A stretch of 64,000 nt of DNA from Knoellia sinensis KCTC 19936. GTDB taxonomy: Bacteria > Actinomycetota > Actinomycetes > Actinomycetales > Dermatophilaceae. The notes below the pieces were generated by a model. That model was not told the origin of the DNA, made no database searches, and saw nothing but the letters and a program-made list of their open reading frames with translations. This document shows, piece by piece, positions 1-64,000 of this stretch; the first letter of the stretch is position 1, and the number at the start of each line of letters is the position of its first letter. The translations under genes were made by a program, and so were the position numbers. The stretch lies in contig NZ_AVPJ01000007.1 in assembly GCF_000768705.1 (NCBI RefSeq), positions 124,001 through 188,000 on the forward strand, written 5' to 3'.

Positions 1-286
1 CAACCACAAGCATCGCCCGCCGAGGTGTCCGGCTGATGGGTTCGAGCGCAACCGTCACGGACTGGTCACCCAGCGTGCCCGTCAGGCTTGAGGCGTTGAT
101 CTCGGCGTCGGACCGACCGGCGCGAACCGTGAGCACTCCCAGGACGTCGTCGCCGGCGCGCGTCACATCGCTCAGGGTGGCGGGCAGGGGTCCCGACGGC
201 TCAGCCGCAACCCCAGGAGCCATCCACCCCAAGAGAATGGACGCAACGAGGGCTGCGAGAGGGCCCGAAGGCCGACCCCAGTTCAT
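1..286 (-). CDS. TadB-like pilus platform protein, VWA type (partial, N-terminus only)
   Basis: The reading frame starts at an ATG 11 nt beyond the cpaF stop codon and runs off the window edge, so only about 95 residues are visible. It opens MNWGRPSGPLAALVASILLG, a signal peptide or membrane anchor, then an exported segment that reaches RRAMLVV exactly at the edge. That string looks like the first strand of a von Willebrand A domain, where DxSGSM would follow. In actinobacterial Tad loci the gene after cpaF often encodes a TadB inner-membrane platform protein with an N-terminal VWA domain. Position and N-terminus fit that; the F domain itself is outside the window, so the assignment is an inference. 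Confidence 0.6.
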   Translation of the reverse strand, partial: MNWGRPSGPLAALVASILLGWMAPGVAAEPSGPLPATLSDVTRAGDDVLGVLTVRAGRSDAEINASSLTGTLGDQSVTVALEPISRTPRRAMLVV

Positions 287-297
287 CTGGCGAGAAA

Positions 298-1680
298 TCA
301 CGGGCCAACTCCGCGGACGAACAGGTGTGGGGGCAGTTCGACACCATGATCTGCAAGATCCTGCGTGAACTTGGGCCGCAGACCCGTGCTGACGAGATGA
401 CCCAGGAATCGGCCCGACTGGTCCCGCCCAGCGGCATAGTCGAAGGTGAAGAGATCCTGCATGGTGACGACGTCGCCTTCCATGCCGACAACTTCCGTGA
501 TGGCGACGATGCGCCTCGTGCCGTCCTTGAGTCGCTGCTGCTGGACGACGAGGTCGATACCGCTGGCGACCTGTTCACGGATGGCCCGGACGGGCAACTC
601 AAGGCCGGCCATGAGGACCATGGTCTCGAGGCGCGACAAGCTGTCGCGTGGACTGTTGGCGTGCACAGTCGTGATCGAGCCGTCGTGCCCGGTGTTCATC
701 GCCTGAAGCATGTCCAGGGCGGCACCGTCACGGACCTCACCCACGATGATCCGGTCCGGCCGCATACGCAAGGCGTTCTTGACGAGGTCTCGGATCGCAA
801 TGGCGCCGCGGCCTTCGATGTTCGCCGGACGGGACTCCATCCGCAGGACGTGCTCCTGGTGGAGCTGCAGCTCTGCGGCGTCCTCAATGGTGATGATGCG
901 CTCATCCTCAGGGAGGAAGGAGGAGACGACGTTGAGCGTGGTCGTCTTCCCGGAGCCGGTTCCACCAGAGATGATGATGTTGCGACGTCCAACAACGCAC
1001 GCGTGGAGGAAGTCGCGGACGGGCGCTGACATGGTTCCGAAGGCAATGAGGTCAGCGTCGGTGAACGGGTCCGTGGCGAACTTTCGGATCGTCAGCATCG
1101 CCCCATCGAGGGCGATCGGCGCGACCACAGCGTTGACGCGAGAGCCGTCGGGCAGGCGCGCATCTACCAAAGGGCTGGCCTCGTCGATACGGCGACCAAC
1201 GCGCGAGACGATCTTGTCGATCGTGCGACGAAGGTGAGCATCGTCAGCAAAGGTCGTCGACGCCGCGTGGATCTTGCCGAGGCGTTCGATGTAGATCTGG
1301 TCAGGGCCGTTGACCATGATCTCCGTGATGTCGGGGTCCCGAAGCAACGGCTCCAGTGGCCCATGCCCCAAGATGTCGTCCGAGACCTCTTGCGCGATTC
1401 GCGTGCGGTCGGCATGCGACAACGGCTTCTGTTCAGTCGCGATCACCTCGGACAGCGCAAGTCGCACGTTCGAAGCGATCTCGCCCTCGGTGAGGTGAGG
1501 GTCGTAGAGCTTGGCACCGAGAGACTCGAGAAGGGTCTGGTGGACGCGCCCCTTCACGCCCGCGAAGGGGTCCTCTCCACGGCGATGGCGGGCACGTCGC
1601 GTCGGGCCGGCGACGGTTTGATTGGGCTCGGCTGCAGACTGAGAACTGCGGGCACTGTCCAGGCGATCGGCGAGACTCAT
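298..1680 (-). CDS. cpaF: CpaF/TadA family pilus assembly ATPase
   Basis: Cytoplasmic secretion ATPase of the GspE/TadA family, 460 aa, which should power Flp pilus assembly. The Walker A motif GGTGSGKTTTLN lies at about residues 239-250, followed by the acidic ITIEDAAELQ (Asp box) region, GEVRDGAALDML (Walker B side) and TTVHANSPRDSLSRLE (His box). The N-terminal 45 residues are charged and probably flexible; residues 50-200 form the usual N-terminal domain of CpaF proteins. The start codon overlaps the end of cpaE by 4 nt, implying translational coupling, and a TadB-like gene follows. Family and role are secure; whether the pilus serves adhesion, DNA uptake or something else is not shown. 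Confidence 0.96.
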   Translation of the reverse strand: MSLADRLDSARSSQSAAEPNQTVAGPTRRARHRRGEDPFAGVKGRVHQTLLESLGAKLYDPHLTEGEIASNVRLALSEVIATEQKPLSHADRTRIAQEVSDDILGHGPLEPLLRDPDITEIMVNGPDQIYIERLGKIHAASTTFADDAHLRRTIDKIVSRVGRRIDEASPLVDARLPDGSRVNAVVAPIALDGAMLTIRKFATDPFTDADLIAFGTMSAPVRDFLHACVVGRRNIIISGGTGSGKTTTLNVVSSFLPEDERIITIEDAAELQLHQEHVLRMESRPANIEGRGAIAIRDLVKNALRMRPDRIIVGEVRDGAALDMLQAMNTGHDGSITTVHANSPRDSLSRLETMVLMAGLELPVRAIREQVASGIDLVVQQQRLKDGTRRIVAITEVVGMEGDVVTMQDLFTFDYAAGRDQSGRFLGHLVSTGLRPKFTQDLADHGVELPPHLFVRGVGP

Positions 1681-2855
1681 CGACGGCTCCTCAGCAGCCC
1701 GCGGCCCCGGCGACTCGGTTCTTCGCTGGAAGTCGAGAGGGGTTCAACCCGCAGATGGCGCTCGGCAAGGCTGCGGAGCGCAGCACTCACCGGGTGCTTG
1801 GGTGAGGTAAGGACAATCGCGTCACCCCGGTTGATGGACGCTGGTACATCCAAACTGTTCGGCACCGAGACGCCGATCGGGCGCTTGAGCACCGTCTCGA
1901 CGTCCTCAGCACGGAGGCCCACCTTGGCGTCTGCACGGTTGAGAACGATCACTCGGCTGTCCGCCGGGTGCCCGAGCAGGTCCAGCGTGTCGAGGGCGAG
2001 TCGGAGATTCTTCACAGCCGGGATGTCGAGCGTCGCAATAAGGACTGACAGGTCCGACCCGTCGAAGGCCGCCAGAACATGTTCGGTGAAGCTCGGCGGC
2101 GTGTCGATGAAGACGTAGTCGTATTCCGTGCGGGCAACCCGCAACAACTCCGCGATGCTGCTCACGGGAACGCGATCTGCCTGCGCCGGATCCTGCGGAG
2201 CAGCGACGACGTCGAGGCCGCTCGCAGCATGCTTCACGACGAGTGACGCGAGACCCGCAGGGTCGAGGTGGCCGCTCATTGATGCCACGTCTGCAATGGA
2301 GGACGACGGGAGCAACTGCAGGCTGATGGCGACGTCCCCGAACGCGAGGTCGAGGTCGATCAGGAGGGTCTTGGCACCCGTCGCGGCGAAGTGGACGGCG
2401 AGGTTGGTGCTCAGCGTCGTCTTGCCGACACCGCCCTTGGCCGAGAAGACCGTGATCACACGTGCGTGCCGCCCACCGCCACCCGGGTCCGTTGCTCCGG
2501 TCAGGCGAGCGGTGAGCTCGTGGCTACGGCGGACCGCGTCGGCCACGGCCTGGAGATCCTCAGACCCCACGACTTCACGCACTCCGGCTCGCTGAGCCTG
2601 GCTGAGCGCATTCACCTCGAGCCGATGCCGGAGGACGACCACCCCGACGTGCGGCCGGTCGAGGCTCAGCGCCTCGGCGAGATCGCAGGCCGAGTCGAGA
2701 GCGACCTCGGGTCCGATGACGACGAGGTTGATCTCGGAGTGCTCCTGAACTGCGCGCCCGACCGCAGCCGCACTCTCTAGGAACGTGACGTCCCCGCCGA
2801 GCGCGAAACGGTACTTCTCAGGTGCGCCCGGATCGTGGTCCCAGAGGATGTTCAC
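1677..2855 (-). CDS. cpaE: CpaE/TadZ-like ParA-family ATPase
   Basis: 392 aa. Residues 1-120 form a receiver-like N-terminal domain without a clear phosphorylation site; residues 130-370 form a MinD/ParA-type ATPase with the deviant Walker A motif KGGVGKTT at residues 140-147, then LLIDLDLAFGD and DYVFIDTPPSF. In Tad systems CpaE/TadZ localises the pilus machine, usually at a cell pole. It overlaps cpaB upstream and cpaF downstream by 4 nt each, so the three are one translational unit. The C-terminus is basic (RRGRGLLRSRR). Confidence in the family is high; the polar-localisation role is by analogy. Confidence 0.93.
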   Translation of the reverse strand: MNILWDHDPGAPEKYRFALGGDVTFLESAAAVGRAVQEHSEINLVVIGPEVALDSACDLAEALSLDRPHVGVVVLRHRLEVNALSQAQRAGVREVVGSEDLQAVADAVRRSHELTARLTGATDPGGGGRHARVITVFSAKGGVGKTTLSTNLAVHFAATGAKTLLIDLDLAFGDVAISLQLLPSSSIADVASMSGHLDPAGLASLVVKHAASGLDVVAAPQDPAQADRVPVSSIAELLRVARTEYDYVFIDTPPSFTEHVLAAFDGSDLSVLIATLDIPAVKNLRLALDTLDLLGHPADSRVIVLNRADAKVGLRAEDVETVLKRPIGVSVPNSLDVPASINRGDAIVLTSPKHPVSAALRSLAERHLRVEPLSTSSEEPSRRGRGLLRSRR

Positions 2856-3673
2856 TGGGCACCCCCTGAGCCACCTTGGGTGGTGCCGCCAAGCGTAAGG
2901 TCGGTCTGCCCCGGCACCTTGTCGAATGTGACGTCCGATCCGCGCAGACCGGCATACAAAGTCCTGGACTGGATGGCGTGCACGAGTCGCACCGAGTCCG
3001 TGGGCGAGACGGCCACCGTCACCAGGAACGACGGCTGACGGTTCTGTTGCTCATCGGCCGCCTTCTCGTCCTCGTCACTGACGAACGAGGTCCGCCCCGG
3101 GGTCAGGGCAGCTTCGCCCTTGCCGATGACGAGGACATCTCCGAGGAGAACGTTGGTCCCCTTGAACTCAAAGTCATTGAAGGCTTTGTCGGCCTCCGAG
3201 ACGCCAGGAAGTTTCACGAGTTTGTGCGTCTCGTAGATCGCGATCTTGCTGCCGGGAGTGACGAAGGAGCCGACCCGTGCCGGGTCCGTGAGTTCGACCG
3301 AGATCGCGACCATGCCACCAGGAACCTCTATGGCCTTCGTGCCCAATTGTGTCTTGCCGAATCGGGCTTCTTGGATGTACTCGCCCGGCGCAATGTCGAC
3401 GGTAGCAACGAGTTCACGATTACCGTCCGTGATCTGCGTGAGCGCACCAGCGGGCTGGCCCTTCGCAGCCACGGTCGTCTGCACGATCAGTTCCTGCCGC
3501 ACGGCGTCCTTGAGCGACGTGCCCGATGGGATGAGTTGCTGGCTGACGTAGACCTTCCGCGGCTGCTGCGACTCAACGGCTCGGCTGTCTGCTCCTCGGA
3601 CGTAGACGAGGACCAGAATCGCTCCGACCAATGCCAGTGCCGTGGCGAGGATGATGGCCATGCTGCGTTTCAT
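2852..3673 (-). CDS. cpaB: Flp pilus assembly protein CpaB (RcpC)
   Basis: 273 aa. One N-terminal membrane anchor (residues 4-24, AIILATALALVGAILVLVYV) leads to an exported SAF domain typical of CpaB/RcpC, starting at VYVSQQLIPSGTSL and continuing through VATVDIAPGEYIQ. The second half (VAISVELTDPARVGSFVTPG onward) is the RcpC/CpaB C-terminal domain. The protein is thought to sit in the envelope and help guide or modify the pilus. It lies 51 nt beyond the TadG-like gene and overlaps cpaE by 4 nt. Nothing unusual is seen in length or motifs. Confidence 0.92.
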   Translation of the reverse strand: MKRSMAIILATALALVGAILVLVYVRGADSRAVESQQPRKVYVSQQLIPSGTSLKDAVRQELIVQTTVAAKGQPAGALTQITDGNRELVATVDIAPGEYIQEARFGKTQLGTKAIEVPGGMVAISVELTDPARVGSFVTPGSKIAIYETHKLVKLPGVSEADKAFNDFEFKGTNVLLGDVLVIGKGEAALTPGRTSFVSDEDEKAADEQQNRQPSFLVTVAVSPTDSVRLVHAIQSRTLYAGLRGSDVTFDKVPGQTDLTLGGTTQGGSGGAQ

Positions 3674-3724
3674 GGGTGTGCTCTCAATCGGTGATGGTGC
3701 TGAGACAGAAGTGGGCCGGCTTGT

Positions 3725-4978
3725 TCACCCTGCGGGGACGACGCCGATGGAACCGAAATCGTTGTCACCGGGAACGGGCGCCACGACGGTGTCGGTGTTG
3801 ATCACGCCGGAGACGAACCAGCCGGCAAGACAGCGAGACCCACCGCCGTTGCAACTTTCCGTTCCGCCGTTGATGCGGTGGCCGGTTCCGCTGACCTTGT
3901 AGCCGCTGAGGTAGAACTTGGCCCAGCCCTTGACGTAGTACCAGGTCTGACCGCTGCCCTGCCCACACAGCGGCGAGGATGATGGCGGGGTGCCACTCGG
4001 TGACGATGATCCAGGCACGTTGGCCATGCAGTAATGGACGGGAATGTCGATGACCTTTCCCAGCAGGGGAGCCGGGTCACCACATACCGAAGGCCAGTTG
4101 TTGCCAGGCTTGCCCTGGATCCACAACGGTGGCGACACCGCGCTGGAACAGCCAGAACCCTCCAAGTAACTGAACGCCCCCGGGTTGTCGTGACCGTTCC
4201 AGTTCTCGCACGGATTTCCGGGATCCATGGAGTTGTATGCGATGTAGAGGCGGACCTCGTTGGCCAACGGCAGGGCTGGCTGCCCAGACCCCCCGTAACC
4301 CCAAGGGTTCCCGCTGCCGTAGACGGGTGCCGCTGCATAGTTGGTGCCCGAGCCGCTTGCGTGGTCCCACTCGCATTGCGAGATCGTGATCGGGGCTTTG
4401 AGCGAGACGCCCGCTGGAGCACCCCAGGCCGCTCGGGCGCAGGCACTCACGGACGACCCTTGGGATCCCGTGATGGTCTGGGCAAGGAAGTACGGCAGGA
4501 TCGTGGGGTCGGCGCCTGCCGACTCCGTGCGGGACCGCAACTCCACAAAGGGAAACCCGTCAAGTTTGGCCGTAGGCGGGGGGCAATCCGTCACAGTGCC
4601 GTACAACCCGGGATCACAGTCATCGGTTCCAAGTTGCCACGGGTCGCCATCGGCCTTTTCCGCGCAGATGGGGCCGACCTGTGCCCGGTCGTCGGCAGCG
4701 TTCGCATCGACTTGCTTCTCAAGCGCGATCAAGGTGCTTCCTGAATTAGAACACTGGGTGCCGGTGGTGTCGGTTCCACAGACACGTGCCAGTTCGAGAA
4801 CTGCGGAATCTGCACCGTTCTGGAGTTGACGTCGTTCCCACATCAGGTTTCCAACGTCGATGGTCAGCGCGCCGAATCCCAGAAGAACGCCAGCACCGAG
4901 CAGAAACGCCACGATCGTGGTCACCGCGCCTCGTTCCGGGCTCCCGGCACGGGTGCGCGACTTAAGGTGGCTTGCCAT
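3725..4978 (-). CDS. TadG-like pilus protein (Flp pilus-assembly N-terminal region)
   Basis: 417 aa from the ATG whose A is the last base of the tadE stop codon; a 48-codon upstream extension is open but would overlap tadE and is less likely. Residues 12-40 (ERGAVTTIVAFLLGAGVLLG) match the TadG/TadE-type prepilin-like N-terminus, followed by GALTIDVGNLMWERRQLQNG, the usual TadG motif. The remaining 350 residues are exported, rich in Gly, Ser, Pro and Cys, and probably disulfide-bonded; they resemble no domain I know. It is probably a minor pilin or envelope-anchored pilus component. Its place between tadE and cpaB supports this. Confidence 0.82.
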   Translation of the reverse strand: MASHLKSRTRAGSPERGAVTTIVAFLLGAGVLLGFGALTIDVGNLMWERRQLQNGADSAVLELARVCGTDTTGTQCSNSGSTLIALEKQVDANAADDRAQVGPICAEKADGDPWQLGTDDCDPGLYGTVTDCPPPTAKLDGFPFVELRSRTESAGADPTILPYFLAQTITGSQGSSVSACARAAWGAPAGVSLKAPITISQCEWDHASGSGTNYAAAPVYGSGNPWGYGGSGQPALPLANEVRLYIAYNSMDPGNPCENWNGHDNPGAFSYLEGSGCSSAVSPPLWIQGKPGNNWPSVCGDPAPLLGKVIDIPVHYCMANVPGSSSPSGTPPSSSPLCGQGSGQTWYYVKGWAKFYLSGYKVSGTGHRINGGTESCNGGGSRCLAGWFVSGVINTDTVVAPVPGDNDFGSIGVVPAG

Positions 4979-5367
4979 CAGTAGCACTCCATGTGTCCCG
5001 TGGATGAAAGCTGAGGTTGAGCGAGCGATGATCCTCCGCCGGGAAGGATCGTCAGAATGTCGTCCAAGAAGATCCAGGTGAATGGTTCCGACGCGGCCGG
5101 AACAACCACAACCGTGCCGCACTGTGCCCCGGGGCTCGCGGTAACAGTTCGGTTGGGGGATGCAGCCTGTGCGCGTGCCTGCACATTTGCGGCGTCGCCC
5201 TCGAAGGCGTAGATGCGCGCACCCTCGCGGGCTGCGTTGCTGAGGATGATCTGGGTGTGGAAGGCGCGCCCGAAGTCGACGATGCCCGCCAGCAGGATGA
5301 TGAGCATCGGGAAGACGAGGGCGAACTCAACTGCCGCTGCGCCTGTTTCACTGGGCCGCTTGCGCAT
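4978..5367 (-). CDS. tadE: TadE family minor pilin
   Basis: 129 aa. The N-terminal stretch ETGAAAVEFALVFPMLIILL (residues 7-26) is the TadE signature: an acidic residue, AAVEFALV and a hydrophobic helix. It is followed by GIVDFGRAFHTQ and NAAREGARIYAFEG, also characteristic. Such proteins are processed like Flp pilins by a prepilin peptidase and act as minor pilins. The gene starts 9 nt after the second flp gene and its stop codon overlaps the next start by one base, so it is inside the tad operon. Confidence 0.92.
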   Translation of the reverse strand: MRKRPSETGAAAVEFALVFPMLIILLAGIVDFGRAFHTQIILSNAAREGARIYAFEGDAANVQARAQAASPNRTVTASPGAQCGTVVVVPAASEPFTWIFLDDILTILPGGGSSLAQPQLSSTGHMECY

Positions 5368-5376
5368 GAGCCCTCA

Positions 5377-5538
5377 TCACCAGGGCCACAGTGTCGCGGC
5401 GTCAAAGAGGCCGAACACCTTGGATCCGAGTGTGGCGACCGTCGCCATGATCACGGCAGCGATGCCAGCCAACAGGAGGCCATACTCCACGGCCGTAGCG
5501 CCGAACTCGCGATCCCAGTCGCGCATGGGTCTACGCAT
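5377..5538 (-). CDS. Second Flp/Fap pilin, 53 aa
   Basis: A short gene that length filters miss. It encodes MRRPMRDWDREFGATAVEYG and then a hydrophobic helix LLLAGIAAVIMATVATLGSK, ending FDAATLWPW. GATAVEYGLLLAGIAAVI is the Flp pilin core, nearly identical in style to the pilin encoded upstream (GATAVEYGLLVALIAAVI). It lacks the longer leader seen in that protein. Translation could also begin at the second Met (codon 5). It lies downstream of a strong hairpin that separates it from the first pilin gene, and 9 nt ahead of tadE, so it may be a low-level minor pilin. Confidence 0.85.
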   Translation of the reverse strand: MRRPMRDWDREFGATAVEYGLLLAGIAAVIMATVATLGSKVFGLFDAATLWPW

Positions 5539-5561
5539 GCTCAATCCTTAGGTAGAACTCA

Positions 5562-5599
5562 GGGTTGGGTGGCGCGCTAACGGCAACGCCACCCAACCC
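5562..5599 (-). terminator. Hairpin between the two flp genes (attenuator or terminator)
   Basis: A perfect 13-bp stem, GGGTTGGGTGGCG paired with CGCCACCCAACCC, with a 12-nt loop. It starts 18 nt beyond the stop codon of the major flp gene and ends 24 nt before the start of the second one. No long T run follows on the minus strand. Position suggests partial termination or mRNA-end protection, so that the major pilin is made in excess over the assembly genes. Confidence 0.75.
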
Positions 5600-5616
5600 A
5601 CGTGAGAAGGCTTCGG

Positions 5617-5814
5617 TTACTTAATGGCCTGCTCGATCGTCTTGAATGCGCCATTGATCTTGCCGCCGAGGAGGACGACAGTCGCAACGATCACTGCGGC
5701 GATGAGGGCCACGAGGAGGCCGTACTCCACAGCGGTTGCGCCCTTCTCGTTGGTCATCAGCGAGCGGAGTTTGTCGGTGGCGCGGATGTGAGCCTTGATG
5801 AGTGAACTGGTCAT
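5617..5814 (-). CDS. flp: Flp family type IVb major pilin
   Basis: 65 aa from the ATG preceded by AAGGAGAG, an excellent ribosome binding site 4 nt away; longer open frames upstream are non-coding. A 24-residue basic leader (MTSSLIKAHIRATDKLRSLM) precedes the mature region NEKGATAVEYGLLVALIAAV, with the Gly-x-x-x-x-Glu-Tyr core (ATAVEY) that defines Flp pilins and marks the prepilin peptidase site. The hydrophobic helix and the short tail GGKINGAFKTIEQAI are typical. It is first in the tad operon and followed by a hairpin, consistent with high expression of the main pilus subunit. Confidence 0.95.
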   Translation of the reverse strand: MTSSLIKAHIRATDKLRSLMTNEKGATAVEYGLLVALIAAVIVATVVLLGGKINGAFKTIEQAIK

Positions 5815-5951
5815 TGAACTCTCCTTCGGAGGACGTGGTGTGTGACCGGGGAGGCGAAGTCGCTCGCCAACGCCATGAAGCGTCGCTGAAGTACCCACCC
5901 CGTCGGAACGGGTGAACGGTCACACCGTTCGACGCCGAACAGCCACAACGC

Positions 5952-5969
5952 ATCGGCCGAACGGCCGAT
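5952..5969 (-). terminator. Small hairpin downstream of lpqB
   Basis: ATCGGCC-GAAC-GGCCGAT forms a 7-bp stem with a 4-nt loop, 27 nt past the lpqB stop codon and about 140 nt upstream of the flp start. It is a plausible end for the mtrA-mtrB-lpqB transcript, although no U tract follows. Confidence 0.5.
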
Positions 5970-5995
5970 CCGGCACAACGCCCGGATGTGCTGCG

Positions 5996-7765
5996 TCAGC
6001 GGGCAGGAACCGCGACGTCCGTACCCGTCCCCAGGGAGATCCACTGCTGCCCGGCGCGGCTCAGCACCGACCCGATGGAGGTCGTGAGCACGATGTCGCG
6101 CTCACCCCCTGTCGACGTGATCGAGGTGGCTGTGGGCGCCTCGGCGAGCGCCTGCTCCTCGCCGTCGACGGAGATGATGTGGGGGCGCCGCTTCTCCGAC
6201 GACCCTGAACGTTGGCCGAGGGTGGCCAGGGTCAGGTCCGACAGCCACACGAGCCCCGCGAGCGCCGTGAGGTTCACGGCGAGCCGCCGCGGCTCGGACA
6301 GCCGCACGGGTTCACCAGCCCGGCCGCGGTGCACGCCCGCGATGTCGATCCGGGGGTCCTTGCCGTTGACGGCGGTGTGCAGGATGGCGACGCGGTCACC
6401 GTCGAAGGAAGGCTTGGCCTCGACCACGAGACGCTTGTCCAGCCACCCCGCTCCGATCGGCTTGGCGGTCACCGGGTCCGACGTGGCCGGGTCCGACCTC
6501 ACGTCGAAGGCCCACAAGCGGTTCGCCGACTGGTCGTCCAGGCCGATCGCGCCAGCCCAGAGATAGCCGCGCGTGTCGTATGCCGGGTGCCCGACGCTGG
6601 TGCCGAAGAACGCCATCTCGTAGCGCGTCGTCCCGCGGAACCGGGAGAGCCCCTGCCCGTCAGGATCGACGGCGGCGAGCTCCGCCCCGTCAGCCGAGAG
6701 CGCGAGAGAGCGGAAGTTCGGCTGGATGTCGACATGACCCGAGCGGCGCGGGTCGCGGTCGATGATGCTCGTGCTCGGCAGGATGAAGAGATTGGCGCCG
6801 CGACGGATGACGGGGCGGCCGAGGTTCGGCGGGGAGAGCGACGGGAAGCCCACGTCCGCCACGGTTCGCACGGGCAGCTCGACTCCGGGCAGCTCGAGCG
6901 AGGTGTCACCGATACGGATTCGGACGCCCTGGATCGTCGGGTCCTGGAGGAGCGTCGCCACGAGCTGGGCCCAGACGTTCTCACGCTGGGTCTGGTCGGT
7001 GGGGACGCGGCCGGTGATCTCGACGCGCGCCACCCCGTCGGAGACGGAGACGGAGTCGGCCGTGAGCCGGGATCCCGGCGGGATGTCGTTGCGCACCGAA
7101 CCTGCGAGGTATGCCGGTGGGGGCTGGAGCTGGGCCCGCGCCAGTCGCGTGGGGAGATGGTCTCGAGCAAACCAGCGCCGGTCCGGGACCAAGGCACGAC
7201 GGTCACTGGCGATGTAGTTGACGGTGTAGGGCCGGAAGAGTCCGCCGACGTCGGAGGTCGTGATCCAGCGCCCGAACTCCTTCGGCAGGTTGCTGATCCG
7301 CCACTCGCCGCCGATGCGGGCGAACTCGACGGTCATCGCACGGCGGGTGCCGACGGCGGCGCTGACATAGCGCCCGTTGGTGTCGATGGTCGCTTCAACT
7401 GCGGTGGAGATCTCGGCGGCGTTGTCGGCTTTGGCGTTCACCGTGAGGGGGGTGCTGGTCGAGTAGATGACGACCTCGCCCTCGGGCGCCCACACCTTGA
7501 TGGCGTCGGGGGTCAGGTATTGGCGCGCGGTTTCGTAGTCGCCGTCGCTCGCGGCCCCGGCGCGGACGAAACCCCGCAGGATCTCGTCCTGGCTGTCGCC
7601 GCGGCCCGGCGGTGGGAACACGGCGCGCACGACCTGCTCGTCACCGCCGCGCACCTCGAGACCCTGACGGACCTCCTGGTCGGTGCGGAAGCTCGGGCTG
7701 CAGCCTGCGAGCACGAGCAGCCCGGTCAGCGCTGCGGCGACGGCCGCAAGGACGCGACGTCTCAC
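5996..7765 (-). CDS. lpqB: Lipoprotein LpqB, partner of MtrAB
   Basis: 589 aa. The N-terminus MRRRVLAAVAAALTGLLVLA ending in the lipobox LAGC (Cys 22) marks a lipoprotein. A GerMN-type domain covers roughly residues 190-290 and the LpqB beta-propeller-like C-terminal region the remainder. In mycobacteria LpqB binds the extracellular part of MtrB and tunes the MtrAB response that controls cell-wall and division genes. The start overlaps the mtrB stop by 4 nt and the order mtrA-mtrB-lpqB is the conserved one, so the identification is firm. Confidence 0.95.
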   Translation of the reverse strand: MRRRVLAAVAAALTGLLVLAGCSPSFRTDQEVRQGLEVRGGDEQVVRAVFPPPGRGDSQDEILRGFVRAGAASDGDYETARQYLTPDAIKVWAPEGEVVIYSTSTPLTVNAKADNAAEISTAVEATIDTNGRYVSAAVGTRRAMTVEFARIGGEWRISNLPKEFGRWITTSDVGGLFRPYTVNYIASDRRALVPDRRWFARDHLPTRLARAQLQPPPAYLAGSVRNDIPPGSRLTADSVSVSDGVARVEITGRVPTDQTQRENVWAQLVATLLQDPTIQGVRIRIGDTSLELPGVELPVRTVADVGFPSLSPPNLGRPVIRRGANLFILPSTSIIDRDPRRSGHVDIQPNFRSLALSADGAELAAVDPDGQGLSRFRGTTRYEMAFFGTSVGHPAYDTRGYLWAGAIGLDDQSANRLWAFDVRSDPATSDPVTAKPIGAGWLDKRLVVEAKPSFDGDRVAILHTAVNGKDPRIDIAGVHRGRAGEPVRLSEPRRLAVNLTALAGLVWLSDLTLATLGQRSGSSEKRRPHIISVDGEEQALAEAPTATSITSTGGERDIVLTTSIGSVLSRAGQQWISLGTGTDVAVPAR

Positions 7766-9495
7766 AACCGCTCCCCGGGCGAGAGCGGCAGCGGAGACGA
7801 GGTGAGGGACTCACCCGACTTCTGCGGCAACGTGAGGCGGAAGCGAGAACCTGCACCGGGCTCGCCCCAAGCCTGCAGCCACCCGTTGTGCAGTCGCGCG
7901 TCCTCAAGGGCGATGGCCAGCCCGAGGCCGGTTCCGCCGGTCGTGCGGGCACGAGCTGGGTCAGCGCGCCAGAAGCGTGTGAAGACCATCGAGGCCTCCC
8001 CCTGGCGGAGGCCGACCCCATGGTCCTCGACGACGACCGCCACGGACCCCTCCCCAGAACGCAGGTGAATGGTGACCGGCTTGCCCTCGCCGTGCTCGAT
8101 GGCGTTGACGACGAGGTTGCGCAGGATCCGCTCGACCCGGCGCTGGTCGACCTCGGCCTCAACCGGCCCGGCGGCCACGATCTCGACTGTCGAGCCGCGC
8201 CGTTCTGCGAGCGGCTTTGCGGCCGAGACGACCTCGGCGACGGTGTCGCACAGGTTGACCGGTTCGAGGTCGAGGGCCGCGGCTCCGGCGTCGAAGCGGC
8301 TGATCTCTAGCAAGTCGGCCAGAAGCGACTCGAAGCGGTCGAGCTCGCCTTGGAGGAGCTCTGCGGATCGACCGACGACGGGGTCGAACTCGGACCGGGA
8401 GTCATAGAGCAGGTCGCCGGCCATGCGGATGGTCGTGAGCGGTGTGCGCAGTTCGTGGGAGACGTCGGAGACGAAGCGCTGCTGCACGCGACTCAGGCCT
8501 TCGAGCTGGCGGATCTGCGCCTGGAGGCTGTCAGCCATGGCATTGAACGACGTGCCGAGCAGGGCCAGGTCGTCCTCGCCGCGCGAGGCCATGCGCTCGT
8601 TGAGCTTGCCGGACGAGAGTCTCTCGGCGACCTCGGCCGCACGCCGCACGGGGGTCACGACCTGTTTCGTGACCACCCAGGCCACGGCTCCGAGGAGCAC
8701 TGTGAGGGCGAGCCCCGCGAGCGTGAAGGCAGTGGAGATGAGACTCATCGTCCGCACTTCCTGCGTCATCGGGGTGACATAGAAGAGGTCATAGCGGCCG
8801 GCCGTCGGCACCTCGACGCCCGTGCCCACGAAGACTGCGGGGACCTGCCCGCCGTCGATGAGGATGTTGCTCACCTTGGTCTGCTGGTGGCTGGGGTCAG
8901 CCGCCACGGCCTCGCGCAACTCTTGGGGCACCGCGCTGATCGCGATGCCGCCAGTGCCTCGTGCGTTGAGGAGCGTTGGTGAGGTGTTCTTCGCCCCGCG
9001 CAGCATGATGACGTAGCGACCGGGGTCGGGACCTGCCGGAGTCAGGCCGCGGACGACGTCGTCGCCGACGAGGTTGAGCTCCTGCACGGAGGTCGCCGTG
9101 GTGTTGTCCCACTGGTCCTGGGCCTGCTGCGTGAGAGCGCGCGCCTCCTGCTCGCTCGTCCGGACCCGGTCACTCTGCAGGTCGTCGGCGATCTCGTTGT
9201 AGAGGTAGGAGCCGAGCAGTGACACCACGACGATGCCGAGCAGCACGGTGGTCGACACCACACGGAACTGAAGCGAGCGCCGCCAGGTCCTGAGCAATGA
9301 GTTCCACGCCGCGACCACGGCGCGCGCCGCCATGCGTGCGCCCGCCATCCCCCGTGAACCGATCTGGCGGACGTGGTCGGACAGGGTGGGAGAGGGCGTC
9401 GCTACGGGAGCCGACGTGGGCGAAGGCGTGTTCGACGGCGTGGGCGTCGGTGACGTCCCGGCGCCAGGTGCTTTGGCGGTGGGCGCCCCCGACAT
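7762..9495 (-). CDS. mtrB: Sensor histidine kinase MtrB
   Basis: 577 aa. A Pro/Thr-rich cytoplasmic N-terminus (about 60 residues) precedes two membrane helices (near residues 80-100 and 250-270) flanking an extracytoplasmic sensor domain. A HAMP region follows, then the HisKA box DVSHELRTPLTTIRM with phospho-acceptor His about residue 347. ATP-binding motifs VVNAIEHGEG (N box), VEDHGVGL (G1) and GGTGLGLAIA (G2) complete the kinase. It phosphorylates MtrA, encoded just upstream, and is regulated by LpqB, encoded just downstream. The sensor-domain size and gene order match the actinobacterial MtrB family. Confidence 0.96.
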   Translation of the reverse strand: MSGAPTAKAPGAGTSPTPTPSNTPSPTSAPVATPSPTLSDHVRQIGSRGMAGARMAARAVVAAWNSLLRTWRRSLQFRVVSTTVLLGIVVVSLLGSYLYNEIADDLQSDRVRTSEQEARALTQQAQDQWDNTTATSVQELNLVGDDVVRGLTPAGPDPGRYVIMLRGAKNTSPTLLNARGTGGIAISAVPQELREAVAADPSHQQTKVSNILIDGGQVPAVFVGTGVEVPTAGRYDLFYVTPMTQEVRTMSLISTAFTLAGLALTVLLGAVAWVVTKQVVTPVRRAAEVAERLSSGKLNERMASRGEDDLALLGTSFNAMADSLQAQIRQLEGLSRVQQRFVSDVSHELRTPLTTIRMAGDLLYDSRSEFDPVVGRSAELLQGELDRFESLLADLLEISRFDAGAAALDLEPVNLCDTVAEVVSAAKPLAERRGSTVEIVAAGPVEAEVDQRRVERILRNLVVNAIEHGEGKPVTIHLRSGEGSVAVVVEDHGVGLRQGEASMVFTRFWRADPARARTTGGTGLGLAIALEDARLHNGWLQAWGEPGAGSRFRLTLPQKSGESLTSSPLPLSPGERL

Positions 9496-9497
9496 CG

Positions 9498-10175
9498 TCA
9501 GCTCGGCCCGGCCCGGTAGCCCACGCCGCGCACGGTCACGACGATCTCGGGCCGCTCCGGGTCCTTCTCGATCTTGGACCGCAGGCGTTGCACGTGGACG
9601 TTGACGAGGCGAGTGTCACCGGCGTGGCGGTAGCCCCAGACCTGCTCGAGCAGCACCTCGCGGGTGAAGACCTGCCACGGCTTGCGCGCGAGCGCCACGA
9701 GGAGGTCGAACTCGAGCGGGGTGAGGTTGAGTGCCTCGTCCCCGCGCTTCACCGAGTGGCCTGCGACATCGATCGACAGGTCGCCGATGCTGAGTCGCTC
9801 GGGCTCGACCTCGTTGTCGCGCCGCAGTCGGGCGCGCACGCGGGCGATGAGTTCCTGCGGCTTGAACGGTTTGACGACATAGTCGTCGGCCCCGGACTCG
9901 AGCCCGACGACGACATCGACGGTGTCCGTGCGGGCGGTGAGCATCACGATCGGCACGCCGGACTCGGCACGGATGCGACGGCATACCTCGAGACCATCGA
10001 TCCCGGGAAGCATGACGTCCAGGAGGACGAGATCGGGACGGGACTCTCGGAAGGCGGCGAGCGCGCCGGAACCGTCAGCGACGTGGTCGACCTCGAGGCC
10101 TTCGTTGCGCAGCACGATGCCGAGCATCTCCGCGAGAGCGAGATCGTCATCGACGACGAGCACGCGACCCTTCAC
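9498..10175 (-). CDS. mtrA: DNA-binding response regulator MtrA
   Basis: 225 aa from a GTG start with AAGGA six bases ahead; the open frame extends further upstream but the receiver domain begins at residue 3, so the short form is preferred. The receiver has acidic residues D9-D11, the phosphorylation site D53 in LLDVMLPG, T80 and K102 (VVKPF). An OmpR-type winged helix follows (LTPLEFDLLVALARKPWQVF, then VNVHVQRLRSKIE). MtrA is usually essential in actinobacteria and controls cell-wall, division and osmotic genes. It heads the mtrA-mtrB-lpqB operon. Confidence 0.97.
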   Translation of the reverse strand: MKGRVLVVDDDLALAEMLGIVLRNEGLEVDHVADGSGALAAFRESRPDLVLLDVMLPGIDGLEVCRRIRAESGVPIVMLTARTDTVDVVVGLESGADDYVVKPFKPQELIARVRARLRRDNEVEPERLSIGDLSIDVAGHSVKRGDEALNLTPLEFDLLVALARKPWQVFTREVLLEQVWGYRHAGDTRLVNVHVQRLRSKIEKDPERPEIVVTVRGVGYRAGPS

Positions 10176-10282
10176 GGTGGGTCCTTCCTCAGTGGCAACA
10201 TTGCGGGACCGACGCTGAGCGTCGGCCCTCCATGTTCGCACAGCAAAGTGTGCGCCCCGGCCACCTTCGAGGTGGCGGGGCG

Positions 10283-10702
10283 TCACTGGTAGGGATCGGT
10301 GATCTCCCGGAGTCGCGTCAGAGCCTCGCGCAGGTGGTCGGCGAGCTCCACGCCGAGGTGGTCGGCCCACTCCTGTTCCACGGCCATCACGGTCTCGCGG
10401 GCGCGCGCCGCCGCTGTCAGTCCGGCGGTGGTGAACCGGATCAGCCGAGCCCGTCCGTCGTGCGGGTCGGGCACGCGCTCGACCAACCCCCGCTCCTCGA
10501 GTGCCGCGACGAGCAGGCTCGCGGTCTGCTTGGTCACCTGCGCCTGCTCGGCCAGGTCCGTGAGGCGCGAGCCCTCGGGGCTGATCCGCTGGGCAAGGCG
10601 CCCCTGAGCGGTCGTCACGTCATAGCCCGCCTCGCGCGCGGCAGCGATCACGCGGTCATCCATCGCGCGGTAGGAGATGAACATGAGCGTGGCGAGATCC
10701 AT
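10283..10702 (-). CDS. MarR family transcriptional regulator
   Basis: 139 aa starting at MDLATLMFIS, chosen because AGAGGTG lies just upstream; nine extra codons are open but would cover this ribosome site. The winged-helix core is visible: LTDLAEQAQVTKQTASLLVA is the helix-turn-helix and ERVPDPHDGRARLIRFT the wing. MarR proteins are usually dimeric repressors released by small ligands. The gene is transcribed away from an O-methyltransferase gene, and two matching palindromes lie in the 70 bp between their starts, so it probably represses itself and the methyltransferase. The ligand cannot be read from the sequence. Confidence 0.9.
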   Translation of the reverse strand: MDLATLMFISYRAMDDRVIAAAREAGYDVTTAQGRLAQRISPEGSRLTDLAEQAQVTKQTASLLVAALEERGLVERVPDPHDGRARLIRFTTAGLTAAARARETVMAVEQEWADHLGVELADHLREALTRLREITDPYQ

Positions 10703-10715
10703 CGCACCTCTTGAC

Positions 10716-10759
10716 ATAGTCAGCATCACTGACGATTATAGTCAGTAATCCTGACGATC
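10716..10759. promoter_or_regulatory. Two tandem palindromic operators between marR and the O-methyltransferase
   Basis: Two copies of GTCAG-N5-CTGAC occur at 10719-10733 and 10741-10755, each inside a longer similar string of the form ATAGTCAG-N5-CTGACGATYATA. Their centres are 22 bp apart, about two helical turns, so two dimers would bind the same DNA face. They lie in the only region separating two divergent starts and in an AT-richer patch than the surroundings. The arrangement is what an autoregulated MarR repressor would use. Binding is an inference. Confidence 0.8.
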
Positions 10760-10772
10760 ATAGGGGTTGGCC

Positions 10773-11855
10773 ATGAACAGACTCCCGCCCGTGCGTGTCG
10801 TCCGAACTGCCACCGCAGTCCGCACCGCCCTTCAGGGCCTGACCCGGAGGATGGCGCCGCCCGAGATCGCGCTGTTGGAACTGTCGTCGGGATTCATGGC
10901 CACGCACGCGGTCCATGCTGCGGCTCGGCTGGGGGTTGCCGACGCACTGGCGGGCGGGGCGCGATCGGCTCGCGAAGTGGCCGCCGAGTTGGGTCTCAGC
11001 GCGGACGGGATCGCCCGGCTGCTACGGGCGTGCGCTGCGTTCGGGCTGTTCCGTGAGGACTCGGAGGGGCGATTCGCTCTCACGCCGATGGGTGGGGCGC
11101 TGCGCTCCGATGCCCCGAAGTCGATGCGGCCAGTCATTCTCATGCTCGGACACCCGAGTTATCAAGCCGTCTGGGGGCAACTCCCCCACGCCGTCACATC
11201 AGGCCTGCCGGGCGCTGTGGACGGTCTGGGAGCGCCGTTCTGGGACGTCCTTGAGCAGGGCGATGAGTTCCCTGGTGTTTTCCATGAGGCGATGGCGCGG
11301 CTGGCTGCCCTGGACTGGCCGACCGTCGAGGCGGTCTATGACTTCACGCCGTTCTCGACGATCGTCGACATCGGTGGCGGGCACGGGGAGCTGCTTGCCC
11401 GCATGCTCGGCGCTGCGCCGTTGGCCAAGGGAGTGCTTTTGGAGCGATCGGGAGCGATCGCCCGCGCGGAGCAGCACCTGCGTGAGGCTGGGGTCCTCGA
11501 CCGTTGCCGACTGGAGGATGGGTCGTTCTTCGAGTCGGTCCCCGCTGGCGGCGACCTCTATGTCCTGCGCCGCATCGTCCACGACTGGGGCGACGACGAG
11601 GCGGTGGCGCTGCTGTCCACGGTTCGCCGAAACATGCCTGCGGAGGCCACCCTGCTGCTGATGGAGAGCGTCGTCCCGCCCGGCAACGAGCCACACTTCG
11701 CCAAGAGCCTCGACCTCGACATGCTGCTTTTCGTCGGCGGTCGTGAGCGCACCGAGCGTGAGTTCACGACCCTGCTCGACCGCGCCGGGTTCCGGCTCGG
11801 TCGGATCATCCCGACCATCTCTCCCATCACCCTCCTCGAAGCAGTGCCTCGGTAG
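10773..11855 (+). CDS. Class I O-methyltransferase (hydroxyindole/hydroxyneurosporene type)
   Basis: 360 aa from the ATG six bases after AGGGG; a TTG two codons earlier is possible but less likely. The N-terminal half is a dimerisation winged helix (residues 40-110, ADALAGGARSAREVAAELGL). The C-terminal half is a Rossmann methyltransferase with TIVDIGGGHGELLARML binding SAM and LYVLRRIVHDWGDDEAVALL, the conserved HDW stretch of plant/bacterial small-molecule O-methyltransferases. It should methylate a small hydroxylated compound; the substrate is unknown. Control by the divergent MarR protein is likely, and a DUF1304 membrane protein is encoded 6 nt downstream. Confidence 0.9.
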   Translation: MNRLPPVRVVRTATAVRTALQGLTRRMAPPEIALLELSSGFMATHAVHAAARLGVADALAGGARSAREVAAELGLSADGIARLLRACAAFGLFREDSEGRFALTPMGGALRSDAPKSMRPVILMLGHPSYQAVWGQLPHAVTSGLPGAVDGLGAPFWDVLEQGDEFPGVFHEAMARLAALDWPTVEAVYDFTPFSTIVDIGGGHGELLARMLGAAPLAKGVLLERSGAIARAEQHLREAGVLDRCRLEDGSFFESVPAGGDLYVLRRIVHDWGDDEAVALLSTVRRNMPAEATLLLMESVVPPGNEPHFAKSLDLDMLLFVGGRERTEREFTTLLDRAGFRLGRIIPTISPITLLEAVPR

Positions 11856-11861
11856 GCAGCC

Positions 11862-12260
11862 GTGAACGCCGTCGCCCAAGTCTGTGCCGCGGTGAGCGCG
11901 GTGGTCTGCATCGGAGTCTTCCCGTTGGAGGCGTTCCTCATCGACAGACCCTGGGTCCAGAAGTTGCTCGCCATCGAGCCGCACGGCATCCCAAACGTCC
12001 ACCTCTGGGCGTTCTGCATCGGGGCACGCAACGCGCTCGCCGGCGTCGGGACTCTGATCGGGCTGTGGATGGTGAACTTCGGGGATGAGGCAGTCGGGAC
12101 GACGGTTGTCGTGGTCGGCCTGATCTACATGCTGCTCGCGGCGCTCTTCATGGGAATCGCTGACCTTCTGGGCTTCTGGCTCCCACGAGGCGGGAGCGTC
12201 CGCGGAACCATCACCGCGTCTCTCCTCCCCGCCGTCGCCCTCCTCGCCCTCGTCGCATGA
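11862..12260 (+). CDS. DUF1304 membrane protein
   Basis: 132 aa, GTG start 6 nt after the methyltransferase stop. Four hydrophobic helices are evident: residues 5-25 (VCAAVSAVVCIGVFPLEAFL), the middle GARNALAGVGTLIGLWMV, VVVVGLIYMLLAALFMGIAD, and the C-terminal ITASLLPAVALLALVA. This layout, with a conserved Glu in helix 1 and Arg-Asn in helix 2, is that of DUF1304. Function is unknown. Its tight spacing suggests joint transcription with the methyltransferase under MarR control, perhaps for export of or tolerance to the same compound. Confidence 0.8.
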   Translation: MNAVAQVCAAVSAVVCIGVFPLEAFLIDRPWVQKLLAIEPHGIPNVHLWAFCIGARNALAGVGTLIGLWMVNFGDEAVGTTVVVVGLIYMLLAALFMGIADLLGFWLPRGGSVRGTITASLLPAVALLALVA

Positions 12261-12356
12261 CGCTTGCCGCCGTGCGCCTGCCGCCGGATACCTCGTGGCT
12301 GCACGACTGCTGTAGGTGCCAATGCCGTCACGGGCCCAGACAGGGCCCTGCCAGCC

Positions 12357-14681
12357 TCAGCGGAGGACAGACAGGACAGAGGAATAGTCGTCCGTCCAAG
12401 TGATCGAGGGCAGGGGGAGCGCCTCCCAACCATCCTTGGACCTCAGCGCGGCGATCCGCGCAGCGTCAGCAGACAACGCGACCCATTCACTGGCTGTCGC
12501 GCTGTCATGCGCTTCGCCCTTGCTGCCGAGCGCCGCCTCCCAACCGAGTTCGTTGGCGGCGCCACGGACCACCGGCCGGAGGTCGAACACTCGATTGCTG
12601 ATATGGACCATCAGCAAACCGCCGGGGCGAAGCTTGGAGGCGTACACCCGCATGGCATCCGTTGTGAGCAGGTGAACCGGGATCGAGTCGGAACTGAAAG
12701 CATCGAGGATGATGAGGTCCAGAGACGCATCCGGTGACTCCTCGAGGGTCTGCCGACCGTCGCCGACCTTGACGTTGACGTTCGCTTTTGAGTCTTCGAG
12801 ATAGGTGAAGAACTTCGGATTCTTGGCGATATCGACCACTGCGGAGTCGATCTCGACGAAGGTGAATTGTTGGCCTTGCACACCGTAGGCGGCGACAGTT
12901 CCGACACCCATCCCGACTGCTGCAACATCGCTGAACCCCGACTGCGCAAAGACATCGCCCAAGGGTCCAGACCTTGCGTAGTACGTCGTCGGCTCACCCC
13001 GACGCACCCCCTGCCCCTGCGAACCGTGAACAGTTGTTCCGTGCACGAACAGGTGCCCCCCATCCTGGGACATCACGCGGTAGCTCCCGTAGAAGGTGCG
13101 ATCGCGATCCACCACCCCTCGCCCGTCGCCGATCACACAAGTTGCCATGAACAGGCTCAGCGCGAGCGCTGCGAGCCACCGGCCCGTTCTGCTCAGCGCC
13201 CAGCCCCCGAACCCGACCAAGAGGAGTGACCCGATCAAGACGATCGACCCCTGGTCCAAGAGCGCCGCGAACGTCGGCGCCCGCAGCACAAGAACGAAGC
13301 CCAAAGCGACGATGGTGAACGCGACCCAATGACGCGAGGCGTAGGCCCCGATACGCGAGGTCGTCGTGTCCGTCCGCCCGAGAAGGAACGGAACCACGGC
13401 GAGCAGAAGGGGAAACTCCCACACCCTGTCAAACAGCATTGGAGCCAGCAGTCCATTGAGGACACCGCCCAGTGCACCGCCGATGGATGTAGCGAGGTAA
13501 AAGCCGGTCAGCCTGTCCACATCGGGTCGGTCAGCCGCGAGTCTTGCGTGTGCGGCGAATGCCACCAGAGCAAGGAGAGCAAGGAGGACCGGGATGACAA
13601 TCCAGACCGGCGCAGTGCCCTTCAAGGGATACGTCGCTGCAGCCACAAGGGTTGCAACGACAGCCCAACGGTCGACGCCAGGGGAGATCGCCCTGCTTGT
13701 TCGGGCGAAGGCGAGCACGAAGGTCGCCAGGTAGATGGCCAACGGGACGACCCACAGCAACGGGATAGCCGCAACATCGGTGCTTATGTGCGAGGTCACC
13801 GCGAGCATGAGCGCCGACGGCAGGAAACTCAGAGCTGTCCACCTCACCAGGCGACGGCGGCTGGTGCGGCCACCATCAGCCTTGGTCTTGACCTTGAGAG
13901 CGAGCTCGGCCCCGGCAGCCCCATCGATGGGAGACGTTGGGATAGCCGCCGCCCCCTGCACACGCGTGCGCGTGCGCGTGACGACAGCACATGCCGCCGT
14001 CAGAAGGGCGAAGAGCACGAAGCCTGTGGACCACGCGATGCGCTGCTGATCCACAGTGAGCCAGGGCTCGACGACAAAGGGATAGGCCAAGAGCCCAACG
14101 AAGCTTCCAACATTGCTGGCAGCAAACAGGAAGTACGGGTCATCGGCCCGCGGCCCGCCCGACCACGAGTACCACCGCTGAAGGAGTGGACCCGACGTGG
14201 AGATCACGACGAATGGCAGGCCAATCAGGAGGGTAAGGGTGCGCAGAAGCCAGAGGACCGGGGAGGTCTCGATGTCGGGCACCGCGTCGGCCGGAAGCGC
14301 CACGGGTAGGACGACGAGGGGAGCCAACAGGACGAGCAGATGGACTGGCGGTTGCCAGCGTGAGCCCAGCCGGCGCGTCGCGACATGGGAGTAGAGGTAG
14401 CCAAGAAGCAACAACACTTGGAAGAAGAGGCTGCTCGTGCTCCACACAGTGGCGGAGCCGCCGTACGCAGGCAGCAGCATTCGCGCGATCAGCGGCTGCA
14501 CGACAAAGAGCAACGCCGCTCCGACGAATGCCGTCAGGGTAAAGAGTGCAACAAGACCCGACGTCTTGACCCGGCTCGAAGTCGACCCACCCAGAACGAC
14601 GCCCGAAGCCTTCGCACGGACGCGCTCTTCCGCGAAGTCATCTCGTTCAGTGGGGCTTGCCGTGGTGGTGGCGTCCGTCAT
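12357..14681 (-). CDS. Membrane-fused spermidine-synthase-like protein
   Basis: 774 aa from MTDATTT, preceded by AAGGA five bases upstream. After a 50-residue hydrophilic start come about 12-14 membrane helices (residues 45-500, beginning SGLVALFTLTAFVGAALLFV), then a C-terminal SAM-type Rossmann domain like spermidine synthase (VGMGVGTVAAYGVQ, FVEIDSAVVDIAKNP, LIILDAFSSDSIPVHLL). Such fused proteins are annotated as MFS/spermidine synthase. Most lack proof of polyamine synthesis and may transfer other groups at the membrane. The DAFSSD stretch retains the acidic residues of the aminopropyltransferase loop. It stands alone between the convergent DUF1304 gene and ahcY. Confidence 0.85.
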   Translation of the reverse strand: MTDATTTASPTERDDFAEERVRAKASGVVLGGSTSSRVKTSGLVALFTLTAFVGAALLFVVQPLIARMLLPAYGGSATVWSTSSLFFQVLLLLGYLYSHVATRRLGSRWQPPVHLLVLLAPLVVLPVALPADAVPDIETSPVLWLLRTLTLLIGLPFVVISTSGPLLQRWYSWSGGPRADDPYFLFAASNVGSFVGLLAYPFVVEPWLTVDQQRIAWSTGFVLFALLTAACAVVTRTRTRVQGAAAIPTSPIDGAAGAELALKVKTKADGGRTSRRRLVRWTALSFLPSALMLAVTSHISTDVAAIPLLWVVPLAIYLATFVLAFARTSRAISPGVDRWAVVATLVAAATYPLKGTAPVWIVIPVLLALLALVAFAAHARLAADRPDVDRLTGFYLATSIGGALGGVLNGLLAPMLFDRVWEFPLLLAVVPFLLGRTDTTTSRIGAYASRHWVAFTIVALGFVLVLRAPTFAALLDQGSIVLIGSLLLVGFGGWALSRTGRWLAALALSLFMATCVIGDGRGVVDRDRTFYGSYRVMSQDGGHLFVHGTTVHGSQGQGVRRGEPTTYYARSGPLGDVFAQSGFSDVAAVGMGVGTVAAYGVQGQQFTFVEIDSAVVDIAKNPKFFTYLEDSKANVNVKVGDGRQTLEESPDASLDLIILDAFSSDSIPVHLLTTDAMRVYASKLRPGGLLMVHISNRVFDLRPVVRGAANELGWEAALGSKGEAHDSATASEWVALSADAARIAALRSKDGWEALPLPSITWTDDYSSVLSVLR

Positions 14682-14777
14682 GTGTGTCCTTCCCGTCCGC
14701 GCGAGGCTAAGCGCGGGGAGGACCTCTGCATCATCGGCCGAATGGCCCGATCTCAACGATCACTGCAAGAAAGGCGA

Positions 14778-14806
14778 TGCCGCCCACTCGAGGTGAGCGG
14801 GCGGCA
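14778..14806 (-). terminator. Terminator hairpin after ahcY
   Basis: TGCCGCCCACTC and GAGCGGGCGGCA form a 12-bp stem with one A-C mismatch and a 5-nt loop, 24 nt beyond the ahcY stop. On the minus strand it is followed by the moderately T-rich CGCCTTTCTTGC, so it works best as the ahcY terminator. Confidence 0.7.
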
Positions 14807-14830
14807 TACCGGGAAAGCGTCTGAACAGAC

Positions 14831-16264
<1,434 letters not shown>

Positions 16265-16440
16265 GCGAAATCTCTTCCGTTGAATGTGGGTTTGCGACCC
16301 GGCGCAGCCCATCTGGGCGAACTCGAGGAGCGGGGTATCACCCGCGCCGGCGGCCTCCACTCTACCGACCTCAGGCGGTAGACATGGAGTGCGCACAGTG
16401 ACGCGGCGCACCCACGCTCAGCCGACGACGGGAGCACACG

Positions 16441-16746
16441 ATGAACGACAGCATCGAGAACACGGAAGCGGACGGCATACAGGACAAAGAACCCGACCGT
16501 ATGCCGGGTGGTCCCGTTTCCGACAACGTGCGCGACGAAGTGCGCATCGACGTCGACGAGGAGCGCCTCGACGCATGGGAGGACGTGCGAGGCGACTACG
16601 CCGTCGACCCCGACGAGGACATGACCCGCCCCGCGCTCACCGAGGTCGAGGAGGACGAGGACGACGAGGAGGCCCTGCGCGAGGACGACGAGGAGGACGA
16701 CCTCGCCGAGGACGAGGACTCCGAGGACCGCGACGAGGAGGAGTGA
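16441..16746 (+). CDS. Highly acidic hypothetical protein
   Basis: 101 aa, ATG with GGGAG six bases ahead. About 45 percent of residues are Asp or Glu, ending in an almost unbroken acidic tail (EEDEDDEEALREDDEEDDLA). There is no membrane segment or Cys. The central part (DERLDAWEDVRGDYAVDPDE) is the most sequence-like and may be the conserved portion. Codon use (strong third-position GC) supports translation. One exact copy of the dispersed 13-mer GCGGACGGCATAC lies in its 5' part and forces a rare ATA codon. No family is recognised; it could be a DNA-mimic or metal-binding protein, but nothing proves that. Confidence 0.65.
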   Translation: MNDSIENTEADGIQDKEPDRMPGGPVSDNVRDEVRIDVDEERLDAWEDVRGDYAVDPDEDMTRPALTEVEEDEDDEEALREDDEEDDLAEDEDSEDRDEEE

Positions 16747-16857
16747 CCATTTCGCGAAGCCCCTGAGCCGAGCGACGCCCAAAACCCCACAGACGCCTCT
16801 CACGTGGTTGTTTGGAGGTATCCACGCAATCCAACGCACAGACGTGAGGAGCAGGCC

Positions 16858-17463
16858 ATGGGTATGGACGACATCAGGAACGCCGCTGACGAGGCTGCAG
16901 GCAAGGCCAAGGAAGGCTTCGGCAAGGCCACCGGCAACGAGTCACTCGAAGCCGAGGGCGCCGTGCAGGACGCCACGGCCGACGTCCGCCAGGGCGCCGA
17001 CTCGGTCCGCGACTCCTTCGAAGGCACCGAGGGTGGCTTCGGCGACAAGGTCGACGCGGCCCGCGGCGAAGCGGGCGAGCAGTTCGACACGGCCAGGGAC
17101 TCGGTCGGCAACGCTGCGGACTCGACCAGGGACTCCCTCGGCGAGAAGGTCGACAGCGCACGTGACTCGTTCGGCGACAACGCCGACGCGGGCACCGACT
17201 CCATGGGCGACAGGGTCGACGCCGGCACCGACTCCATGGGCGACAGGGTCGACTCGGCACGCGACTCCGCGGGCGACAGGCTCGACTCGGCACGCGACTC
17301 CATGTCCGAGAAGCTCGACGTCGAGGACACCGGCGAGCCGGGCCTCGGCGCACCGGGCGAGGGTCTGCGCAAGGCCGACGACGCCATCAGCGCAGCCGAG
17401 GACAAGATCGGCGACGCCGTGAGCGGACTCGGCGACAAGATCAAGGGCGTCTTCAACAAGTAG
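16858..17463 (+). CDS. CsbD-like protein with 11-residue LEA-type repeats
   Basis: 201 aa from MGMDDIRNAA, with GAGGAG upstream. Residues 5-40 (AADEAAGKAKEGFGKATGNE, then SLEAEG) look like the CsbD stress-protein motif. Residues about 92-157 are six tandem 11-mers of the form DSxGDRVDSAR, predicted to make an amphipathic helix like late-embryogenesis-abundant proteins. There is no signal peptide. Such proteins accumulate under desiccation, salt or general stress in related bacteria; that role is inferred. A strong terminator follows and the acidic gene lies upstream, so the two may be stress genes. Confidence 0.7.
   Translation: MGMDDIRNAADEAAGKAKEGFGKATGNESLEAEGAVQDATADVRQGADSVRDSFEGTEGGFGDKVDAARGEAGEQFDTARDSVGNAADSTRDSLGEKVDSARDSFGDNADAGTDSMGDRVDAGTDSMGDRVDSARDSAGDRLDSARDSMSEKLDVEDTGEPGLGAPGEGLRKADDAISAAEDKIGDAVSGLGDKIKGVFNK
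17131..17328 (+). repeat. 33-bp coding minisatellite (six units)
   Basis: Units begin at 17131, 17164, 17197, 17230, 17263 and 17296, each starting GACTC and encoding 11 residues. The third and fourth units are nearly identical at the DNA level (GACTCCATGGGCGACAGGGT), indicating recent duplication. Unit number could vary among strains. Confidence 0.8.
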
Positions 17464-17481
17464 CCCCGCTCCAGCGACAAC

Positions 17482-17516
17482 GACCGCGCGTGCCCGAGTG
17501 ATCGGGCCGCGCGGTC
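17482..17516 (+). terminator. Strong terminator hairpin after the CsbD-like gene
   Basis: GACCGCGCG and CGCGCGGTC pair for 9 bp; after a one-base bulge, GCCCGA and TCGGGC pair for 6 more, closing a GTGA tetraloop. The hairpin begins 19 nt past the stop codon and is followed by CGTCGTCTCTGT. It separates the CsbD-like gene from the DUF808 gene. Confidence 0.85.
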
Positions 17517-17586
17517 CGTCGTCTCTGTAGTCTGAGCACTCATCGACTCCACGTCTCCCCCGAGACATCGACCCGAAGGCGACCTG

Positions 17587-18624
17587 ATGGCTGGCGGACT
17601 CTTCGCTCTTCTCGACGACATCGCGGTGCTGGCCAAGGCCGCCGCAGCTTCTGTGGACGACGTCGCCGCGGCGGCCGGACGCGCGAGCGTCAAGGCGACC
17701 GGCGTCATCGTCGACGACACGGCGGTCACGCCGCGCTACGTGCAGGGGCTCTCCCCCGCGCGCGAGCTGCCGATCATCAAGAAGATCGCCATGGGCTCGC
17801 TGAAGAACAAGCTGCTCTTCATCCTCCCGGCGGCGCTCCTGCTCAGCCAGTTCCTCCCGCAGGCGCTCACGCCGCTGCTCATGATCGGCGGCACCTACCT
17901 CTGCTTCGAGGGTGTCGAGAAGATCTGGGAGAAGCTCAGCGGCCACGCCGAGGACGCAGCGGACAAGGCACACGACGCCGGGCTCGTCGCCGACGAGGAC
18001 ACGATCACGAGCGGCGCGATCCGCACTGACTTCATCCTGTCGGCCGAGATCATGGTCATCTCGCTCAACGAGGTCGCCGACGAGCCGTTCGTCACGCGCG
18101 CGGCGATCCTCGCGGTCGTCGCCTTCATGATCACCGCGCTCGTCTACGGCGTCGTCGCGCTCATCGTCAAGATGGACGACGCCGGCCTGCACCTCGCCGA
18201 GAACGGCCGCACCGACGGTGGCAAGGCCTTGGGACGCGGGCTCGTCGCCGCGATGCCCAAGCTCCTGACGGCTCTCTCGGTCATCGGCATCGCCGCCATG
18301 ATCTGGGTCGGCGGCCACATCATCCTCGTGGGTCTCGACGACCTGTCGCAGGAGTACGGCTGGTCGATCCTGCACCAGCCCTACGCCTGGGTCCACAGCG
18401 CCGAGGAGTGGGTGCACGGGGCGACCGGCGCCCTCGGCGGGGTCCTCGGCTGGGTCACCAACACCATCGGCTCGGCCATCCTCGGCCTCATCGTCGGCGC
18501 GATCGTCGTCGCGATCATGCACGTCATCCCGCGCAAGGGCGGGCACGGTGCGCACGAGGACGAGGGCCACGGCGTCGTTCCCGAGACCGGCGAGGTTGTC
18601 GACGTGCCCAAGAAGGACCACTGA
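17587..18624 (+). CDS. DUF808 (YedI-type) membrane protein
   Basis: 345 aa. The N-terminus MAGGLFALLDDIAVLAKAAA is the family hallmark, followed by DDVAAAAGRASVKATGVIVDDTAVTPRYV. At least six hydrophobic segments follow (LLFILPAALLLSQFLP, ITALVYGVVALIV, LLTALSVIGIAAMIWVGGHI, TIGSAILGLIVGAIVVAIMH). The C-terminus is His/Glu-rich (KGGHGAHEDEGHGVVPE), a possible metal-binding tail. DUF808 proteins are inner-membrane proteins of unknown function. The YbaK-like gene starts 6 nt downstream. Confidence 0.88.
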   Translation: MAGGLFALLDDIAVLAKAAAASVDDVAAAAGRASVKATGVIVDDTAVTPRYVQGLSPARELPIIKKIAMGSLKNKLLFILPAALLLSQFLPQALTPLLMIGGTYLCFEGVEKIWEKLSGHAEDAADKAHDAGLVADEDTITSGAIRTDFILSAEIMVISLNEVADEPFVTRAAILAVVAFMITALVYGVVALIVKMDDAGLHLAENGRTDGGKALGRGLVAAMPKLLTALSVIGIAAMIWVGGHIILVGLDDLSQEYGWSILHQPYAWVHSAEEWVHGATGALGGVLGWVTNTIGSAILGLIVGAIVVAIMHVIPRKGGHGAHEDEGHGVVPETGEVVDVPKKDH

Positions 18625-18629
18625 CCTGT

Positions 18630-19178
18630 ATGCCGTCCGCTCGCGGATCGCTGTCCTGGTCACCTGCCGCTGACCACCCGGAGCTCGTCGCGCCTCCCGT
18701 GGCTGCTGCCCTGGCTGCCAGCGAGGTTGCGGGCATCGCGGCAGCGGAGGTGGCGCCCATCGACGCCACGCTCGCCGACACGGCGGCGTTCTGTGCGGCA
18801 TACGACGTCGCTCTGGAGGCGAGTGCCAACTGTGTGGTGGTGGCCGGGAAGCGAGCGGGCGAGACGACCTACGCCGCCGTCATGGTGCTCGCCACCGACC
18901 GCGCCGACATCAACGGGGTCGTGCGCAAGCACCTCGGCGTCCGCAAGATCTCGTTCGCGCCGCACGACGACGCGGTGTCGCTGACCGGAATGGAGTTCGG
19001 CGGGATCACGCCCATCGGACTCCCTGCCGACTGGCGGGTCCTCGTGGACGCCCGCGTCGTGGCCGCCGGGCCGGTCGTCATCGGCGGCGGGGTGCGCGGC
19101 AGCAAACTGCTCGTCGACGGGGCTGCGCTCGCCGTGCTGCCCACCGCCGAGATCCTGGAGTTGGCCCAGCCGGGCTGA
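18630..19178 (+). CDS. YbaK/EbsC-type aminoacyl-tRNA deacylase
   Basis: 182 aa from MPSARGSLSW; the open frame continues upstream through the DUF808 gene but the ATG six nt after its stop is the sensible start, with AGAAGGA 12 nt ahead. The YbaK/ProX fold is visible in ANCVVVAGKRAGETTYAAVM, VRKHLGVRKISFA, SLTGMEFGGITPIGLP and VVIGGGVRGSKLLVDG. These enzymes hydrolyse mischarged tRNAs such as Cys-tRNA(Pro) or Ala-tRNA(Pro). The dispersed 13-mer GTATGCCGTCCGC spans the start codon, so the first four codons derive from it. Confidence 0.88.
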   Translation: MPSARGSLSWSPAADHPELVAPPVAAALAASEVAGIAAAEVAPIDATLADTAAFCAAYDVALEASANCVVVAGKRAGETTYAAVMVLATDRADINGVVRKHLGVRKISFAPHDDAVSLTGMEFGGITPIGLPADWRVLVDARVVAAGPVVIGGGVRGSKLLVDGAALAVLPTAEILELAQPG

Positions 19179-19295
19179 GTGGCTTGGACCAGAGGCACCC
19201 GACCGCAGGACGATCAGCTCGGTCCGGATCTGGGCGCCACACGGCGTGTCGCGTCCACGTGCTGGAGGGCTGATCGTCCGCCGGCAGGTCGGCGC

Positions 19296-20483
19296 TCAGG
19301 TGGTGCGGTCGCGCAGTTCGGTGACGTGCCGGGAGACCGCCGGGTCGAGCCCGAGGCCGAGCGCCAGGTAGGTCGCCACGTAGTCCCCCAACGAGATCAA
19401 CGACGCGAGCCGCTCGATCGGGTGCCCCGCGAGCGCCTCGACCTCCCAGACCTTGACCCCGGCGTCGCGGGCCGACTCGGCGACAGCCTCGGCGAGCCGA
19501 GAGGCCTCGCGCGCAGCCTCCGCCACGCCAGGATCCCGGGTCTCCACGGGTGCGTCCCGCAGCATGAGGAGCCCGAGCTGCGGTGACGGTGGCCCGTCGA
19601 GGAACGGGTCAGCAAAGATGTCGCGCTCCCCCACCCCGCCCTGCCCGCCGGACCCCGATCCGCTGAACGGCCCGTCGAAGCAGGCGACCACCTGCGCGGC
19701 CGCATCGGGAAGGGCACCGTGAGTGGCCGGCATACGGGCGGTGCGGGCCAGCATCGCCGCAGCGCGACCGGCAGCAACGCCGGTCAACGCACCGTCACCC
19801 AGCACGACGGGCACGGTCTCGGCGAGGCCGACGGCGAGGATCTTGGCGGGGTTGACGAACGACTCGGACGAGGGGCGGCACTCCTCGGCGCGCTCGTCGA
19901 GCCGGTCGGCGACGCGTTCGAGCACCGCCTCGGAGCAGTCGATGAGGCCGAGACCGTCGGCCGCCAACAGGACCGGCGTGAGCATCGACCACAGCGCGGC
20001 TCGTGACGTCGGCACGTCGACGGCGATGTCCACGTGGACTCCGCGGCCTCGAGCGCTCACGTCGGCCAACGGCGAGTCCGGCGCCCCCACCGTCAACAGG
20101 GACGCGCCCCGACGGGCCGCCTCCGCCGCCAGCGCCAGTGGACCTGCGGCACGCCCCGACTGGGACACGGCGATCACGAGGTCGAGGGGTCCGATCCACC
20201 CCGGCAGCGGCGCCTCGCGCCGGGTCGTCAGGGGAACCGGCGAGCCCGGCTCGGCCAGGACATCGAGCACGTCGCAGACGACCGCCGTGCCGCCGAGGGA
20301 GGCGACGAGGACCGAGCGCGGCCGGTCTCCCCCGGCGACCTTGTCGATCCCGGCCTCGCGCGCCGCGAGGAGTGCCCGGCGGACCTGTGCGCCGGAGGTC
20401 GCGAGGGCACGGAGCGTGCCGCGACTGTCGAGCGACTCCAGCGAGTCGGCGGAGTCGAGGAAGGCCTCGTCAAGGTGCGGCAT
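19296..20483 (-). CDS. SIS-domain phosphosugar isomerase-like protein
   Basis: 395 aa. Two sugar-isomerase (SIS) lobes are present: residues 50-170 (SVLVASLGGTAVVCDVLDVL, VIAVSQSGRAAGPLALAAEA) and 190-380. It resembles bifunctional phosphoglucose/phosphomannose isomerases and the actinobacterial protein that sits beside ManB (Rv3256c in M. tuberculosis). It probably supplies or regulates mannose-6-phosphate for GDP-mannose and envelope mannans, but the catalytic residues of true isomerases are not obvious, so activity is uncertain. It ends the minus-strand manB-Trm112-SIS operon; about 117 nt without a gene separate it from the convergent YbaK gene. Confidence 0.82.
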   Translation of the reverse strand: MPHLDEAFLDSADSLESLDSRGTLRALATSGAQVRRALLAAREAGIDKVAGGDRPRSVLVASLGGTAVVCDVLDVLAEPGSPVPLTTRREAPLPGWIGPLDLVIAVSQSGRAAGPLALAAEAARRGASLLTVGAPDSPLADVSARGRGVHVDIAVDVPTSRAALWSMLTPVLLAADGLGLIDCSEAVLERVADRLDERAEECRPSSESFVNPAKILAVGLAETVPVVLGDGALTGVAAGRAAAMLARTARMPATHGALPDAAAQVVACFDGPFSGSGSGGQGGVGERDIFADPFLDGPPSPQLGLLMLRDAPVETRDPGVAEAAREASRLAEAVAESARDAGVKVWEVEALAGHPIERLASLISLGDYVATYLALGLGLDPAVSRHVTELRDRTT

Positions 20484-20507
20484 GGTGGTGCGGCGCCGGG
20501 CGGCCGA

Positions 20508-20693
20508 TCAGGCCGGCTTGCGCCCCTCGTCGACGAGCAGCACCGGGACGCCGTCGTCGATCCGATAGATCAGGCCGCAGGCCTCGGAGGTGCAGGCGAG
20601 CTCGGGACCGGACTCCCCTGTCACGTCCTTGAGCTCGGCTCGGCAGTTGGGGCAGCGCAGGATCTCGCGCAGCCAGGGCTCCATCGTCACCAT
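20508..20693 (-). CDS. Trm112 family zinc-ribbon protein
   Basis: 61 aa. It has the four-Cys pattern CPNC...CTSEACG, with REILRCPNCRAELK and the C-terminal YRIDDGVPVLLVDEGRKP typical of Trm112/YcaR small proteins. In eukaryotes and archaea Trm112 activates methyltransferases; in bacteria the role is less clear. An internal Met at codon 4 may be the real start. It begins 1 nt after the manB stop codon and 24 nt before the SIS gene, so it is translated within the mannose operon. Confidence 0.9.
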   Translation of the reverse strand: MVTMEPWLREILRCPNCRAELKDVTGESGPELACTSEACGLIYRIDDGVPVLLVDEGRKPA

Positions 20694-20694
20694 C

Positions 20695-22128
20695 TCAGTC
20701 TCCTCTCACGATGCTCAACACATCGTCGCGTATCGCGGCCATCGTGTCCGCATCGGCTGCCTCGACATTGAGCCGGAGCAGGGGTTCGGTATTGGAGGCG
20801 CGCAGGTTGAGCCACCACATCGGGTCGCCCTCGCCGTCGCCGTGGTGGGTGAGGGTGAGGCCGTCGAGCTCGTCGACCTCGACGTCCTTGTCCTTCGCCC
20901 ATTCTCTGACCTTTTCCGTGCTCGCGGCAGCGTCGGCGACGGTCGAGTTGATCTCGCCAGAGGCCTCGTATGCCGTGAAGTCGCCCATGACGTCCGACAG
21001 CGGTGCGCTCTGCTCACCGAGGGCGGCGAGGACGTGCATGGCGGCGAGCATGCCGGTGTCGGCGAACCAGAAGTCGCGGAAGTAGTAGTGCGCGCTGTGC
21101 TCACCGCCGAAGACGGCGTTGGAGCGCGCCATCTCGCCCTTGATGAACGAGTGGCCGACGCGGGTGCGGACGGCCTTGGCGCCGAGGTCGGAGATGACCT
21201 CGGGGACCTGGGCGGAGGTGATGACGTTGTGGACGATCGACACGTCCGCGGCCGGGGTGCCGGCAGCCACCTCGCGGGCGACCTCACGGGTGGCGATGAG
21301 GGCCGTGATCGCACTGGGGCTCACCGGCTCGCCGCGCTCGTCGACGACGAAGCAGCGGTCGGCATCGCCGTCGAAGGCGAGACCGAGGTCGGCTCCGTGC
21401 TTCACGACGGCGGCCTGGAGGTCGCGGAGATTCTCGGGCTCGAGGGGGTTCGCCTCGTGGTTGGGGAACGTCCCGTCGAGCTCGAAATAGAGCGGCTCGA
21501 TCGTGAGCGGGAGTGCGGGGAGCCCTGCTTCGGTGCCGAGCACTGCTGGGACGGTGAAGCCGCCCATCCCGTTGCCCGCGTCGACGACGACCTTGAGCGG
21601 GCGGATCCCGGACAGGTCGACCAGGCCCCGCAGGAATCCCGCGTAGTCGGCGAGCACGTCACGCTGCGTTGTCGCACCCTCGGCCTCGTGGCGCTGCTCG
21701 GCGGTGCCGTCGAGGAGTTCCTGGGCCAGGTCGCGGACGTCGGCGAGGCCGGAGTCCTGACCGACGGGTCGCGCCCCGGGGCGGCACAGCTTGATGCCGT
21801 TGTAGGCCGCCGGGTTGTGGCTCGCGGTGAACATCGCGCCGGCGAGGTCGAGGTGGCCGCTCGCGAAATAGAGGCCGTCGGTGCTGGCGAGGCCGATGTG
21901 GGTGACGTCGATGCCCCGGCTCGCGACACCCCGTCCGAAGGCTCGGGACAGCTCGGGCGAGGACGCGCGCATGTCGTGACCGATGACGCAGCCGGTCCCC
22001 TTCTCGCGGGTGATGACCACCTCGGCGAACGCCGCGCCGAGCGCCCACGCGACGTCGACGTCGAGTTGCTCGGGGACGAGTCCGCGCACGTCATAGGCCT
22101 TGACGAAGTCGGAGAGGGTGTGAGGCAC
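20695..22128 (-). CDS. manB: Phosphomannomutase/phosphoglucomutase
   Basis: 477 aa from a GTG start (then PHTLSDFVKAYDVRGLVP); a far longer in-frame extension across the opposite-strand UvrA-like gene is spurious. The phosphoserine loop GAMFTASHNPAAYNGIKL has Ser at about residue 103, the metal loop is FDGDADRCFVVDE, the sugar loop FGGEHSAHYYFRD, and the phosphate-binding loop RASNTEPLLRLNVE. It interconverts mannose-1- and -6-phosphate for GDP-mannose synthesis. The start lies 7 nt after TAGGGT, a -10 hexamer, so its mRNA is probably leaderless. Trm112 and SIS genes follow directly. Confidence 0.95.
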   Translation of the reverse strand: MPHTLSDFVKAYDVRGLVPEQLDVDVAWALGAAFAEVVITREKGTGCVIGHDMRASSPELSRAFGRGVASRGIDVTHIGLASTDGLYFASGHLDLAGAMFTASHNPAAYNGIKLCRPGARPVGQDSGLADVRDLAQELLDGTAEQRHEAEGATTQRDVLADYAGFLRGLVDLSGIRPLKVVVDAGNGMGGFTVPAVLGTEAGLPALPLTIEPLYFELDGTFPNHEANPLEPENLRDLQAAVVKHGADLGLAFDGDADRCFVVDERGEPVSPSAITALIATREVAREVAAGTPAADVSIVHNVITSAQVPEVISDLGAKAVRTRVGHSFIKGEMARSNAVFGGEHSAHYYFRDFWFADTGMLAAMHVLAALGEQSAPLSDVMGDFTAYEASGEINSTVADAAASTEKVREWAKDKDVEVDELDGLTLTHHGDGEGDPMWWLNLRASNTEPLLRLNVEAADADTMAAIRDDVLSIVRGD

Positions 22129-22135
22129 GCAGTGG

Positions 22136-22141
22136 ACCCTA
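22136..22141 (-). promoter_or_regulatory. Probable -10 element for leaderless manB
   Basis: TAGGGT on the minus strand lies 7 nt before the manB GTG, placing the transcription start at or next to the start codon. No ribosome binding site is needed. Confidence 0.6.
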
Positions 22142-22211
22142 CCCGTGGGCAACGTGTCGGCTGTGGCTACTAGCGTGGGCCTTCGCGTGTGTATCCCGTC
22201 ACGACCCACTC

Positions 22212-22242
22212 GTTCCGAACCCACCCAATTGGACGGTTTGGC
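22212..22242 (+). repeat. Single CCAATTGG repeat in the leader of the UvrA-like gene
   Basis: Contains CCGAACCCACCCAATTGGAC followed by GGTTTGG, matching the core of the tandem array at 49.8-50.1 kb at all but two or three positions. It lacks the GTATGCCGTCCGC tail. A TAGCGT hexamer at about 22170 would start transcription upstream, leaving this repeat inside the mRNA leader, just before the ribosome binding site GGAGAG. Confidence 0.8.
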
Positions 22243-22260
22243 ACCACCGATGGAGAGCCG

Positions 22261-24651
<2,391 letters not shown>

Positions 24652-24656
24652 CCCCC

Positions 24657-24737
24657 ACCCGACCTTGTGCCCCATTGGGACACGGGCAGGAGGCCTTCGG
24701 CCGACGCGCCGTGTCCCAATGGGGCACAAGGTCGGGT
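24657..24737. repeat. Perfect 29-bp inverted repeat between convergent genes
   Basis: Left arm 24657-24685 begins ACCCGACCTTGTGCCCCATT; right arm 24709-24737 is its exact reverse complement. The 23-nt loop contains GGCC-TTC-GGCC, a further small stem. Each arm also holds a near-palindrome GTGNCCCANTGGGNCAC. It starts 6 nt after the UvrA-like stop and ends 19 nt before the DUF3499 stop, so it can terminate both. No T tract flanks it, and the stem is far longer than ordinary terminators. Confidence 0.9.
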
Positions 24738-24756
24738 CGTGTGTTGGTGTGTGAGG

Positions 24757-25158
24757 TCAGGCGTCGACGTTGCCCGGGCCGGTGCCCGGCAGCATGCGAA
24801 GATGCCCGCGGCGGTGCTCGCCGGGCACGGGTCCCGAGGCGTTCGGCGGCATCGAGCTGACGACCGCGCTCGCCACGGTGGGCGGCTCGGCGGGTCGCTC
24901 GCGCACGGCCTCGACGACGGCCACGAGGTCATCGACCTCGGGTGCTGGCGCATAACCGTCGGAGTCGAGTCGCACGTATTCCCAGCCCTGGGGCACCGTC
25001 ATGCGACTCGCGTGGTCGGAGCACAGGTCGTAGGAGTGGGGCTCGGCATAGGTCGCCAAGGGCCCCATGACGACGGCACGATCTGCGTACGCGTAGGTCA
25101 GGGTGGCCACAGCAAGCTGTGAGCACCCGGTCTTGGTGCACTTCCTGGACGCGTTCAC
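24757..25158 (-). CDS. DUF3499 family protein
   Basis: 133 aa. Starts MNASRKCTKTGCSQLAVATL, with four Cys (CTKTGC near the N-terminus, then LCSDHAS) in the arrangement of a small zinc-ribbon, and WEYVRLDSDGYAPAPEVDDL typical of DUF3499. The last 50 residues are low-complexity. It corresponds to Rv3258c in M. tuberculosis, and has the same divergent metallopeptidase neighbour. Function is unknown. Confidence 0.88.
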   Translation of the reverse strand: MNASRKCTKTGCSQLAVATLTYAYADRAVVMGPLATYAEPHSYDLCSDHASRMTVPQGWEYVRLDSDGYAPAPEVDDLVAVVEAVRERPAEPPTVASAVVSSMPPNASGPVPGEHRRGHLRMLPGTGPGNVDA

Positions 25159-25206
25159 CCCATGGACTCTAGGTCACCGGTCGGACAGCCGGGGTTTGCC
25201 GCGCCG

Positions 25207-25212
25207 TAGTCT
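25207..25212 (+). promoter_or_regulatory. Probable -10 element for a leaderless mRNA
   Basis: TAGTCT lies 6 nt before the GTG start of the metallopeptidase-fold gene, the spacing expected for transcription starting at the start codon. Confidence 0.55.
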
Positions 25213-25218
25213 CGTCTC

Positions 25219-25644
25219 GTGCCCCCTGTCGACCCACGATTCTCCGGCCCCACGCGTCGTCGCGACCGCCGCGGTCGCGGTGCGCGCGGGCCCCTCGCCT
25301 GGCCCCCGGTTCCTGCGATGCGGACGCGCCGCGAGACGTTCGACGAGATCGTCATCGACGTGGCCGAGCGAGCCCGGCCCTATCTCGGAAACCGTTATGC
25401 CGCAGTCGAATTCGCGGTCGAGGAGGTGCCGCCGACCGACCCTGCACCCTGGGAGGAGCAGGCCGCGCCGGTGGGTCGGCTCGTCCCCGTCGGTGGCGCT
25501 GTCGGGCACCGCATCGTCATCTATCGGCGCCCTGTCGAAACTCGCGCCAGGGACAACGGTGAGGTGGCTGCGATCGTCCGCGAGGTCGTCGCGGAGCAGG
25601 TGGCCGCGCTCCTCAACGTTCCCGTGACGGAGATCGACCTGTAG
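25219..25644 (+). CDS. Metallopeptidase-fold protein lacking HExxH
   Basis: 141 aa, GTG start, probably leaderless. It belongs to the zincin-like metallopeptidase family (PF06262 type): RETFDEIVIDVAERARPYLG, VEFAVEEVPP and RIVIYRRPVETRA are recognisable. Where zinc-binding relatives have HExxH, this protein reads VREVVAEQVAALL, so neither metal-binding His is present and peptidase activity is unlikely. The first 35 residues are basic and Pro-rich. The neighbourhood (DUF3499 divergent, DUF5719 convergent) is conserved in actinobacteria, suggesting a retained non-catalytic role. Confidence 0.82.
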   Translation: MPPVDPRFSGPTRRRDRRGRGARGPLAWPPVPAMRTRRETFDEIVIDVAERARPYLGNRYAAVEFAVEEVPPTDPAPWEEQAAPVGRLVPVGGAVGHRIVIYRRPVETRARDNGEVAAIVREVVAEQVAALLNVPVTEIDL

Positions 25645-25669
25645 GAGTGTGCGGACGCCCTCACGGGGC

Positions 25670-27130
25670 TCAGGGCACCGGGTGTGCCCGGCTCACGCTC
25701 GACAGCACCGATGACGCGGCCAGGGGCGCGACGGAGACCAGTCGGCTCCCCGGAACGCCACCCACACTCGACACCGCGGACCGGATCTCACCCGGGCCGG
25801 ACGTCGGGAGGACCCACACCGTCGTGGCTGCGCCGATCTCGACGGTCGTCGACGTGTCCTTGTTGAGGGAGACCTCTCGAACACTCCAGGCATCGTCGGC
25901 GTCCTCGCGCCAGAGCACGTTGGCCTTGGCCGGACCGCCGGTCGCCACGAGCGAGACCAGTCGGATGCGCTCCTCCTCCGTCTCGGGATAGGCGGCACCG
26001 AGGAGTCCCTTCGCGGGGGCCGTCGACGGCGACCACGCGAAGTCTCCCGGCGCGGAGCCCGACCGATCGGTCGACCACGCCGAGGCGACGATCGGGACGT
26101 CGGAGGTGAGCTCCACGGCATACGTGCCTCTGGCAAGTCCCTTGATCGGCAACTCGCCGGTCGAGCGCCCGGCGACCCGGATCACGCCACCCTGAAGCGG
26201 CGACGGGCCGCCCGGCCCGATGACCCGCGCGCTCACCACCGCCTGCTGGCGGTCGGGCACGGCGATGCGGATCGACCCCGACGTGCCGACGAATGCCCCG
26301 GGGATGATCTGTCGGGTCGAGGGCTCGGCGGTGGGGACGGTCGTCTCGGCACCGGCCGGGACCGAACCGTCGAGCCACATGTCGCTCATCACCGCGCGGA
26401 CGGTTCCTCCGCTGGCACGCACCCGGACGGCAGGGGACTCCTCGGCGCCGGTGATGGCATCGACAAGGACTGCGACGCGCCCACGCGCCGGGACGACGGT
26501 CAAACCCGAGGGCGAGCGCAACGGCCCCTTGGCCCCGAGAGCGGTGAGGTCGACCGTCACCTCGTTCGCGCCCGGATTGGTGAGGATGAGCCGCTCCTGG
26601 CGGCCGGCGTCGCCGCCTCCGGCCAGGAGCCAGTGGTCGGAACCCGGACCCGCACAGGGCACGGTCGCGAGTCCACGGATCTCGTCGCGGGCCACGGACC
26701 ATTCCTGCGCAGCGACGAGTCCCGGAGCCATCGGACCGGTCGCGACGATCTCGCTCGCGACCCCGGATCGGGCATCCTCGCTCGTCGCGATCCCCCGCTG
26801 CGTGACCGTCTCCCCGGTCTCCGTGCCCGAACGGATGACGAGCTCACCCCGACCCAGCACGGAGTCGCCGGTGACGATCTCTTCGGGCGCGGTGGCCGCG
26901 GCGATGCGAGCCGGCACATCGATGTCGTCGACGCCGTCGATGCCACTCAGCTCGGGTCCGGGGCACGACAGCGCCGCGGACGTCACGGGGGCGAGCCGGC
27001 TGCCCGCTGCCGTCGGTTCGTTCGGGGCCGAGGGTGAGGCCGGCGACGTCGTGGCCAGGGCGACGAGCCCGCCCGCAGCAGCGACGGTGGCCACGAGCCG
27101 GGCCGGCCCGACCAGGCGTGCTCGGTTCAT
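25670..27130 (-). CDS. DUF5719 family secreted protein
   Basis: 486 aa from MNRARLVGPA, with GAGGAGG five bases upstream. The N-terminus has a hydrophobic signal/anchor (LVATVAAAGGLVALATTSPA). The rest is a beta-rich extracytoplasmic protein with SALSCPGPELSGIDG near the start and repeats such as LILTNPGANEVTVDL and GRVAVLVDAITGAEESPAV. In related genomes it always follows the large glycosyltransferase gene; here the two overlap by 4 nt. It may assist envelope glycan assembly, but no activity is known. Confidence 0.8.
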   Translation of the reverse strand: MNRARLVGPARLVATVAAAGGLVALATTSPASPSAPNEPTAAGSRLAPVTSAALSCPGPELSGIDGVDDIDVPARIAAATAPEEIVTGDSVLGRGELVIRSGTETGETVTQRGIATSEDARSGVASEIVATGPMAPGLVAAQEWSVARDEIRGLATVPCAGPGSDHWLLAGGGDAGRQERLILTNPGANEVTVDLTALGAKGPLRSPSGLTVVPARGRVAVLVDAITGAEESPAVRVRASGGTVRAVMSDMWLDGSVPAGAETTVPTAEPSTRQIIPGAFVGTSGSIRIAVPDRQQAVVSARVIGPGGPSPLQGGVIRVAGRSTGELPIKGLARGTYAVELTSDVPIVASAWSTDRSGSAPGDFAWSPSTAPAKGLLGAAYPETEEERIRLVSLVATGGPAKANVLWREDADDAWSVREVSLNKDTSTTVEIGAATTVWVLPTSGPGEIRSAVSSVGGVPGSRLVSVAPLAASSVLSSVSRAHPVP

Positions 27131-30100
27131 CGCTTCCTCCTCGAGTCGCGCGTCCCGAAGGGGATGGCGAGAAAGGCCACGACGAAGATCATGAGGGCCT
27201 GGAGCCCGCGCCACCACGGGTACTCGGTGGGGACGGTGATGCTCAGTTCGTGTGTGCCGGCGGGAAGCGGGTAGGTCGGGCGGCCACCGTCGGTCGCAGC
27301 CGTGACCTCGCGCCCGTCGACCTCGACGCTGGCGTGCTCGGCCCAGGCGGCCGGTTCGGCGACGGCTAGCGTGTCACCGCTCTCGGCGGTGACCGATGCC
27401 TCCGTGGCGCCGTGCTCGCCCGTGGTCTCGACGAGGGCCGTGCCGTCACCGGTGACCCGCGTCAGCCGACTCGGTCCCACGGCGACGTCAGGATCGTTGC
27501 CGACGGCGGCGATCCGCCAGAAGTCGAATCCGCCACGGCTCGCCAGCCGGGACAGGCTCTGAGTGGAGTCGAGACGCCGCGTCACCTCGTCACCCGCGGT
27601 GTCGGCGACGGCGATGAATCCGATGGCCTGCTCGGCCAGACGGGTTCCGGCGTCCTCGCCCGTGCCGTCGAGCAGCTGGCTGACGTCGTCGGCGATCACG
27701 GCGTCGTGGGCGAGATTCTGGGGCAGGGAGCGCGCCAGCGCTCCGGTCTCACGACCGACGATTCGGTATGCCGCACCGCTGGGTCCCGGGGTCACGAAGA
27801 CGGTGCGGTTGGAGAGGTCGTTGACGGCCTGCTCGACGGCGACGGCCGGCCGCGGGTCCGACCAGGTGCGCAGCGCCGCATCAAAGCTGAACCAGGCCAG
27901 CGCACCGGCCGTGACGAGTCCTGCGAGCCCCAGTGCTGCTGTGGCCGTCACTCGGCGTCGACCCCGCAAGGCACCGACGCCGACGACCGCCGAGGCGATG
28001 AGGGCGAGCGTGAGCGGCAGCATGAACGTGCCCACCCACGGGGTGACGGGTCCGATCGCCTGAGCGCCCGCCGTGGCGCCGTCACGCGACGTGAGGTCGA
28101 GGTGGGGAGCACCGAGGACCCCGGCCAGCGACAGGATCATGACGAACGAGGCCGCCGTGGGAACGGACCGTCCGTGACGCGAGGCGAGCAGCCCCGCGAG
28201 ACCTCCAGCGACGACGACGGCACCGACCCACCACGGGGTGCTGCCTGCCCCGCCCGGGTGGAGGAGGGCGAGCGCCAAGGGTTCGGGGGTCGTCGGACCC
28301 CATTGGCTCAGCCCCGGCCCGGTGGCCACCAGCGCCCAGTTGTCGATCGCCTCGAGAAGCGAGGGGCCGAGGAGCAGCGGACTGATCAGGGCCGGCGCGA
28401 GCGCGCGCATGCGGGCTCTGCCATCCCCGCCGAAGACCGCCACGGCGAGACAGACGAGGACGACGAGCGCGAGCAGTGGTGGCGCGAAGGCGCCGAGGAG
28501 CGCGGCGCCCAGCGCGGTGGCGAACGCCCCCGTCGCCGTTCCGGTGGGTCGGGCAAGCAGGACGATGCCCGCGAAGACCGCGGGGAGCAGGACGAGGGCA
28601 GCCAGTGCGCCGAGCCGTCCCTGGGCCACCGAGGCTCCCGCGGCGCCGGTCGTCGCCCACACGAGGGCGGCCGCGCCTCGAGCCAGTCGCGAGTGGGTGA
28701 GGACGCGGGCCGAGATATAGGCGCTCACCGCTGCGGCAGGCAGCGTGAGCACGAGCAGCGCGCCCACGACCGCACCCGCCGGCGACGTGAGATCGCCCGT
28801 GCCCGGCAGGTGCTCGACGACCCACGTGGGGATCGCGAGGAGAGCGAGGCTGAGGTTGGCCGGGCCGTCTCCCCCGAGGCCCGGGCCGTGCCAGCCGTCG
28901 AAGGCGGCATGCCACAGGCTGCTCGACGTGGCGCGCGTGGTGATGAGCTCACCACCGGTGACGCCGGAGCCGAGTCGGCTGATCAGACCGCCACCGATCT
29001 CGCGGCCGGCCGCGGCCACGACGACCACGGTGGCGAGGAAGGCAAGAATGCCGGGGTTGAGCGCGGCCCGGGACACGATCGAGGCGTCGTCGGTGTCGGG
29101 CCCACCCTCGTCGGGCAGCACTGACGGACCGAGGATCGCCTCCTGGGCGCGGTCGAGGGTGCGGCGCACCACGACGGAACCGGGGACGAAGAGGCTGTCG
29201 ATGTCGCGGTGGCGCACTTCGCGCCCACCTCGCGTGCGCATGCGACTCGCCACGCCGCGGACGGGGTCGAGCGAGCCGAGGTCGCCGAACGCCTCCTTGG
29301 CGGCGCGTGGCCGCTTGAGCAGAAGCAGGCCCACGCCGGCTCCCAGCGAGCTGACCAGGATCCAGAGCGCGAGGAAAGGCGCCTTCCACCACGGTGTGCG
29401 TGCCAGGGCCACACGTCGTGCGGCGCGTCGGCGGCCACCGGTCGTGGCTGTCGCCAGACCCATCGCCGCGACCGACCGCATCCGGGCGTCGGGGGCGACG
29501 ACGACCCGGTGACCCGCGAGCTGCGCCCGCCAGCCGAGGTCAAGGTCTCCGCCGAGGTCGCCGAAGGCTCGCTCCCACCCTCCCAGCGCGCGCAGGACCC
29601 CCACCGTGGCCAAGAGGCCAGAGAAGGGGACTGCGACGACGTCACGACGCAGGTCGTACTGCCCTTGGTCGGGGGCACCCAGAGGCGGGTCCTCGAGCAC
29701 GCGGCCGGTGCGGGTCGTCGTGATGCCGACGGACCGGAGCGTGCCCGGCGCAGAGGCGTCGACGTGCTTGGGGCCGACGAGACCGACCGACGCACTGCGG
29801 CGGTGCGCCTCCAGGAGTCGGGTCAGGGTGTCGGGTTCGGGAATCGAACCGACGGGGAGCACCCACACGAGGTCGGTGTCGGCCAGGTCTGCTGACCCGA
29901 CCCACTGCGAGACCGCCGCGCGATCCGGCATACCGGAATCGATGCGTTCGTGCGCGATGTCGAAGGTGTCCGATCGAGCGGACTCGACCACGGTTGTGGC
30001 CTCGTCGTCCGAGGACGAGTCGAGGACGACCACATGGTCGGCACGCGTGGACGATGCCGCGAGGGCGTCGAGAAGCGCGCGGAGCCCGGAGGGTCCCGAT

Positions 30101-30183
30101 GAGTTGAGGACCACCGCGTGCACCACCGCCCCAGCGTAAGTCGCGCTGGCCGGTGGCGGCACTTTGGCAGTCGTCAGCGTCAT
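27127..30183 (-). CDS. Large membrane glycosyltransferase, family 2
   Basis: 1018 aa. Residues 20-270 are a GT2 domain (VHAVVLNSSGPSGLRALLDA, DHVVVLDSSSDDE, LGGDLDLGWRAQLAGHRVVV with the DxDxxWR-like acceptor motif). About a dozen membrane helices follow between residues 280 and 850, then a soluble region and a final anchor (ALMIFVVAFLAIPFG) before the basic C-terminus. Homologues occur beside whiB and fbiA in many actinobacteria and should add sugar to a lipid-linked or surface glycan outside the membrane. The start is less certain; VHAVVLNS (codon 22) is an alternative. It overlaps the DUF5719 gene downstream. Confidence 0.82.
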   Translation of the reverse strand: MTLTTAKVPPPASATYAGAVVHAVVLNSSGPSGLRALLDALAASSTRADHVVVLDSSSDDEATTVVESARSDTFDIAHERIDSGMPDRAAVSQWVGSADLADTDLVWVLPVGSIPEPDTLTRLLEAHRRSASVGLVGPKHVDASAPGTLRSVGITTTRTGRVLEDPPLGAPDQGQYDLRRDVVAVPFSGLLATVGVLRALGGWERAFGDLGGDLDLGWRAQLAGHRVVVAPDARMRSVAAMGLATATTGGRRRAARRVALARTPWWKAPFLALWILVSSLGAGVGLLLLKRPRAAKEAFGDLGSLDPVRGVASRMRTRGGREVRHRDIDSLFVPGSVVVRRTLDRAQEAILGPSVLPDEGGPDTDDASIVSRAALNPGILAFLATVVVVAAAGREIGGGLISRLGSGVTGGELITTRATSSSLWHAAFDGWHGPGLGGDGPANLSLALLAIPTWVVEHLPGTGDLTSPAGAVVGALLVLTLPAAAVSAYISARVLTHSRLARGAAALVWATTGAAGASVAQGRLGALAALVLLPAVFAGIVLLARPTGTATGAFATALGAALLGAFAPPLLALVVLVCLAVAVFGGDGRARMRALAPALISPLLLGPSLLEAIDNWALVATGPGLSQWGPTTPEPLALALLHPGGAGSTPWWVGAVVVAGGLAGLLASRHGRSVPTAASFVMILSLAGVLGAPHLDLTSRDGATAGAQAIGPVTPWVGTFMLPLTLALIASAVVGVGALRGRRRVTATAALGLAGLVTAGALAWFSFDAALRTWSDPRPAVAVEQAVNDLSNRTVFVTPGPSGAAYRIVGRETGALARSLPQNLAHDAVIADDVSQLLDGTGEDAGTRLAEQAIGFIAVADTAGDEVTRRLDSTQSLSRLASRGGFDFWRIAAVGNDPDVAVGPSRLTRVTGDGTALVETTGEHGATEASVTAESGDTLAVAEPAAWAEHASVEVDGREVTAATDGGRPTYPLPAGTHELSITVPTEYPWWRGLQALMIFVVAFLAIPFGTRDSRRKR

Positions 30184-30202
30184 GGGGTGGGCGTACGCCC
30201 CA

Positions 30203-30466
30203 TCAGACTGCTTGCTTCTTCAACTTGCGACGCTCCCGCTCCGACAGTCCACCCCAGATGCCGAAACGCTCGTCGTTGGCCAGTGCGTACTCGAGGCACT
30301 CGGACCGGACATCACACCCGACGCAGACCTTCTTGGCTTCGCGGGTGGATCCGCCCTTCTCCGGAAAGAACGCTTCCGGGTCCGTTTGTGCGCACAGACT
30401 GCGCTCCTGCCAGGAGAGTTGTGTCTCCTCTTCGACCATGGCGTCGATCAACGTCAACTCGTGCAT
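30203..30466 (-). CDS. WhiB family iron-sulfur regulator
   Basis: 87 aa with the four cluster-binding Cys at 25, 48, 51 and 57 (C-x22-C-x2-C-x5-C), the turn GIWGG at 69-73 and the basic tail RERRKLKKQA. WhiB proteins bind a [4Fe-4S] cluster and the principal sigma factor. Size and position next to cofD match WhiB2/WhmD, needed for septation in mycobacteria and WhiB in Streptomyces. A GTG/ATG-rich start region offers Met 1 or Met 10. The gene is 19 nt upstream of the large glycosyltransferase gene on the same strand, so co-transcription is possible. Confidence 0.95.
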   Translation of the reverse strand: MHELTLIDAMVEEETQLSWQERSLCAQTDPEAFFPEKGGSTREAKKVCVGCDVRSECLEYALANDERFGIWGGLSERERRKLKKQAV

Positions 30467-30555
30467 CGCTGCCTCCTCGACCCTTGCGACCCAACTCTGT
30501 GTCCAGGGTTCCCCCGAACGAGGGAAGAACTTCCCAAGGACACAATGATGAAATT

Positions 30556-30565
30556 ACACGCGTGT
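30556..30565. promoter_or_regulatory. ACACGCGTGT palindrome upstream of whiB
   Basis: A perfect 10-bp palindrome about 90 bp before the whiB start in the 196-bp region shared with divergent cofD. It sits in an AT-rich patch (ATGATGAAATT beside it) likely to hold the whiB promoter. It could be an operator, but no regulator can be named. Confidence 0.35.
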
Positions 30566-30662
30566 CATCCCCGTACGTCAAGCGGAGTTCTGATATCGGG
30601 TGTCTTTTTTTGAGACGGACCGGCGTGTCGCGCGATTTTGCGGGTGGGTCAGACTGACCCCC

Positions 30663-31634
30663 ATGCGAATCACAGCCCTTGCGGGCGGCGTCGGCGGAGC
30701 ACGGTTCCTGCGCGGCCTGCGAGCCCATCTTGACGCCGTATCACCGGAATCCGAGCTCACGGTCATCGCCAACACCGGTGACGACATCAGCCTCTACGGC
30801 CTCCGGGTGTGCCCCGACATCGACACCTTGCTCTACACCCTGGGCGGCGGAATCGACGAGGAGCAAGGGTGGGGACGGGCCGGCGAGACACGGCGTGTCC
30901 AGGACGAGTTGGCCGCCTACGGCGCCGTCCCGCAGTGGTTCACCCTGGGTGATCTTGATCTCAGTACCCACATCGTCCGGTCACAGTGGCTGGCCCAGGG
31001 GCTCACGGCGTCCGAGGTGACCGGGCGCCTGGCGACGCGCTGGGGACTGCCCGAGCAGCGGATCACCCTGCTCCCCATGACGGACGTTCCGGTCGAGACG
31101 CACGTCGTCCTGGACGCGGAGGACGGCTCGCAGCAGGCGGTGCACTTCCAGGAATGGTGGGTGCGCCTTCGGGCCGAGGTGCCGGCGTCACGGTTCGTCG
31201 TCGCGGGTCTGGATCGTGCGGCGGCGGCACCCGGCGTGCTGGAGGCGTTGCGCTCGGCCGACGTCATCGTGCTCCCGCCGTCGAACCCGGTGGTGTCCAT
31301 CGGGATCATCCTCGGCGTGCCGGGCGTGCGTGACGCGCTGCGGGGGTCGCAGGCTCCGGTGGTGGGTGTCTCGCCGTTGATTTCGGGGCGGCCGGTGCGT
31401 GGGCACGCCGATGCGTGCCTGTCGGCGATCGGGGTGGAGTCCACCGCTGCTGCCGTCGCTGGGCTCTATGCCGACTTCCTCGACGGGTGGCTGGTGGACC
31501 CGGCCGATGCCGGCGTGCGCGTACGCGGGGTCGAGACGGCCGTGCACTCGGAGGACCTGCTCATGACCGACGTGGACGCCACGGCGCGGATGGCGGCGTC
31601 GCTGCTGGCGCTTGCGGAGCGCGTGCGCAAGTGA
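30663..31634 (+). CDS. cofD: 2-phospho-L-lactate transferase (F420 biosynthesis)
   Basis: 323 aa from MRITALAGGVGGARFLRGLR, the CofD/FbiA nucleotide-binding signature. Further motifs are VIANTGDDISLYGLRVCPDIDT-like residues and LPPSNPVVSIG. It joins the lactyl or enolpyruvyl phospho-nucleotide to Fo, making (dehydro-)F420-0, a deazaflavin hydride carrier. The start is 7 nt after CAGACT, which could be the -10 box of a leaderless mRNA; GGTCAGACTGACC around it is a perfect 13-bp palindrome. cofE follows 7 nt downstream and whiB is divergent, as in M. tuberculosis. Confidence 0.95.
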   Translation: MRITALAGGVGGARFLRGLRAHLDAVSPESELTVIANTGDDISLYGLRVCPDIDTLLYTLGGGIDEEQGWGRAGETRRVQDELAAYGAVPQWFTLGDLDLSTHIVRSQWLAQGLTASEVTGRLATRWGLPEQRITLLPMTDVPVETHVVLDAEDGSQQAVHFQEWWVRLRAEVPASRFVVAGLDRAAAAPGVLEALRSADVIVLPPSNPVVSIGIILGVPGVRDALRGSQAPVVGVSPLISGRPVRGHADACLSAIGVESTAAAVAGLYADFLDGWLVDPADAGVRVRGVETAVHSEDLLMTDVDATARMAASLLALAERVRK

Positions 31635-31641
31635 GGCGCTC

Positions 31642-32766
31642 GTGACTCGGCCTCTGTCCGTGGTGCCCCTTCTCGGGGTACCCGAGGTCGTGGTGGGCGA
31701 CGACGTGGCTGGGCTGCTCGTGGGGGCGCTTGGCGGACCGGTGACGGCAGGCGACGTCGTCGTCGTGTCGAGCAAGGTGATCTCAAAAGCGTTGGGGCTC
31801 ACCGCTTCTGGGACTGACAAGTCGGCATTGGTGCTCGTGGAGTCCACCAGAGTGGTGGCCGAGCGGGTCGTGGATGACCGGGTGACTCGGGTCGTCGAGT
31901 CCGCGGCTGGGCCGGTGATGGCTGCCGCAGGGATCGATGCCTCCAACACCGGCCCCTCGGGCGCGTTGCTGCTCTTGCCTCGCGATCCCGATGCGTGCGC
32001 GCGCGAGTTGCGCACGGCCTTGCTTTCCTTGTCCCGTATGCCGTCCAGCACGCCTTTCGCGGTCGTCCTCAGCGATACGGCGGGGCGGCCGTGGCGGGCC
32101 GGGCTCACGGACTTCGCCCTGGGTTCGGCGGGGTTGACCGTGCTGCTGGACCATCGAGGTGCGGAGGATGCGGACGGGCGGGTGATGTCCGTGACCTCGC
32201 GGGCGGTCGCGGACGAGATTGCCGCCGCGGCCGACCTCGTGAAGGGGAAGGCCGACGGGGTCGCGGCAGTGGTGGTTCGCGGGCTGCCGGACTCATGGTT
32301 CGTGGAGCCCGAACGTGACGCCGTGGGGGCACGAGGGCTGGTGCGCACCGGCCCGGCCGACTGGTTCGCCAAGGGTCACGTCGAGGCGGTGCGTGCCGCG
32401 TTGGGCGTCGCTCCGGGGACTGCGGAGTCCGAGGCCGTGGGGATCCGCTCGGTGGGTCCTGAGTCCTTCGCCGATCGGGTGGGCCGCGTGGTGGCGTTGA
32501 CGCTCTTCGTCGATGAGGATGCGAGCGTGGACCTTGAGGTCACCGACCAGGGCGACACCGACCCGGGCGACACCCGCCCAACCAGCACCGACCCGAGCGA
32601 CACCGCACCGATAGCTACGGTGACCCTTGGCGCCGCCGACGCCTATGCGCTCGGGCGCCTGGCCCAGCGGCTCGAGGTCGCCGGGGCAAGTGAGGACCTG
32701 ACCGTTGACTTCACGACCGAGCCGACCGCCGAACACACGGTGACTGCGCGCCTCAGCCCCCGCTGA
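31642..32766 (+). CDS. cofE: Coenzyme F420-0:L-glutamate ligase, without nitroreductase domain
   Basis: 374 aa, GTG start. Residues 1-245 are the CofE/FbiB ligase: TAGDVVVVSSKVISKALGLT, DASNTGPSGALLLLPRDPD, VVLSDTAGRPWRAGLTDFAL and VVVRGLPD. It adds glutamate to F420-0. Mycobacterial FbiB has a roughly 200-residue C-terminal nitroreductase domain that reduces dehydro-F420-0; here residues 246-374 are only 130 long, with WFAKGHVEAVRAALG, a Thr/Asp/Pro-rich linker (residues about 304-330) and a small domain, not a nitroreductase. Reduction would need another enzyme. It is translated with cofD. Confidence 0.92.
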   Translation: MTRPLSVVPLLGVPEVVVGDDVAGLLVGALGGPVTAGDVVVVSSKVISKALGLTASGTDKSALVLVESTRVVAERVVDDRVTRVVESAAGPVMAAAGIDASNTGPSGALLLLPRDPDACARELRTALLSLSRMPSSTPFAVVLSDTAGRPWRAGLTDFALGSAGLTVLLDHRGAEDADGRVMSVTSRAVADEIAAAADLVKGKADGVAAVVVRGLPDSWFVEPERDAVGARGLVRTGPADWFAKGHVEAVRAALGVAPGTAESEAVGIRSVGPESFADRVGRVVALTLFVDEDASVDLEVTDQGDTDPGDTRPTSTDPSDTAPIATVTLGAADAYALGRLAQRLEVAGASEDLTVDFTTEPTAEHTVTARLSPR

Positions 32767-32805
32767 ACCACCAGGTCCCTCCCACCAGGACGGGAGGTGG
32801 TGCGG

Positions 32806-32827
32806 GAGGCGGGCGGACGGCATACGG
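32806..32827 (-). repeat. Solo repeat tail with the 13-mer
   Basis: The 22 bp are identical to the outer part of the repeat at 50855-50876, including GCGGACGGCATAC at 32813-32825, but the CCAATTGG core is absent. It lies in the 118-nt gap between cofE and the TOPRIM gene, which holds no other recognisable element. Confidence 0.7.
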
Positions 32828-32884
32828 AAGGTTGGGCTCGAAATGTGTGGCGACCACGCGGGGTCGTGAGCGACCCTCGTAGGC

Positions 32885-33478
32885 ATGATCCGTGCGACGT
32901 GGGTGCTGCTCGAGGGTGCGAGCGACGTCGCTGCCGTGCGGGCGCTGCGGGCCGGGCGGGGTGTCGCGCCCGCGGATGAGCCGTGCGAACTCATCGACAT
33001 GGGTGGCGCCACGAACGTCCGTCGGTATCTCGGTCTCGCCGCGGAACAGCGAGCGCTCCCCCGCGTCATCGGGCTGTGCGATGAACGGGAGGCGCACTAC
33101 TTCGCGCGCGGGGTGGCGGCGCACAGTGTCGCCCTGGGGATCGATGTGGAGGTGACCGTGGAGGAGCTGCCTCGGTTGGGGTTCCAGATCTGCCGTCGCG
33201 ATCTCGAGGACGAACTCATGCGCGCCCTCGGGGTCGACGGAACGCTGGCCGTGCTCGACGAGGTGGAGCTACGGACGACGTTCGAGGGGTTCACTCGACA
33301 ACTGGTGTGGCGTGGGCGGCCGGTGCGGGACCAGCTGCGGCGGTTCGTCGGCACGACATCAGGGCGCAAGGAGCTGCTCGCGGGAGCCATGGCCGCAGCC
33401 CTCGCCGACGAATCGATTCCGGCGCCCCTCGCGGGCCTGCTGGCGTCGATGGAGAGGCTGTCAGACGTCTCTGTTTGA
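32885..33478 (+). CDS. Stand-alone TOPRIM-like protein (OLD-type)
   Basis: 197 aa. VLLEGASDVAAVRAL at residues 7-21 supplies the Glu of a TOPRIM fold, and RVIGLCDEREAHYFARGV the acidic second motif, as in the OLD-family nuclease TOPRIM domain found without its ATPase partner in many actinobacteria. The remainder (ICRRDLEDELMRALG, then a C-terminal helical part) matches that family in style. It may cleave or nick DNA, or have another phosphotransfer role. No ABC ATPase partner is adjacent. A TAGGC string precedes the start directly, so no ribosome site is visible. Confidence 0.72.
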   Translation: MIRATWVLLEGASDVAAVRALRAGRGVAPADEPCELIDMGGATNVRRYLGLAAEQRALPRVIGLCDEREAHYFARGVAAHSVALGIDVEVTVEELPRLGFQICRRDLEDELMRALGVDGTLAVLDEVELRTTFEGFTRQLVWRGRPVRDQLRRFVGTTSGRKELLAGAMAAALADESIPAPLAGLLASMERLSDVSV

Positions 33479-33603
33479 CTGCTTGTTGCGGGTGGGGCGA
33501 CGTGTGGCCTGGGTCCTTGGACTTGCGCGTGTTCGCTTGTGGCAGAACAGAATTCACGCCCCGAAGCCTTGTGATCGGACGTGTGTTCGAGTACGTTTGG
33601 GTC

Positions 33604-35487
33604 ATGGATATCGAGGCGGTGAAGACAGCGATGGCGGACCTCTACGCCGCCATCGCTGCGCCTGCCAGCGCGTCGTCATCCGCGGCCGGCTCGCTCGACG
33701 CGGACGCGTTGCTGACCGTGGTCGAGCAGTCCCAACAGGTCATCAACATCGCCAGTGGGATTCAGACCCACGCGATCGCGCACCTCGCCGCCCACGACGA
33801 GTTGCGTGACGACGAGGCAGAGTCCGGGTGGGCATGGAAGCGCCATGGGCTGGGGTTCATCGCGGATGACACCGCCTCGCTGATCGCTCCCCGGATGGGG
33901 GTGTCAGTGCCCGTGGCAGCGGGTCGCGTCGAAGTAGCAGTGCACCAGGTGACCGTGACCCCGCGTCTGGTCGACGCGATGGGTTCGGGCGAGTTGGACG
34001 CGTACCGAGCGCAGCTCATCACCCGCGAGGTCATGCCGTGTGACGACGACATCGCGCGGGAGATCGTCGACCGACTTCTGGGCTTGTTTGACGGGCCGGG
34101 CGGGTGGAGCGAGACGGCCGGCCCGCTGGGGGCGCGAACGCGTCGGCTCGTGCAGAGGCTGGCGCCCGAGGTGGCCGCGGCGTCCAAGGAGAAGGCGATC
34201 AAGGAGCGAGCGCTGACTCGGCGCAGCGTGTCCGCCGCAGCCGACCTATGGAACGGACTCGTCCCCGTCGAGCAGTCCCTGGTGATGTGGCAGGCGGTGG
34301 ACGAGCTCGCCCGCCAGTTGCAGCGCGCCGATCGTGAACTCACCCTCGAACAGGCACGGCTGGACGCTCTGGAGCAGCTGATCCTGCAGCGTGCTGACGT
34401 GACGATTCACCTGCACGCGACGCACGCCGAGTCCGCAGCGAGCGAGGGCGAGGCTGACCTGGCAGCCGATGACGCGGGTGCGAGTGACACGGGTGTGAGC
34501 GACGCGCAGGTGGGTGACCCGGACGGAACGATCACGAGCGTCGCCGATGCTTCCGCGGCGGGTGCCACGAAGGCAGCAGGTGGCGCGCAGCCCATGTCGG
34601 GACTGGCTGGGCGTGCGATCCGTGGGGTGGTCGAACTCGGCGGCCTGAATCGTCCAGGTACAACCGTGGTTGACGTCGGCAAACTCCCCGCACGTGTTCG
34701 GTTACGACTTTCGACCGCATTGACCTGCCACCCCGATACGGGTGCCCTGATCGGAGGGCACGTTCCCAAGGCCCTCGCACCCTGCGACCTCACCTCCGAC
34801 CCACCGCCCCGTACGGCACTGGGGGTGGTCGAGGAACGCTACCGACCCTCCCCTGCCCTGCAACGCCTCATTCGGCTCAGGGACGGTCACTGCCGCTACC
34901 CCGGATGCCAGATTCCTGCGCGTTCGTGCGACATCGACCACGTCGTGGCGTGGCCAGTCGGCCCCACGACCGCGACGAATCTCATGTGCCTGTGCCGACG
35001 TCACCACCGCATCAAGCAACTCCCCGGCTGGAGCGCCAGACTCGACCCGGACGGCGTGGTGCATTGGGGCGACCCCGGCGGTCGGAGCACCGATACCCAC
35101 CCCGTCGATCACCTCGACCGCCTGAACCATGATCCGGTGGATCCCGGCCTGCCGATGAACGAGACCAGGGTGGCGGCCCCGCACGAGACCACATCGGCGA
35201 CGAGCGACAGGACTGGTGCGAGTCAGGGGGCGCCCGGCCGCATCACACCGAGGATCCTGCGCCGTCTTCTCTCAGAAGACCCCGCGCGACCCGAGACGCT
35301 CCTCGAACTCACCCTCCAGCGCCTGCTGGAACTCGACCACGTGGTCGCATTCGACGGACCTGCCCCGCAGCCCAGTTCACGCCCCGACTGGGGAGAGTTC
35401 CAGCCCCCCATCCTCATCGACGCCGTTGCCCGCTACCGCGATGACGCGCCACCCTCACCAGCCCAGCCCGAGCCGCCACCTTTCTGA
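33604..35487 (+). CDS. HNH endonuclease with DUF222 domain
   Basis: 627 aa from MDIEAVKTAM; longer upstream frames are noncoding. Residues 1-420 are a DUF222 (13E12-repeat) domain, helical, with VEQSQQVINIASGIQTHAIA. Residues 395-460 are an HNH nuclease: RDGHCRYPGCQIPARSCDID, with HVVAWPVGPT, then LCRRHHRIKQ. A disordered Asp/Ala/Gly stretch lies around 270-315. DUF222-HNH genes occur in many copies in actinobacteria and may be selfish or associated with mobile DNA. A 125-nt gap separates it from the TOPRIM gene, and it converges with the oxidoreductase gene with 18 nt between stops. Confidence 0.92.
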   Translation: MDIEAVKTAMADLYAAIAAPASASSSAAGSLDADALLTVVEQSQQVINIASGIQTHAIAHLAAHDELRDDEAESGWAWKRHGLGFIADDTASLIAPRMGVSVPVAAGRVEVAVHQVTVTPRLVDAMGSGELDAYRAQLITREVMPCDDDIAREIVDRLLGLFDGPGGWSETAGPLGARTRRLVQRLAPEVAAASKEKAIKERALTRRSVSAAADLWNGLVPVEQSLVMWQAVDELARQLQRADRELTLEQARLDALEQLILQRADVTIHLHATHAESAASEGEADLAADDAGASDTGVSDAQVGDPDGTITSVADASAAGATKAAGGAQPMSGLAGRAIRGVVELGGLNRPGTTVVDVGKLPARVRLRLSTALTCHPDTGALIGGHVPKALAPCDLTSDPPPRTALGVVEERYRPSPALQRLIRLRDGHCRYPGCQIPARSCDIDHVVAWPVGPTTATNLMCLCRRHHRIKQLPGWSARLDPDGVVHWGDPGGRSTDTHPVDHLDRLNHDPVDPGLPMNETRVAAPHETTSATSDRTGASQGAPGRITPRILRRLLSEDPARPETLLELTLQRLLELDHVVAFDGPAPQPSSRPDWGEFQPPILIDAVARYRDDAPPSPAQPEPPPF

Positions 35488-35505
35488 CGGACGGGCAGCC
35501 GGGCG

Positions 35506-36945
35506 CTAGGCCGAGGTCGACAACGCGGCGTCCGCGTGAACGTGGAGATCCCGCAGCGCCAATTGGGCGGCTCGGAACCCCACCATGCCGTGCGCACCCG
35601 GTCCCGGCGGCGCAGCGGCAGAGCAGAGATATACGCCGGGAACGCCCGTGCGGTAGGGGTTGCGGCCGGGACGCGGTCCGAACACGAGCGCTGCGGGGGT
35701 CTTGGACCCGGTGAGGATGTCGCCATTGATGTAGTTGGCGTTGGCTGCGGTGAACTGACCGGGACTCGTGACGTGCAGATCGAGGATGCGCTCGCGAAAG
35801 CCCGGGGCGAATCGCTCGATCTGCGTGATGACGGCCTCCGTGGCATCACCGTCGTACCCCGCGGGGACGTGGGCGTAGCTGTAGATCGGGTGAACGTTCC
35901 CCCGAGAGCGGGAGGGATCGGCGAGGTACTGCTGCCCCAGGAGGACGAAGGGCCTTTCGGGCAACCGCCCGCGGGCGACCGCCTTCTCGTTCGCGACGAT
36001 CTCGGCCGCCCCGCCGCTGAGGTGAACCGTGCCGGCACGCCCCACTTCCGCGTCCTTCCAAGGGACGCCTCCTTCGACAGCGAAGTCGACCTTGAAGGCG
36101 GCCGGCCCGTGCCGGTGACGCTCGTAGGCACGGCGAGTCGCGGTCGGCATCTCGTCGCCATAGAGGGCGAGAGCGGCCCGTGGTGCCAGATTGAGGAGGA
36201 CGACATCGGCGCGCGGGAGCTGTCTGAGGGACGTGACGTTCACGCCGGTTTCGATCTTGCCGCCGAGGTCGGCCAGCGCCTTCGCCATCGCGGTCGTGAT
36301 CGCCTGCGTGCCACCGACAGCGACCGGCCAGCCGTCATGGTGGCCCGCCGTGAGGATGCCCAGGCCGATGGCCGAGGAGAGGATCTCCGTGAGGGGCCGC
36401 ATCGCGTGCGCCATCGTCCCGAGGAACAGTGCACGCGCCTGCTCGGTGCTGAACAGCTTGGCGAGAATGGCGGCCGGCACCAAGGTGGGAGCACCGAATC
36501 GTCCCAGCAGCAGCGGGTGTCGCGGCAAGTGGACGACCGGGCCAAGGACGTCAGCGGCGAGTTTGTCGTAGGTGCGTGATGGCCCACCGAAGAGCATCCG
36601 CCACCGTGACGCGTCGGCGCCCAGCCCCACCGCAGTCGATTCGACGGATCGGTGCAGGAGACCAGCAGGGCCAGTGTCGAGCGGGTGTGCTGCGTCCAGT
36701 TCGGGCCACGCCCACGTCAGACCGTAGGCGTCGAGGCCCGCCAGAGCAGGCGACTGGAGTGCCATCGGGTGGATGGCTGCACAGTGGTCCACGAGGATTC
36801 CGTCGCCGAAAGGCTGCACGGTTCGCGTTCCGCCCCCGATGTCATCCTGAGCCTCGAGCACCGTCACCGACACGCCTGCACGGGCCAGAGCAAGCGCAGC
36901 GGCGAGCCCGTTGGGTCCGCTGCCGATCACGAGTGCGTTTGCCAT
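35506..36945 (-). CDS. Phytoene-dehydrogenase-related FAD oxidoreductase
   Basis: 479 aa. The FAD site is ANALVIGSGPNGLAAALALA at the N-terminus with VTVLEAQDDIGGGTRT. The middle contains GGTQAITTAMAKALADLGGK, and the C-terminus GVYLCSAAAPPGPGAHGMVG, typical of the CrtI-like NAD(P)/FAD-dependent amine oxidase superfamily. The substrate is not predictable; carotenoid genes are not nearby. It is encoded before a PucR regulator on the same strand, separated by 85 nt. Confidence 0.85.
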   Translation of the reverse strand: MANALVIGSGPNGLAAALALARAGVSVTVLEAQDDIGGGTRTVQPFGDGILVDHCAAIHPMALQSPALAGLDAYGLTWAWPELDAAHPLDTGPAGLLHRSVESTAVGLGADASRWRMLFGGPSRTYDKLAADVLGPVVHLPRHPLLLGRFGAPTLVPAAILAKLFSTEQARALFLGTMAHAMRPLTEILSSAIGLGILTAGHHDGWPVAVGGTQAITTAMAKALADLGGKIETGVNVTSLRQLPRADVVLLNLAPRAALALYGDEMPTATRRAYERHRHGPAAFKVDFAVEGGVPWKDAEVGRAGTVHLSGGAAEIVANEKAVARGRLPERPFVLLGQQYLADPSRSRGNVHPIYSYAHVPAGYDGDATEAVITQIERFAPGFRERILDLHVTSPGQFTAANANYINGDILTGSKTPAALVFGPRPGRNPYRTGVPGVYLCSAAAPPGPGAHGMVGFRAAQLALRDLHVHADAALSTSA

Positions 36946-37030
36946 GGCGTGAACCTACGGTCCCGCCACCACGCTGCTCCATGGCCTGCACGACGCAATC
37001 CATGGCCAGCATTTGGTCATCACGAACAAC

Positions 37031-38314
37031 TCACTCATCCCTGATCAGGACCGCCGGGTGCAGCCAGTGGCACGCAGTCAGCGCCAACTCGATCGCCTGG
37101 CGATCCGAACTGATCGACCGGCCCAGCGCCTTCTCGGCCGAGGCGATGCGGTACTTGACCGAGTTCTTGTGCATCAACATCGCGTCGGCGGTCGCGGTAT
37201 AGCTGCTGTCGTTCTGGAAGAAGAGCAGCAGAGTGCGGCGCAGCCGCTCGTGGTGTTCGTCGGCTCGAGCGAGATCCCCCAGGGTCTCTCGCACCCAGGT
37301 CCGCGTGGTGTCGAGCTCCCTGACGAGGAGCGCCGCCACCTTGAGGCCTGGCTCGTCGAAACAGGTCACGGCATGAGTGGGGTCATCGCGAACCATGGCG
37401 ACCTGCTGGGCCTGAAGGGCTTGCTGGTGGGTGGCCCGGAAGCCGGCAACTCCGGTCTGGGTGCGACCGAAGGCCACCCTCGGCACGGGTGGCCCGCCCA
37501 CTGCGGCCAACGACGAAAAGAGGACGTCCCCGTCGATCCGACAGTTCTCCTCCACCTCGAACCACGCCCAAGCACTGGCCCGGTCCCGCGGGATGACCAA
37601 CGGCGAGCGTCTGGACTCCACGTGTTCGGCGATGATCGCGGCAGAGCGAGTGAAGCGGGAGACCTGGTCCTGCTGGGCCCCGGTCTCGGGGACCCACAGG
37701 ATGGCGGCGAGGTGCGGGACTCGCAGCCGGTAGCCGATGACCTTCTCGGCCGCGTCGACGTCCGTCACGCGACCCGCGATGAGGTCCTCCACCCGACCGG
37801 TTCGGGCACTGGTGAGTTCCGTGAGCCAGCGCTCCCGTTCGCTCTCATAGACGTTGATCACGCCCTGGGAGATCCAGTCGATGTAGTCGAACAGCGCGAC
37901 GATGATGTGCTGATAGGCGTCGGCTCGGACATCTGGCTCGGCTTCGATCGCCTGGCACTCGTCGAAGACCAGCTCCAGGAGGTGCTGCTGCGCCAACCGG
38001 TAGGCACGCACCAGGGCGCTGACGGGCACGCCCCGCTGCGCCAGCCGGCGCGCATACTCGTAGGCCGCCGACGGCGGTTCGACGCCCTCCACACCGATGC
38101 GGTGCCGCAGGGAGTAGAGGATGTTCTCGAGGTTGCCCTCGATACTGGCGTGCAGCAGGTCGACGATCGGGCCGTCACCGTCGAGTTCGGGGATGCGGTC
38201 GGAGAGCCGAACTCTCAGGTTCGACGTGAGGGCGTCGACCTGCGGGTGCAGGCGTGCGGCAACCGCGACGACGAGTTCGTCGGCGCTTGTCGCGGGGGTG
38301 TGAACTTCGACCAT
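37031..38314 (-). CDS. PucR/CdaR family transcriptional regulator
   Basis: 427 aa. The N-terminal 200 residues resemble the RsbRD-like sensory region of such regulators (LVRAYRLAQQHLLELVFDEC). Residues 220-330 are a GGDEF-like/PucR middle part. The C-terminal PucR HTH is SSYTATADAMLMHKNSVKYR, with IASAEKALGR. Family members control catabolism of purines, lipids or amino compounds. It stands between an FAD oxidoreductase and an SDR/acyl-CoA synthetase/DUF3556 set on the same strand, which are plausible targets. Confidence 0.88.
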   Translation of the reverse strand: MVEVHTPATSADELVVAVAARLHPQVDALTSNLRVRLSDRIPELDGDGPIVDLLHASIEGNLENILYSLRHRIGVEGVEPPSAAYEYARRLAQRGVPVSALVRAYRLAQQHLLELVFDECQAIEAEPDVRADAYQHIIVALFDYIDWISQGVINVYESERERWLTELTSARTGRVEDLIAGRVTDVDAAEKVIGYRLRVPHLAAILWVPETGAQQDQVSRFTRSAAIIAEHVESRRSPLVIPRDRASAWAWFEVEENCRIDGDVLFSSLAAVGGPPVPRVAFGRTQTGVAGFRATHQQALQAQQVAMVRDDPTHAVTCFDEPGLKVAALLVRELDTTRTWVRETLGDLARADEHHERLRRTLLLFFQNDSSYTATADAMLMHKNSVKYRIASAEKALGRSISSDRQAIELALTACHWLHPAVLIRDE

Positions 38315-38349
38315 TGATGCAGTTTCCCAGAGCTCGATCGGTCGTGCGG

Positions 38350-39153
38350 TCAGTCGACGAACAGGTCCTTGGTGAGCGAATGCGCGCCGTACCTGCTCAG
38401 GTCAGCGACACCGGCGCCACGCAGCACCTCGGCGTCGATGAAGGCTCGGCCAGTCCTCTGCTCATGTGGCAAGTCGAGCAGGGCCATCGCCGCGTCAGCC
38501 ATGATCTCGGGCGAGCGCGCACCCTCCTCGCCCCCGACGACGTTGCGCACGGCCGCGGTGTCGATGAGCGTCTCCGGCCACAGGCAGGCACTCGAGACTC
38601 CGTCGGCCTCGAACTCGGCGGCCCACCCCAGGGTCAGCAACGTCATCGCATATTTCGACGTCGTGTATGCCGGGTGCGCACCGAGCCAGCGCGGCGCGAG
38701 ATTCAGAGGTGGAGACAGAGTCAGGACCGTGCCGCGGGAGACGCGCAGGTGTGGGAGGGCCGCGGTCGTGAGGAGCCACGTGCCGCGCACGTTGACGTCG
38801 TGCATCAGGCCGAACTTCTTGGCTGGGGTGTCCCTCGTGCCACCCGTGTGGATGGCGCTGGCGTTGTTGACCACGACGTCGATCCCGCCGAATTCGCCCA
38901 CGGCCGTCTCCACCAACCGGGCGACGTCCTCCTCCGAGCGGACGTCTCCGACGACACCGACGGCGCCGCCGCCCGCGGCCCTGATCTCGTCGACGGCCGT
39001 GTGGATCGTTCCCTGAAGGGCAGGGTGGGGCTGATCGGTCTTGGCCAACAACGCCACGTTGCCGCCGCGACGCGCGAAGGCCAACACCGTCGCCAGACCG
39101 ATCCCCCGGCTTCCGCCGGACATCACCATCGTGGGAGAGGTTGCCGTGCTCAT
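38350..39153 (-). CDS. Short-chain dehydrogenase/reductase (HSDL2-like)
   Basis: 267 aa. Rossmann motif MSGGSRGIGLATVLAFARRG near residue 12, NNAS at about 95, and the catalytic YTTSK (AHPAYTTSKYAMTLL) are intact. ACLWPETLIDTAAVRN and the C-terminal region resemble hydroxysteroid dehydrogenase-like protein 2, implicated in fatty-acyl metabolism. It is the last gene of a minus-strand set with acyl-CoA synthetase (4-nt overlap) and DUF3556, so its substrate is probably a lipid or acyl-CoA-derived alcohol. Confidence 0.88.
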   Translation of the reverse strand: MSTATSPTMVMSGGSRGIGLATVLAFARRGGNVALLAKTDQPHPALQGTIHTAVDEIRAAGGGAVGVVGDVRSEEDVARLVETAVGEFGGIDVVVNNASAIHTGGTRDTPAKKFGLMHDVNVRGTWLLTTAALPHLRVSRGTVLTLSPPLNLAPRWLGAHPAYTTSKYAMTLLTLGWAAEFEADGVSSACLWPETLIDTAAVRNVVGGEEGARSPEIMADAAMALLDLPHEQRTGRAFIDAEVLRGAGVADLSRYGAHSLTKDLFVD

Positions 39154-40646
39154 CGTTGCTCCGCCCGGAGTGGACCCTTGACCAATTTCCCCACGGAGTT
39201 CGTGGGCAACTCGTCACGAACGTGGAACTCGGCAGGAACCTTGAAGCGCGCAAGGCCCGCCTCGCAGTGCCCGCGCAGTTCGTCCTCGGTGACGACCATC
39301 CCGGGCTGGGTGGACACGTATGCCACCGGAACCTCGCCGAGGGTCGGGTCCGGCTTGCCGATCACGGCGGCCTGAAGGACGGCAGGGTGCCGGTAGAGGC
39401 ACTCCTCGATCTCCTTGGGATAGATGTTCTCGCCGCCACGGATGATCATGTCCTTGATCCGGTCGACGATGCGCAGGTAGCCCTCCTCGTCGAGAACTCC
39501 GACGTCGCCCGAGTGCAGCCACCCGTCGCGCACGACACGCGCCGTCTCCTCGGGCCTGCCGAGGTAGCCCCGCATGACGTTGGCGCCCCGGATCACGACC
39601 TCCCCTCGCTCCCCGACCGGCACCGGCTCACCCTCGGGCGATACCACCGCGACCTCCTGCCCGCGCAGGGCAATACCGACGGTGCCGGGCTTGCGCGGGC
39701 CGGTGATGGGATTGATCGTGGACGCGACGCTGCCCTCGGACAGCCCGTAGCCCTCCACCACCGGCACCCCGAACCGCTCCTCGAAGCGGGTGATGAGCTC
39801 GGCCGGCATGGGCGCCGCGCCGCAGATCACGAACCGCAACGAGGACGTGTCGACCTCGCCAACCGTCCGGGCCTCAAGCACCGCATAGATCGTCGGCACG
39901 GCCGAGAAGTACGTCGGTCGATGCGCCTGGACGACGTCCCAGAACGTCTCCGGGGAGAAGCGCGGTCCCACCACGACCTCGGCGCCGACCCGCAACGGCG
40001 ACAGCACGCTGGCGACCAACCCGTTCACGTGGAACAACGGGAGCACGAGCAGGCTCCGGTCTTCGGCGCCGAGGGCGAAGTGCTCGATGAGCTGGCGGCT
40101 CATCGAGTCGAGGTTGTCGTGATCGAGGAGCACTCCCTTGGGTTTGCCGGTCGTTCCGCTGGTGTAGATGATCAGCGCGAAGTCCGAGCCCTGGGCCAGG
40201 GCTTCCTCGTCGCGTTCCACCTCGGAAGCCGCGTCCTGCCCGGTCGAGTGCACGAGTGACACGTCGACCCAGGCGATTCCCAGCGATTCGGCGAGCCCTC
40301 GGCCACGGTCATCACCGACGAGCACCGCGCTCGAGGAGTCCTCGAGCTGGTAGCGCACTTCGTCGTCGGTGAGCGCCGGGTTGATCGGCGTCATCGCCGA
40401 CCCGCGATACCAAGCGGCGAACATCGTGGTGACGATCTCCGGACGGTTCGGCAGCATGACTGCGACCGTGTCGCCGGGAGCCACGCCGAGCGACCCGAAG
40501 TGGGCGGCAAGGCGTTGGACGTCGGCGGCAAACGTGGCGTTGTCGAGGTCGCGATCGTCGTGGCGGAGTGCGATGCCGTGGGGGTCGGCTGCTGCTCGAG
40601 CGAAGGGAATCCCGGCAACGGCAGTGGTCAGGAGTGCGTGGGCCAT
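39150..40646 (-). CDS. AMP-dependent acyl-CoA synthetase
   Basis: 498 aa from MAHALLTTAV; an 81-codon upstream extension lies in the preceding gene. ANL-superfamily motifs are complete: IIYTSGTTGKPKGVLLDHDN (P-loop), GYGLSEGS, HSGDVGVLDEEGYLRIVDRI, RGGENIYPKEIEE, and the C-terminal catalytic Lys in NSVGKLVKGPLR. It activates a carboxylic acid, probably a fatty acid, with ATP and CoA. It overlaps the DUF3556 gene by 19 nt and the SDR gene by 4 nt, so all three are one operon. Confidence 0.93.
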   Translation of the reverse strand: MAHALLTTAVAGIPFARAAADPHGIALRHDDRDLDNATFAADVQRLAAHFGSLGVAPGDTVAVMLPNRPEIVTTMFAAWYRGSAMTPINPALTDDEVRYQLEDSSSAVLVGDDRGRGLAESLGIAWVDVSLVHSTGQDAASEVERDEEALAQGSDFALIIYTSGTTGKPKGVLLDHDNLDSMSRQLIEHFALGAEDRSLLVLPLFHVNGLVASVLSPLRVGAEVVVGPRFSPETFWDVVQAHRPTYFSAVPTIYAVLEARTVGEVDTSSLRFVICGAAPMPAELITRFEERFGVPVVEGYGLSEGSVASTINPITGPRKPGTVGIALRGQEVAVVSPEGEPVPVGERGEVVIRGANVMRGYLGRPEETARVVRDGWLHSGDVGVLDEEGYLRIVDRIKDMIIRGGENIYPKEIEECLYRHPAVLQAAVIGKPDPTLGEVPVAYVSTQPGMVVTEDELRGHCEAGLARFKVPAEFHVRDELPTNSVGKLVKGPLRAEQR

Positions 40647-42472
40647 GCCTCGCTCCGTCCGATCACTGTGTCGGTGTGAACTGTGTTGGCGTGAGCTGCG
40701 GTGGCGTGCGCAGGGTGGTACTCCGGGTGCCGCCATGTGACCGTGACGGGGACCGGCCCGTTGGGCAGCCACGGCTGCTCCTTGACGCAGTCGCTGACCA
40801 GCCACGTGCCACGCTCGACGATTCCGAGGGCTGCGTCCATGACGAAGTACTCCTGGGTGGGCTTGTGGATCGGCTGCGACTCGACCCACACGACCACGAA
40901 CTCGCCCGGTGCGTACCCGATCCGCTTCTGAATGGCGTTGATGAGCTGGTCGTCGTGCAGGTGCCCGTCACCGAAGTTCCAGCCGATGATCGAGTTGCAG
41001 CAGAACTCCGCCTCGCGCAGCGAGTAGGTCTCGTAGTTGTCGCCGAGGTAGTTCTGCATGACGGAGAACAACCCGCGGCCCTGGCTGTGCATCGAGCGCC
41101 ACGCGAGGGTCATCTGCATGGTCATCTCTGCGACGTCGGGGTCGTAGCCCATTCCATCGATGAGCTGGTCGATCTGGTTCTTCGCCGGCTTGGTGAGCTC
41201 GTTGAGCCTGGCCTCGGCGCCCGGCGCGAACGCCCACGTGGCCGAGGCCCAGTTGCCGGCGTACTGGCGGAGCGAGGGCAGGAAGGAGACGAGGTCGGGC
41301 CGGAGGTTGCCCAGCACCGGGAAGAACGCCAGCGCGACCACCAGGACCGGGAACATCCACCCGGCGCTGAAGTCCGTCACGCCGAATCCCTCACCGGCCG
41401 GGAACCCCGCGAACAGGAAGATCACGATGTAGGCGAAGAGGATGTTCCACTCCAGGGGCACCGCCAACGGGAACGTCTGGGTGATGAAGAGGTGGAACGC
41501 CACCATGCAACCGACGGCCACAAGGGTGAGCGTCCAGTTCGTGCTGAACAGCAACACGAGCGGGACGACGAGTTCGGCCGTCGTCCCGAGGACGTGCGCC
41601 ATGAACGCGGCGAGCCCGGACGGCTTGAGGTCCTGGGGGATGGAACGGTAGTGCGCCCTCTTGATGAACTTCGGCGCGAAGGGTGCGTTGGACACCATCG
41701 GCGGGACGACGTTGACGAAGTGCGCGTTCATCTTCGACACGGAGGCGCCGACCCAGACGGAGACGATGGCCAGTTTGGCCGCCACGATGACGTCGGTGAA
41801 GGTGAACAGGCTGCCGGCGAGCGCCGAGATGAGCAGGATGGGCAGGTACTGCTCTCCGCGGGCCGCGAGGAACAGCGTCTTGTCGCGCAGGCCACACAGC
41901 ACGAGGAGCAGAGCGGCAACGGCCATGAACCGCGGGTCGACCATCACGTGCCTGAACCCCTCCGGCGTCGTGCCACCGGACACGGCGGCAAACAGGAAGC
42001 TGGCCAGCGTCACGAGGTAGAGCACGACGTCGAAGACCGACCGGTTGTCACCCTTGGTGAAGGGGATCCAGCTGGACCACGGAGGAAGCCGGATCGTGTT
42101 GGGGCGTGCCCAGTAGGCGATGCCGCCGGTCATGGGCTTGAAGTGTGCGGCCAGCGGCCCCCACGTGCCACCGATCCCGAAGAGCTCGAGGAAGAGCGTC
42201 CACAGCACGAGCTTCTGGTAGACGATCGGCTCGTTCCACCACGAGCCGACGTCGAACATCCCGCCCACGTCAGAGGTGAGGGTCGCGAGTGCCACGCCAC
42301 CGCCGATGTAGAGCACGAGCAGCTTGACGATATAGATCGTGTGCACCATCTTGGGCGTCCCGAACCCGTACTCCGCCCAGAACGTCGCCAACAGGCGAAG
42401 CCGTTCCTGGCGCGGGCGGGTGAGGAACTCCGCTGGGTCCACCGGGGGTGCATCGGGGGTCAGGAAGGGCAT
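40628..42472 (-). CDS. DUF3556 polytopic membrane protein
   Basis: 614 aa, ATG with AAGGAG eight bases upstream. The N-terminal two thirds have about 8-10 membrane helices (VKLLVLYIGGGVALATL, LVLWTLFLELFGIGGTW, VVLYLVTLASFLFAAVSGG, LAALLLVLCGLR-like stretches). The last 180 residues are soluble. This matches DUF3556, found with acyl-CoA ligases in mycobacteria and relatives; its role is unknown, perhaps in lipid transfer or desaturation-type chemistry (no His-box cluster is evident). It heads the DUF3556-acyl-CoA synthetase-SDR operon, and the upstream 158-nt gap has a palindrome suited to an operator. Confidence 0.85.
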   Translation of the reverse strand: MPFLTPDAPPVDPAEFLTRPRQERLRLLATFWAEYGFGTPKMVHTIYIVKLLVLYIGGGVALATLTSDVGGMFDVGSWWNEPIVYQKLVLWTLFLELFGIGGTWGPLAAHFKPMTGGIAYWARPNTIRLPPWSSWIPFTKGDNRSVFDVVLYLVTLASFLFAAVSGGTTPEGFRHVMVDPRFMAVAALLLVLCGLRDKTLFLAARGEQYLPILLISALAGSLFTFTDVIVAAKLAIVSVWVGASVSKMNAHFVNVVPPMVSNAPFAPKFIKRAHYRSIPQDLKPSGLAAFMAHVLGTTAELVVPLVLLFSTNWTLTLVAVGCMVAFHLFITQTFPLAVPLEWNILFAYIVIFLFAGFPAGEGFGVTDFSAGWMFPVLVVALAFFPVLGNLRPDLVSFLPSLRQYAGNWASATWAFAPGAEARLNELTKPAKNQIDQLIDGMGYDPDVAEMTMQMTLAWRSMHSQGRGLFSVMQNYLGDNYETYSLREAEFCCNSIIGWNFGDGHLHDDQLINAIQKRIGYAPGEFVVVWVESQPIHKPTQEYFVMDAALGIVERGTWLVSDCVKEQPWLPNGPVPVTVTWRHPEYHPAHATAAHANTVHTDTVIGRSEAWPTHS

Positions 42473-42555
42473 GGCTCGGACTCCTTTGTCTCGGCGGCCG
42501 CAGGACGACCGGACACCGAAGTTAGGTGGGGAGGCCGGTTCCGGATCACGGCCGC

Positions 42556-42571
42556 GGGAACCGAAGTTCCC
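42556..42571. promoter_or_regulatory. GGGAAC-CGAA-GTTCCC palindrome upstream of DUF3556
   Basis: A perfect 6-bp inverted repeat with a 4-nt centre, about 85 bp before the DUF3556 start. It is longer with one bulge (GCGGGAAC/GTTCCCCGC). It is a candidate operator for the operon, possibly for the PucR protein or a TetR regulator elsewhere. Confidence 0.4.
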
Positions 42572-42609
42572 CGCGTCCTTCGTTCCCGAGTGACAAGGGC
42601 GCCTCTCGG

Positions 42610-42627
42610 CGGGCGGACCACCGCCCG
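42610..42627 (-). terminator. Hairpin after the AlkA-like gene
   Basis: CGGGCGG-ACCA-CCGCCCG is a 7-bp GC-only stem with a 4-nt loop, three bases beyond the stop codon of the glycosylase gene. It is the likely end of the long minus-strand operon starting near 49.7 kb. Confidence 0.65.
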
Positions 42628-42630
42628 AGG

Positions 42631-43560
42631 TCAGCCCCGACCCGGCAGGTGCGTCGGCAGCGTGAACCTCGGCCCGCGCCGCGGCATGGTCGGACCCGCG
42701 AGGGACAGCAGACGCTGCACTCGATAGCGGTGTCCCGCATACGGTTCGAGCAGTTCGGCCAGCCCGGCGTCATCGATGGGCTTGCCCGTCAGCGCCCACC
42801 CGATGTTCTTCCCGACGTGGTAGTCCCCGAAGCTCACGGCATCGGCATCCCCCAACGCACGATGCGCGACCTCGTTCGCCGTCCATCGGCCCACCCCGGG
42901 CACGCTCTCGAGGCGACGACGGGCCTCGAGTGACGGCATACCGACGGTTTCCTCCAGGCGACCAGCGCGACCGGCGACGAGGACCGCGGGGCGTGAGCGC
43001 GCCCCGTCGACCCCCTCACGCAGCCATTCCCAGGACGGGATCAGCGCCCACTCCTTCGGTTCCGGAGGGACGAACAACCCCAACTCGGATCCGATCCCCG
43101 GTGCGCGAGTTCCGTTGTGGCGCACCAGCATTCGGTATGCCGCAAACGCCTCCTTGCCGGTCACTCGCTGTTCGATGATGGTCGGGATCAGGGCCTGCAC
43201 GACGAGGCCCGAGGCGGGGACGCGCCAACCGGGGAAGCGTCGATGGGCCTCCGCGACGAGGTCATGGTGGGCGACGAAGCCAGAGTCGTCGTCAGCTTCT
43301 CCGAGCAGGAGCGGCAGCCGATCGAGCATCCACTCCGACCCCGCTCCCCAGGCGTGAGCCTCGACCTCACCGAGCCGCGGATGATCGATGAGCCGCAAGG
43401 TCACCGGCCCGGTGGGTGCGCGCCAGGCGAAGACCCAGGTTCGGCCGCGATCGGTCCACGAGGTCGGATCACTCGCACCCCGCCGGAAGGTGGAGACGAC
43501 CGCCCCGAGTTGAAGCGGGCGGCTCGGGCGGAAGGTCCGCGTGTGCTCTGGTGACGTCAC
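42631..43560 (-). CDS. AlkA-like DNA-3-methyladenine glycosylase
   Basis: 309 aa from a GTG 13 nt after the methyltransferase stop. The C-terminal half carries the helix-hairpin-helix LESVPGVGRWTANEVAHRAL and the catalytic-Asp region DADAVSFGDYHVGKNIGWAL of the HhH-GPD family. The N-terminal half (TFRPSRPLQLGAVVSTFRRG) is the AlkA-type companion domain. It should excise alkylated purines. It is the last gene of a run otherwise about glycans, so its place there may be accidental. Confidence 0.88.
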   Translation of the reverse strand: MTSPEHTRTFRPSRPLQLGAVVSTFRRGASDPTSWTDRGRTWVFAWRAPTGPVTLRLIDHPRLGEVEAHAWGAGSEWMLDRLPLLLGEADDDSGFVAHHDLVAEAHRRFPGWRVPASGLVVQALIPTIIEQRVTGKEAFAAYRMLVRHNGTRAPGIGSELGLFVPPEPKEWALIPSWEWLREGVDGARSRPAVLVAGRAGRLEETVGMPSLEARRRLESVPGVGRWTANEVAHRALGDADAVSFGDYHVGKNIGWALTGKPIDDAGLAELLEPYAGHRYRVQRLLSLAGPTMPRRGPRFTLPTHLPGRG

Positions 43561-43573
43561 GGATCCCGCTCGA

Positions 43574-44425
43574 TCATCGGTGGCGAGGAGGCGAAACGTG
43601 CCGCGGGGCCACCCGCAGTTCCGGCCCGGCGGGTCGAGCAGGCGAGCGGAACGCCAACCAGACATAGGTCGGGACGAGCGGAAGCGTTGCGGCGAGGGCC
43701 TGCTCGGGCAGTTTGCCCACCCACGCGGGGATGACGTCTCCACCGGAGAAGGCTTCCGGGTCGGCGAGCACGGGCAGTGTGTAGTCCCATACGTCGAACG
43801 CCGCGAACATCCGCTTCAGCCCAGCCGGCGTTGAGTAGTGCTCGTAGTAGTGCTCGCCCTTGCCGGTGAGCCGCATGTAGCGATCGGCGGCGCTCTGCGG
43901 CAACCACGACAGGAACGGCAGCCGGTGGTGCGGCTCGATGATCTGCCAGCGGTGGCCGATCCCGAGATAGAGCACTCCCCCGGGCGCCAGCACCCGGTGG
44001 ATATCGGCGACGACGGCCTCGGGGTCGACGACGTGCTCATAGATGTGGTTGAGGACCGCGACGTCGATGGACCCGTCCTCGAACGGCAGGTCCTCGCCCC
44101 GCGCGAGCCGGAAGTCGACCCGGTCACCGAAGCGAGCTCGCGCCTTGGCGAGCCCGGGCTCGTCGATGTCGACGCCCGTGGTCTTCGCACCGGCAAGCGC
44201 GAGCTCGTCGGCGATGAATCCCGCCGAGCAGCCGACGTCGACCGCGCGCAGCCCGGTCAGCGGGCCTTCGCCGGCACCCTCTGGGCCGCGCGTGTCCGTG
44301 CGACCGAGTCCGTGTGCGATGACGGAGATGAGCTTCGCGGCCTTCTGCCGGCGGGCCTGCTCGTCGAGCATCTTGCCCATGAGGTTGGAGTAGGCGAGCT
44401 GCTCCTCGCGTGGCTTGTCGCTCAT
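43574..44425 (-). CDS. Class I SAM-dependent methyltransferase
   Basis: 283 aa. Motif I AVDVGCSAGFIADELALAG, the acidic loop GVDIDEPGLAKAR, motif LPFEDGSIDVAVLNHIYEHV and LAPGGVLYLGIGHRW define a class I methyltransferase of the Methyltransf_11/UbiE type. The C-terminal 100 residues (HHRLPFLSWLPQSAADRYMR) resemble those acting on glycans or lipids. It is encoded 10 nt past the flippase-like gene in the glycosyltransferase operon, so the substrate is probably a surface glycan or its lipid carrier. Confidence 0.88.
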   Translation of the reverse strand: MSDKPREEQLAYSNLMGKMLDEQARRQKAAKLISVIAHGLGRTDTRGPEGAGEGPLTGLRAVDVGCSAGFIADELALAGAKTTGVDIDEPGLAKARARFGDRVDFRLARGEDLPFEDGSIDVAVLNHIYEHVVDPEAVVADIHRVLAPGGVLYLGIGHRWQIIEPHHRLPFLSWLPQSAADRYMRLTGKGEHYYEHYSTPAGLKRMFAAFDVWDYTLPVLADPEAFSGGDVIPAWVGKLPEQALAATLPLVPTYVWLAFRSPARPAGPELRVAPRHVSPPRHR

Positions 44426-44435
44426 GCCTGCCGCC

Positions 44436-45368
44436 TCATGTTCTCGATCCTAGGAGGTGGTGCGAGCGTGCCCAGCCCCACCCGAGGGCAGCGACCGCGA
44501 CATCGGCCATCACCGAGAAGAACCGCGCGATGACGACGATGGCGATCGCCGCCGAGAACGGCATGAGCGCGCCGAGCAGCAGCGCCAGCACGCCATCACG
44601 CACGCCGACGCCTGCGGGCACGAAGACCGAGAACATCCCGATCGCCGAGGCCAGCGCGAACCCACAGATCGATGTGACGAACAGGTCCCGGATGGGTGTC
44701 TCCGGAGTCATGGCGTGGGAGAGGACAAGGATGGCGAGCCCGGCGCTGAGCCACGCGAGGACGAACCACAGCGAGGTGAGGGCGATCGCGGGCGCCGTGA
44801 GGGAGTGCTCGAGCGGGTCCCGGCGCAGCAGCCGCAGCAACCTGGCGATGCCCCAGTTGAGCAGCCGTGGCCAGAGCAGCAGGAGCAGGACGATCGCGGG
44901 CGCGAACCACCACAGCGACCTCACCTCGCCGGTCCGGGCCAGGAACAAGGGCACTGCGGGGATGCCGACGATCGCGCCGGTGAGCACCGACAGCAGGATC
45001 GAGAGAAGGCCGACGACGCCCATCCGCCGGCGCGGAACCCCGAGTCGCGAACCGAGGTCGGCCTGGGCGACGACGCTCCAGACGGAGCCCGGGAGATATT
45101 TGCCGAGCTGGCCGACGAAGAACACGCTCGCGCTCGCCGGCAGCGGCAGCCGGGTGCCGAGGTCATTGAGCAGGACCCGCCACCCGAGCAAGGAGAACAT
45201 GGGCGCGAGCAGCGCCAGTCCGAAGGCCCCGGCCAAGGTCCGGGCCGGGATCGTGCGCAGGTGGGCCGAGACCTCGGTCCAGTTCCGCCACACCGCAACG
45301 GTCACGGCAGCGAGCACGAGCAGCGCGATGACGATCCGCACGATGTCGAGGAGCCGCTTGCGGGTCAT
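44436..45368 (-). CDS. Flippase-like membrane protein (LPG synthase TM region, UPF0104)
   Basis: 310 aa with about eight membrane helices. Motifs AGAFGLALLAPMFSLLGWRV and FFVGQLGKYLPGSVWSVVAQ and the late VFVPAGVGVRDGVLALLLGA match the lysylphosphatidylglycerol synthase-type membrane domain (YbhN/AglD family). Such proteins are proposed to move lipid-linked intermediates across the membrane. It is between the GT4 fusion gene (42 nt) and a methyltransferase gene (10 nt), consistent with a glycan pathway. Confidence 0.87.
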   Translation of the reverse strand: MTRKRLLDIVRIVIALLVLAAVTVAVWRNWTEVSAHLRTIPARTLAGAFGLALLAPMFSLLGWRVLLNDLGTRLPLPASASVFFVGQLGKYLPGSVWSVVAQADLGSRLGVPRRRMGVVGLLSILLSVLTGAIVGIPAVPLFLARTGEVRSLWWFAPAIVLLLLLWPRLLNWGIARLLRLLRRDPLEHSLTAPAIALTSLWFVLAWLSAGLAILVLSHAMTPETPIRDLFVTSICGFALASAIGMFSVFVPAGVGVRDGVLALLLGALMPFSAAIAIVVIARFFSVMADVAVAALGWGWARSHHLLGSRT

Positions 45369-45410
45369 CGCTTCACCAGCGACGTGCGCTTCACGAGGGA
45401 CATGCGCGCG

Positions 45411-47342
45411 TCACTTGCGACGGAACGTGAGTCGAAGGATTCCGTATGCCGTCGCCGCGCCCGATCGCCGACCCTCGGGTTGCGCTTCGCGCACCTCGCG
45501 GGCCGACGCCGACGCCTCACGGATGCGGTCGGTGACGTCGCCGTCGAAGTCGCCGACGAGGACAAGGCCCAGGTCGTCGGCACGGGCGATGATGCCGCGG
45601 ACGTCGGCGGGGCTGATGGCCCATTCGGGGTCGTCCTCGCCGATGGGCAAGGTGACGATGAGCAGGCCACCGGAGTTCAGGGCCCAGGAGGCCTGGCCGA
45701 CGGCGTGGTCGATGTCCTCGGCGCCACACCCACCGGGGTGGATGCGGGCGATGACGTCGAGGCTGGCGGTGTCGACGTCGAGCACCTCGACCGAGGTGCG
45801 GCGACCGGTCAGTTCGAGCTCGACCGGCTCGAAGCCCAGGGCCCGAACCCACCGGGAGAACGGGCTCTTGGTCCCCGACTCGTCGACGATGACCGCACCG
45901 CGGCGGCCATCGTCCCGGATCCGCAGCACGGCCGCGACGGCGCCGAGTGCGGACCACGCAGCCACGGCGTCCGAGGACCGCGGCAGGCCGAGGTCCCGGG
46001 CCAGTGCCTGGGCGTCGAGGGCGTCGGTGTCGAGGGCCAGGACGTCGGAGGCCCGCACCCACTCGGGGAAGTCCGCCGGTCGCAGCGTCAGCCGGCGGCG
46101 ACGACGAAGGCGTGCGGCCGTGACGAGGTCCTTGGCCCGCTGCACCGCGGTGTCGGGCGGCACCGCCACGGACGCATCGTCGCCGAGCGAGGCATCCGAC
46201 TCGGCCGACGCGAGCGCCTCGATGCCCCCGACGTAGTGCGCCCAAGGCCCCGACAGATCCGGCGGGCGGACCTCGGAACGCAACTGGCCGGCATACGCGC
46301 GGTCGGAAAGCTTCTCGAGCGCGGAGACGAGGGCGTCGCGGTCGTTCGGCGGCACGAGGAGGCCGTCGACGCCGTCGCGCACCTGGCCACCGAAGGTGCC
46401 GACGTGTGTGGCGAGCACCGGCAGACCGTGCCGACGGGCCATGAGGACGTTCTGGGAGGCGGTGGCGTGACGATAGGTCAGGGTGAGGACGTCGTGGCGG
46501 GCCATGAGACTCGCGATTCGGTCGGCGGGCACGTAGCCGCTGTGGACCTCGACGCGATCGGCCAGTCGTGGGTCGGCCGCGAGTTCCTTGACGCGTCGAC
46601 CACTGTCGCCCCACATCTCCCCCGCGATGGTGAGGCGGAGGTCGGGCACGTCGAGCATCGCGTCGAGGAGAAGGTCGACGCCCTTGTAGTCGCGCACGAT
46701 GCCGAGGGCGAGCAGCCGAGTGGGACCCTTCGATTCGACGTGCGGCTCCGGAGGACCACCGGGCAGGTGCGGCGGCAGGTCGAGCTCGCGGACGTGCGCG
46801 GCCCCCAGCTCGGTCGCGAGCTTGGCCTGCGAATCCGAGTGCACGACAACGGAATCCACTCGGCGGAAGAGCGAATCCATGAACTGGCGGTCGCCCGGGC
46901 GGGACTCATGCGGCAGGACGTTGTGGGCGATGACGATCGAGCGCGGACCCTTGCCCGAACTCGAGGTACGCCCCACGCCGGCCGCGCGCAGGACCGCGAG
47001 GTTGGACGGCACGCCCGGTGGGATGACGTGGACGACGATGATCGCGTCCATGTCGCGCAGGCGTCGGCCGGTGCGGATCCACGTGTCGGGGCGGGCCCAC
47101 GACAGCGCGCGGATCGTCCGCGGGAACGGCTCGACATCGGGTGCGCCGCCCGGCACCGCTTGCTCTCCGGGATACAGCAGAGACGGATAGAGGTGGCTCC
47201 ACGACACCAGGGTGACGTCGTGCCCGGCCTCGGCCAGCTCGTGACAGAGCTCCGTCGTGTGCGACGCCACTCCCCCCTTGTAGGGGTGGGTGGGACCGAC
47301 GACGGCGAGGCGGAGCGCAGCCGAGTTATCCCTGTCAGACAC
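45411..47342 (-). CDS. GT4 glycosyltransferase fused to a methyltransferase-like domain
   Basis: 643 aa. Residues 1-370 are a GT-B glycosyltransferase of family 4 (LAVVGPTHPYKGGVASHTTE at the N-terminus; ALGIVRDYKGVDLLLDAM; ATASQNVLMARRHGLPVLAT with the donor-site Glu-type loop replaced by SQN). Residues 400-640 are a different domain, with VLALDTDALDAQALARDLGL, LDVIARIHPGGCGAEDIDHA and LNSGGLLIVTLPIGEDD, like the back half of a SAM-methyltransferase without a clear GxGxG. A true active methyltransferase is therefore doubtful. It overlaps the GT2 gene by 8 nt. Confidence 0.82.
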   Translation of the reverse strand: MSDRDNSAALRLAVVGPTHPYKGGVASHTTELCHELAEAGHDVTLVSWSHLYPSLLYPGEQAVPGGAPDVEPFPRTIRALSWARPDTWIRTGRRLRDMDAIIVVHVIPPGVPSNLAVLRAAGVGRTSSSGKGPRSIVIAHNVLPHESRPGDRQFMDSLFRRVDSVVVHSDSQAKLATELGAAHVRELDLPPHLPGGPPEPHVESKGPTRLLALGIVRDYKGVDLLLDAMLDVPDLRLTIAGEMWGDSGRRVKELAADPRLADRVEVHSGYVPADRIASLMARHDVLTLTYRHATASQNVLMARRHGLPVLATHVGTFGGQVRDGVDGLLVPPNDRDALVSALEKLSDRAYAGQLRSEVRPPDLSGPWAHYVGGIEALASAESDASLGDDASVAVPPDTAVQRAKDLVTAARLRRRRRLTLRPADFPEWVRASDVLALDTDALDAQALARDLGLPRSSDAVAAWSALGAVAAVLRIRDDGRRGAVIVDESGTKSPFSRWVRALGFEPVELELTGRRTSVEVLDVDTASLDVIARIHPGGCGAEDIDHAVGQASWALNSGGLLIVTLPIGEDDPEWAISPADVRGIIARADDLGLVLVGDFDGDVTDRIREASASAREVREAQPEGRRSGAATAYGILRLTFRRK

Positions 47343-48501
47343 CGTCTCTTGACCTCACGACGAGGTCCGAGAGCAGGGCGAGCGAGGCGATCATCATGCC
47401 GCTGACGATGAGCAGCACCGTCGACGCGGGGAAGTAGAACGGGTGCCGCACCATGTCGACGATGCCCTTGATGAAGCCGATGACGATCATCCACAGGGCC
47501 GGGGGCATGAGGACCTTGAGCGGGTCGAAGTACATGACCATCCGCAGCACCTGGAGGATGTAGCGGTAGGCATCGCGCACGAAGTGGAACTTCGAGACGC
47601 CGGCGCGCTTGGCGTAGGACGTCTCGACGTACTTGATGTCGTGCTGGTTGCTGAGGAACGCGATCGTGATCGTCGTGACGCACGAGAAGCCCGCCGGCAG
47701 CAGCCGCAGGTAGGGCAGCGACACCTCACGCCGGAACGCCCGCAGACCGCTGTTGAGGTCCGGGATCTTCGTCTTGGTGAGCCACTCGGCGACCTTGCGG
47801 ATGAACCACTTCGCGGGGACGCGCGCCCACTTGTGCGTGCCCTCCTCGGTGGTGCGGGCGCCGACGACCTGGTCGTAACTCGCGTCGTCCCGCAGGATGC
47901 GGACGAGGTCGGGGATCCGCTCGTTCTCGTAGGTCATGTCGGCGTCGGTCCACACGACGATCTCGCCGTGGGCCTGTTGGGTGCCGATGCGCCGAGCCGT
48001 GCCCGAGCCGCCGTTGCGGCGGAACGGCATGATCCGCAGGTTCGCGAAGTCCCGCGCCGCCTGCTGGAGGACCTCGAGGGTGTTGTCCGTGGACGCGTCG
48101 TCGATGCACAGCAACTCGTAGGAGAACTCGCTCGCGTTCATCACCGTGGTGATGCGGTCGATCTCCTGGAGAACGTGTGCGCCCTCGTTGTAGCAGGGCA
48201 GGACGATCGTGACGTAGGGTCGCGGACTGCCGTCCTCGAGCGTCTTCGGTCGCGGGTCCCGTTCCGTGGGGGTCTGGAACGTCGGGTCGTATGCCGTCCG
48301 CCCGCCGACCGCGCCCAGCTCACCCGGATCGTCGCTCCCACCCGCGAGCTCACCGCTGCGCACCGCGATGCGCTCGGTCGGTGCGGAGGCTGGCGCGACG
48401 GCAGGAGGCACGGCAGCAGGCGCGGCGGGAGGCGCGGCAGGCGGCGAAAGGGGTGGGCCTGCGGGGATCGCGATGGCCTCGGTCTCGGGGTGCTCGTTCA
48501 T
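47335..48501 (-). CDS. GT2 dolichol-phosphate-mannosyltransferase-like protein
   Basis: 388 aa. The first 85 residues are Pro/Ala-rich and unordered. Residues 90-310 are GT2 (YVTIVLPCYNEGAHVLQEID, LCIDDASTDNTLEVL, IVVWTDADMTYENE with the DAD motif, IPDLNSGLRAFRRE). Two C-terminal helices (residues 325-345 and 355-380) anchor it. It resembles polyprenyl-phosphate sugar transferases that supply sugars to the outer face. One copy of the 13-mer lies at 48289-48301 within the codons for GRTAYDP. Confidence 0.9.
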   Translation of the reverse strand: MNEHPETEAIAIPAGPPLSPPAAPPAAPAAVPPAVAPASAPTERIAVRSGELAGGSDDPGELGAVGGRTAYDPTFQTPTERDPRPKTLEDGSPRPYVTIVLPCYNEGAHVLQEIDRITTVMNASEFSYELLCIDDASTDNTLEVLQQAARDFANLRIMPFRRNGGSGTARRIGTQQAHGEIVVWTDADMTYENERIPDLVRILRDDASYDQVVGARTTEEGTHKWARVPAKWFIRKVAEWLTKTKIPDLNSGLRAFRREVSLPYLRLLPAGFSCVTTITIAFLSNQHDIKYVETSYAKRAGVSKFHFVRDAYRYILQVLRMVMYFDPLKVLMPPALWMIVIGFIKGIVDMVRHPFYFPASTVLLIVSGMMIASLALLSDLVVRSRDGV

Positions 48502-48512
48502 CGCTGTCGAGA

Positions 48513-49763
48513 CTACCCGGCAGTGACCCGCTCACCGGCGGTCGGCAGGACGCGTGGCAGGCGGACGGCATACAGGGCTCCGAAGAGGGCGACGACCCCG
48601 AGCACGGCCCAGATCGTGTAGGTGCCGTGCTCGAGGAGCCACGTGTAGGCGACCGGCGTGATCGTGCCGCCGACACCCCAGACGAGTTGGACGAGGCCCA
48701 GGTAGCGACCGCGGAGGTGGTCCGGCGCCGCCTCGGCAGCCGTGGCGCTGAAGACGGGACCACCTGCCAGCTCGCCGCTCGTGTAGATCACGGCACCCAC
48801 GAGCATCGCCGCCACTGCGACCCACACCGGCAGCAGCCCGGCGAGGACGAAGATCGCGTAGCCGACGACGAAGAAGACCTGGGCGAGGGCCATCATCCGA
48901 GCGCGCACCCGGCCGGTCATCCAGCGCACCATGAGGCCCTGCCCCAACCCCACGAGGATGGTGTTGAGCGTGAAGATCGCCCCGACGAGCCAGCCCGGAA
49001 GGTCCAGGGTCTCCGCGGCATACACGGGCAGGGCGAAGTTGAGCACCATGATGCCGACGACGAACGTCAACTGGCCGAGGACGAGCTGGAGGTACGCGCG
49101 GTCGCGCAGGACGATGGCCCAGCCGCCGGTCGGTCGCGCCTCGTCGGCGGCGCCGGCTGGGACCGAGCGGTGGTCCGGCACGTCGAGCAGAAGCACGAAC
49201 GCGAGCACGAACGTGGCCGCGTTGGCGATGACGACCGCCTTGAACGCCGCCTCGGTGTCGATCTGGAGGGCAATGCCGGCGAGGACGCCGCCCACGGCAT
49301 ACCCGAGGTTGCGCAGGGCCTGCAGGAAGCCGAACCACACTTCCCGCTCCCCCGGCTTCGTGATGGCGGTGACCACGTTGCCGAAGGACCCCCAGAACGC
49401 CTGCCGCCCCAGGTTGAGCAGGACGGTCGCGAGGGCGACCGGCCAGAGCGCCTCGACCCAGAGGTAGGCAAGCATCCCGGCGGCCTGGACGATGTTGCCG
49501 ATGAGCATCATCCGGCGGCCGCCGAAGCGGTCCACCATCGAACCGATGACGAACGCCGCCGGCATCGTCAGGAGGGCAGAGAGCGAGAGCGCCGAACCGA
49601 TCTGGACGAGCGTGAGGTCGGTGACCTTGAGGAAGTAGAGCAGCGTGATCGGCATGAACAGGCCGCTGCCGATCGTGTCCGCGACGATCGCCGAGACGAA
49701 CCTGCGGTGCTCCCCCACCCGTGGAAATCCCAGTCGCTGCAGCACTCGCGCATCCTGCCCCAT
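48513..49763 (-). CDS. MFS transporter
   Basis: 416 aa from MGQDARVLQR; an upstream in-frame start would translate the tandem repeat and is less likely. About 12 helices are seen; MVDRFGGRRMMLIGNIVQAA is the loop 2-3 signature of the major facilitator superfamily. Substrate unknown. It could export a glycan precursor or a small molecule. It is the first gene of the minus-strand operon: 11 nt separate it from the GT2 gene. Confidence 0.87.
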   Translation of the reverse strand: MGQDARVLQRLGFPRVGEHRRFVSAIVADTIGSGLFMPITLLYFLKVTDLTLVQIGSALSLSALLTMPAAFVIGSMVDRFGGRRMMLIGNIVQAAGMLAYLWVEALWPVALATVLLNLGRQAFWGSFGNVVTAITKPGEREVWFGFLQALRNLGYAVGGVLAGIALQIDTEAAFKAVVIANAATFVLAFVLLLDVPDHRSVPAGAADEARPTGGWAIVLRDRAYLQLVLGQLTFVVGIMVLNFALPVYAAETLDLPGWLVGAIFTLNTILVGLGQGLMVRWMTGRVRARMMALAQVFFVVGYAIFVLAGLLPVWVAVAAMLVGAVIYTSGELAGGPVFSATAAEAAPDHLRGRYLGLVQLVWGVGGTITPVAYTWLLEHGTYTIWAVLGVVALFGALYAVRLPRVLPTAGERVTAG

Positions 49764-49806
49764 GCGGCCGACCCCCGACGACCCAGTTTCCGTCCGCCCA
49801 CCCTCG

Positions 49807-50123
49807 CGTCCCGAACTCACCGAATTCCTCCGTTCGGGACAACCCGCCCGTATGCCATCCGCCCACCTCCCGTCCCGAACTCACCCAATTGGACGGCTCC
49901 GCACACCCGGCCCGCATGCCGTCCGCCCACCTCCCGTCCCGAACTCACCCAATTCGACGGTTCCGCACAGATCCGCCCGTATGCCGTCCGCCCATTCCCG
50001 TCCCGAACTCACCGAATTCCTCGGTTCGACACAGATCCGCCCCGTATGCCGTCCGCCCACTCCCGTCCCGAACTCACCCAATTGGACGGTTCCGCACACC
50101 CGACCCGTATGCCGTCCGCTCAC
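49807..50123 (+). repeat. Five-unit tandem array, 64-bp period
   Basis: Units start at 49807, 49871, 49935, 49999 and 50064, each opening CGTCCCGAACTCACC. Units 2, 3 and 5 continue CAATTGGACGG (unit 3 CAATTCGACGG); units 1 and 4 have GAATTCCTCNG at the same place. The second half reads CCCGTATGCCGTCCGCCCAC with small changes. The array fills the gap between the divergent MFS and TRIC genes, immediately ahead of the TRIC promoter. Its invariant and variable parts differ from CRISPR, since there is no separate unique spacer. Confidence 0.95.
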
Positions 50124-50138
50124 CCGTCTGGGGCGCAC

Positions 50139-50144
50139 TAGCCT
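50139..50144 (+). promoter_or_regulatory. Probable -10 element for leaderless TRIC mRNA
   Basis: TAGCCT ends 6 nt before the GTG at 50151, the typical position for a leaderless transcript. The tandem array stops about 15 bp upstream, so it may affect this promoter. Confidence 0.55.
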
Positions 50145-50150
50145 TTGCGC

Positions 50151-50786
50151 GTGAACACGCTCGCGATCCCGCTCTGGCTCGACGCCGTGGCCGTCGGGTT
50201 TGGCGGGCTGGCCGGAGCCCTGGCCGCTCGCCGCCAGGGCTTCGACATCGTCGGCGTGCTGTTCCTCGCGGTCATCGGCGGACTTGGCGGCGCGCTGCTT
50301 CGCGATCTCCTCCTCCAGGTGCCGGTGCGCGCCCTGACGTCACCGTGGCTGTTGCCCTCGGCGTTCGTGGGAGGGCTCCTCGTCGCGCCCCTCCTCAAAC
50401 TCCTCGGACCGCTGCGGTTCCGGCGGGACGTCGCCTTCACCCTGCTCGACGCGGTTTCGCTCGCGATGTATTCGATCCTCGGCACCGACCGCGCCATGAC
50501 CGTGGGGCTCCCACCCATCTCGTGCATCTTCGTCGGCGCGGTGGCGGGTGTCGGCGGGGCGCTCATCCGCGATGTCCTCATCAACGAGACGCCGGAGCAC
50601 TTCAAGCCGGGCTCGTTCTATGTGCTGGCCGCGATCCCGGGGTGCCTCACGTACTTCGTGCTGCGGAGCCTCGAGCTCCCCGTTGCGGTCTCTGCGCTCG
50701 TCTCGATCGGTGTCGTCATCGCCGTGCGCATGTCGTCCTGGTCCCTCGACTGGCAGACCGGTCGCCCCCGCAAAGCCGAGCGCTGA
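50151..50786 (+). CDS. Trimeric intracellular cation (TRIC) channel family, YicG-like
   Basis: 211 aa with seven hydrophobic segments in two related halves; each has a Gly-rich pore element, VIGGLGGALLRDLLLQVPVR and GAVAGVGGALIRDVLINETP. This is the bacterial TRIC/UPF0126 (YicG) pattern. Bacterial members conduct K+ and small cations. The GTG is chosen because TAGCCT precedes it; a TTG two codons earlier is also open. It is a single gene flanked on both sides by CCAATTGG repeats, one array ahead and an inverted pair behind. Confidence 0.9.
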   Translation: MNTLAIPLWLDAVAVGFGGLAGALAARRQGFDIVGVLFLAVIGGLGGALLRDLLLQVPVRALTSPWLLPSAFVGGLLVAPLLKLLGPLRFRRDVAFTLLDAVSLAMYSILGTDRAMTVGLPPISCIFVGAVAGVGGALIRDVLINETPEHFKPGSFYVLAAIPGCLTYFVLRSLELPVAVSALVSIGVVIAVRMSSWSLDWQTGRPRKAER

Positions 50787-50803
50787 CGCGAAACTCGCCG
50801 AAC

Positions 50804-50925
50804 GGCATACGGCATGGATGTGCGTAACCGTCCAATTGGGTGAGTTCGGTACGAGAGGCGGGCGGACGGCATACGGGATGCGTGTGCGGAACCGTCCAAT
50901 TGGGTGAGTTCGGTACGGGACGGAC
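50804..50925 (-). repeat. Two inverted-orientation repeats between TRIC and the RimK-like gene
   Basis: Read on the minus strand, two units each give GTACCGAACTCACCCAATTG then GACGGTT and a GTATGCCG tail; the cores are 64 bp apart, the same period as the array. The first has one exact 13-mer (50862-50874). They fill the gap between convergent stop codons (50786 and 50926). Confidence 0.9.
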
Positions 50926-52116
50926 TCAGGCCTCGTGGATGGGGTCCTTGGGGAGCTTGCGCACCTTGGCGCGACGGCGGCGCCGCTCGGGGATCATCGA
51001 CCGCATCTCCTCGAGCTTGCCGAAGCAGAGCAGCCTGTCCTGCGCCTCGAGCGCGGTGCGCCGTCGCGGGTTCGGGATGACCGTCGCCCCGCGGTGGAGC
51101 GTGAGCACCGTGATGTCGCGATCCTCCAGACCCGACTCCGCGATCGTCTTGCCGACGAGATCCGCATTGGTGTGGACGACGAGTTCCGCCACGCCGTAGC
51201 CCGTCGAGACGGTGAGGCGCTGCCGAACGTCGATCTCGGGGAACGCGACCTGGTTGGCGATGTAGTCGATGATCGCGCCGGCGACGTCGAGCTTGGTCGC
51301 GGTCTCGATGCCTTCGAGCCCTGGTGAAGAGTTGACTTCCATGACCTGGGGTCCGTCGGCGCCCTCGAGCATGTCGACACCCGCCACCCGCAGGCCCATG
51401 ATCTGGGCCGACCGCACCGCCGCAGCCTCATAGGCCGGCTCGAGCGTCACCGCCTCGACCGAACCCCCGCGGTGCACGTTGGACCGGAACTCGTCGCCCT
51501 GGGCCCGCCGCCGCATCGCCGCGACGACCCGATCGCCGACGACGAGCGCGCGGATGTCCCGCCCACGGCTCTCCTTGACGAAGCTCTGGATGAGGACGTT
51601 CTGACTCGTGCTCTGGAGGGTCTCGATGATCGCCTCGGCGACCTTGTTGTCGGGCGCGAGGATGACGCCGATCCCCTGCGTGCCCTCGAGCAGCTTGATG
51701 ACCACGGGGGCCCCGCCCACCCGCTCGATCGCAGCCGGCACGTCGGCGCGGTTGCGGACGAAGGTCGTGGCCGGCATACCGATCTGGTGGCGGGACAGGA
51801 TCTGGGTGGCGCGCAGCTTGTCGCGGGAGTTCGAGATCCCGTTGGCGGTGTTGGGGGTGTAGACGTCCATCTGCTCGAACTGGCGGACGACGGCGGTGCC
51901 GAAGTAGGTCACCGAGTTGCCGATGCGCGGCAGGATCGCGTCGTAGTCCGACAGCGGTCGACCGCGGAACTGCAGGTCCGGCTCCGGACCGGACAGGTCG
52001 ATCGCGAAGCGCAGGGTGTTGAGCACCTTGACGTCATGGCCACGATCGAGGGCGGCGGTGCGCAGTCGCTGGGTCGAGTAGGCCCGCGGCGCGCGCGAGA
52101 GGATGGCGAGCTTCAT
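50926..52116 (-). CDS. RimK-like ATP-grasp ligase with C-terminal RCK_C domain
   Basis: 396 aa from MKLAILSRAP; longer upstream frame rejected. The ATP-grasp core (residues 90-295) shows APVVIKLLEGTQGIGVIL and the metal/ATP loop QVMEVNSSPGLEGIE, as in RimK, which ligates glutamate to ribosomal protein S6 or makes poly-glutamate. Residues 310-380 resemble an RCK_C domain (GVAELVVHTNADLVGKTIAE, ITVLTLHRGATVIPNP), possibly a ligand sensor. It is divergent, 25 nt apart, from a RimB-like protease gene, suggesting shared control. Confidence 0.9.
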   Translation of the reverse strand: MKLAILSRAPRAYSTQRLRTAALDRGHDVKVLNTLRFAIDLSGPEPDLQFRGRPLSDYDAILPRIGNSVTYFGTAVVRQFEQMDVYTPNTANGISNSRDKLRATQILSRHQIGMPATTFVRNRADVPAAIERVGGAPVVIKLLEGTQGIGVILAPDNKVAEAIIETLQSTSQNVLIQSFVKESRGRDIRALVVGDRVVAAMRRRAQGDEFRSNVHRGGSVEAVTLEPAYEAAAVRSAQIMGLRVAGVDMLEGADGPQVMEVNSSPGLEGIETATKLDVAGAIIDYIANQVAFPEIDVRQRLTVSTGYGVAELVVHTNADLVGKTIAESGLEDRDITVLTLHRGATVIPNPRRRTALEAQDRLLCFGKLEEMRSMIPERRRRRAKVRKLPKDPIHEA

Positions 52117-52141
52117 GAGGGGTACCTGAGAGGATGGTCGG

Positions 52142-52621
52142 GTGCACGGAGCAACCCATCCAACCATCCACGTCGGGTGGCGTGAGTGGGTGCGTATGCC
52201 GTCCGCGAACCTTCCGTGGATCAAGGCGAAGGTCGACACGGGCGCGAGATCGTCAGCGGTGCATGCGTTCGACCTCGAGAGGTTCGAGCAGGACGGTGCC
52301 CCCTGGGTGCGCTTCTCGATCCACCCCTGGCAGGCGAGCGATGAGGACGCGGTCACGCTCGAGCGTCCGGTCGTCGACGAGCGCGCTGTCCGATCATCCT
52401 CCGGGCACGCCGAACACCGCCTCGTCGTCGAACTCGAGCTGGTCCTGGCCCGACGCAGGCTCACGACCGAGGTGACGCTGAGCAGGCGCGACGAGATGGG
52501 ATTCCGGATGCTCATCGGTCGCGAGACCCTCCGCCACGGGTTCGTCGTCGACCCGTCCGTCTCCTATCTCGGGCCGAGGCCCAAGGTGCACCTGCGCCGC
52601 CGCAACCGGGGCCGCGGGTGA
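52142..52621 (+). CDS. RimB/RloA-type aspartyl-protease-like protein (DUF785)
   Basis: 159 aa, GTG with GAGAGGA seven bases upstream. The signature VGWREWV...IKAKVDTGARSSAVHA (with DTGA like retropepsins) and GFRMLIGRETLRHGFVVDPS near the C-terminus place it in the ATP-dependent-zinc-protease/RimB family. RimB trims the poly-glutamate tails made by RimK in Pseudomonas. The pairing here with a RimK-like ligase on one side and a desuccinylase-like gene on the other supports a tagging or trimming function. A 13-mer copy encodes its RMPSA. Confidence 0.85.
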   Translation: MHGATHPTIHVGWREWVRMPSANLPWIKAKVDTGARSSAVHAFDLERFEQDGAPWVRFSIHPWQASDEDAVTLERPVVDERAVRSSSGHAEHRLVVELELVLARRRLTTEVTLSRRDEMGFRMLIGRETLRHGFVVDPSVSYLGPRPKVHLRRRNRGRG

Positions 52622-53712
52622 GCACCTCACGCGGCACGACCCGAACCAGCCGGACCAGCCGGGCATCCCGTCCGTCGTTCGCCATCGGGTCGGTCAAGGT
52701 GCGTCCCGGTCACACGCGCGAGATCGGCCTGCCGATCACCAAGCTCGTCACCGGCGCCGAGGTGAGCCTGCCGGTGCGCGTCTTCCATGGCCGTGAGCAC
52801 GGGCCAACAGTCTGGATCAACGCCGCGATCCACGGCGACGAGGTCGTCGGGGTGGAGGTCATCCGGCGGGTGCTTGCGACGCTGTCGGCCAAGACGCTGC
52901 GCGGCACCCTCATCGCGGTCCCGATCGTCAACGTGCACGGCTTCATGGCTGGTGACCGCTACCTCCCGGACCGGCGTGACCTCAACCGGTCCTTTCCGGG
53001 CTCGCACCGCGGCTCACTCGCCGGTCGCATCGCCCACCTCTTCATGAGTGAGGTCGTCGACAAGTGCGAAGTCGGGATCGACCTGCACACCGGGTCGGAC
53101 CGGCGGACCAACCTTCCCCAGGTGCGCGCCGACCTCGACGACCCGCGCACTCGCGAGCTCGCGGAGGCGTTCGGCGCCCCGATCATGCTCCACGCCAAGG
53201 TCCGTGACGGTTCATTGCGTGCCGCAGCCCGGGAGCGCGGCGCCACCGTGCTGCTCGTCGAGTCCGGCGAGGCGATGCGCTTCGACGCGTGGGCCATCGA
53301 GGCCGGCGTCGAGGGTGTCCGGCGCGTCCTGGCCGCCCTGGGCATGATCGATCCCACCGACTCGCCGCACCCGGCGCACGCCTCTGCTCCCACTCCCGCG
53401 CTGGTGAGCCGGCGCAGCGGTTGGGTCCGCTCCGGACGCAGCGGCATCGTGCACCTCGACGTCACCCTGGGTCAGCGCGTCGAGGTGGGCACCCGCCTCG
53501 GAGGGCTGAGCGACTCGTTCGGCAAGACCCTGCAACTGGTCAAGGCCGACCGCGCCGGCGTCATCATCGGGCGCACGACGGCACCCCTGGTCAACCGGGG
53601 CGACGCCCTCGTCCACATCGCCGAGATCGAGGGCGCCGAACCTCCGGGCACACCCGACCACCCCGACGCGGCCGAGGGGTTTGACGCGCTCGACGAGATC
53701 CCGGTGCTCTGA
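52618..53712 (+). CDS. AstE/aspartoacylase-family zinc hydrolase with biotinyl-like tail
   Basis: 364 aa, GTG overlapping the RimB-like stop by 4 nt. The M14-like zinc motif is INAAIHGDEVVGVEVI, with GIDLHTGSDRR and the catalytic Glu region VLLVESGEAMRFD. The last 90 residues (WVRSGRSGIVHLDVTLGQRV, LVNRGDALVHIAEIE) resemble a biotinyl/lipoyl-like barrel common in this family. It hydrolyses an N-acyl amino acid or isopeptide; the specific substrate is unknown. Adjacency suggests it processes products of the RimK-like ligase. Confidence 0.87.
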   Translation: MSTSRGTTRTSRTSRASRPSFAIGSVKVRPGHTREIGLPITKLVTGAEVSLPVRVFHGREHGPTVWINAAIHGDEVVGVEVIRRVLATLSAKTLRGTLIAVPIVNVHGFMAGDRYLPDRRDLNRSFPGSHRGSLAGRIAHLFMSEVVDKCEVGIDLHTGSDRRTNLPQVRADLDDPRTRELAEAFGAPIMLHAKVRDGSLRAAARERGATVLLVESGEAMRFDAWAIEAGVEGVRRVLAALGMIDPTDSPHPAHASAPTPALVSRRSGWVRSGRSGIVHLDVTLGQRVEVGTRLGGLSDSFGKTLQLVKADRAGVIIGRTTAPLVNRGDALVHIAEIEGAEPPGTPDHPDAAEGFDALDEIPVL

Positions 53713-53752
53713 GCCTCTGCGCTCCGCGAGCTCTGAGCCCTACGATCACAGG

Positions 53753-54511
53753 ATGGCCGAGCGCGTCCGCTTCCCGAGTTCCTCCGGCGAGATGCTCGCC
53801 GGACTGATCGATCTGCCCGAGGGCGAGTTCCGCGGGTGGGGGCTGTTCTCCCACGGGTTCACCCTGGGCAAGGACTCCCCCGCAGCCGCCAGGATCTGCA
53901 AGCAACTCGCCGCCGAGGGCGTCGGGATGCTCCGCTTCGACAACCTCGGACTCGGCGACTCCGAGGGTGAGTGGGGCAACGGCTCGTTCTCGCACAAGGT
54001 CGCGGACACCGTCGAGGCCGCCCGGTTCATGGCTGCGAGCGGCCGTCCGATCGAGATTCTCGTCGGCCACTCCTTCGGTGGCGCCGCCGTGCTCGCCGCA
54101 GCGGCCGACATCCCGGAGGCGAGAGCAGTCGTCACCGTCGGTGCACCCTTCGACCCCACGCACGTCGAGCACCAGTACGACGCCGTCGTCGAGCGGGTGC
54201 TCGCCGAGGGCGAGGCACCGGTGACGCTGGGTGGCAAGGCCCTGGTGCTGCGCAAGGCCTTCGTCGAGGACGTGCGCCGCGCGGACCTGCGCGAGCGCAT
54301 CACCCACCTGAACCGCCCCCTGCTCGTCGTGCACTCGCCGACCGACGACACCGTCGCGATCAAGAACGCGAGTGACATCTTCTTCACCGCCCGTCACCCC
54401 CGCAACTTCATCGCGCTCGAGGGCTCGGACCACTTCCTCACCACCAAGGGTCAGGCCAAGAGGGCCGCCCGCATCATCAGCGCCTGGGCCGACCAGTACC
54501 TCGTGGACTGA
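53753..54511 (+). CDS. Alpha/beta hydrolase (OsmC-associated type)
   Basis: 252 aa; TACGAT lies 6 nt before the ATG, so it is probably leaderless. RFPSSSGEMLAGLIDLPEGE and GLFSHGFTLGKDSPAAARIC are at the N-terminus; LVGHSFGGAAVLAAAADIPE has the nucleophile elbow Ser. SPTDDTVAIKNASDIF and EGSDHFLTTKG give the acid and His. Members of this subfamily sometimes pair with OsmC peroxidases; no such gene is adjacent. Confidence 0.9.
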   Translation: MAERVRFPSSSGEMLAGLIDLPEGEFRGWGLFSHGFTLGKDSPAAARICKQLAAEGVGMLRFDNLGLGDSEGEWGNGSFSHKVADTVEAARFMAASGRPIEILVGHSFGGAAVLAAAADIPEARAVVTVGAPFDPTHVEHQYDAVVERVLAEGEAPVTLGGKALVLRKAFVEDVRRADLRERITHLNRPLLVVHSPTDDTVAIKNASDIFFTARHPRNFIALEGSDHFLTTKGQAKRAARIISAWADQYLVD

Positions 54512-54543
54512 GTTCTCCGGCCGCCGCGTCAGACCGGACCCCG

Positions 54544-54560
54544 GTATGCCGTCCGCCCAC
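54544..54560 (+). repeat. Solo repeat tail with the 13-mer
   Basis: GTATGCCGTCCGCCCAC at this point matches the tail of the tandem units, without the CCAATTGG core. It lies 6 nt before the first possible start of the inositol-phosphatase gene. Confidence 0.65.
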
Positions 54561-54565
54561 CTCGT

Positions 54566-55372
54566 GTGGAAGCGTGTGTGTCCGTGGACACACAGGCAGT
54601 GCTCGACCTCATGAAGCAGGTGGCCGCCGAGGTCATCACCCCGCGATTCCGGTCGCTCGCCGACGGTGAGGTGATCGAGAAGAACCCCGGCGACCTCGTC
54701 ACGGTGGCCGACCGCGAAGCCGAGGTGCTCATCACCAAGGCGCTGAACGCGGCCTACCCCCACGCCGTCGTCCTGGGCGAGGAGGCACACTCGGCCGACT
54801 CGAGCATCCTCGAGCGCTACGCCGCGGCCGAGCACGCCTTCACCGTCGACCCGGTGGACGGCACCAAGAACTTCGTCCACGGCTCCCCCGACCACGCCGT
54901 GATGATCGCGGAGACCAAGGATGGTGAGACAACTCGCGCGTGGATCTGGCAGCCGGAGCACGAGGTCGCCTGGGTCGCCGAGCGAGGGTCCGGAGTGGAA
55001 CGCAACGGCGAACGCATGAGCCGCTCGCCCCTCGGTCAGGACGACAACCCCCGAGGCGCCACCTCGATCTGGTCCCTGCGCGGGCACGCCCTCGCGGATC
55101 TGCCTGCGCTGCAACCCAGTTGGGTCTGCTGTGGCGTCGACTACCCCAAGCTCATCGAGGGCGAGGTCGACTTCATCCTCTACAGCCGGTCCAATGCCTG
55201 GGACCACGCGCCGGGTTCGCTCATGGTCGCGGAGGCGGGCGGTCACGTGGGTCACCTCGACGGCCTCGACTACGGCCCACGGTCGACCACGCCGGGCCTC
55301 ATCGTGGCCGCGGACCGGACGACCTATGCCGCCGTCGCCCGTCGCATGCCGCAGGACGTCACCTCCCGCTGA
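54566..55372 (+). CDS. Inositol monophosphatase family protein
   Basis: 268 aa. Motifs are complete for the lithium-sensitive phosphatase family: DLVTVADREAEVLI, VLGEEAH, the metal site TVDPVDGTKNFVHG and the C-terminal WDHAPGSLMVAEAGG. Likely substrates are inositol-1-phosphate, histidinol-phosphate or PAP. GTG starts at codons 1, 5 and 7 are all possible and there is no clear ribosome site; the family alignment suggests the true N-terminus is one of the later two. It converges on the polytopic membrane protein gene with two repeats between them. Confidence 0.88.
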   Translation: MEACVSVDTQAVLDLMKQVAAEVITPRFRSLADGEVIEKNPGDLVTVADREAEVLITKALNAAYPHAVVLGEEAHSADSSILERYAAAEHAFTVDPVDGTKNFVHGSPDHAVMIAETKDGETTRAWIWQPEHEVAWVAERGSGVERNGERMSRSPLGQDDNPRGATSIWSLRGHALADLPALQPSWVCCGVDYPKLIEGEVDFILYSRSNAWDHAPGSLMVAEAGGHVGHLDGLDYGPRSTTPGLIVAADRTTYAAVARRMPQDVTSR

Positions 55373-55378
55373 GCCGGC

Positions 55379-55465
55379 GTCCCGAACCGTCCAATTGGGT
55401 GAGTTCGGTACACCACCTCCCGCTGGGCTCGCGTCCCGAACCGTCCAATTGGGTGAGTTCGGTAC
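55379..55465 (-). repeat. Two palindromic CCAATTGG repeats between convergent genes
   Basis: Two copies of CCGAACCGTCCAATTGGGTG followed by AGTTCGGTAC, starting at 55382 and 55436 (54-bp spacing, shorter than elsewhere because the 13-mer tail is missing). In these copies the outer arms CCGAAC and GTTCGG are perfectly complementary, enclosing the self-complementary CCAATTGG. They lie between stop codons at 55372 and 55494. Confidence 0.9.
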
Positions 55466-55493
55466 GGTCACCTGGCGCTGATGCTCGCCGTCC

Positions 55494-57584
55494 TCAGCCC
55501 CCAGCGACGCCGGTCCATATCTCGAGGGACAGGGGCACGAGCGCGTCCGGGCGCCGCTCCAGCAACCGATCGTCCTCAGCCACGAAGACATCGCTGACCT
55601 GGCGAACGTCGGTGGCCCCCAACGCATCCAGCTCCTCAGTGCCCTCGGCTGCGAGCAGGACCAGACGCCCACCGCCCGCCGCGACGGCTTCGTCGATCGT
55701 CGCGACGGTCGAGGCTAGCCGTGGCGGGTTCTGACGCAGGGTCCTCGTCGTGGACAGGGCGGGGTGACCGCACTGGCCGCGGACGACCTGGGGCCACTCG
55801 TTGGCGGCGCGCGAGTCGACCGACAGGACGACGTCGCCGTCCTCGAGAGAGGCGCAGACACGCTCCACCACTGCGAGTTCTCCCAGCTCGACCCGCTCGG
55901 AGCGGTGGGGCCACGTGGCCATCACGGTGGGGACGAACGTCGCCCCGACCAGGGCCACACCGGCGGCGACCGCGACGGCAACGGGAGCGCGCCGCGAGAG
56001 GTGGCGGACGGCATACGCGGCAGCCATGACGCAGAGGACGATGACGAACGGCAGGACGATGACGAGACGACGTTCGGCCCACGGGTGGTCGGGCGTGATG
56101 CCGGGACGCCACAGCGTGAAGACGGTCGAGCCGGCCGCGACGAGCAGCGGCCCCGTCCACGCCGGAAGAACCTCCCCTTCGGTCCAGCGCGACGCCGCCG
56201 TGCGGATCGCCCACGCGAGGGCGACCAGCGCGATGACGAGCGCCGGAATGCCGACCCACCACGACAGCCAGGCCACGGTCTGCTCGGCATAGGTCCGTCC
56301 GCCGTCGACCTCGAGCCCCTGACGCAGCTGCAGTCCGGCGACGACCCGCGCACCGGGATCATCGGGCGATTGGCGCACCGTCTGCCAGAGCGGGCGGCTC
56401 GCGAGGAAGAGTCCCACGGCGACAACAGCCAACCCCAGCGTGTCGGGAAGACGACGCGAAACCCCCACTGGCAGAACACCTCCGCGACGCTGCCACCACA
56501 TCAACCCGGCGGTCAGCAGCCCCATGAGCACCCCGACCCCGAGCAGCGGCACGAGGCTGGCGGCGATCGTGCCGAGGTACTGGCCCGACAACCACGCGGC
56601 CGCCAGTCCGGCGAGCACCGTCGAGATTCCGGCGCCGACGAGGGTGGCGCGCGGCCAGCGCTGGCCCTGCGCCAGGGCGAGCGCCGCCACCGGGATGAGG
56701 AGGATCGTCTCGCGCAGCCCGTCGATGCGGACGAACGCCGTGCCACCGATGAGGACGCCCGCGAGCAGGGCAGCGCGACCGACTTCCCCCCGAGCACCCT
56801 GCCGCGCTGCGACCGTCAGGGCCATGAGTCCGGCACCGAGGGTGACCAGGGCGAGGGGTTCCGAGTACGTCGACCGAGCGGTGTGGAGCACCGGGAACAG
56901 GAGCGCCACACCCGCTGCGGCGAGGGGCGACCATCGGGGTGCGCCGACCCGAGCAGTGAGAAGGCCGATCCCGAGGATGCCGATCGCCGACATGAGAGCG
57001 GGCAGGAGCATCGCCCCTGCCGGACCCCCGGCCCAGACGCCGAGCGACCAGATCGCGCCGGGGCCGATGACGAACTGTGGCTGGAGGGAGGGGTCGTCGT
57101 CGGTGCCGACCTGATAGAAGGCCGGGCTGGCCAGAGTGATCCCCTCGAGCGCGAGCACCTCGGCGCCACCCACCTCCGACGTCTCGACGGGCACGACGCG
57201 ACGGTGCGTCTCGGCCATGGAGATCGCCGACTGGAGATAGCTCGCGGAGTCCCGCCGGGGCAACACCTGCTCCGAATGCGTTGCGGCGGTCCAGATCCCG
57301 GCGCCGATGCTCACGGCGGCGAGGAGCGCTGCGGTCCAGACGGGCAACGACCGAGCCGGTATGCCGTGTGCCCACCACCCGCTCGCCCCTGCTGCGACCA
57401 GGGCCAGCGGGAACACGAGCCACGGGAACCACGCGCCGAAGCCGGCCAGCAGAACGGCCAGGAGAGACATGACCACGACCCAGGTGGCCGCGCCCAGGAC
57501 GAACGTCTGGAGCCACTGGCCGGCACCGCGCTCAAGCCTCGTCGCAGGGAGGTCGTCGTGGACGGTCGACACCGAGCGGCTCAT
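55494..57584 (-). CDS. Polytopic membrane protein, possible GT-C glycosyltransferase
   Basis: 696 aa from MSRSVSTVHD, with TAGCGT eight bases before the ATG. About 13 membrane helices between residues 28 and 560 are followed by a soluble C-terminus of about 120 residues (ERVCASLEDGDVVLSVDSRA). Residues 100-140 (VLPRRDSASYLQSAISMAET) form a loop after the first helices that contains acidic residues, as in GT-C enzymes. No family is recognised firmly. It is divergent from the TIGR03089 gene; both promoters lie in 36 bp. Confidence 0.72.
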   Translation of the reverse strand: MSRSVSTVHDDLPATRLERGAGQWLQTFVLGAATWVVVMSLLAVLLAGFGAWFPWLVFPLALVAAGASGWWAHGIPARSLPVWTAALLAAVSIGAGIWTAATHSEQVLPRRDSASYLQSAISMAETHRRVVPVETSEVGGAEVLALEGITLASPAFYQVGTDDDPSLQPQFVIGPGAIWSLGVWAGGPAGAMLLPALMSAIGILGIGLLTARVGAPRWSPLAAAGVALLFPVLHTARSTYSEPLALVTLGAGLMALTVAARQGARGEVGRAALLAGVLIGGTAFVRIDGLRETILLIPVAALALAQGQRWPRATLVGAGISTVLAGLAAAWLSGQYLGTIAASLVPLLGVGVLMGLLTAGLMWWQRRGGVLPVGVSRRLPDTLGLAVVAVGLFLASRPLWQTVRQSPDDPGARVVAGLQLRQGLEVDGGRTYAEQTVAWLSWWVGIPALVIALVALAWAIRTAASRWTEGEVLPAWTGPLLVAAGSTVFTLWRPGITPDHPWAERRLVIVLPFVIVLCVMAAAYAVRHLSRRAPVAVAVAAGVALVGATFVPTVMATWPHRSERVELGELAVVERVCASLEDGDVVLSVDSRAANEWPQVVRGQCGHPALSTTRTLRQNPPRLASTVATIDEAVAAGGGRLVLLAAEGTEELDALGATDVRQVSDVFVAEDDRLLERRPDALVPLSLEIWTGVAGG

Positions 57585-57592
57585 GGGCGCCC

Positions 57593-57614
57593 ACGCTAGC
57601 CCGGTCTCTAGGGT
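57593..57614. promoter_or_regulatory. Back-to-back -10 elements of two leaderless genes
   Basis: TAGCGT on the minus strand (57593-57598) is 8 nt from the membrane-protein ATG, and TAGGGT on the plus strand (57609-57614) is 6 nt from the TIGR03089 GTG. Only 36 bp separate the two start codons, so the -35 regions must overlap the opposite gene. Confidence 0.6.
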
Positions 57615-57620
57615 GGACCC

Positions 57621-58322
57621 GTGACCAGACCCGCCGATGTCCTGCAGCAGATGCTCCGTTCCGACTCCGCGAAGCCGCGGATCACGACCTACGACGACAC
57701 CGACGGGCCGACTCGCGGCGAGCGCATCGAGTTGTCCGCCCGGGTCCTCGGCAACTGGGTGAGCAAGGCCGCCAACGCGCTCCAGGACGAGTTCGACATC
57801 GCCCCCGGGTCGGTCGTGCACCTCGACCTGCCTCCGCACTGGCGCACCGCCTACTGGGCACTCGCGACCTGGTCAGTGGGTGGCACCGTCAGCCTCGACG
57901 ACGAGGCCGGCGACCTGCTCGTGACGACCGACGCGGATGCAGCGGCCGCCGCTGACGGTCCTGCCGTCCTCGTCACCCTCGCCGGGCTCGCCCGCGCCGC
58001 CACCGTCCCCGTCCCGCCCGGCGTCATGGACGAGGCCAAGGAGCTCAGCACCCACGGCGACCAGTTCGCCGCGTGGGAGGAGCCGGCCGACGACGACACC
58101 GCACTGATCACGGAAGGTGAGCGGACGGCATACGCGGATCTTGTTGTGCCACAGGAGAAGTCAGGCGAGCGCCGACACCTCACCACGACGAGTACGGCCG
58201 ACTTCCTCACCACCTGCCTCACCCTCTGGGCGGCCGATGGATCCGTCGTGCTCAGTCGCGGCGAGGCGCCGGCGGACGTCCTTGCGGAGCGATCACGCGT
58301 CGAGGGCGCCAACGCTCCCTGA
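57621..58322 (+). CDS. TIGR03089 family protein
   Basis: 233 aa, GTG start. The N-terminal part TYDDTDGPTRGERIELSARV and NWVSKAANALQDEFDIAPGS resembles the front end of AMP-dependent synthetases, as TIGR03089 does, without the rest of the enzyme. ATP-binding motifs are absent. Function unknown. It converges with the peptidoglycan-binding protein gene, with 2 nt between the stop codons. One 13-mer copy lies inside at 58121-58133. Confidence 0.88.
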   Translation: MTRPADVLQQMLRSDSAKPRITTYDDTDGPTRGERIELSARVLGNWVSKAANALQDEFDIAPGSVVHLDLPPHWRTAYWALATWSVGGTVSLDDEAGDLLVTTDADAAAAADGPAVLVTLAGLARAATVPVPPGVMDEAKELSTHGDQFAAWEEPADDDTALITEGERTAYADLVVPQEKSGERRHLTTTSTADFLTTCLTLWAADGSVVLSRGEAPADVLAERSRVEGANAP

Positions 58323-58324
58323 GG

Positions 58325-60151
58325 TCACATCTGCTTCTCGATCGCCTTCCACGTGAGCGTGCCGACGACACCTGTGCGGGCGAGCCTGGCCTTCTGCTGT
58401 GCCATCTTGACCGCGCCCTCGGTGCCCGGACCGAACGTGCCGTCGGCCGGGAGCCGCAGCGCCTTCTGGAGTGCGACGACGGCGTCACCCGAGGATCCGC
58501 GCTTGGCGACCGTTCCCCAGTAGGGCACGAGGGGGTGCACCTCGAGCTCGAGTCGGTTCCACACCTTGATGTTGGCAACGCCGGTGGCGGGCAGGCCCCA
58601 GCGAGTCTGGAGGGCCATGACCGCTCGCTTCGTCGCGAGGCCGAAGCTTCCGTCGACGGCGATGCCACCGAGACCGGCCTGGAGGACCCGGACGGCAGTG
58701 CCCTTGGATCCGGTCTGGAGCACCGTCGACTTGTAGGGCGTGAACTCCGTGGACAGGGCTGCGGGAGTCGCGGGAGCCGGCGCGGGCGTCGGGGGCGGAA
58801 CCGGAGGTGTCGGCGTGGTGGAGCCCTGCCCCATGAGCGCCTTCCAGGTTGCGGAAGCCACGACACCCGTGGGGTTGATGCCCTTGGACTTCTGGTAGGC
58901 GATGACCGCGGACTCGGTGCCTGGTCCGAAGGCTCCGTCCGCGGTGATCTTCAGCGCCTTCTGCAACGCGACCACGGGAGCCCCGGACGAGCCGCGCTTG
59001 AGGACGAGGTCGGCGTACTGCGCGAGCGGGTGCGGCGCGGCCGGCTTCGTGGCCTCGATGAGCGCGTTCCACGTCGAGGTCGCGACGACACCGGTCGGGC
59101 TGATGCCGTGCGCGGACTGGAACGCCTTGACCTTGGTCTCCGTCGCCGGTCCGAAGTTCCCGTCGACCGCGAGCCCCCCGAGAGCCTTCTGCAGGGCGGA
59201 CACGGCCGGGCCGGTCGAACCCTTGCGAATCGTCGTGTTGACGTAGGCGGAGAGGGGCCCGACCGCGGTGGCGTTGCGCGCGGGCACGAGCCCGAGCCCG
59301 ATCATCTTGGTCCACGTCGCGTTGTCCAGCTGACCCGTCACCGCGACGCCGTTCCGGCTCTGCCAGGACTTGAGCGTCGTCTCGGTGGCAGGCCCGAAGG
59401 AGCCGTCCTTGGCGAGGCCCAGCACGCCCTGGGCCAGCATGACGTCCTTGCCGGTGTCCCCGCGCTTGAGCAGCGGGTAGCCGCTCGCCGTGAGGACCGG
59501 CGTCGTGACCGGCACCGGGGTCCCGGCGTTGGTCGTCGGTCCGGTGTAGCGCACCGCGAGCAGGGCCTTGCCGGTCCACCACGACGTCTGCTGGTAGGCG
59601 CCATCCCAGGTGAACGAGATGTGGATGTGGTCGGTGTGCGGGGACGAGCCCGAGTAGGGCGCCCATCCGCGACCGGGGTCGTAGGCACGCCACATCTGAC
59701 GGTTCCAGATGATGTAGTTGATGCCGAGCCGCCGAGCCATGGCGCCCGGGCGACCCTCCGAGTCGGGGTTCGACAGCCAGCGCGTGATGGCGTTGCCGAG
59801 TTCGAGGCCCGCTGCGGTGTTGGCGTTGACCATCCAGTCGAGCGCACGCCCCTCACCATGCTCGAGCGCGCACCGCCGGTTGACCCCGTAGACGTGCTTG
59901 CCGTAGTGCGCGTTGAGCAACTCCGCGAAGGCCACGGGACCGGGCCTGTTGCCGTCGAGGCACCGATAGCCCTCTTGGTACTTCGGCGCGATGTCGAGCT
60001 CCGCCGGAAGCGGCTTGGTCGGTGGCGGCGGGAGCGTCGCGGCCGAGGCGATCGAGATGCCCATCGGGATCGACAGCAGGGAGACGGAGACGGCACCGAG
60101 GGCACGAACCGGTCCTCGGGTCGACGTGGGCAGCAGTGTGGCGCGCGTCAA
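58325..60151 (-). CDS. Secreted protein with VldE-like domain and five peptidoglycan-binding repeats
   Basis: 608 aa from a TTG with GAGGAGC upstream; the upstream in-frame sequence is non-coding. A signal peptide (ALGAVSVSLLSIPMGISIA, cleaved near SAA) leads to a domain of about 170 residues with HGEGRALDWMVNANTAAG and SSPHTDHIHISFTW, resembling the C-terminal domain of ARB_07466/VldE-type proteins and D,D-peptidase-like folds. Five peptidoglycan-binding (PG_binding_1) repeats follow, each containing DGxFGPATExxVKxFQ and a TGVV turn. It likely binds or trims cell wall. Confidence 0.88.
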   Translation of the reverse strand: MTRATLLPTSTRGPVRALGAVSVSLLSIPMGISIASAATLPPPPTKPLPAELDIAPKYQEGYRCLDGNRPGPVAFAELLNAHYGKHVYGVNRRCALEHGEGRALDWMVNANTAAGLELGNAITRWLSNPDSEGRPGAMARRLGINYIIWNRQMWRAYDPGRGWAPYSGSSPHTDHIHISFTWDGAYQQTSWWTGKALLAVRYTGPTTNAGTPVPVTTPVLTASGYPLLKRGDTGKDVMLAQGVLGLAKDGSFGPATETTLKSWQSRNGVAVTGQLDNATWTKMIGLGLVPARNATAVGPLSAYVNTTIRKGSTGPAVSALQKALGGLAVDGNFGPATETKVKAFQSAHGISPTGVVATSTWNALIEATKPAAPHPLAQYADLVLKRGSSGAPVVALQKALKITADGAFGPGTESAVIAYQKSKGINPTGVVASATWKALMGQGSTTPTPPVPPPTPAPAPATPAALSTEFTPYKSTVLQTGSKGTAVRVLQAGLGGIAVDGSFGLATKRAVMALQTRWGLPATGVANIKVWNRLELEVHPLVPYWGTVAKRGSSGDAVVALQKALRLPADGTFGPGTEGAVKMAQQKARLARTGVVGTLTWKAIEKQM

Positions 60152-60446
60152 CGGAAGCTCCTCAGGGGCGGGCGGTGTGGAGATGAAGTGCCATCGTGAC
60201 GTCACAAGAGTCACTTCTGGCACGTTGGCTCGACATTTGTCCCATTTGTCACAGGGGTTACGCAAGTGGAAGCGGGTGAATTACATGCATGTACTTCGTT
60301 GTACCCCGTTAACCGACGCATGATTTCCGGCAAACAGACCAGAATGCCGCAATTCTTGCTGACCATGACCGCACCCCATGTGCGGCTGGTCGTACTGGAC
60401 CCCCACCACATCGGAGCGGCCCCACCGGGTGACTAGAGTCACCGCC
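60152..60446. other. Intergenic promoter region
   Basis: 295 nt, AT-richer than the rest, between the peptidoglycan-binding protein and scoA starts. It contains the palindrome GTGACGTCAC (60196-60205), direct repeats GACATTTGTCCC/CATTTGTCAC, and TAGAGT at 60434-60439, 7 nt before the scoA ATG, a likely -10 for a leaderless transcript. No c-di-AMP (ydaO-type) riboswitch was recognised on the minus strand. No ORF is supported. Confidence 0.55.
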
Positions 60447-61229
60447 ATGGACAAGGTCGTCTCCTCTGCTTCCGCAGCCCTCGAGGACGTCCGCGACGGT
60501 GCCAGTCTGGCCGTCGGCGGATTCGGGCTCTGCGGCATACCCAGCGTTCTCATCGCCGAACTGCACGCCAAGGGGGTGCGCGACCTCGAGGTCTTCTCCA
60601 ACAACTGCGGAGTGGACGACTGGGGGCTCGGCATCCTGCTCGGAGCCCAGCAGATCCGGCGCATGGTGAGCTCCTACGTCGGCGAGAACAAGGAGTTCGC
60701 GCGCCAGTACCTCGAGGGCGAACTCGAGGTCGAGCTCACCCCGCAGGGCACCCTCGCCGAGCGCCTCCGCGCCGGCGGCGCCGGCATCGCCGCGTTCTTC
60801 ACACCGACCGGTGTCGGCAGCCAGGTCGCCGATGGCGGACTGCCCTGGAAGTATGCCGCCGACGGCAGTGTCGCTCTCGCCTCACCTCCCAAGGAGACGC
60901 GGACCTTCGCCCTCGGTGGCGAGGAGCGGACGTTCGTCCTCGAGGAGGGCATCGCCGCCGACTTCGGACTCGTGCGCGCCTGGAAGGGCGACCGGCACGG
61001 CAACCTCGTCTTCAACAAGTCCTCCCGCAACTTCAACCCCCTCTGCGCCATGTCGGGACGGATCACGATCGCCGAGGTCGAGGAGCTCGTCGAGCCGGGC
61101 GAGCTCGACCCCGACGAGATCCACCTGCCGGGCATCTACGTCCAGCGAGTCGTGCCCCTGACGCCGGAACAGGCTCAGGACAAGCGCATCGAGAAGCGCA
61201 CGGTCACGACGACCGGCGAGGAGAACTGA
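60447..61229 (+). CDS. scoA: 3-oxoacid CoA-transferase subunit A
   Basis: 260 aa, leaderless-type start with TAGAGT 7 nt upstream. [17 protein letters not shown] is the glycine-rich CoA-binding loop; [19 protein letters not shown] and [20 protein letters not shown], then [19 protein letters not shown], are conserved in SCOT alpha subunits. With the following gene it transfers CoA from succinyl-CoA to acetoacetate (ketone-body or acetoacetate use). The scoB ATG begins two bases after its stop. Confidence 0.95.
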
Positions 61230-61230
61230 C

Positions 61231-61869
61231 ATGGCACTCACCCGCGACGAGATGGCTGCGCGCGCAGCCTCCGAACTGACCGACGGCTCCTACGTGAACC
61301 TCGGCATCGGACTGCCCACGCTCGTGCCCAACTTCGTGCCGGACGACGTCGAGCTCGTCCTCCAGTCCGAGAACGGCATCCTGGGCGTCGGCGCCTACCC
61401 GACCGAGGACGCGGTCGACCCCGACCTCATCAACGCCGGCAAGGAGACCGTGACGACCCGTCGCGGCGCAAGCTACTTCGACAGCGCCACGAGCTTCGGC
61501 ATGATCCGGGGCGGCAAGGTCGACGCAGCGATCCTCGGCGCCATGCAGGTGTCCAAGGCCGGCGACATCGCCAACTGGATGATCCCCGGCAAGATGGTCA
61601 AGGGCATGGGTGGCGCGATGGACCTCGTCCACGGCGCCAAGAAGGTCATCGTCCTCATGGAGCACGTGGCCAAGGACGGCAGTCACAAGATCCTCGACGA
61701 GTGCGACCTGCCGATCACCGGCCTCGGTGTCGTCCAGCGCATCATCACCGACCTCGCCGTCATCGACATCACCGAGGACGGCCTCATCGTGCGCGAACTC
61801 GCACCCGGCGTCACCGAGGACGAGCTGCGCGAGAAGACCGGCCCCGAGCTCACCTTCGAGCTCGCCTAG
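61231..61869 (+). CDS. scoB: 3-oxoacid CoA-transferase subunit B
   Basis: 212 aa. The catalytic Glu is in [16 protein letters not shown] (about residue 50), and [20 protein letters not shown] and [20 protein letters not shown] are standard. Together with ScoA it makes a heteromeric transferase. A strong terminator follows 8 nt downstream. Confidence 0.96.
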
Positions 61870-61876
61870 AGCGTCC

Positions 61877-61906
61877 GCGGAGAGGGGGAACGCCGCCCCT
61901 CTCCGC
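61877..61906. terminator. Terminator hairpin between scoB and the amidase gene
   Basis: GCGGAGAGGGG and CCCCTCTCCGC form an 11-bp stem with an 8-nt loop, 8 nt past the scoB stop and 9 nt before the amidase stop. The two genes converge, so it can serve both. Confidence 0.8.
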
Positions 61907-61914
61907 AGACACTC

Positions 61915-63474
61915 TCAGCGTGGCCCACGAGGCGGATGCCGCCGCGTCCTGTCGAGGAGATCGCCGACCGGATCCGTCACCACGACCGTCGTCCGCCACG
62001 GCGGCACCGACCTCGTCGGGTCCTCCCCCGACGTCGCGGTGAGGGTCAGGTCGAAGGACCCGTCCCTCGCGGGCAGACCGTCGATCAGGCCGTCCCAGCG
62101 AGCAACGAGACCCGACCCCGACGTCGCCGAACCGGTGCGGGTGGCCACGATCCGCGACTCTCCAGCGCTCCTCACCTCCAGGCTCCACGTCAGGGCCGCG
62201 CTGGCACTCGCTCGCACCGTCACGCCCCCGGGGTCGCCCCGCCTCCAGCCTGGCCGGTCGATCAGCGGGCGATAGAACATCGCCCCCTGAGCCGACCTGA
62301 CGCGGGGTCGCAGCGGCTCGATGCGCTCGTAGAGCGCCTGCCCGGGGCACTCGGTGGCCTTGGTCGCGTCCGCGAAGTCGCGATGCCCCGAGATGTTGCG
62401 GAACACCTTGGTCGGCGACCCGTCCGCGTCCGTCAGAGTCGTCGTCTTCGTCGGGTCGACGTGACTCAGCCCCAGCTTCCAGGCGAACAAAGTCGTGTAT
62501 GCCGTGTCGACGGCTTCGGGGACGGGTGCCGTCTGGTGGTCCCCCAGGGTCGCCAGGGCGAACGAGTGTGCGTTGTAGCCGCGGGTGTGCGCGCCGATGA
62601 CGGGACGGTCGACGCCGCCGGCCCGGCCCTCCCAGAGACGGCCCCACTTGTCGACGAGGAAGCTGTAGCCGATGTCGTTCCAGCCCAACGACGTCACGTG
62701 GTAGGCGTAGATGCCCCGGATGATGCCCGGGACGTCCTCGGCCGCATAGGAGTTGCTCCCGGCAGTGTGGTGCACGAAGCCGACGTCCACGGTGCCGTAG
62801 GCCGGAGCTCCCTTGCGGATCGACTCGTCTGCACCCCACTCCGCCCGCGTGCGGATCGTCGGACGGACCGCAGTCGCAGTCTCAGTCTCAGTCGCAGTCG
62901 CAGTCGCAGTCGGTGCTGCGGCATTCGCATCGGCCGCAGCGCGTCCGGGATCGATGAGCTCGACCCGCAAACCCCGAGGGGCGCGGCCCGAGGCCGTCGC
63001 GACTCGAACCTGCACGTCATCCGCCCCGCTGACGACGAGCGGTGCGCTGCCCCTGCGGGCACGCCTCCCCTCGAGGGTCGAGCCGTCCGGCGCGTGGCTC
63101 TCGTCGACGTGCAGCTCCTCCCAGGCGGACCATCGGCCGTCATCGCGAGTCCGCACGAGGAGGTCGCCGACCTCGCCGCTGAGGGTGTCGGCCGACCACG
63201 TGACACCGACGACCTCTCGCTGCCCGACTCCGATGGGCGAGGACAGCGCGGCCACCTTCAGTCCCGCGGCGACCTTCGGCGACGACGTCAGGTCCTGCCG
63301 CGCTCGGGGGTCGACGCCGCCCAGGGCCACGCTCGAACGCTCCGGCGGGACCGGCCTCTCGGACGCCGCACTCGGTGCGGTCGGTGCGATCGGGGCGATG
63401 AGCATCGCCGACAGGGCGACCAACGCCGCCCCGGTTCGACGGACTCGGACGTTCCAGCGGTGCTCGTGTCGCAT
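61915..63474 (-). CDS. PGRP-type N-acetylmuramoyl-L-alanine amidase
   Basis: 519 aa with a signal peptide (ALVALSAMLIAPIAPTAPSA). After a 150-residue N-terminal domain and a Thr/Ala/Glu linker, residues 205-375 form a peptidoglycan-recognition amidase: FVHHTAGSNSYAAEDVPGII, DIGYSFLVDKWGRLWEGRAG, GHRDFADATKATECPGQALY, with the two zinc His and the Cys ligand. The C-terminal 130 residues are an Ig-like or FlgD-type module (DGLIDGLPARDGSFDLTLT). It cleaves the amide between MurNAc and L-Ala. Confidence 0.9.
   Translation of the reverse strand: MRHEHRWNVRVRRTGAALVALSAMLIAPIAPTAPSAASERPVPPERSSVALGGVDPRARQDLTSSPKVAAGLKVAALSSPIGVGQREVVGVTWSADTLSGEVGDLLVRTRDDGRWSAWEELHVDESHAPDGSTLEGRRARRGSAPLVVSGADDVQVRVATASGRAPRGLRVELIDPGRAAADANAAAPTATATATETETATAVRPTIRTRAEWGADESIRKGAPAYGTVDVGFVHHTAGSNSYAAEDVPGIIRGIYAYHVTSLGWNDIGYSFLVDKWGRLWEGRAGGVDRPVIGAHTRGYNAHSFALATLGDHQTAPVPEAVDTAYTTLFAWKLGLSHVDPTKTTTLTDADGSPTKVFRNISGHRDFADATKATECPGQALYERIEPLRPRVRSAQGAMFYRPLIDRPGWRRGDPGGVTVRASASAALTWSLEVRSAGESRIVATRTGSATSGSGLVARWDGLIDGLPARDGSFDLTLTATSGEDPTRSVPPWRTTVVVTDPVGDLLDRTRRHPPRGPR
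62871..62912 (-). repeat. Hexanucleotide microsatellite in the amidase linker
   Basis: Seven CAGTCG/CAGTCT hexamers in tandem encode alternating Thr-Ala and Thr-Glu in the linker. Length change would keep frame and only alter linker length. Confidence 0.9.
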
Positions 63475-63657
63475 GGGTCCCCACCACGTTGTGGTCCGAC
63501 ACGTTCGGTGTCAGATCCTTCTGTGTCAGCTCCATCTGCCAGCTCGATCTGTCAGCTGAACAGACGCAGACCCGCGTGGCCAGGTTGCATCGGCGGACCT
63601 GCTCGCGCAAGAAACTTTCGCACAGGTGATCCGGACTCGCATGTCCACGGACATGGC

Positions 63658-63692
63658 TGTGGCCCCAACCCGGCGAGGGGGTTGGGGCCACA
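63658..63692. terminator. 14-bp hairpin after the nucleotide-sugar dehydrogenase gene
   Basis: TGTGGCCCCAACCC and GGGTTGGGGCCACA pair perfectly around a 7-nt loop, 22 nt beyond the stop of the minus-strand dehydrogenase gene. About 180 nt between this and the amidase start hold only its promoter as far as I can see. Confidence 0.85.
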
Positions 63693-63713
63693 GGTGGAGC
63701 TGGAGCGCGCGGA

Positions 63714-64000
63714 TCAGCCTGCGGTCGCGAGGCCGATCACGCGGTGCGGAATGCCGTCGAAGCGGGCCGGGTCGGTGACCTTGCGACCGTCGACGAGCGC
63801 CTTGATCCCGGGGAGGTCCGCCGAGGAGAGTTCGCGGTACTCGGCGTGGTCAGCCTGGATGACCGCGGCGTCGACCTCTTCGCCGATGTGGAACGGCGTC
63901 CAGCCGAAGCCCTGGATCTCCTCATCGGTGTACATCGGGTCGTGGACGAAGACCTCCGCGCCCTTGGCGCGCAGGGCCTCGACGAGCGGGAAGACACCCG
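63714..64000 (-). CDS. UDP-glucose/GDP-mannose dehydrogenase family, C-terminal part (partial)
   Basis: Only the last 94 residues are inside the window. GVFPLVEALRAKGAEVFVHD, then DEEIQGFGWTPF and GIKALVDGRKVTDPARFDGI, match the UDP-binding C-terminal domain of nucleotide-sugar dehydrogenases (WecC/UDP-N-acetyl-sugar type), which oxidise C6 of an NDP sugar to a uronate. The stop precedes a strong hairpin by 21 nt. Substrate cannot be set without the N-terminal part. Confidence 0.85.
   Translation of the reverse strand, partial: GVFPLVEALRAKGAEVFVHDPMYTDEEIQGFGWTPFHIGEEVDAAVIQADHAEYRELSSADLPGIKALVDGRKVTDPARFDGIPHRVIGLATAG

Follow-up and report, generated by a model that had tools for sequence, protein, structure and literature searches.

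The window analysed here, a 64,000-nucleotide stretch of the Knoellia sinensis genome (3.99 Mb, 61 contigs), carries a 13-mer that recurs on both strands, inside and outside genes. What kind of force would scatter such a word through a bacterial chromosome and keep it there? The reading that we favour, with a probability of roughly 0.7, is that the first eight letters of this word, GTATGCCG, together with a 3′ tail would constitute an uptake sequence in Knoellia and in much of the family to which it belongs, similar to the DUS of Neisseriaceae and kept by biased transformation. The claim derives from comparisons of genome sequences, and the competing explanations are weighed below alongside the evidence that bears on them.

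The 13-mer in the window

A sequence-only reading of the window had reported 13 exact copies of the 13-mer, seven on the plus and six on the minus strand, and all of them are present. They are listed here with the repeats in which some of them lie, and with one close variant:

14797..14809, minus strand: one-mismatch 13-mer, intergenic, with a matching GGGCGGCAT arm after it in a hairpin-like layout
16468..16480, minus strand: 13-mer, genic, facing a GTATGCCG copy from 16499
18628..18640, plus strand: 13-mer, intergenic
32813..32825, minus strand: 13-mer, intergenic, tail CCGCCTCCCG
48289..48301, plus strand: 13-mer, genic
48561..48573, minus strand: 13-mer, genic
49790..50124, plus strand: tandem array of 5.2 units of 64 bp, intergenic, with 13-mers at 49979, 50044 and 50107
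49850 and 49914: one-mismatch 13-mers inside this array
50798..50874, minus strand: two-unit repeat related to the 64-bp array, intergenic, containing one 13-mer (50862) and one two-mismatch variant (50798)
52194..52206, plus strand: 13-mer, genic
54544..54556, plus strand: 13-mer, intergenic, tail CCACCTCG
56004..56016, minus strand: 13-mer, genic
58121..58133, minus strand: 13-mer, genic, tail TCACCTTCCG

The expectation per window had been put below 0.01, and base composition alone indeed gives about 0.005; 100 shuffled windows contain no exact 13-mer. If up to two mismatches are allowed, the window holds 25 copies, where 3.3 are expected. The 7-mer GTATGCC, previously estimated by eye at about 40 copies, occurs 42 times (21 on each strand) against 3.1 expected under a second-order Markov model. 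Since G comes next in 40 of these 42 copies and the remainder of the 13-mer is only preferred, the right unit is GTATGCCG plus a tail. Local repeats hold 4 of the 13 exact copies. Because three exact and two one-mismatch copies share a single array, and the copy at 50862 lies in a related repeat, the 13 copies are not all independent.

Another repeat, CCGAACTCACCCAATTGGACGGTT (with CCAATTGG as its palindromic centre), occurs together with the 13-mer in the window array. It has 13 sites in a 464-kb sample (the window plus 400 kb of contig C1), giving 26 strand-counts against 2.9 expected; 12 of the 13 sites are intergenic, and they form in part short tandem arrays. Its window sites are at 49885, 50078, 50832, 50896, 22225, 55391 and 55445, and those on contig C1 at 161675-161811 and 201917. 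At L035 (G027:C42:120456-120716) five 13-mers occur in a 62-bp tandem array, where they are accompanied by another partner sequence; the own frequent word of this host genus is GTATGCGG.

Genome-wide abundance and strand balance

The genome-wide count for which the sequence-only reading had called lies far above expectation, so the refuting outcome that it had named, a count close to expectation, did not arise. The K. sinensis genome contains 349 exact 13-mers (182 and 167 on the two strands) and no copy of the reversed control, and 2,485 copies of GTATGCCG (1,251 and 1,234), where the reversed word has 68. In the 464-kb sample GTATGCCG is the most over-represented 8-mer (274 copies vs. 12.5 expected, z 74, third-order Markov model). 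The 13-mer is thus the strong form of this 8-mer core with a degenerate tail: the core is followed by TCCGC and then by a further tail, YCRCCT, both preferred and neither required. Hundreds to thousands of copies above expectation, equal on both strands, are what is expected of uptake sequences of the DUS/USS type (USS being those of Pasteurellaceae).

The balance holds locally as well (chi2 8.0 for contig C1 divided into twenty 20-kb blocks). In G003, a single-contig Knoellia genome from which 20 spread blocks were taken, the strand of the core correlates neither with GC skew (r 0.11) nor with gene direction (r -0.13), and strand counts are 64/57 in positive-skew blocks and 65/62 in the others. 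Orientation bias along the replichore was therefore not found in these strand counts, in which GC skew served as the stand-in for the replichore. An 8-mer that is the top over-represented word and lies mostly in genes could in principle be a Chi- or KOPS-like polar site, used in recombination repair or chromosome segregation. We consider this very improbable: the strands are equal genome-wide and in 20-kb blocks, the relation to GC skew in G003 is negligible, and neither long tails nor hairpin pairs (see below) are expected of such a site. The earlier argument from strand balance against a polar motif, made on 13 copies, is borne out.

Position in genes, reading frame and codon usage

Genes were called with our own simple codon-usage gene finder and not taken from annotation. 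In the 464-kb sample 204 of 274 copies of GTATGCCG are genic and 70 intergenic, a three-fold enrichment between genes given that intergenic DNA makes up 8.6% of the total. The intergenic share by tail match, from 0 to 5 of 5 letters, is 0/22, 11/65, 9/55, 17/58, 9/29 and 24/45. Among other genomes the intergenic copies are 12 of 21 in G023, 17 of 54 in G191, 11 of 56 in G169, 13 of 65 in Terrabacter and 39 of 245 in G003. Enrichment between genes is not general, as G142 (1/27 core copies) and G011 (3/35) are at about background. Sense and antisense copies showed no difference in where along the gene they lie (p 0.18).

The genic copies had been described as falling in different reading frames; by our gene finder they occupy the frames unevenly. 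One frame dominates in each orientation (in the 464-kb sample, 90 of 115 cores read in sense and 68 of 89 in antisense), and the dominant frames read Tyr-Ala or Ala-Tyr. The companion claim, that the copies force rare codons and that the force acts on DNA rather than protein, is upheld. In K. sinensis TAT makes up 90 of the 108 Tyr codons in motif context vs. 501 of 2,377 (21%) overall, and GCA 68 of 104 Ala codons vs. 10.4% overall. The same excess is seen in G003 (TAT 89/98, GCA 66/96) and Terrabacter (12/18 and 12/19), and is missing from four motif-poor genomes (1/12 and 0/12) and from Nocardioides (0/33 and 0/23). Because the frames of the motif run against codon preference, the force acts on DNA. 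The ATA codon imposed by the copy at 16468 is present, at 16477-16479 and not at 16476 as first given.

General codon bias was tested as a cause of the word and rejected, as the codons in motif context oppose the preference of the genome and their excess is absent from motif-poor genomes. Separately, the Nocardioides loci and some motif-poor genomes (G059, G122) show a milder excess of the 8-mers GTACGCCG and GTACGACG, mostly within genes. Intergenic copies in Nocardioides number 28 out of 178 and 16 out of 140, where 12% of the DNA is intergenic; this excess may be codon context only.

Inverted pairs between genes

Inward-facing pairs of the core at most 60 bp apart number ten in the 464-kb sample. 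All ten are intergenic and start 18-30 nt past a stop codon, and their predicted folding energies range from -11.6 to -35.8 kcal/mol. In nine of them the stem is longer than the 8-bp core, and the inner arms vary from pair to pair. The other close pairs in the sample comprise five outward and two direct ones. The preference for inward pairs is not general, G003 having seven inward (three genic) and seven outward (one genic). By structure and position, the K. sinensis pairs are terminator-like hairpins, as expected of the DUS/USS type; DUS pairs of Neisseria are described as terminators in passages of PMC2397512 and PMC13020248.

Could an intrinsic terminator, or another signal at the RNA level, be the primary function? 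The placement of the hairpins 18-30 nt past stops would suit it, yet the copies are mostly single, genic and in either orientation, which leaves this explanation with a very small probability. If the word is an uptake sequence, its use in terminators would be a secondary co-option.

Conservation and turnover among Knoellia species

We compared the window with homologous regions of six other Knoellia genomes, which are 78-81% identical to it. Counting alignable DNA only (12.6-42.3 kb per genome), and with one window site able to count in several of the six comparisons, the core is kept at 115 of 161 aligned sites (71%). Control words of the same composition are kept at 4,408 of 15,746 (28%) in the same comparisons. 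Five alignments to Terrabacter and Terracoccus, each spanning 1.7 kb and together retaining the core at 1 of 10 sites, were excluded from these totals. Conservation in place between related species is a further property expected of DUS/USS-type sequences. Single sites illustrate both outcomes: both K. locipacati and K. subterranea have a copy that shares the left flank of the one at 52194, and K. flava has the core with one tail letter altered, whereas the core at 48561 is not kept in G005 or K. subterranea (G006). The loci of these named relatives represent one homologous region and are not independent.

The alignments also reveal 81 differences in the presence or absence of the core, of which 63 are ungapped, 14 partly gapped and 4 gaps of the whole motif. 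Among the ungapped differences, 29 involve one mismatch, 16 two and 18 at least three. As most differences are ungapped, copies in alignable DNA mostly appear and vanish in place rather than through an inserted element. Replacement by recombination, for which Treangen and co-workers argue in the case of DUS (passages of PMC2397512), would suit the many sites with at least three mismatches.

These counts bear on the proposal that the copies are remnants of a mobile repeat, which had been listed as an alternative to uptake. A REP- or MITE-type element spread by a transposase would account for the tandem array and the two-unit repeat of the window and for the array in G027, and inverted pairs are REP-like. 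Against it, a Y1/RAYT transposase (PF01797) is found in none of nine Knoellia and in 4 of 186 family genomes, 204 of the 274 copies are genic, and only 4 of the 81 differences are whole-motif gaps, in a tally confined to alignable DNA. We regard this origin as highly improbable.

Distribution and dialects in the family

Among 186 genomes of the presumed family (f1), 106 contain at least 400 copies of the core and 80 fewer. All nine Knoellia genomes are rich (1,971-3,277 copies). Some motif-rich genomes are also high in the reversed word, for example G062 (1,660 core vs. 578 reversed). Otherwise rich genera have poor members, with 37 copies in G065, 19 in G118 and 50 in G141. Of 296 genomes sampled across the class, the 290 from outside the family all have 386 copies or fewer, the maximum being in G236 (7.5 Mb, reversed word 176).

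The word itself varies between lineages, genera differing in the tail or by a single letter of the core. The tail in G023, CTGGGCTCG, differs strongly from that of Knoellia, reading GCTGG or GCTGA in 22 of 24 copies, and at the named Intrasporangium locus 3 of 3 copies start the tail as in G023. Weaker tail differences are seen in G191 (CGGGG) and in G169 and G094 (CG). In genus g20 the core is changed to GTATGCGG, with 511-1,204 copies in 4 of 4 genomes (87-107 reversed) and 153-322 copies of GTATGCCG, and G011 and G081 carry the core variant GTATG[CGA]CG. Lineage dialects with a shared core are likewise expected of the DUS/USS type.

Two further explanations concern proteins that recognize the word. 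A protein that binds DNA at thousands of places, whether to organise the chromosome or otherwise, would fit copies that are evenly spread and conserved, and some such sites tolerate either strand. On its own it leaves unexplained the hairpin pairs at gene ends, the shifts of dialect between genera and the near-absence of the word from G065, G118 and G141; moreover, the word is non-palindromic and unrelated to GC skew. We judge it unlikely. A recognition site of a DNA methylase, or of restriction-type discrimination between self and non-self, could also be strand-balanced, as a mark of self at the sequence level. Degenerate tails and drifting dialects are not expected of it, and it seems hardly probable.

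Competence and pilus genes

If the word is an uptake sequence, genes for DNA uptake should accompany it. The K. sinensis genome has adjacent genes with ComEA (SLBB + HHH_3) and ComEC (Competence) domains, and the window contains the following:

298..5814, minus strand: Tad/Flp pilus operon, encoding T2SSE, a ParA-type ATPase (would be TadZ), RcpC/CpaB, Tad, TadE and two Flp pilins

Two T2SSF genes, TadB/TadC by position, lie just upstream of the window. Competence machinery is therefore present, as expected for the DUS/USS type, though ComEC does not discriminate: 180 of the 186 genomes in the family have it, without separating motif-rich from motif-poor ones. RcpC/CpaB (108 of 186 genomes) does not follow the word either: in genus g2 all 12 of the motif-poor genomes have it, and it was not found in the motif-rich Knoellia G002 and G003. 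The operon, which had been offered as a hint of uptake, is thus real, but its link to the word is weak; it is a candidate uptake pilus that RcpC co-occurrence does not support. A link to type IV pili was sought through PilM_2, which is found in 7 of 186 family genomes and in no Knoellia. The sequence-specific receptor of Neisseria is a minor pilin of the ComP type, and the rarity of PilM_2 and its absence from Knoellia make such a receptor on a type IV pilus unlikely.

Two other genes were noted at one locus. Another ParA-type ATPase gene, standing apart and with a CpaE/TadZ-like domain, lies beside a small gene without a Pfam match (L265:1-1838), and a phosphoribosyltransferase-domain gene (ComFC-like, a guess) beside a ribosome-hibernation factor (L265:12118-12486).

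A possible mechanism and its relation to known systems

Under the uptake reading, the competence machinery (ComEA/ComEC with a pilus of the Tad/Flp type, the set described for Micrococcus luteus) would have a surface receptor that binds the word, and fragments bearing the word would be taken up and recombined more often. Such a bias would fix the word wherever it arises at tolerable cost and would then keep it. Drift in receptor specificity would slowly change the dialect of a whole genome, and the word would decay once competence or specificity is lost. An uptake sequence would be expected to be scarce in DNA of recent foreign origin. A lower-GC cluster with glycosyltransferase and asparagine synthase genes (L173, C1:220001-240000), one island picked afterwards, contains 2 cores against a mean of 11.7 per 20 kb.

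The traits visible in the sequence mostly match an uptake sequence, dialects included. The proposal of a DUS-like, non-polar word, as first made, is well supported in its anatomy and evolution (copy number, strand balance, hairpins, conservation and dialects); the Tad hint is its weak part.

The papers cited here describe sequence-specific uptake of DNA in Neisseriaceae and Pasteurellaceae. The DUS of Neisseriaceae number roughly 940 to 5,900 per genome (sections of Frye 2013, PMC3630211; Treangen 2008, PMC2397512). As described there, they share with the Knoellia word lineage dialects with a common core, word-free relatives and conservation in place, and, in the latter source, inverted pairs, which are terminators there and terminator-like by structure here. 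The Knoellia word differs from them in being an unrelated word with a longer degenerate tail, in an actinobacterial host in which no PilM-type pilus was found. The USS of Pasteurellaceae, according to passages of PMC2346458 and PMC13020248, likewise have a many-copy core (a 9-mer), a frame preference by orientation and an association with terminators, but word, host phylum and machinery are different. They are also biased to gene termini (van Passel 2008, PMC2346458, in part), whereas no clear bias is seen in the Knoellia histogram.

A likeness in machinery is to M. luteus, an actinobacterium with comEA, comEC and Tad/Flp genes whose transformation depends on Flp/Tad (portions of PMC4322843, PMC8467076 and PMC6370729). 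Transformation is described there with comEA, comEC and Flp pili (PMC6370729), and an RcpC/CpaB-CpaE pair is named among the competence-linked loci (PMC8467076). The term 'uptake sequence' has no occurrence in the main text of PMC4322843 or PMC8467076. Among the matches listed in open-licence PubMed Central, no paper describes an actinobacterial uptake sequence by its title and the start of its abstract, and none of those containing GTATGCCG deals with uptake by its title.

If the uptake reading is true, this would be a further, unrelated case with closely graded dialects, indicating that uptake words evolve repeatedly, and it would suggest that the receptor sits on a machine of the Tad/Flp type. 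The word would mark those of these soil actinobacteria that are competent now or were recently, and strains that resist engineering could be transformed by a simple rule, the addition of the word to the DNA.

A possible second word in another family

In f19, a presumed second family that from its named Agromyces loci is probably Microbacteriaceae, the word GGATGCCG exceeds its reversed form more than ten-fold in 8 of 13 genomes and reaches 4,831 copies in a genome of 4.2 Mb. In two others (G403 and G339) it is not outstanding. Outside f19 the highest ratio to the reversed word that we noticed is about six-fold. Copies in the Agromyces loci are modestly enriched between genes (49 of 319 intergenic, where 9.2% of the DNA is). 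In other Microbacteriaceae-type loci, which are one homologous region throughout, 3 of 113 are intergenic and the strands are uneven (70/43). GGATGCCG is a possible second uptake word.

A wider reading is that words of the form G[T/G]ATGN[C/G]G would serve uptake in at least two actinobacterial families, would be read by Tad/Flp rather than type IV pili, and would have arisen independently of those of Neisseria and Haemophilus. Its dialects would be GTATGCCG in Knoellia and relatives, GTATGCGG in g20, GTATG[CGA]CG in G011 and G081, and GGATGCCG in f19 and G033. We give this tentative reading slightly less than an even chance, because the other Microbacteriaceae-type loci, with few intergenic copies and uneven strands, run contrary to it.

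GGATGCCG was seen in the Agromyces loci (L066-L128) and, at thousands of copies per genome, in G308, G319, G368 and other members of f19. Six inward GGATGCCG pairs lie between genes in the Agromyces loci.
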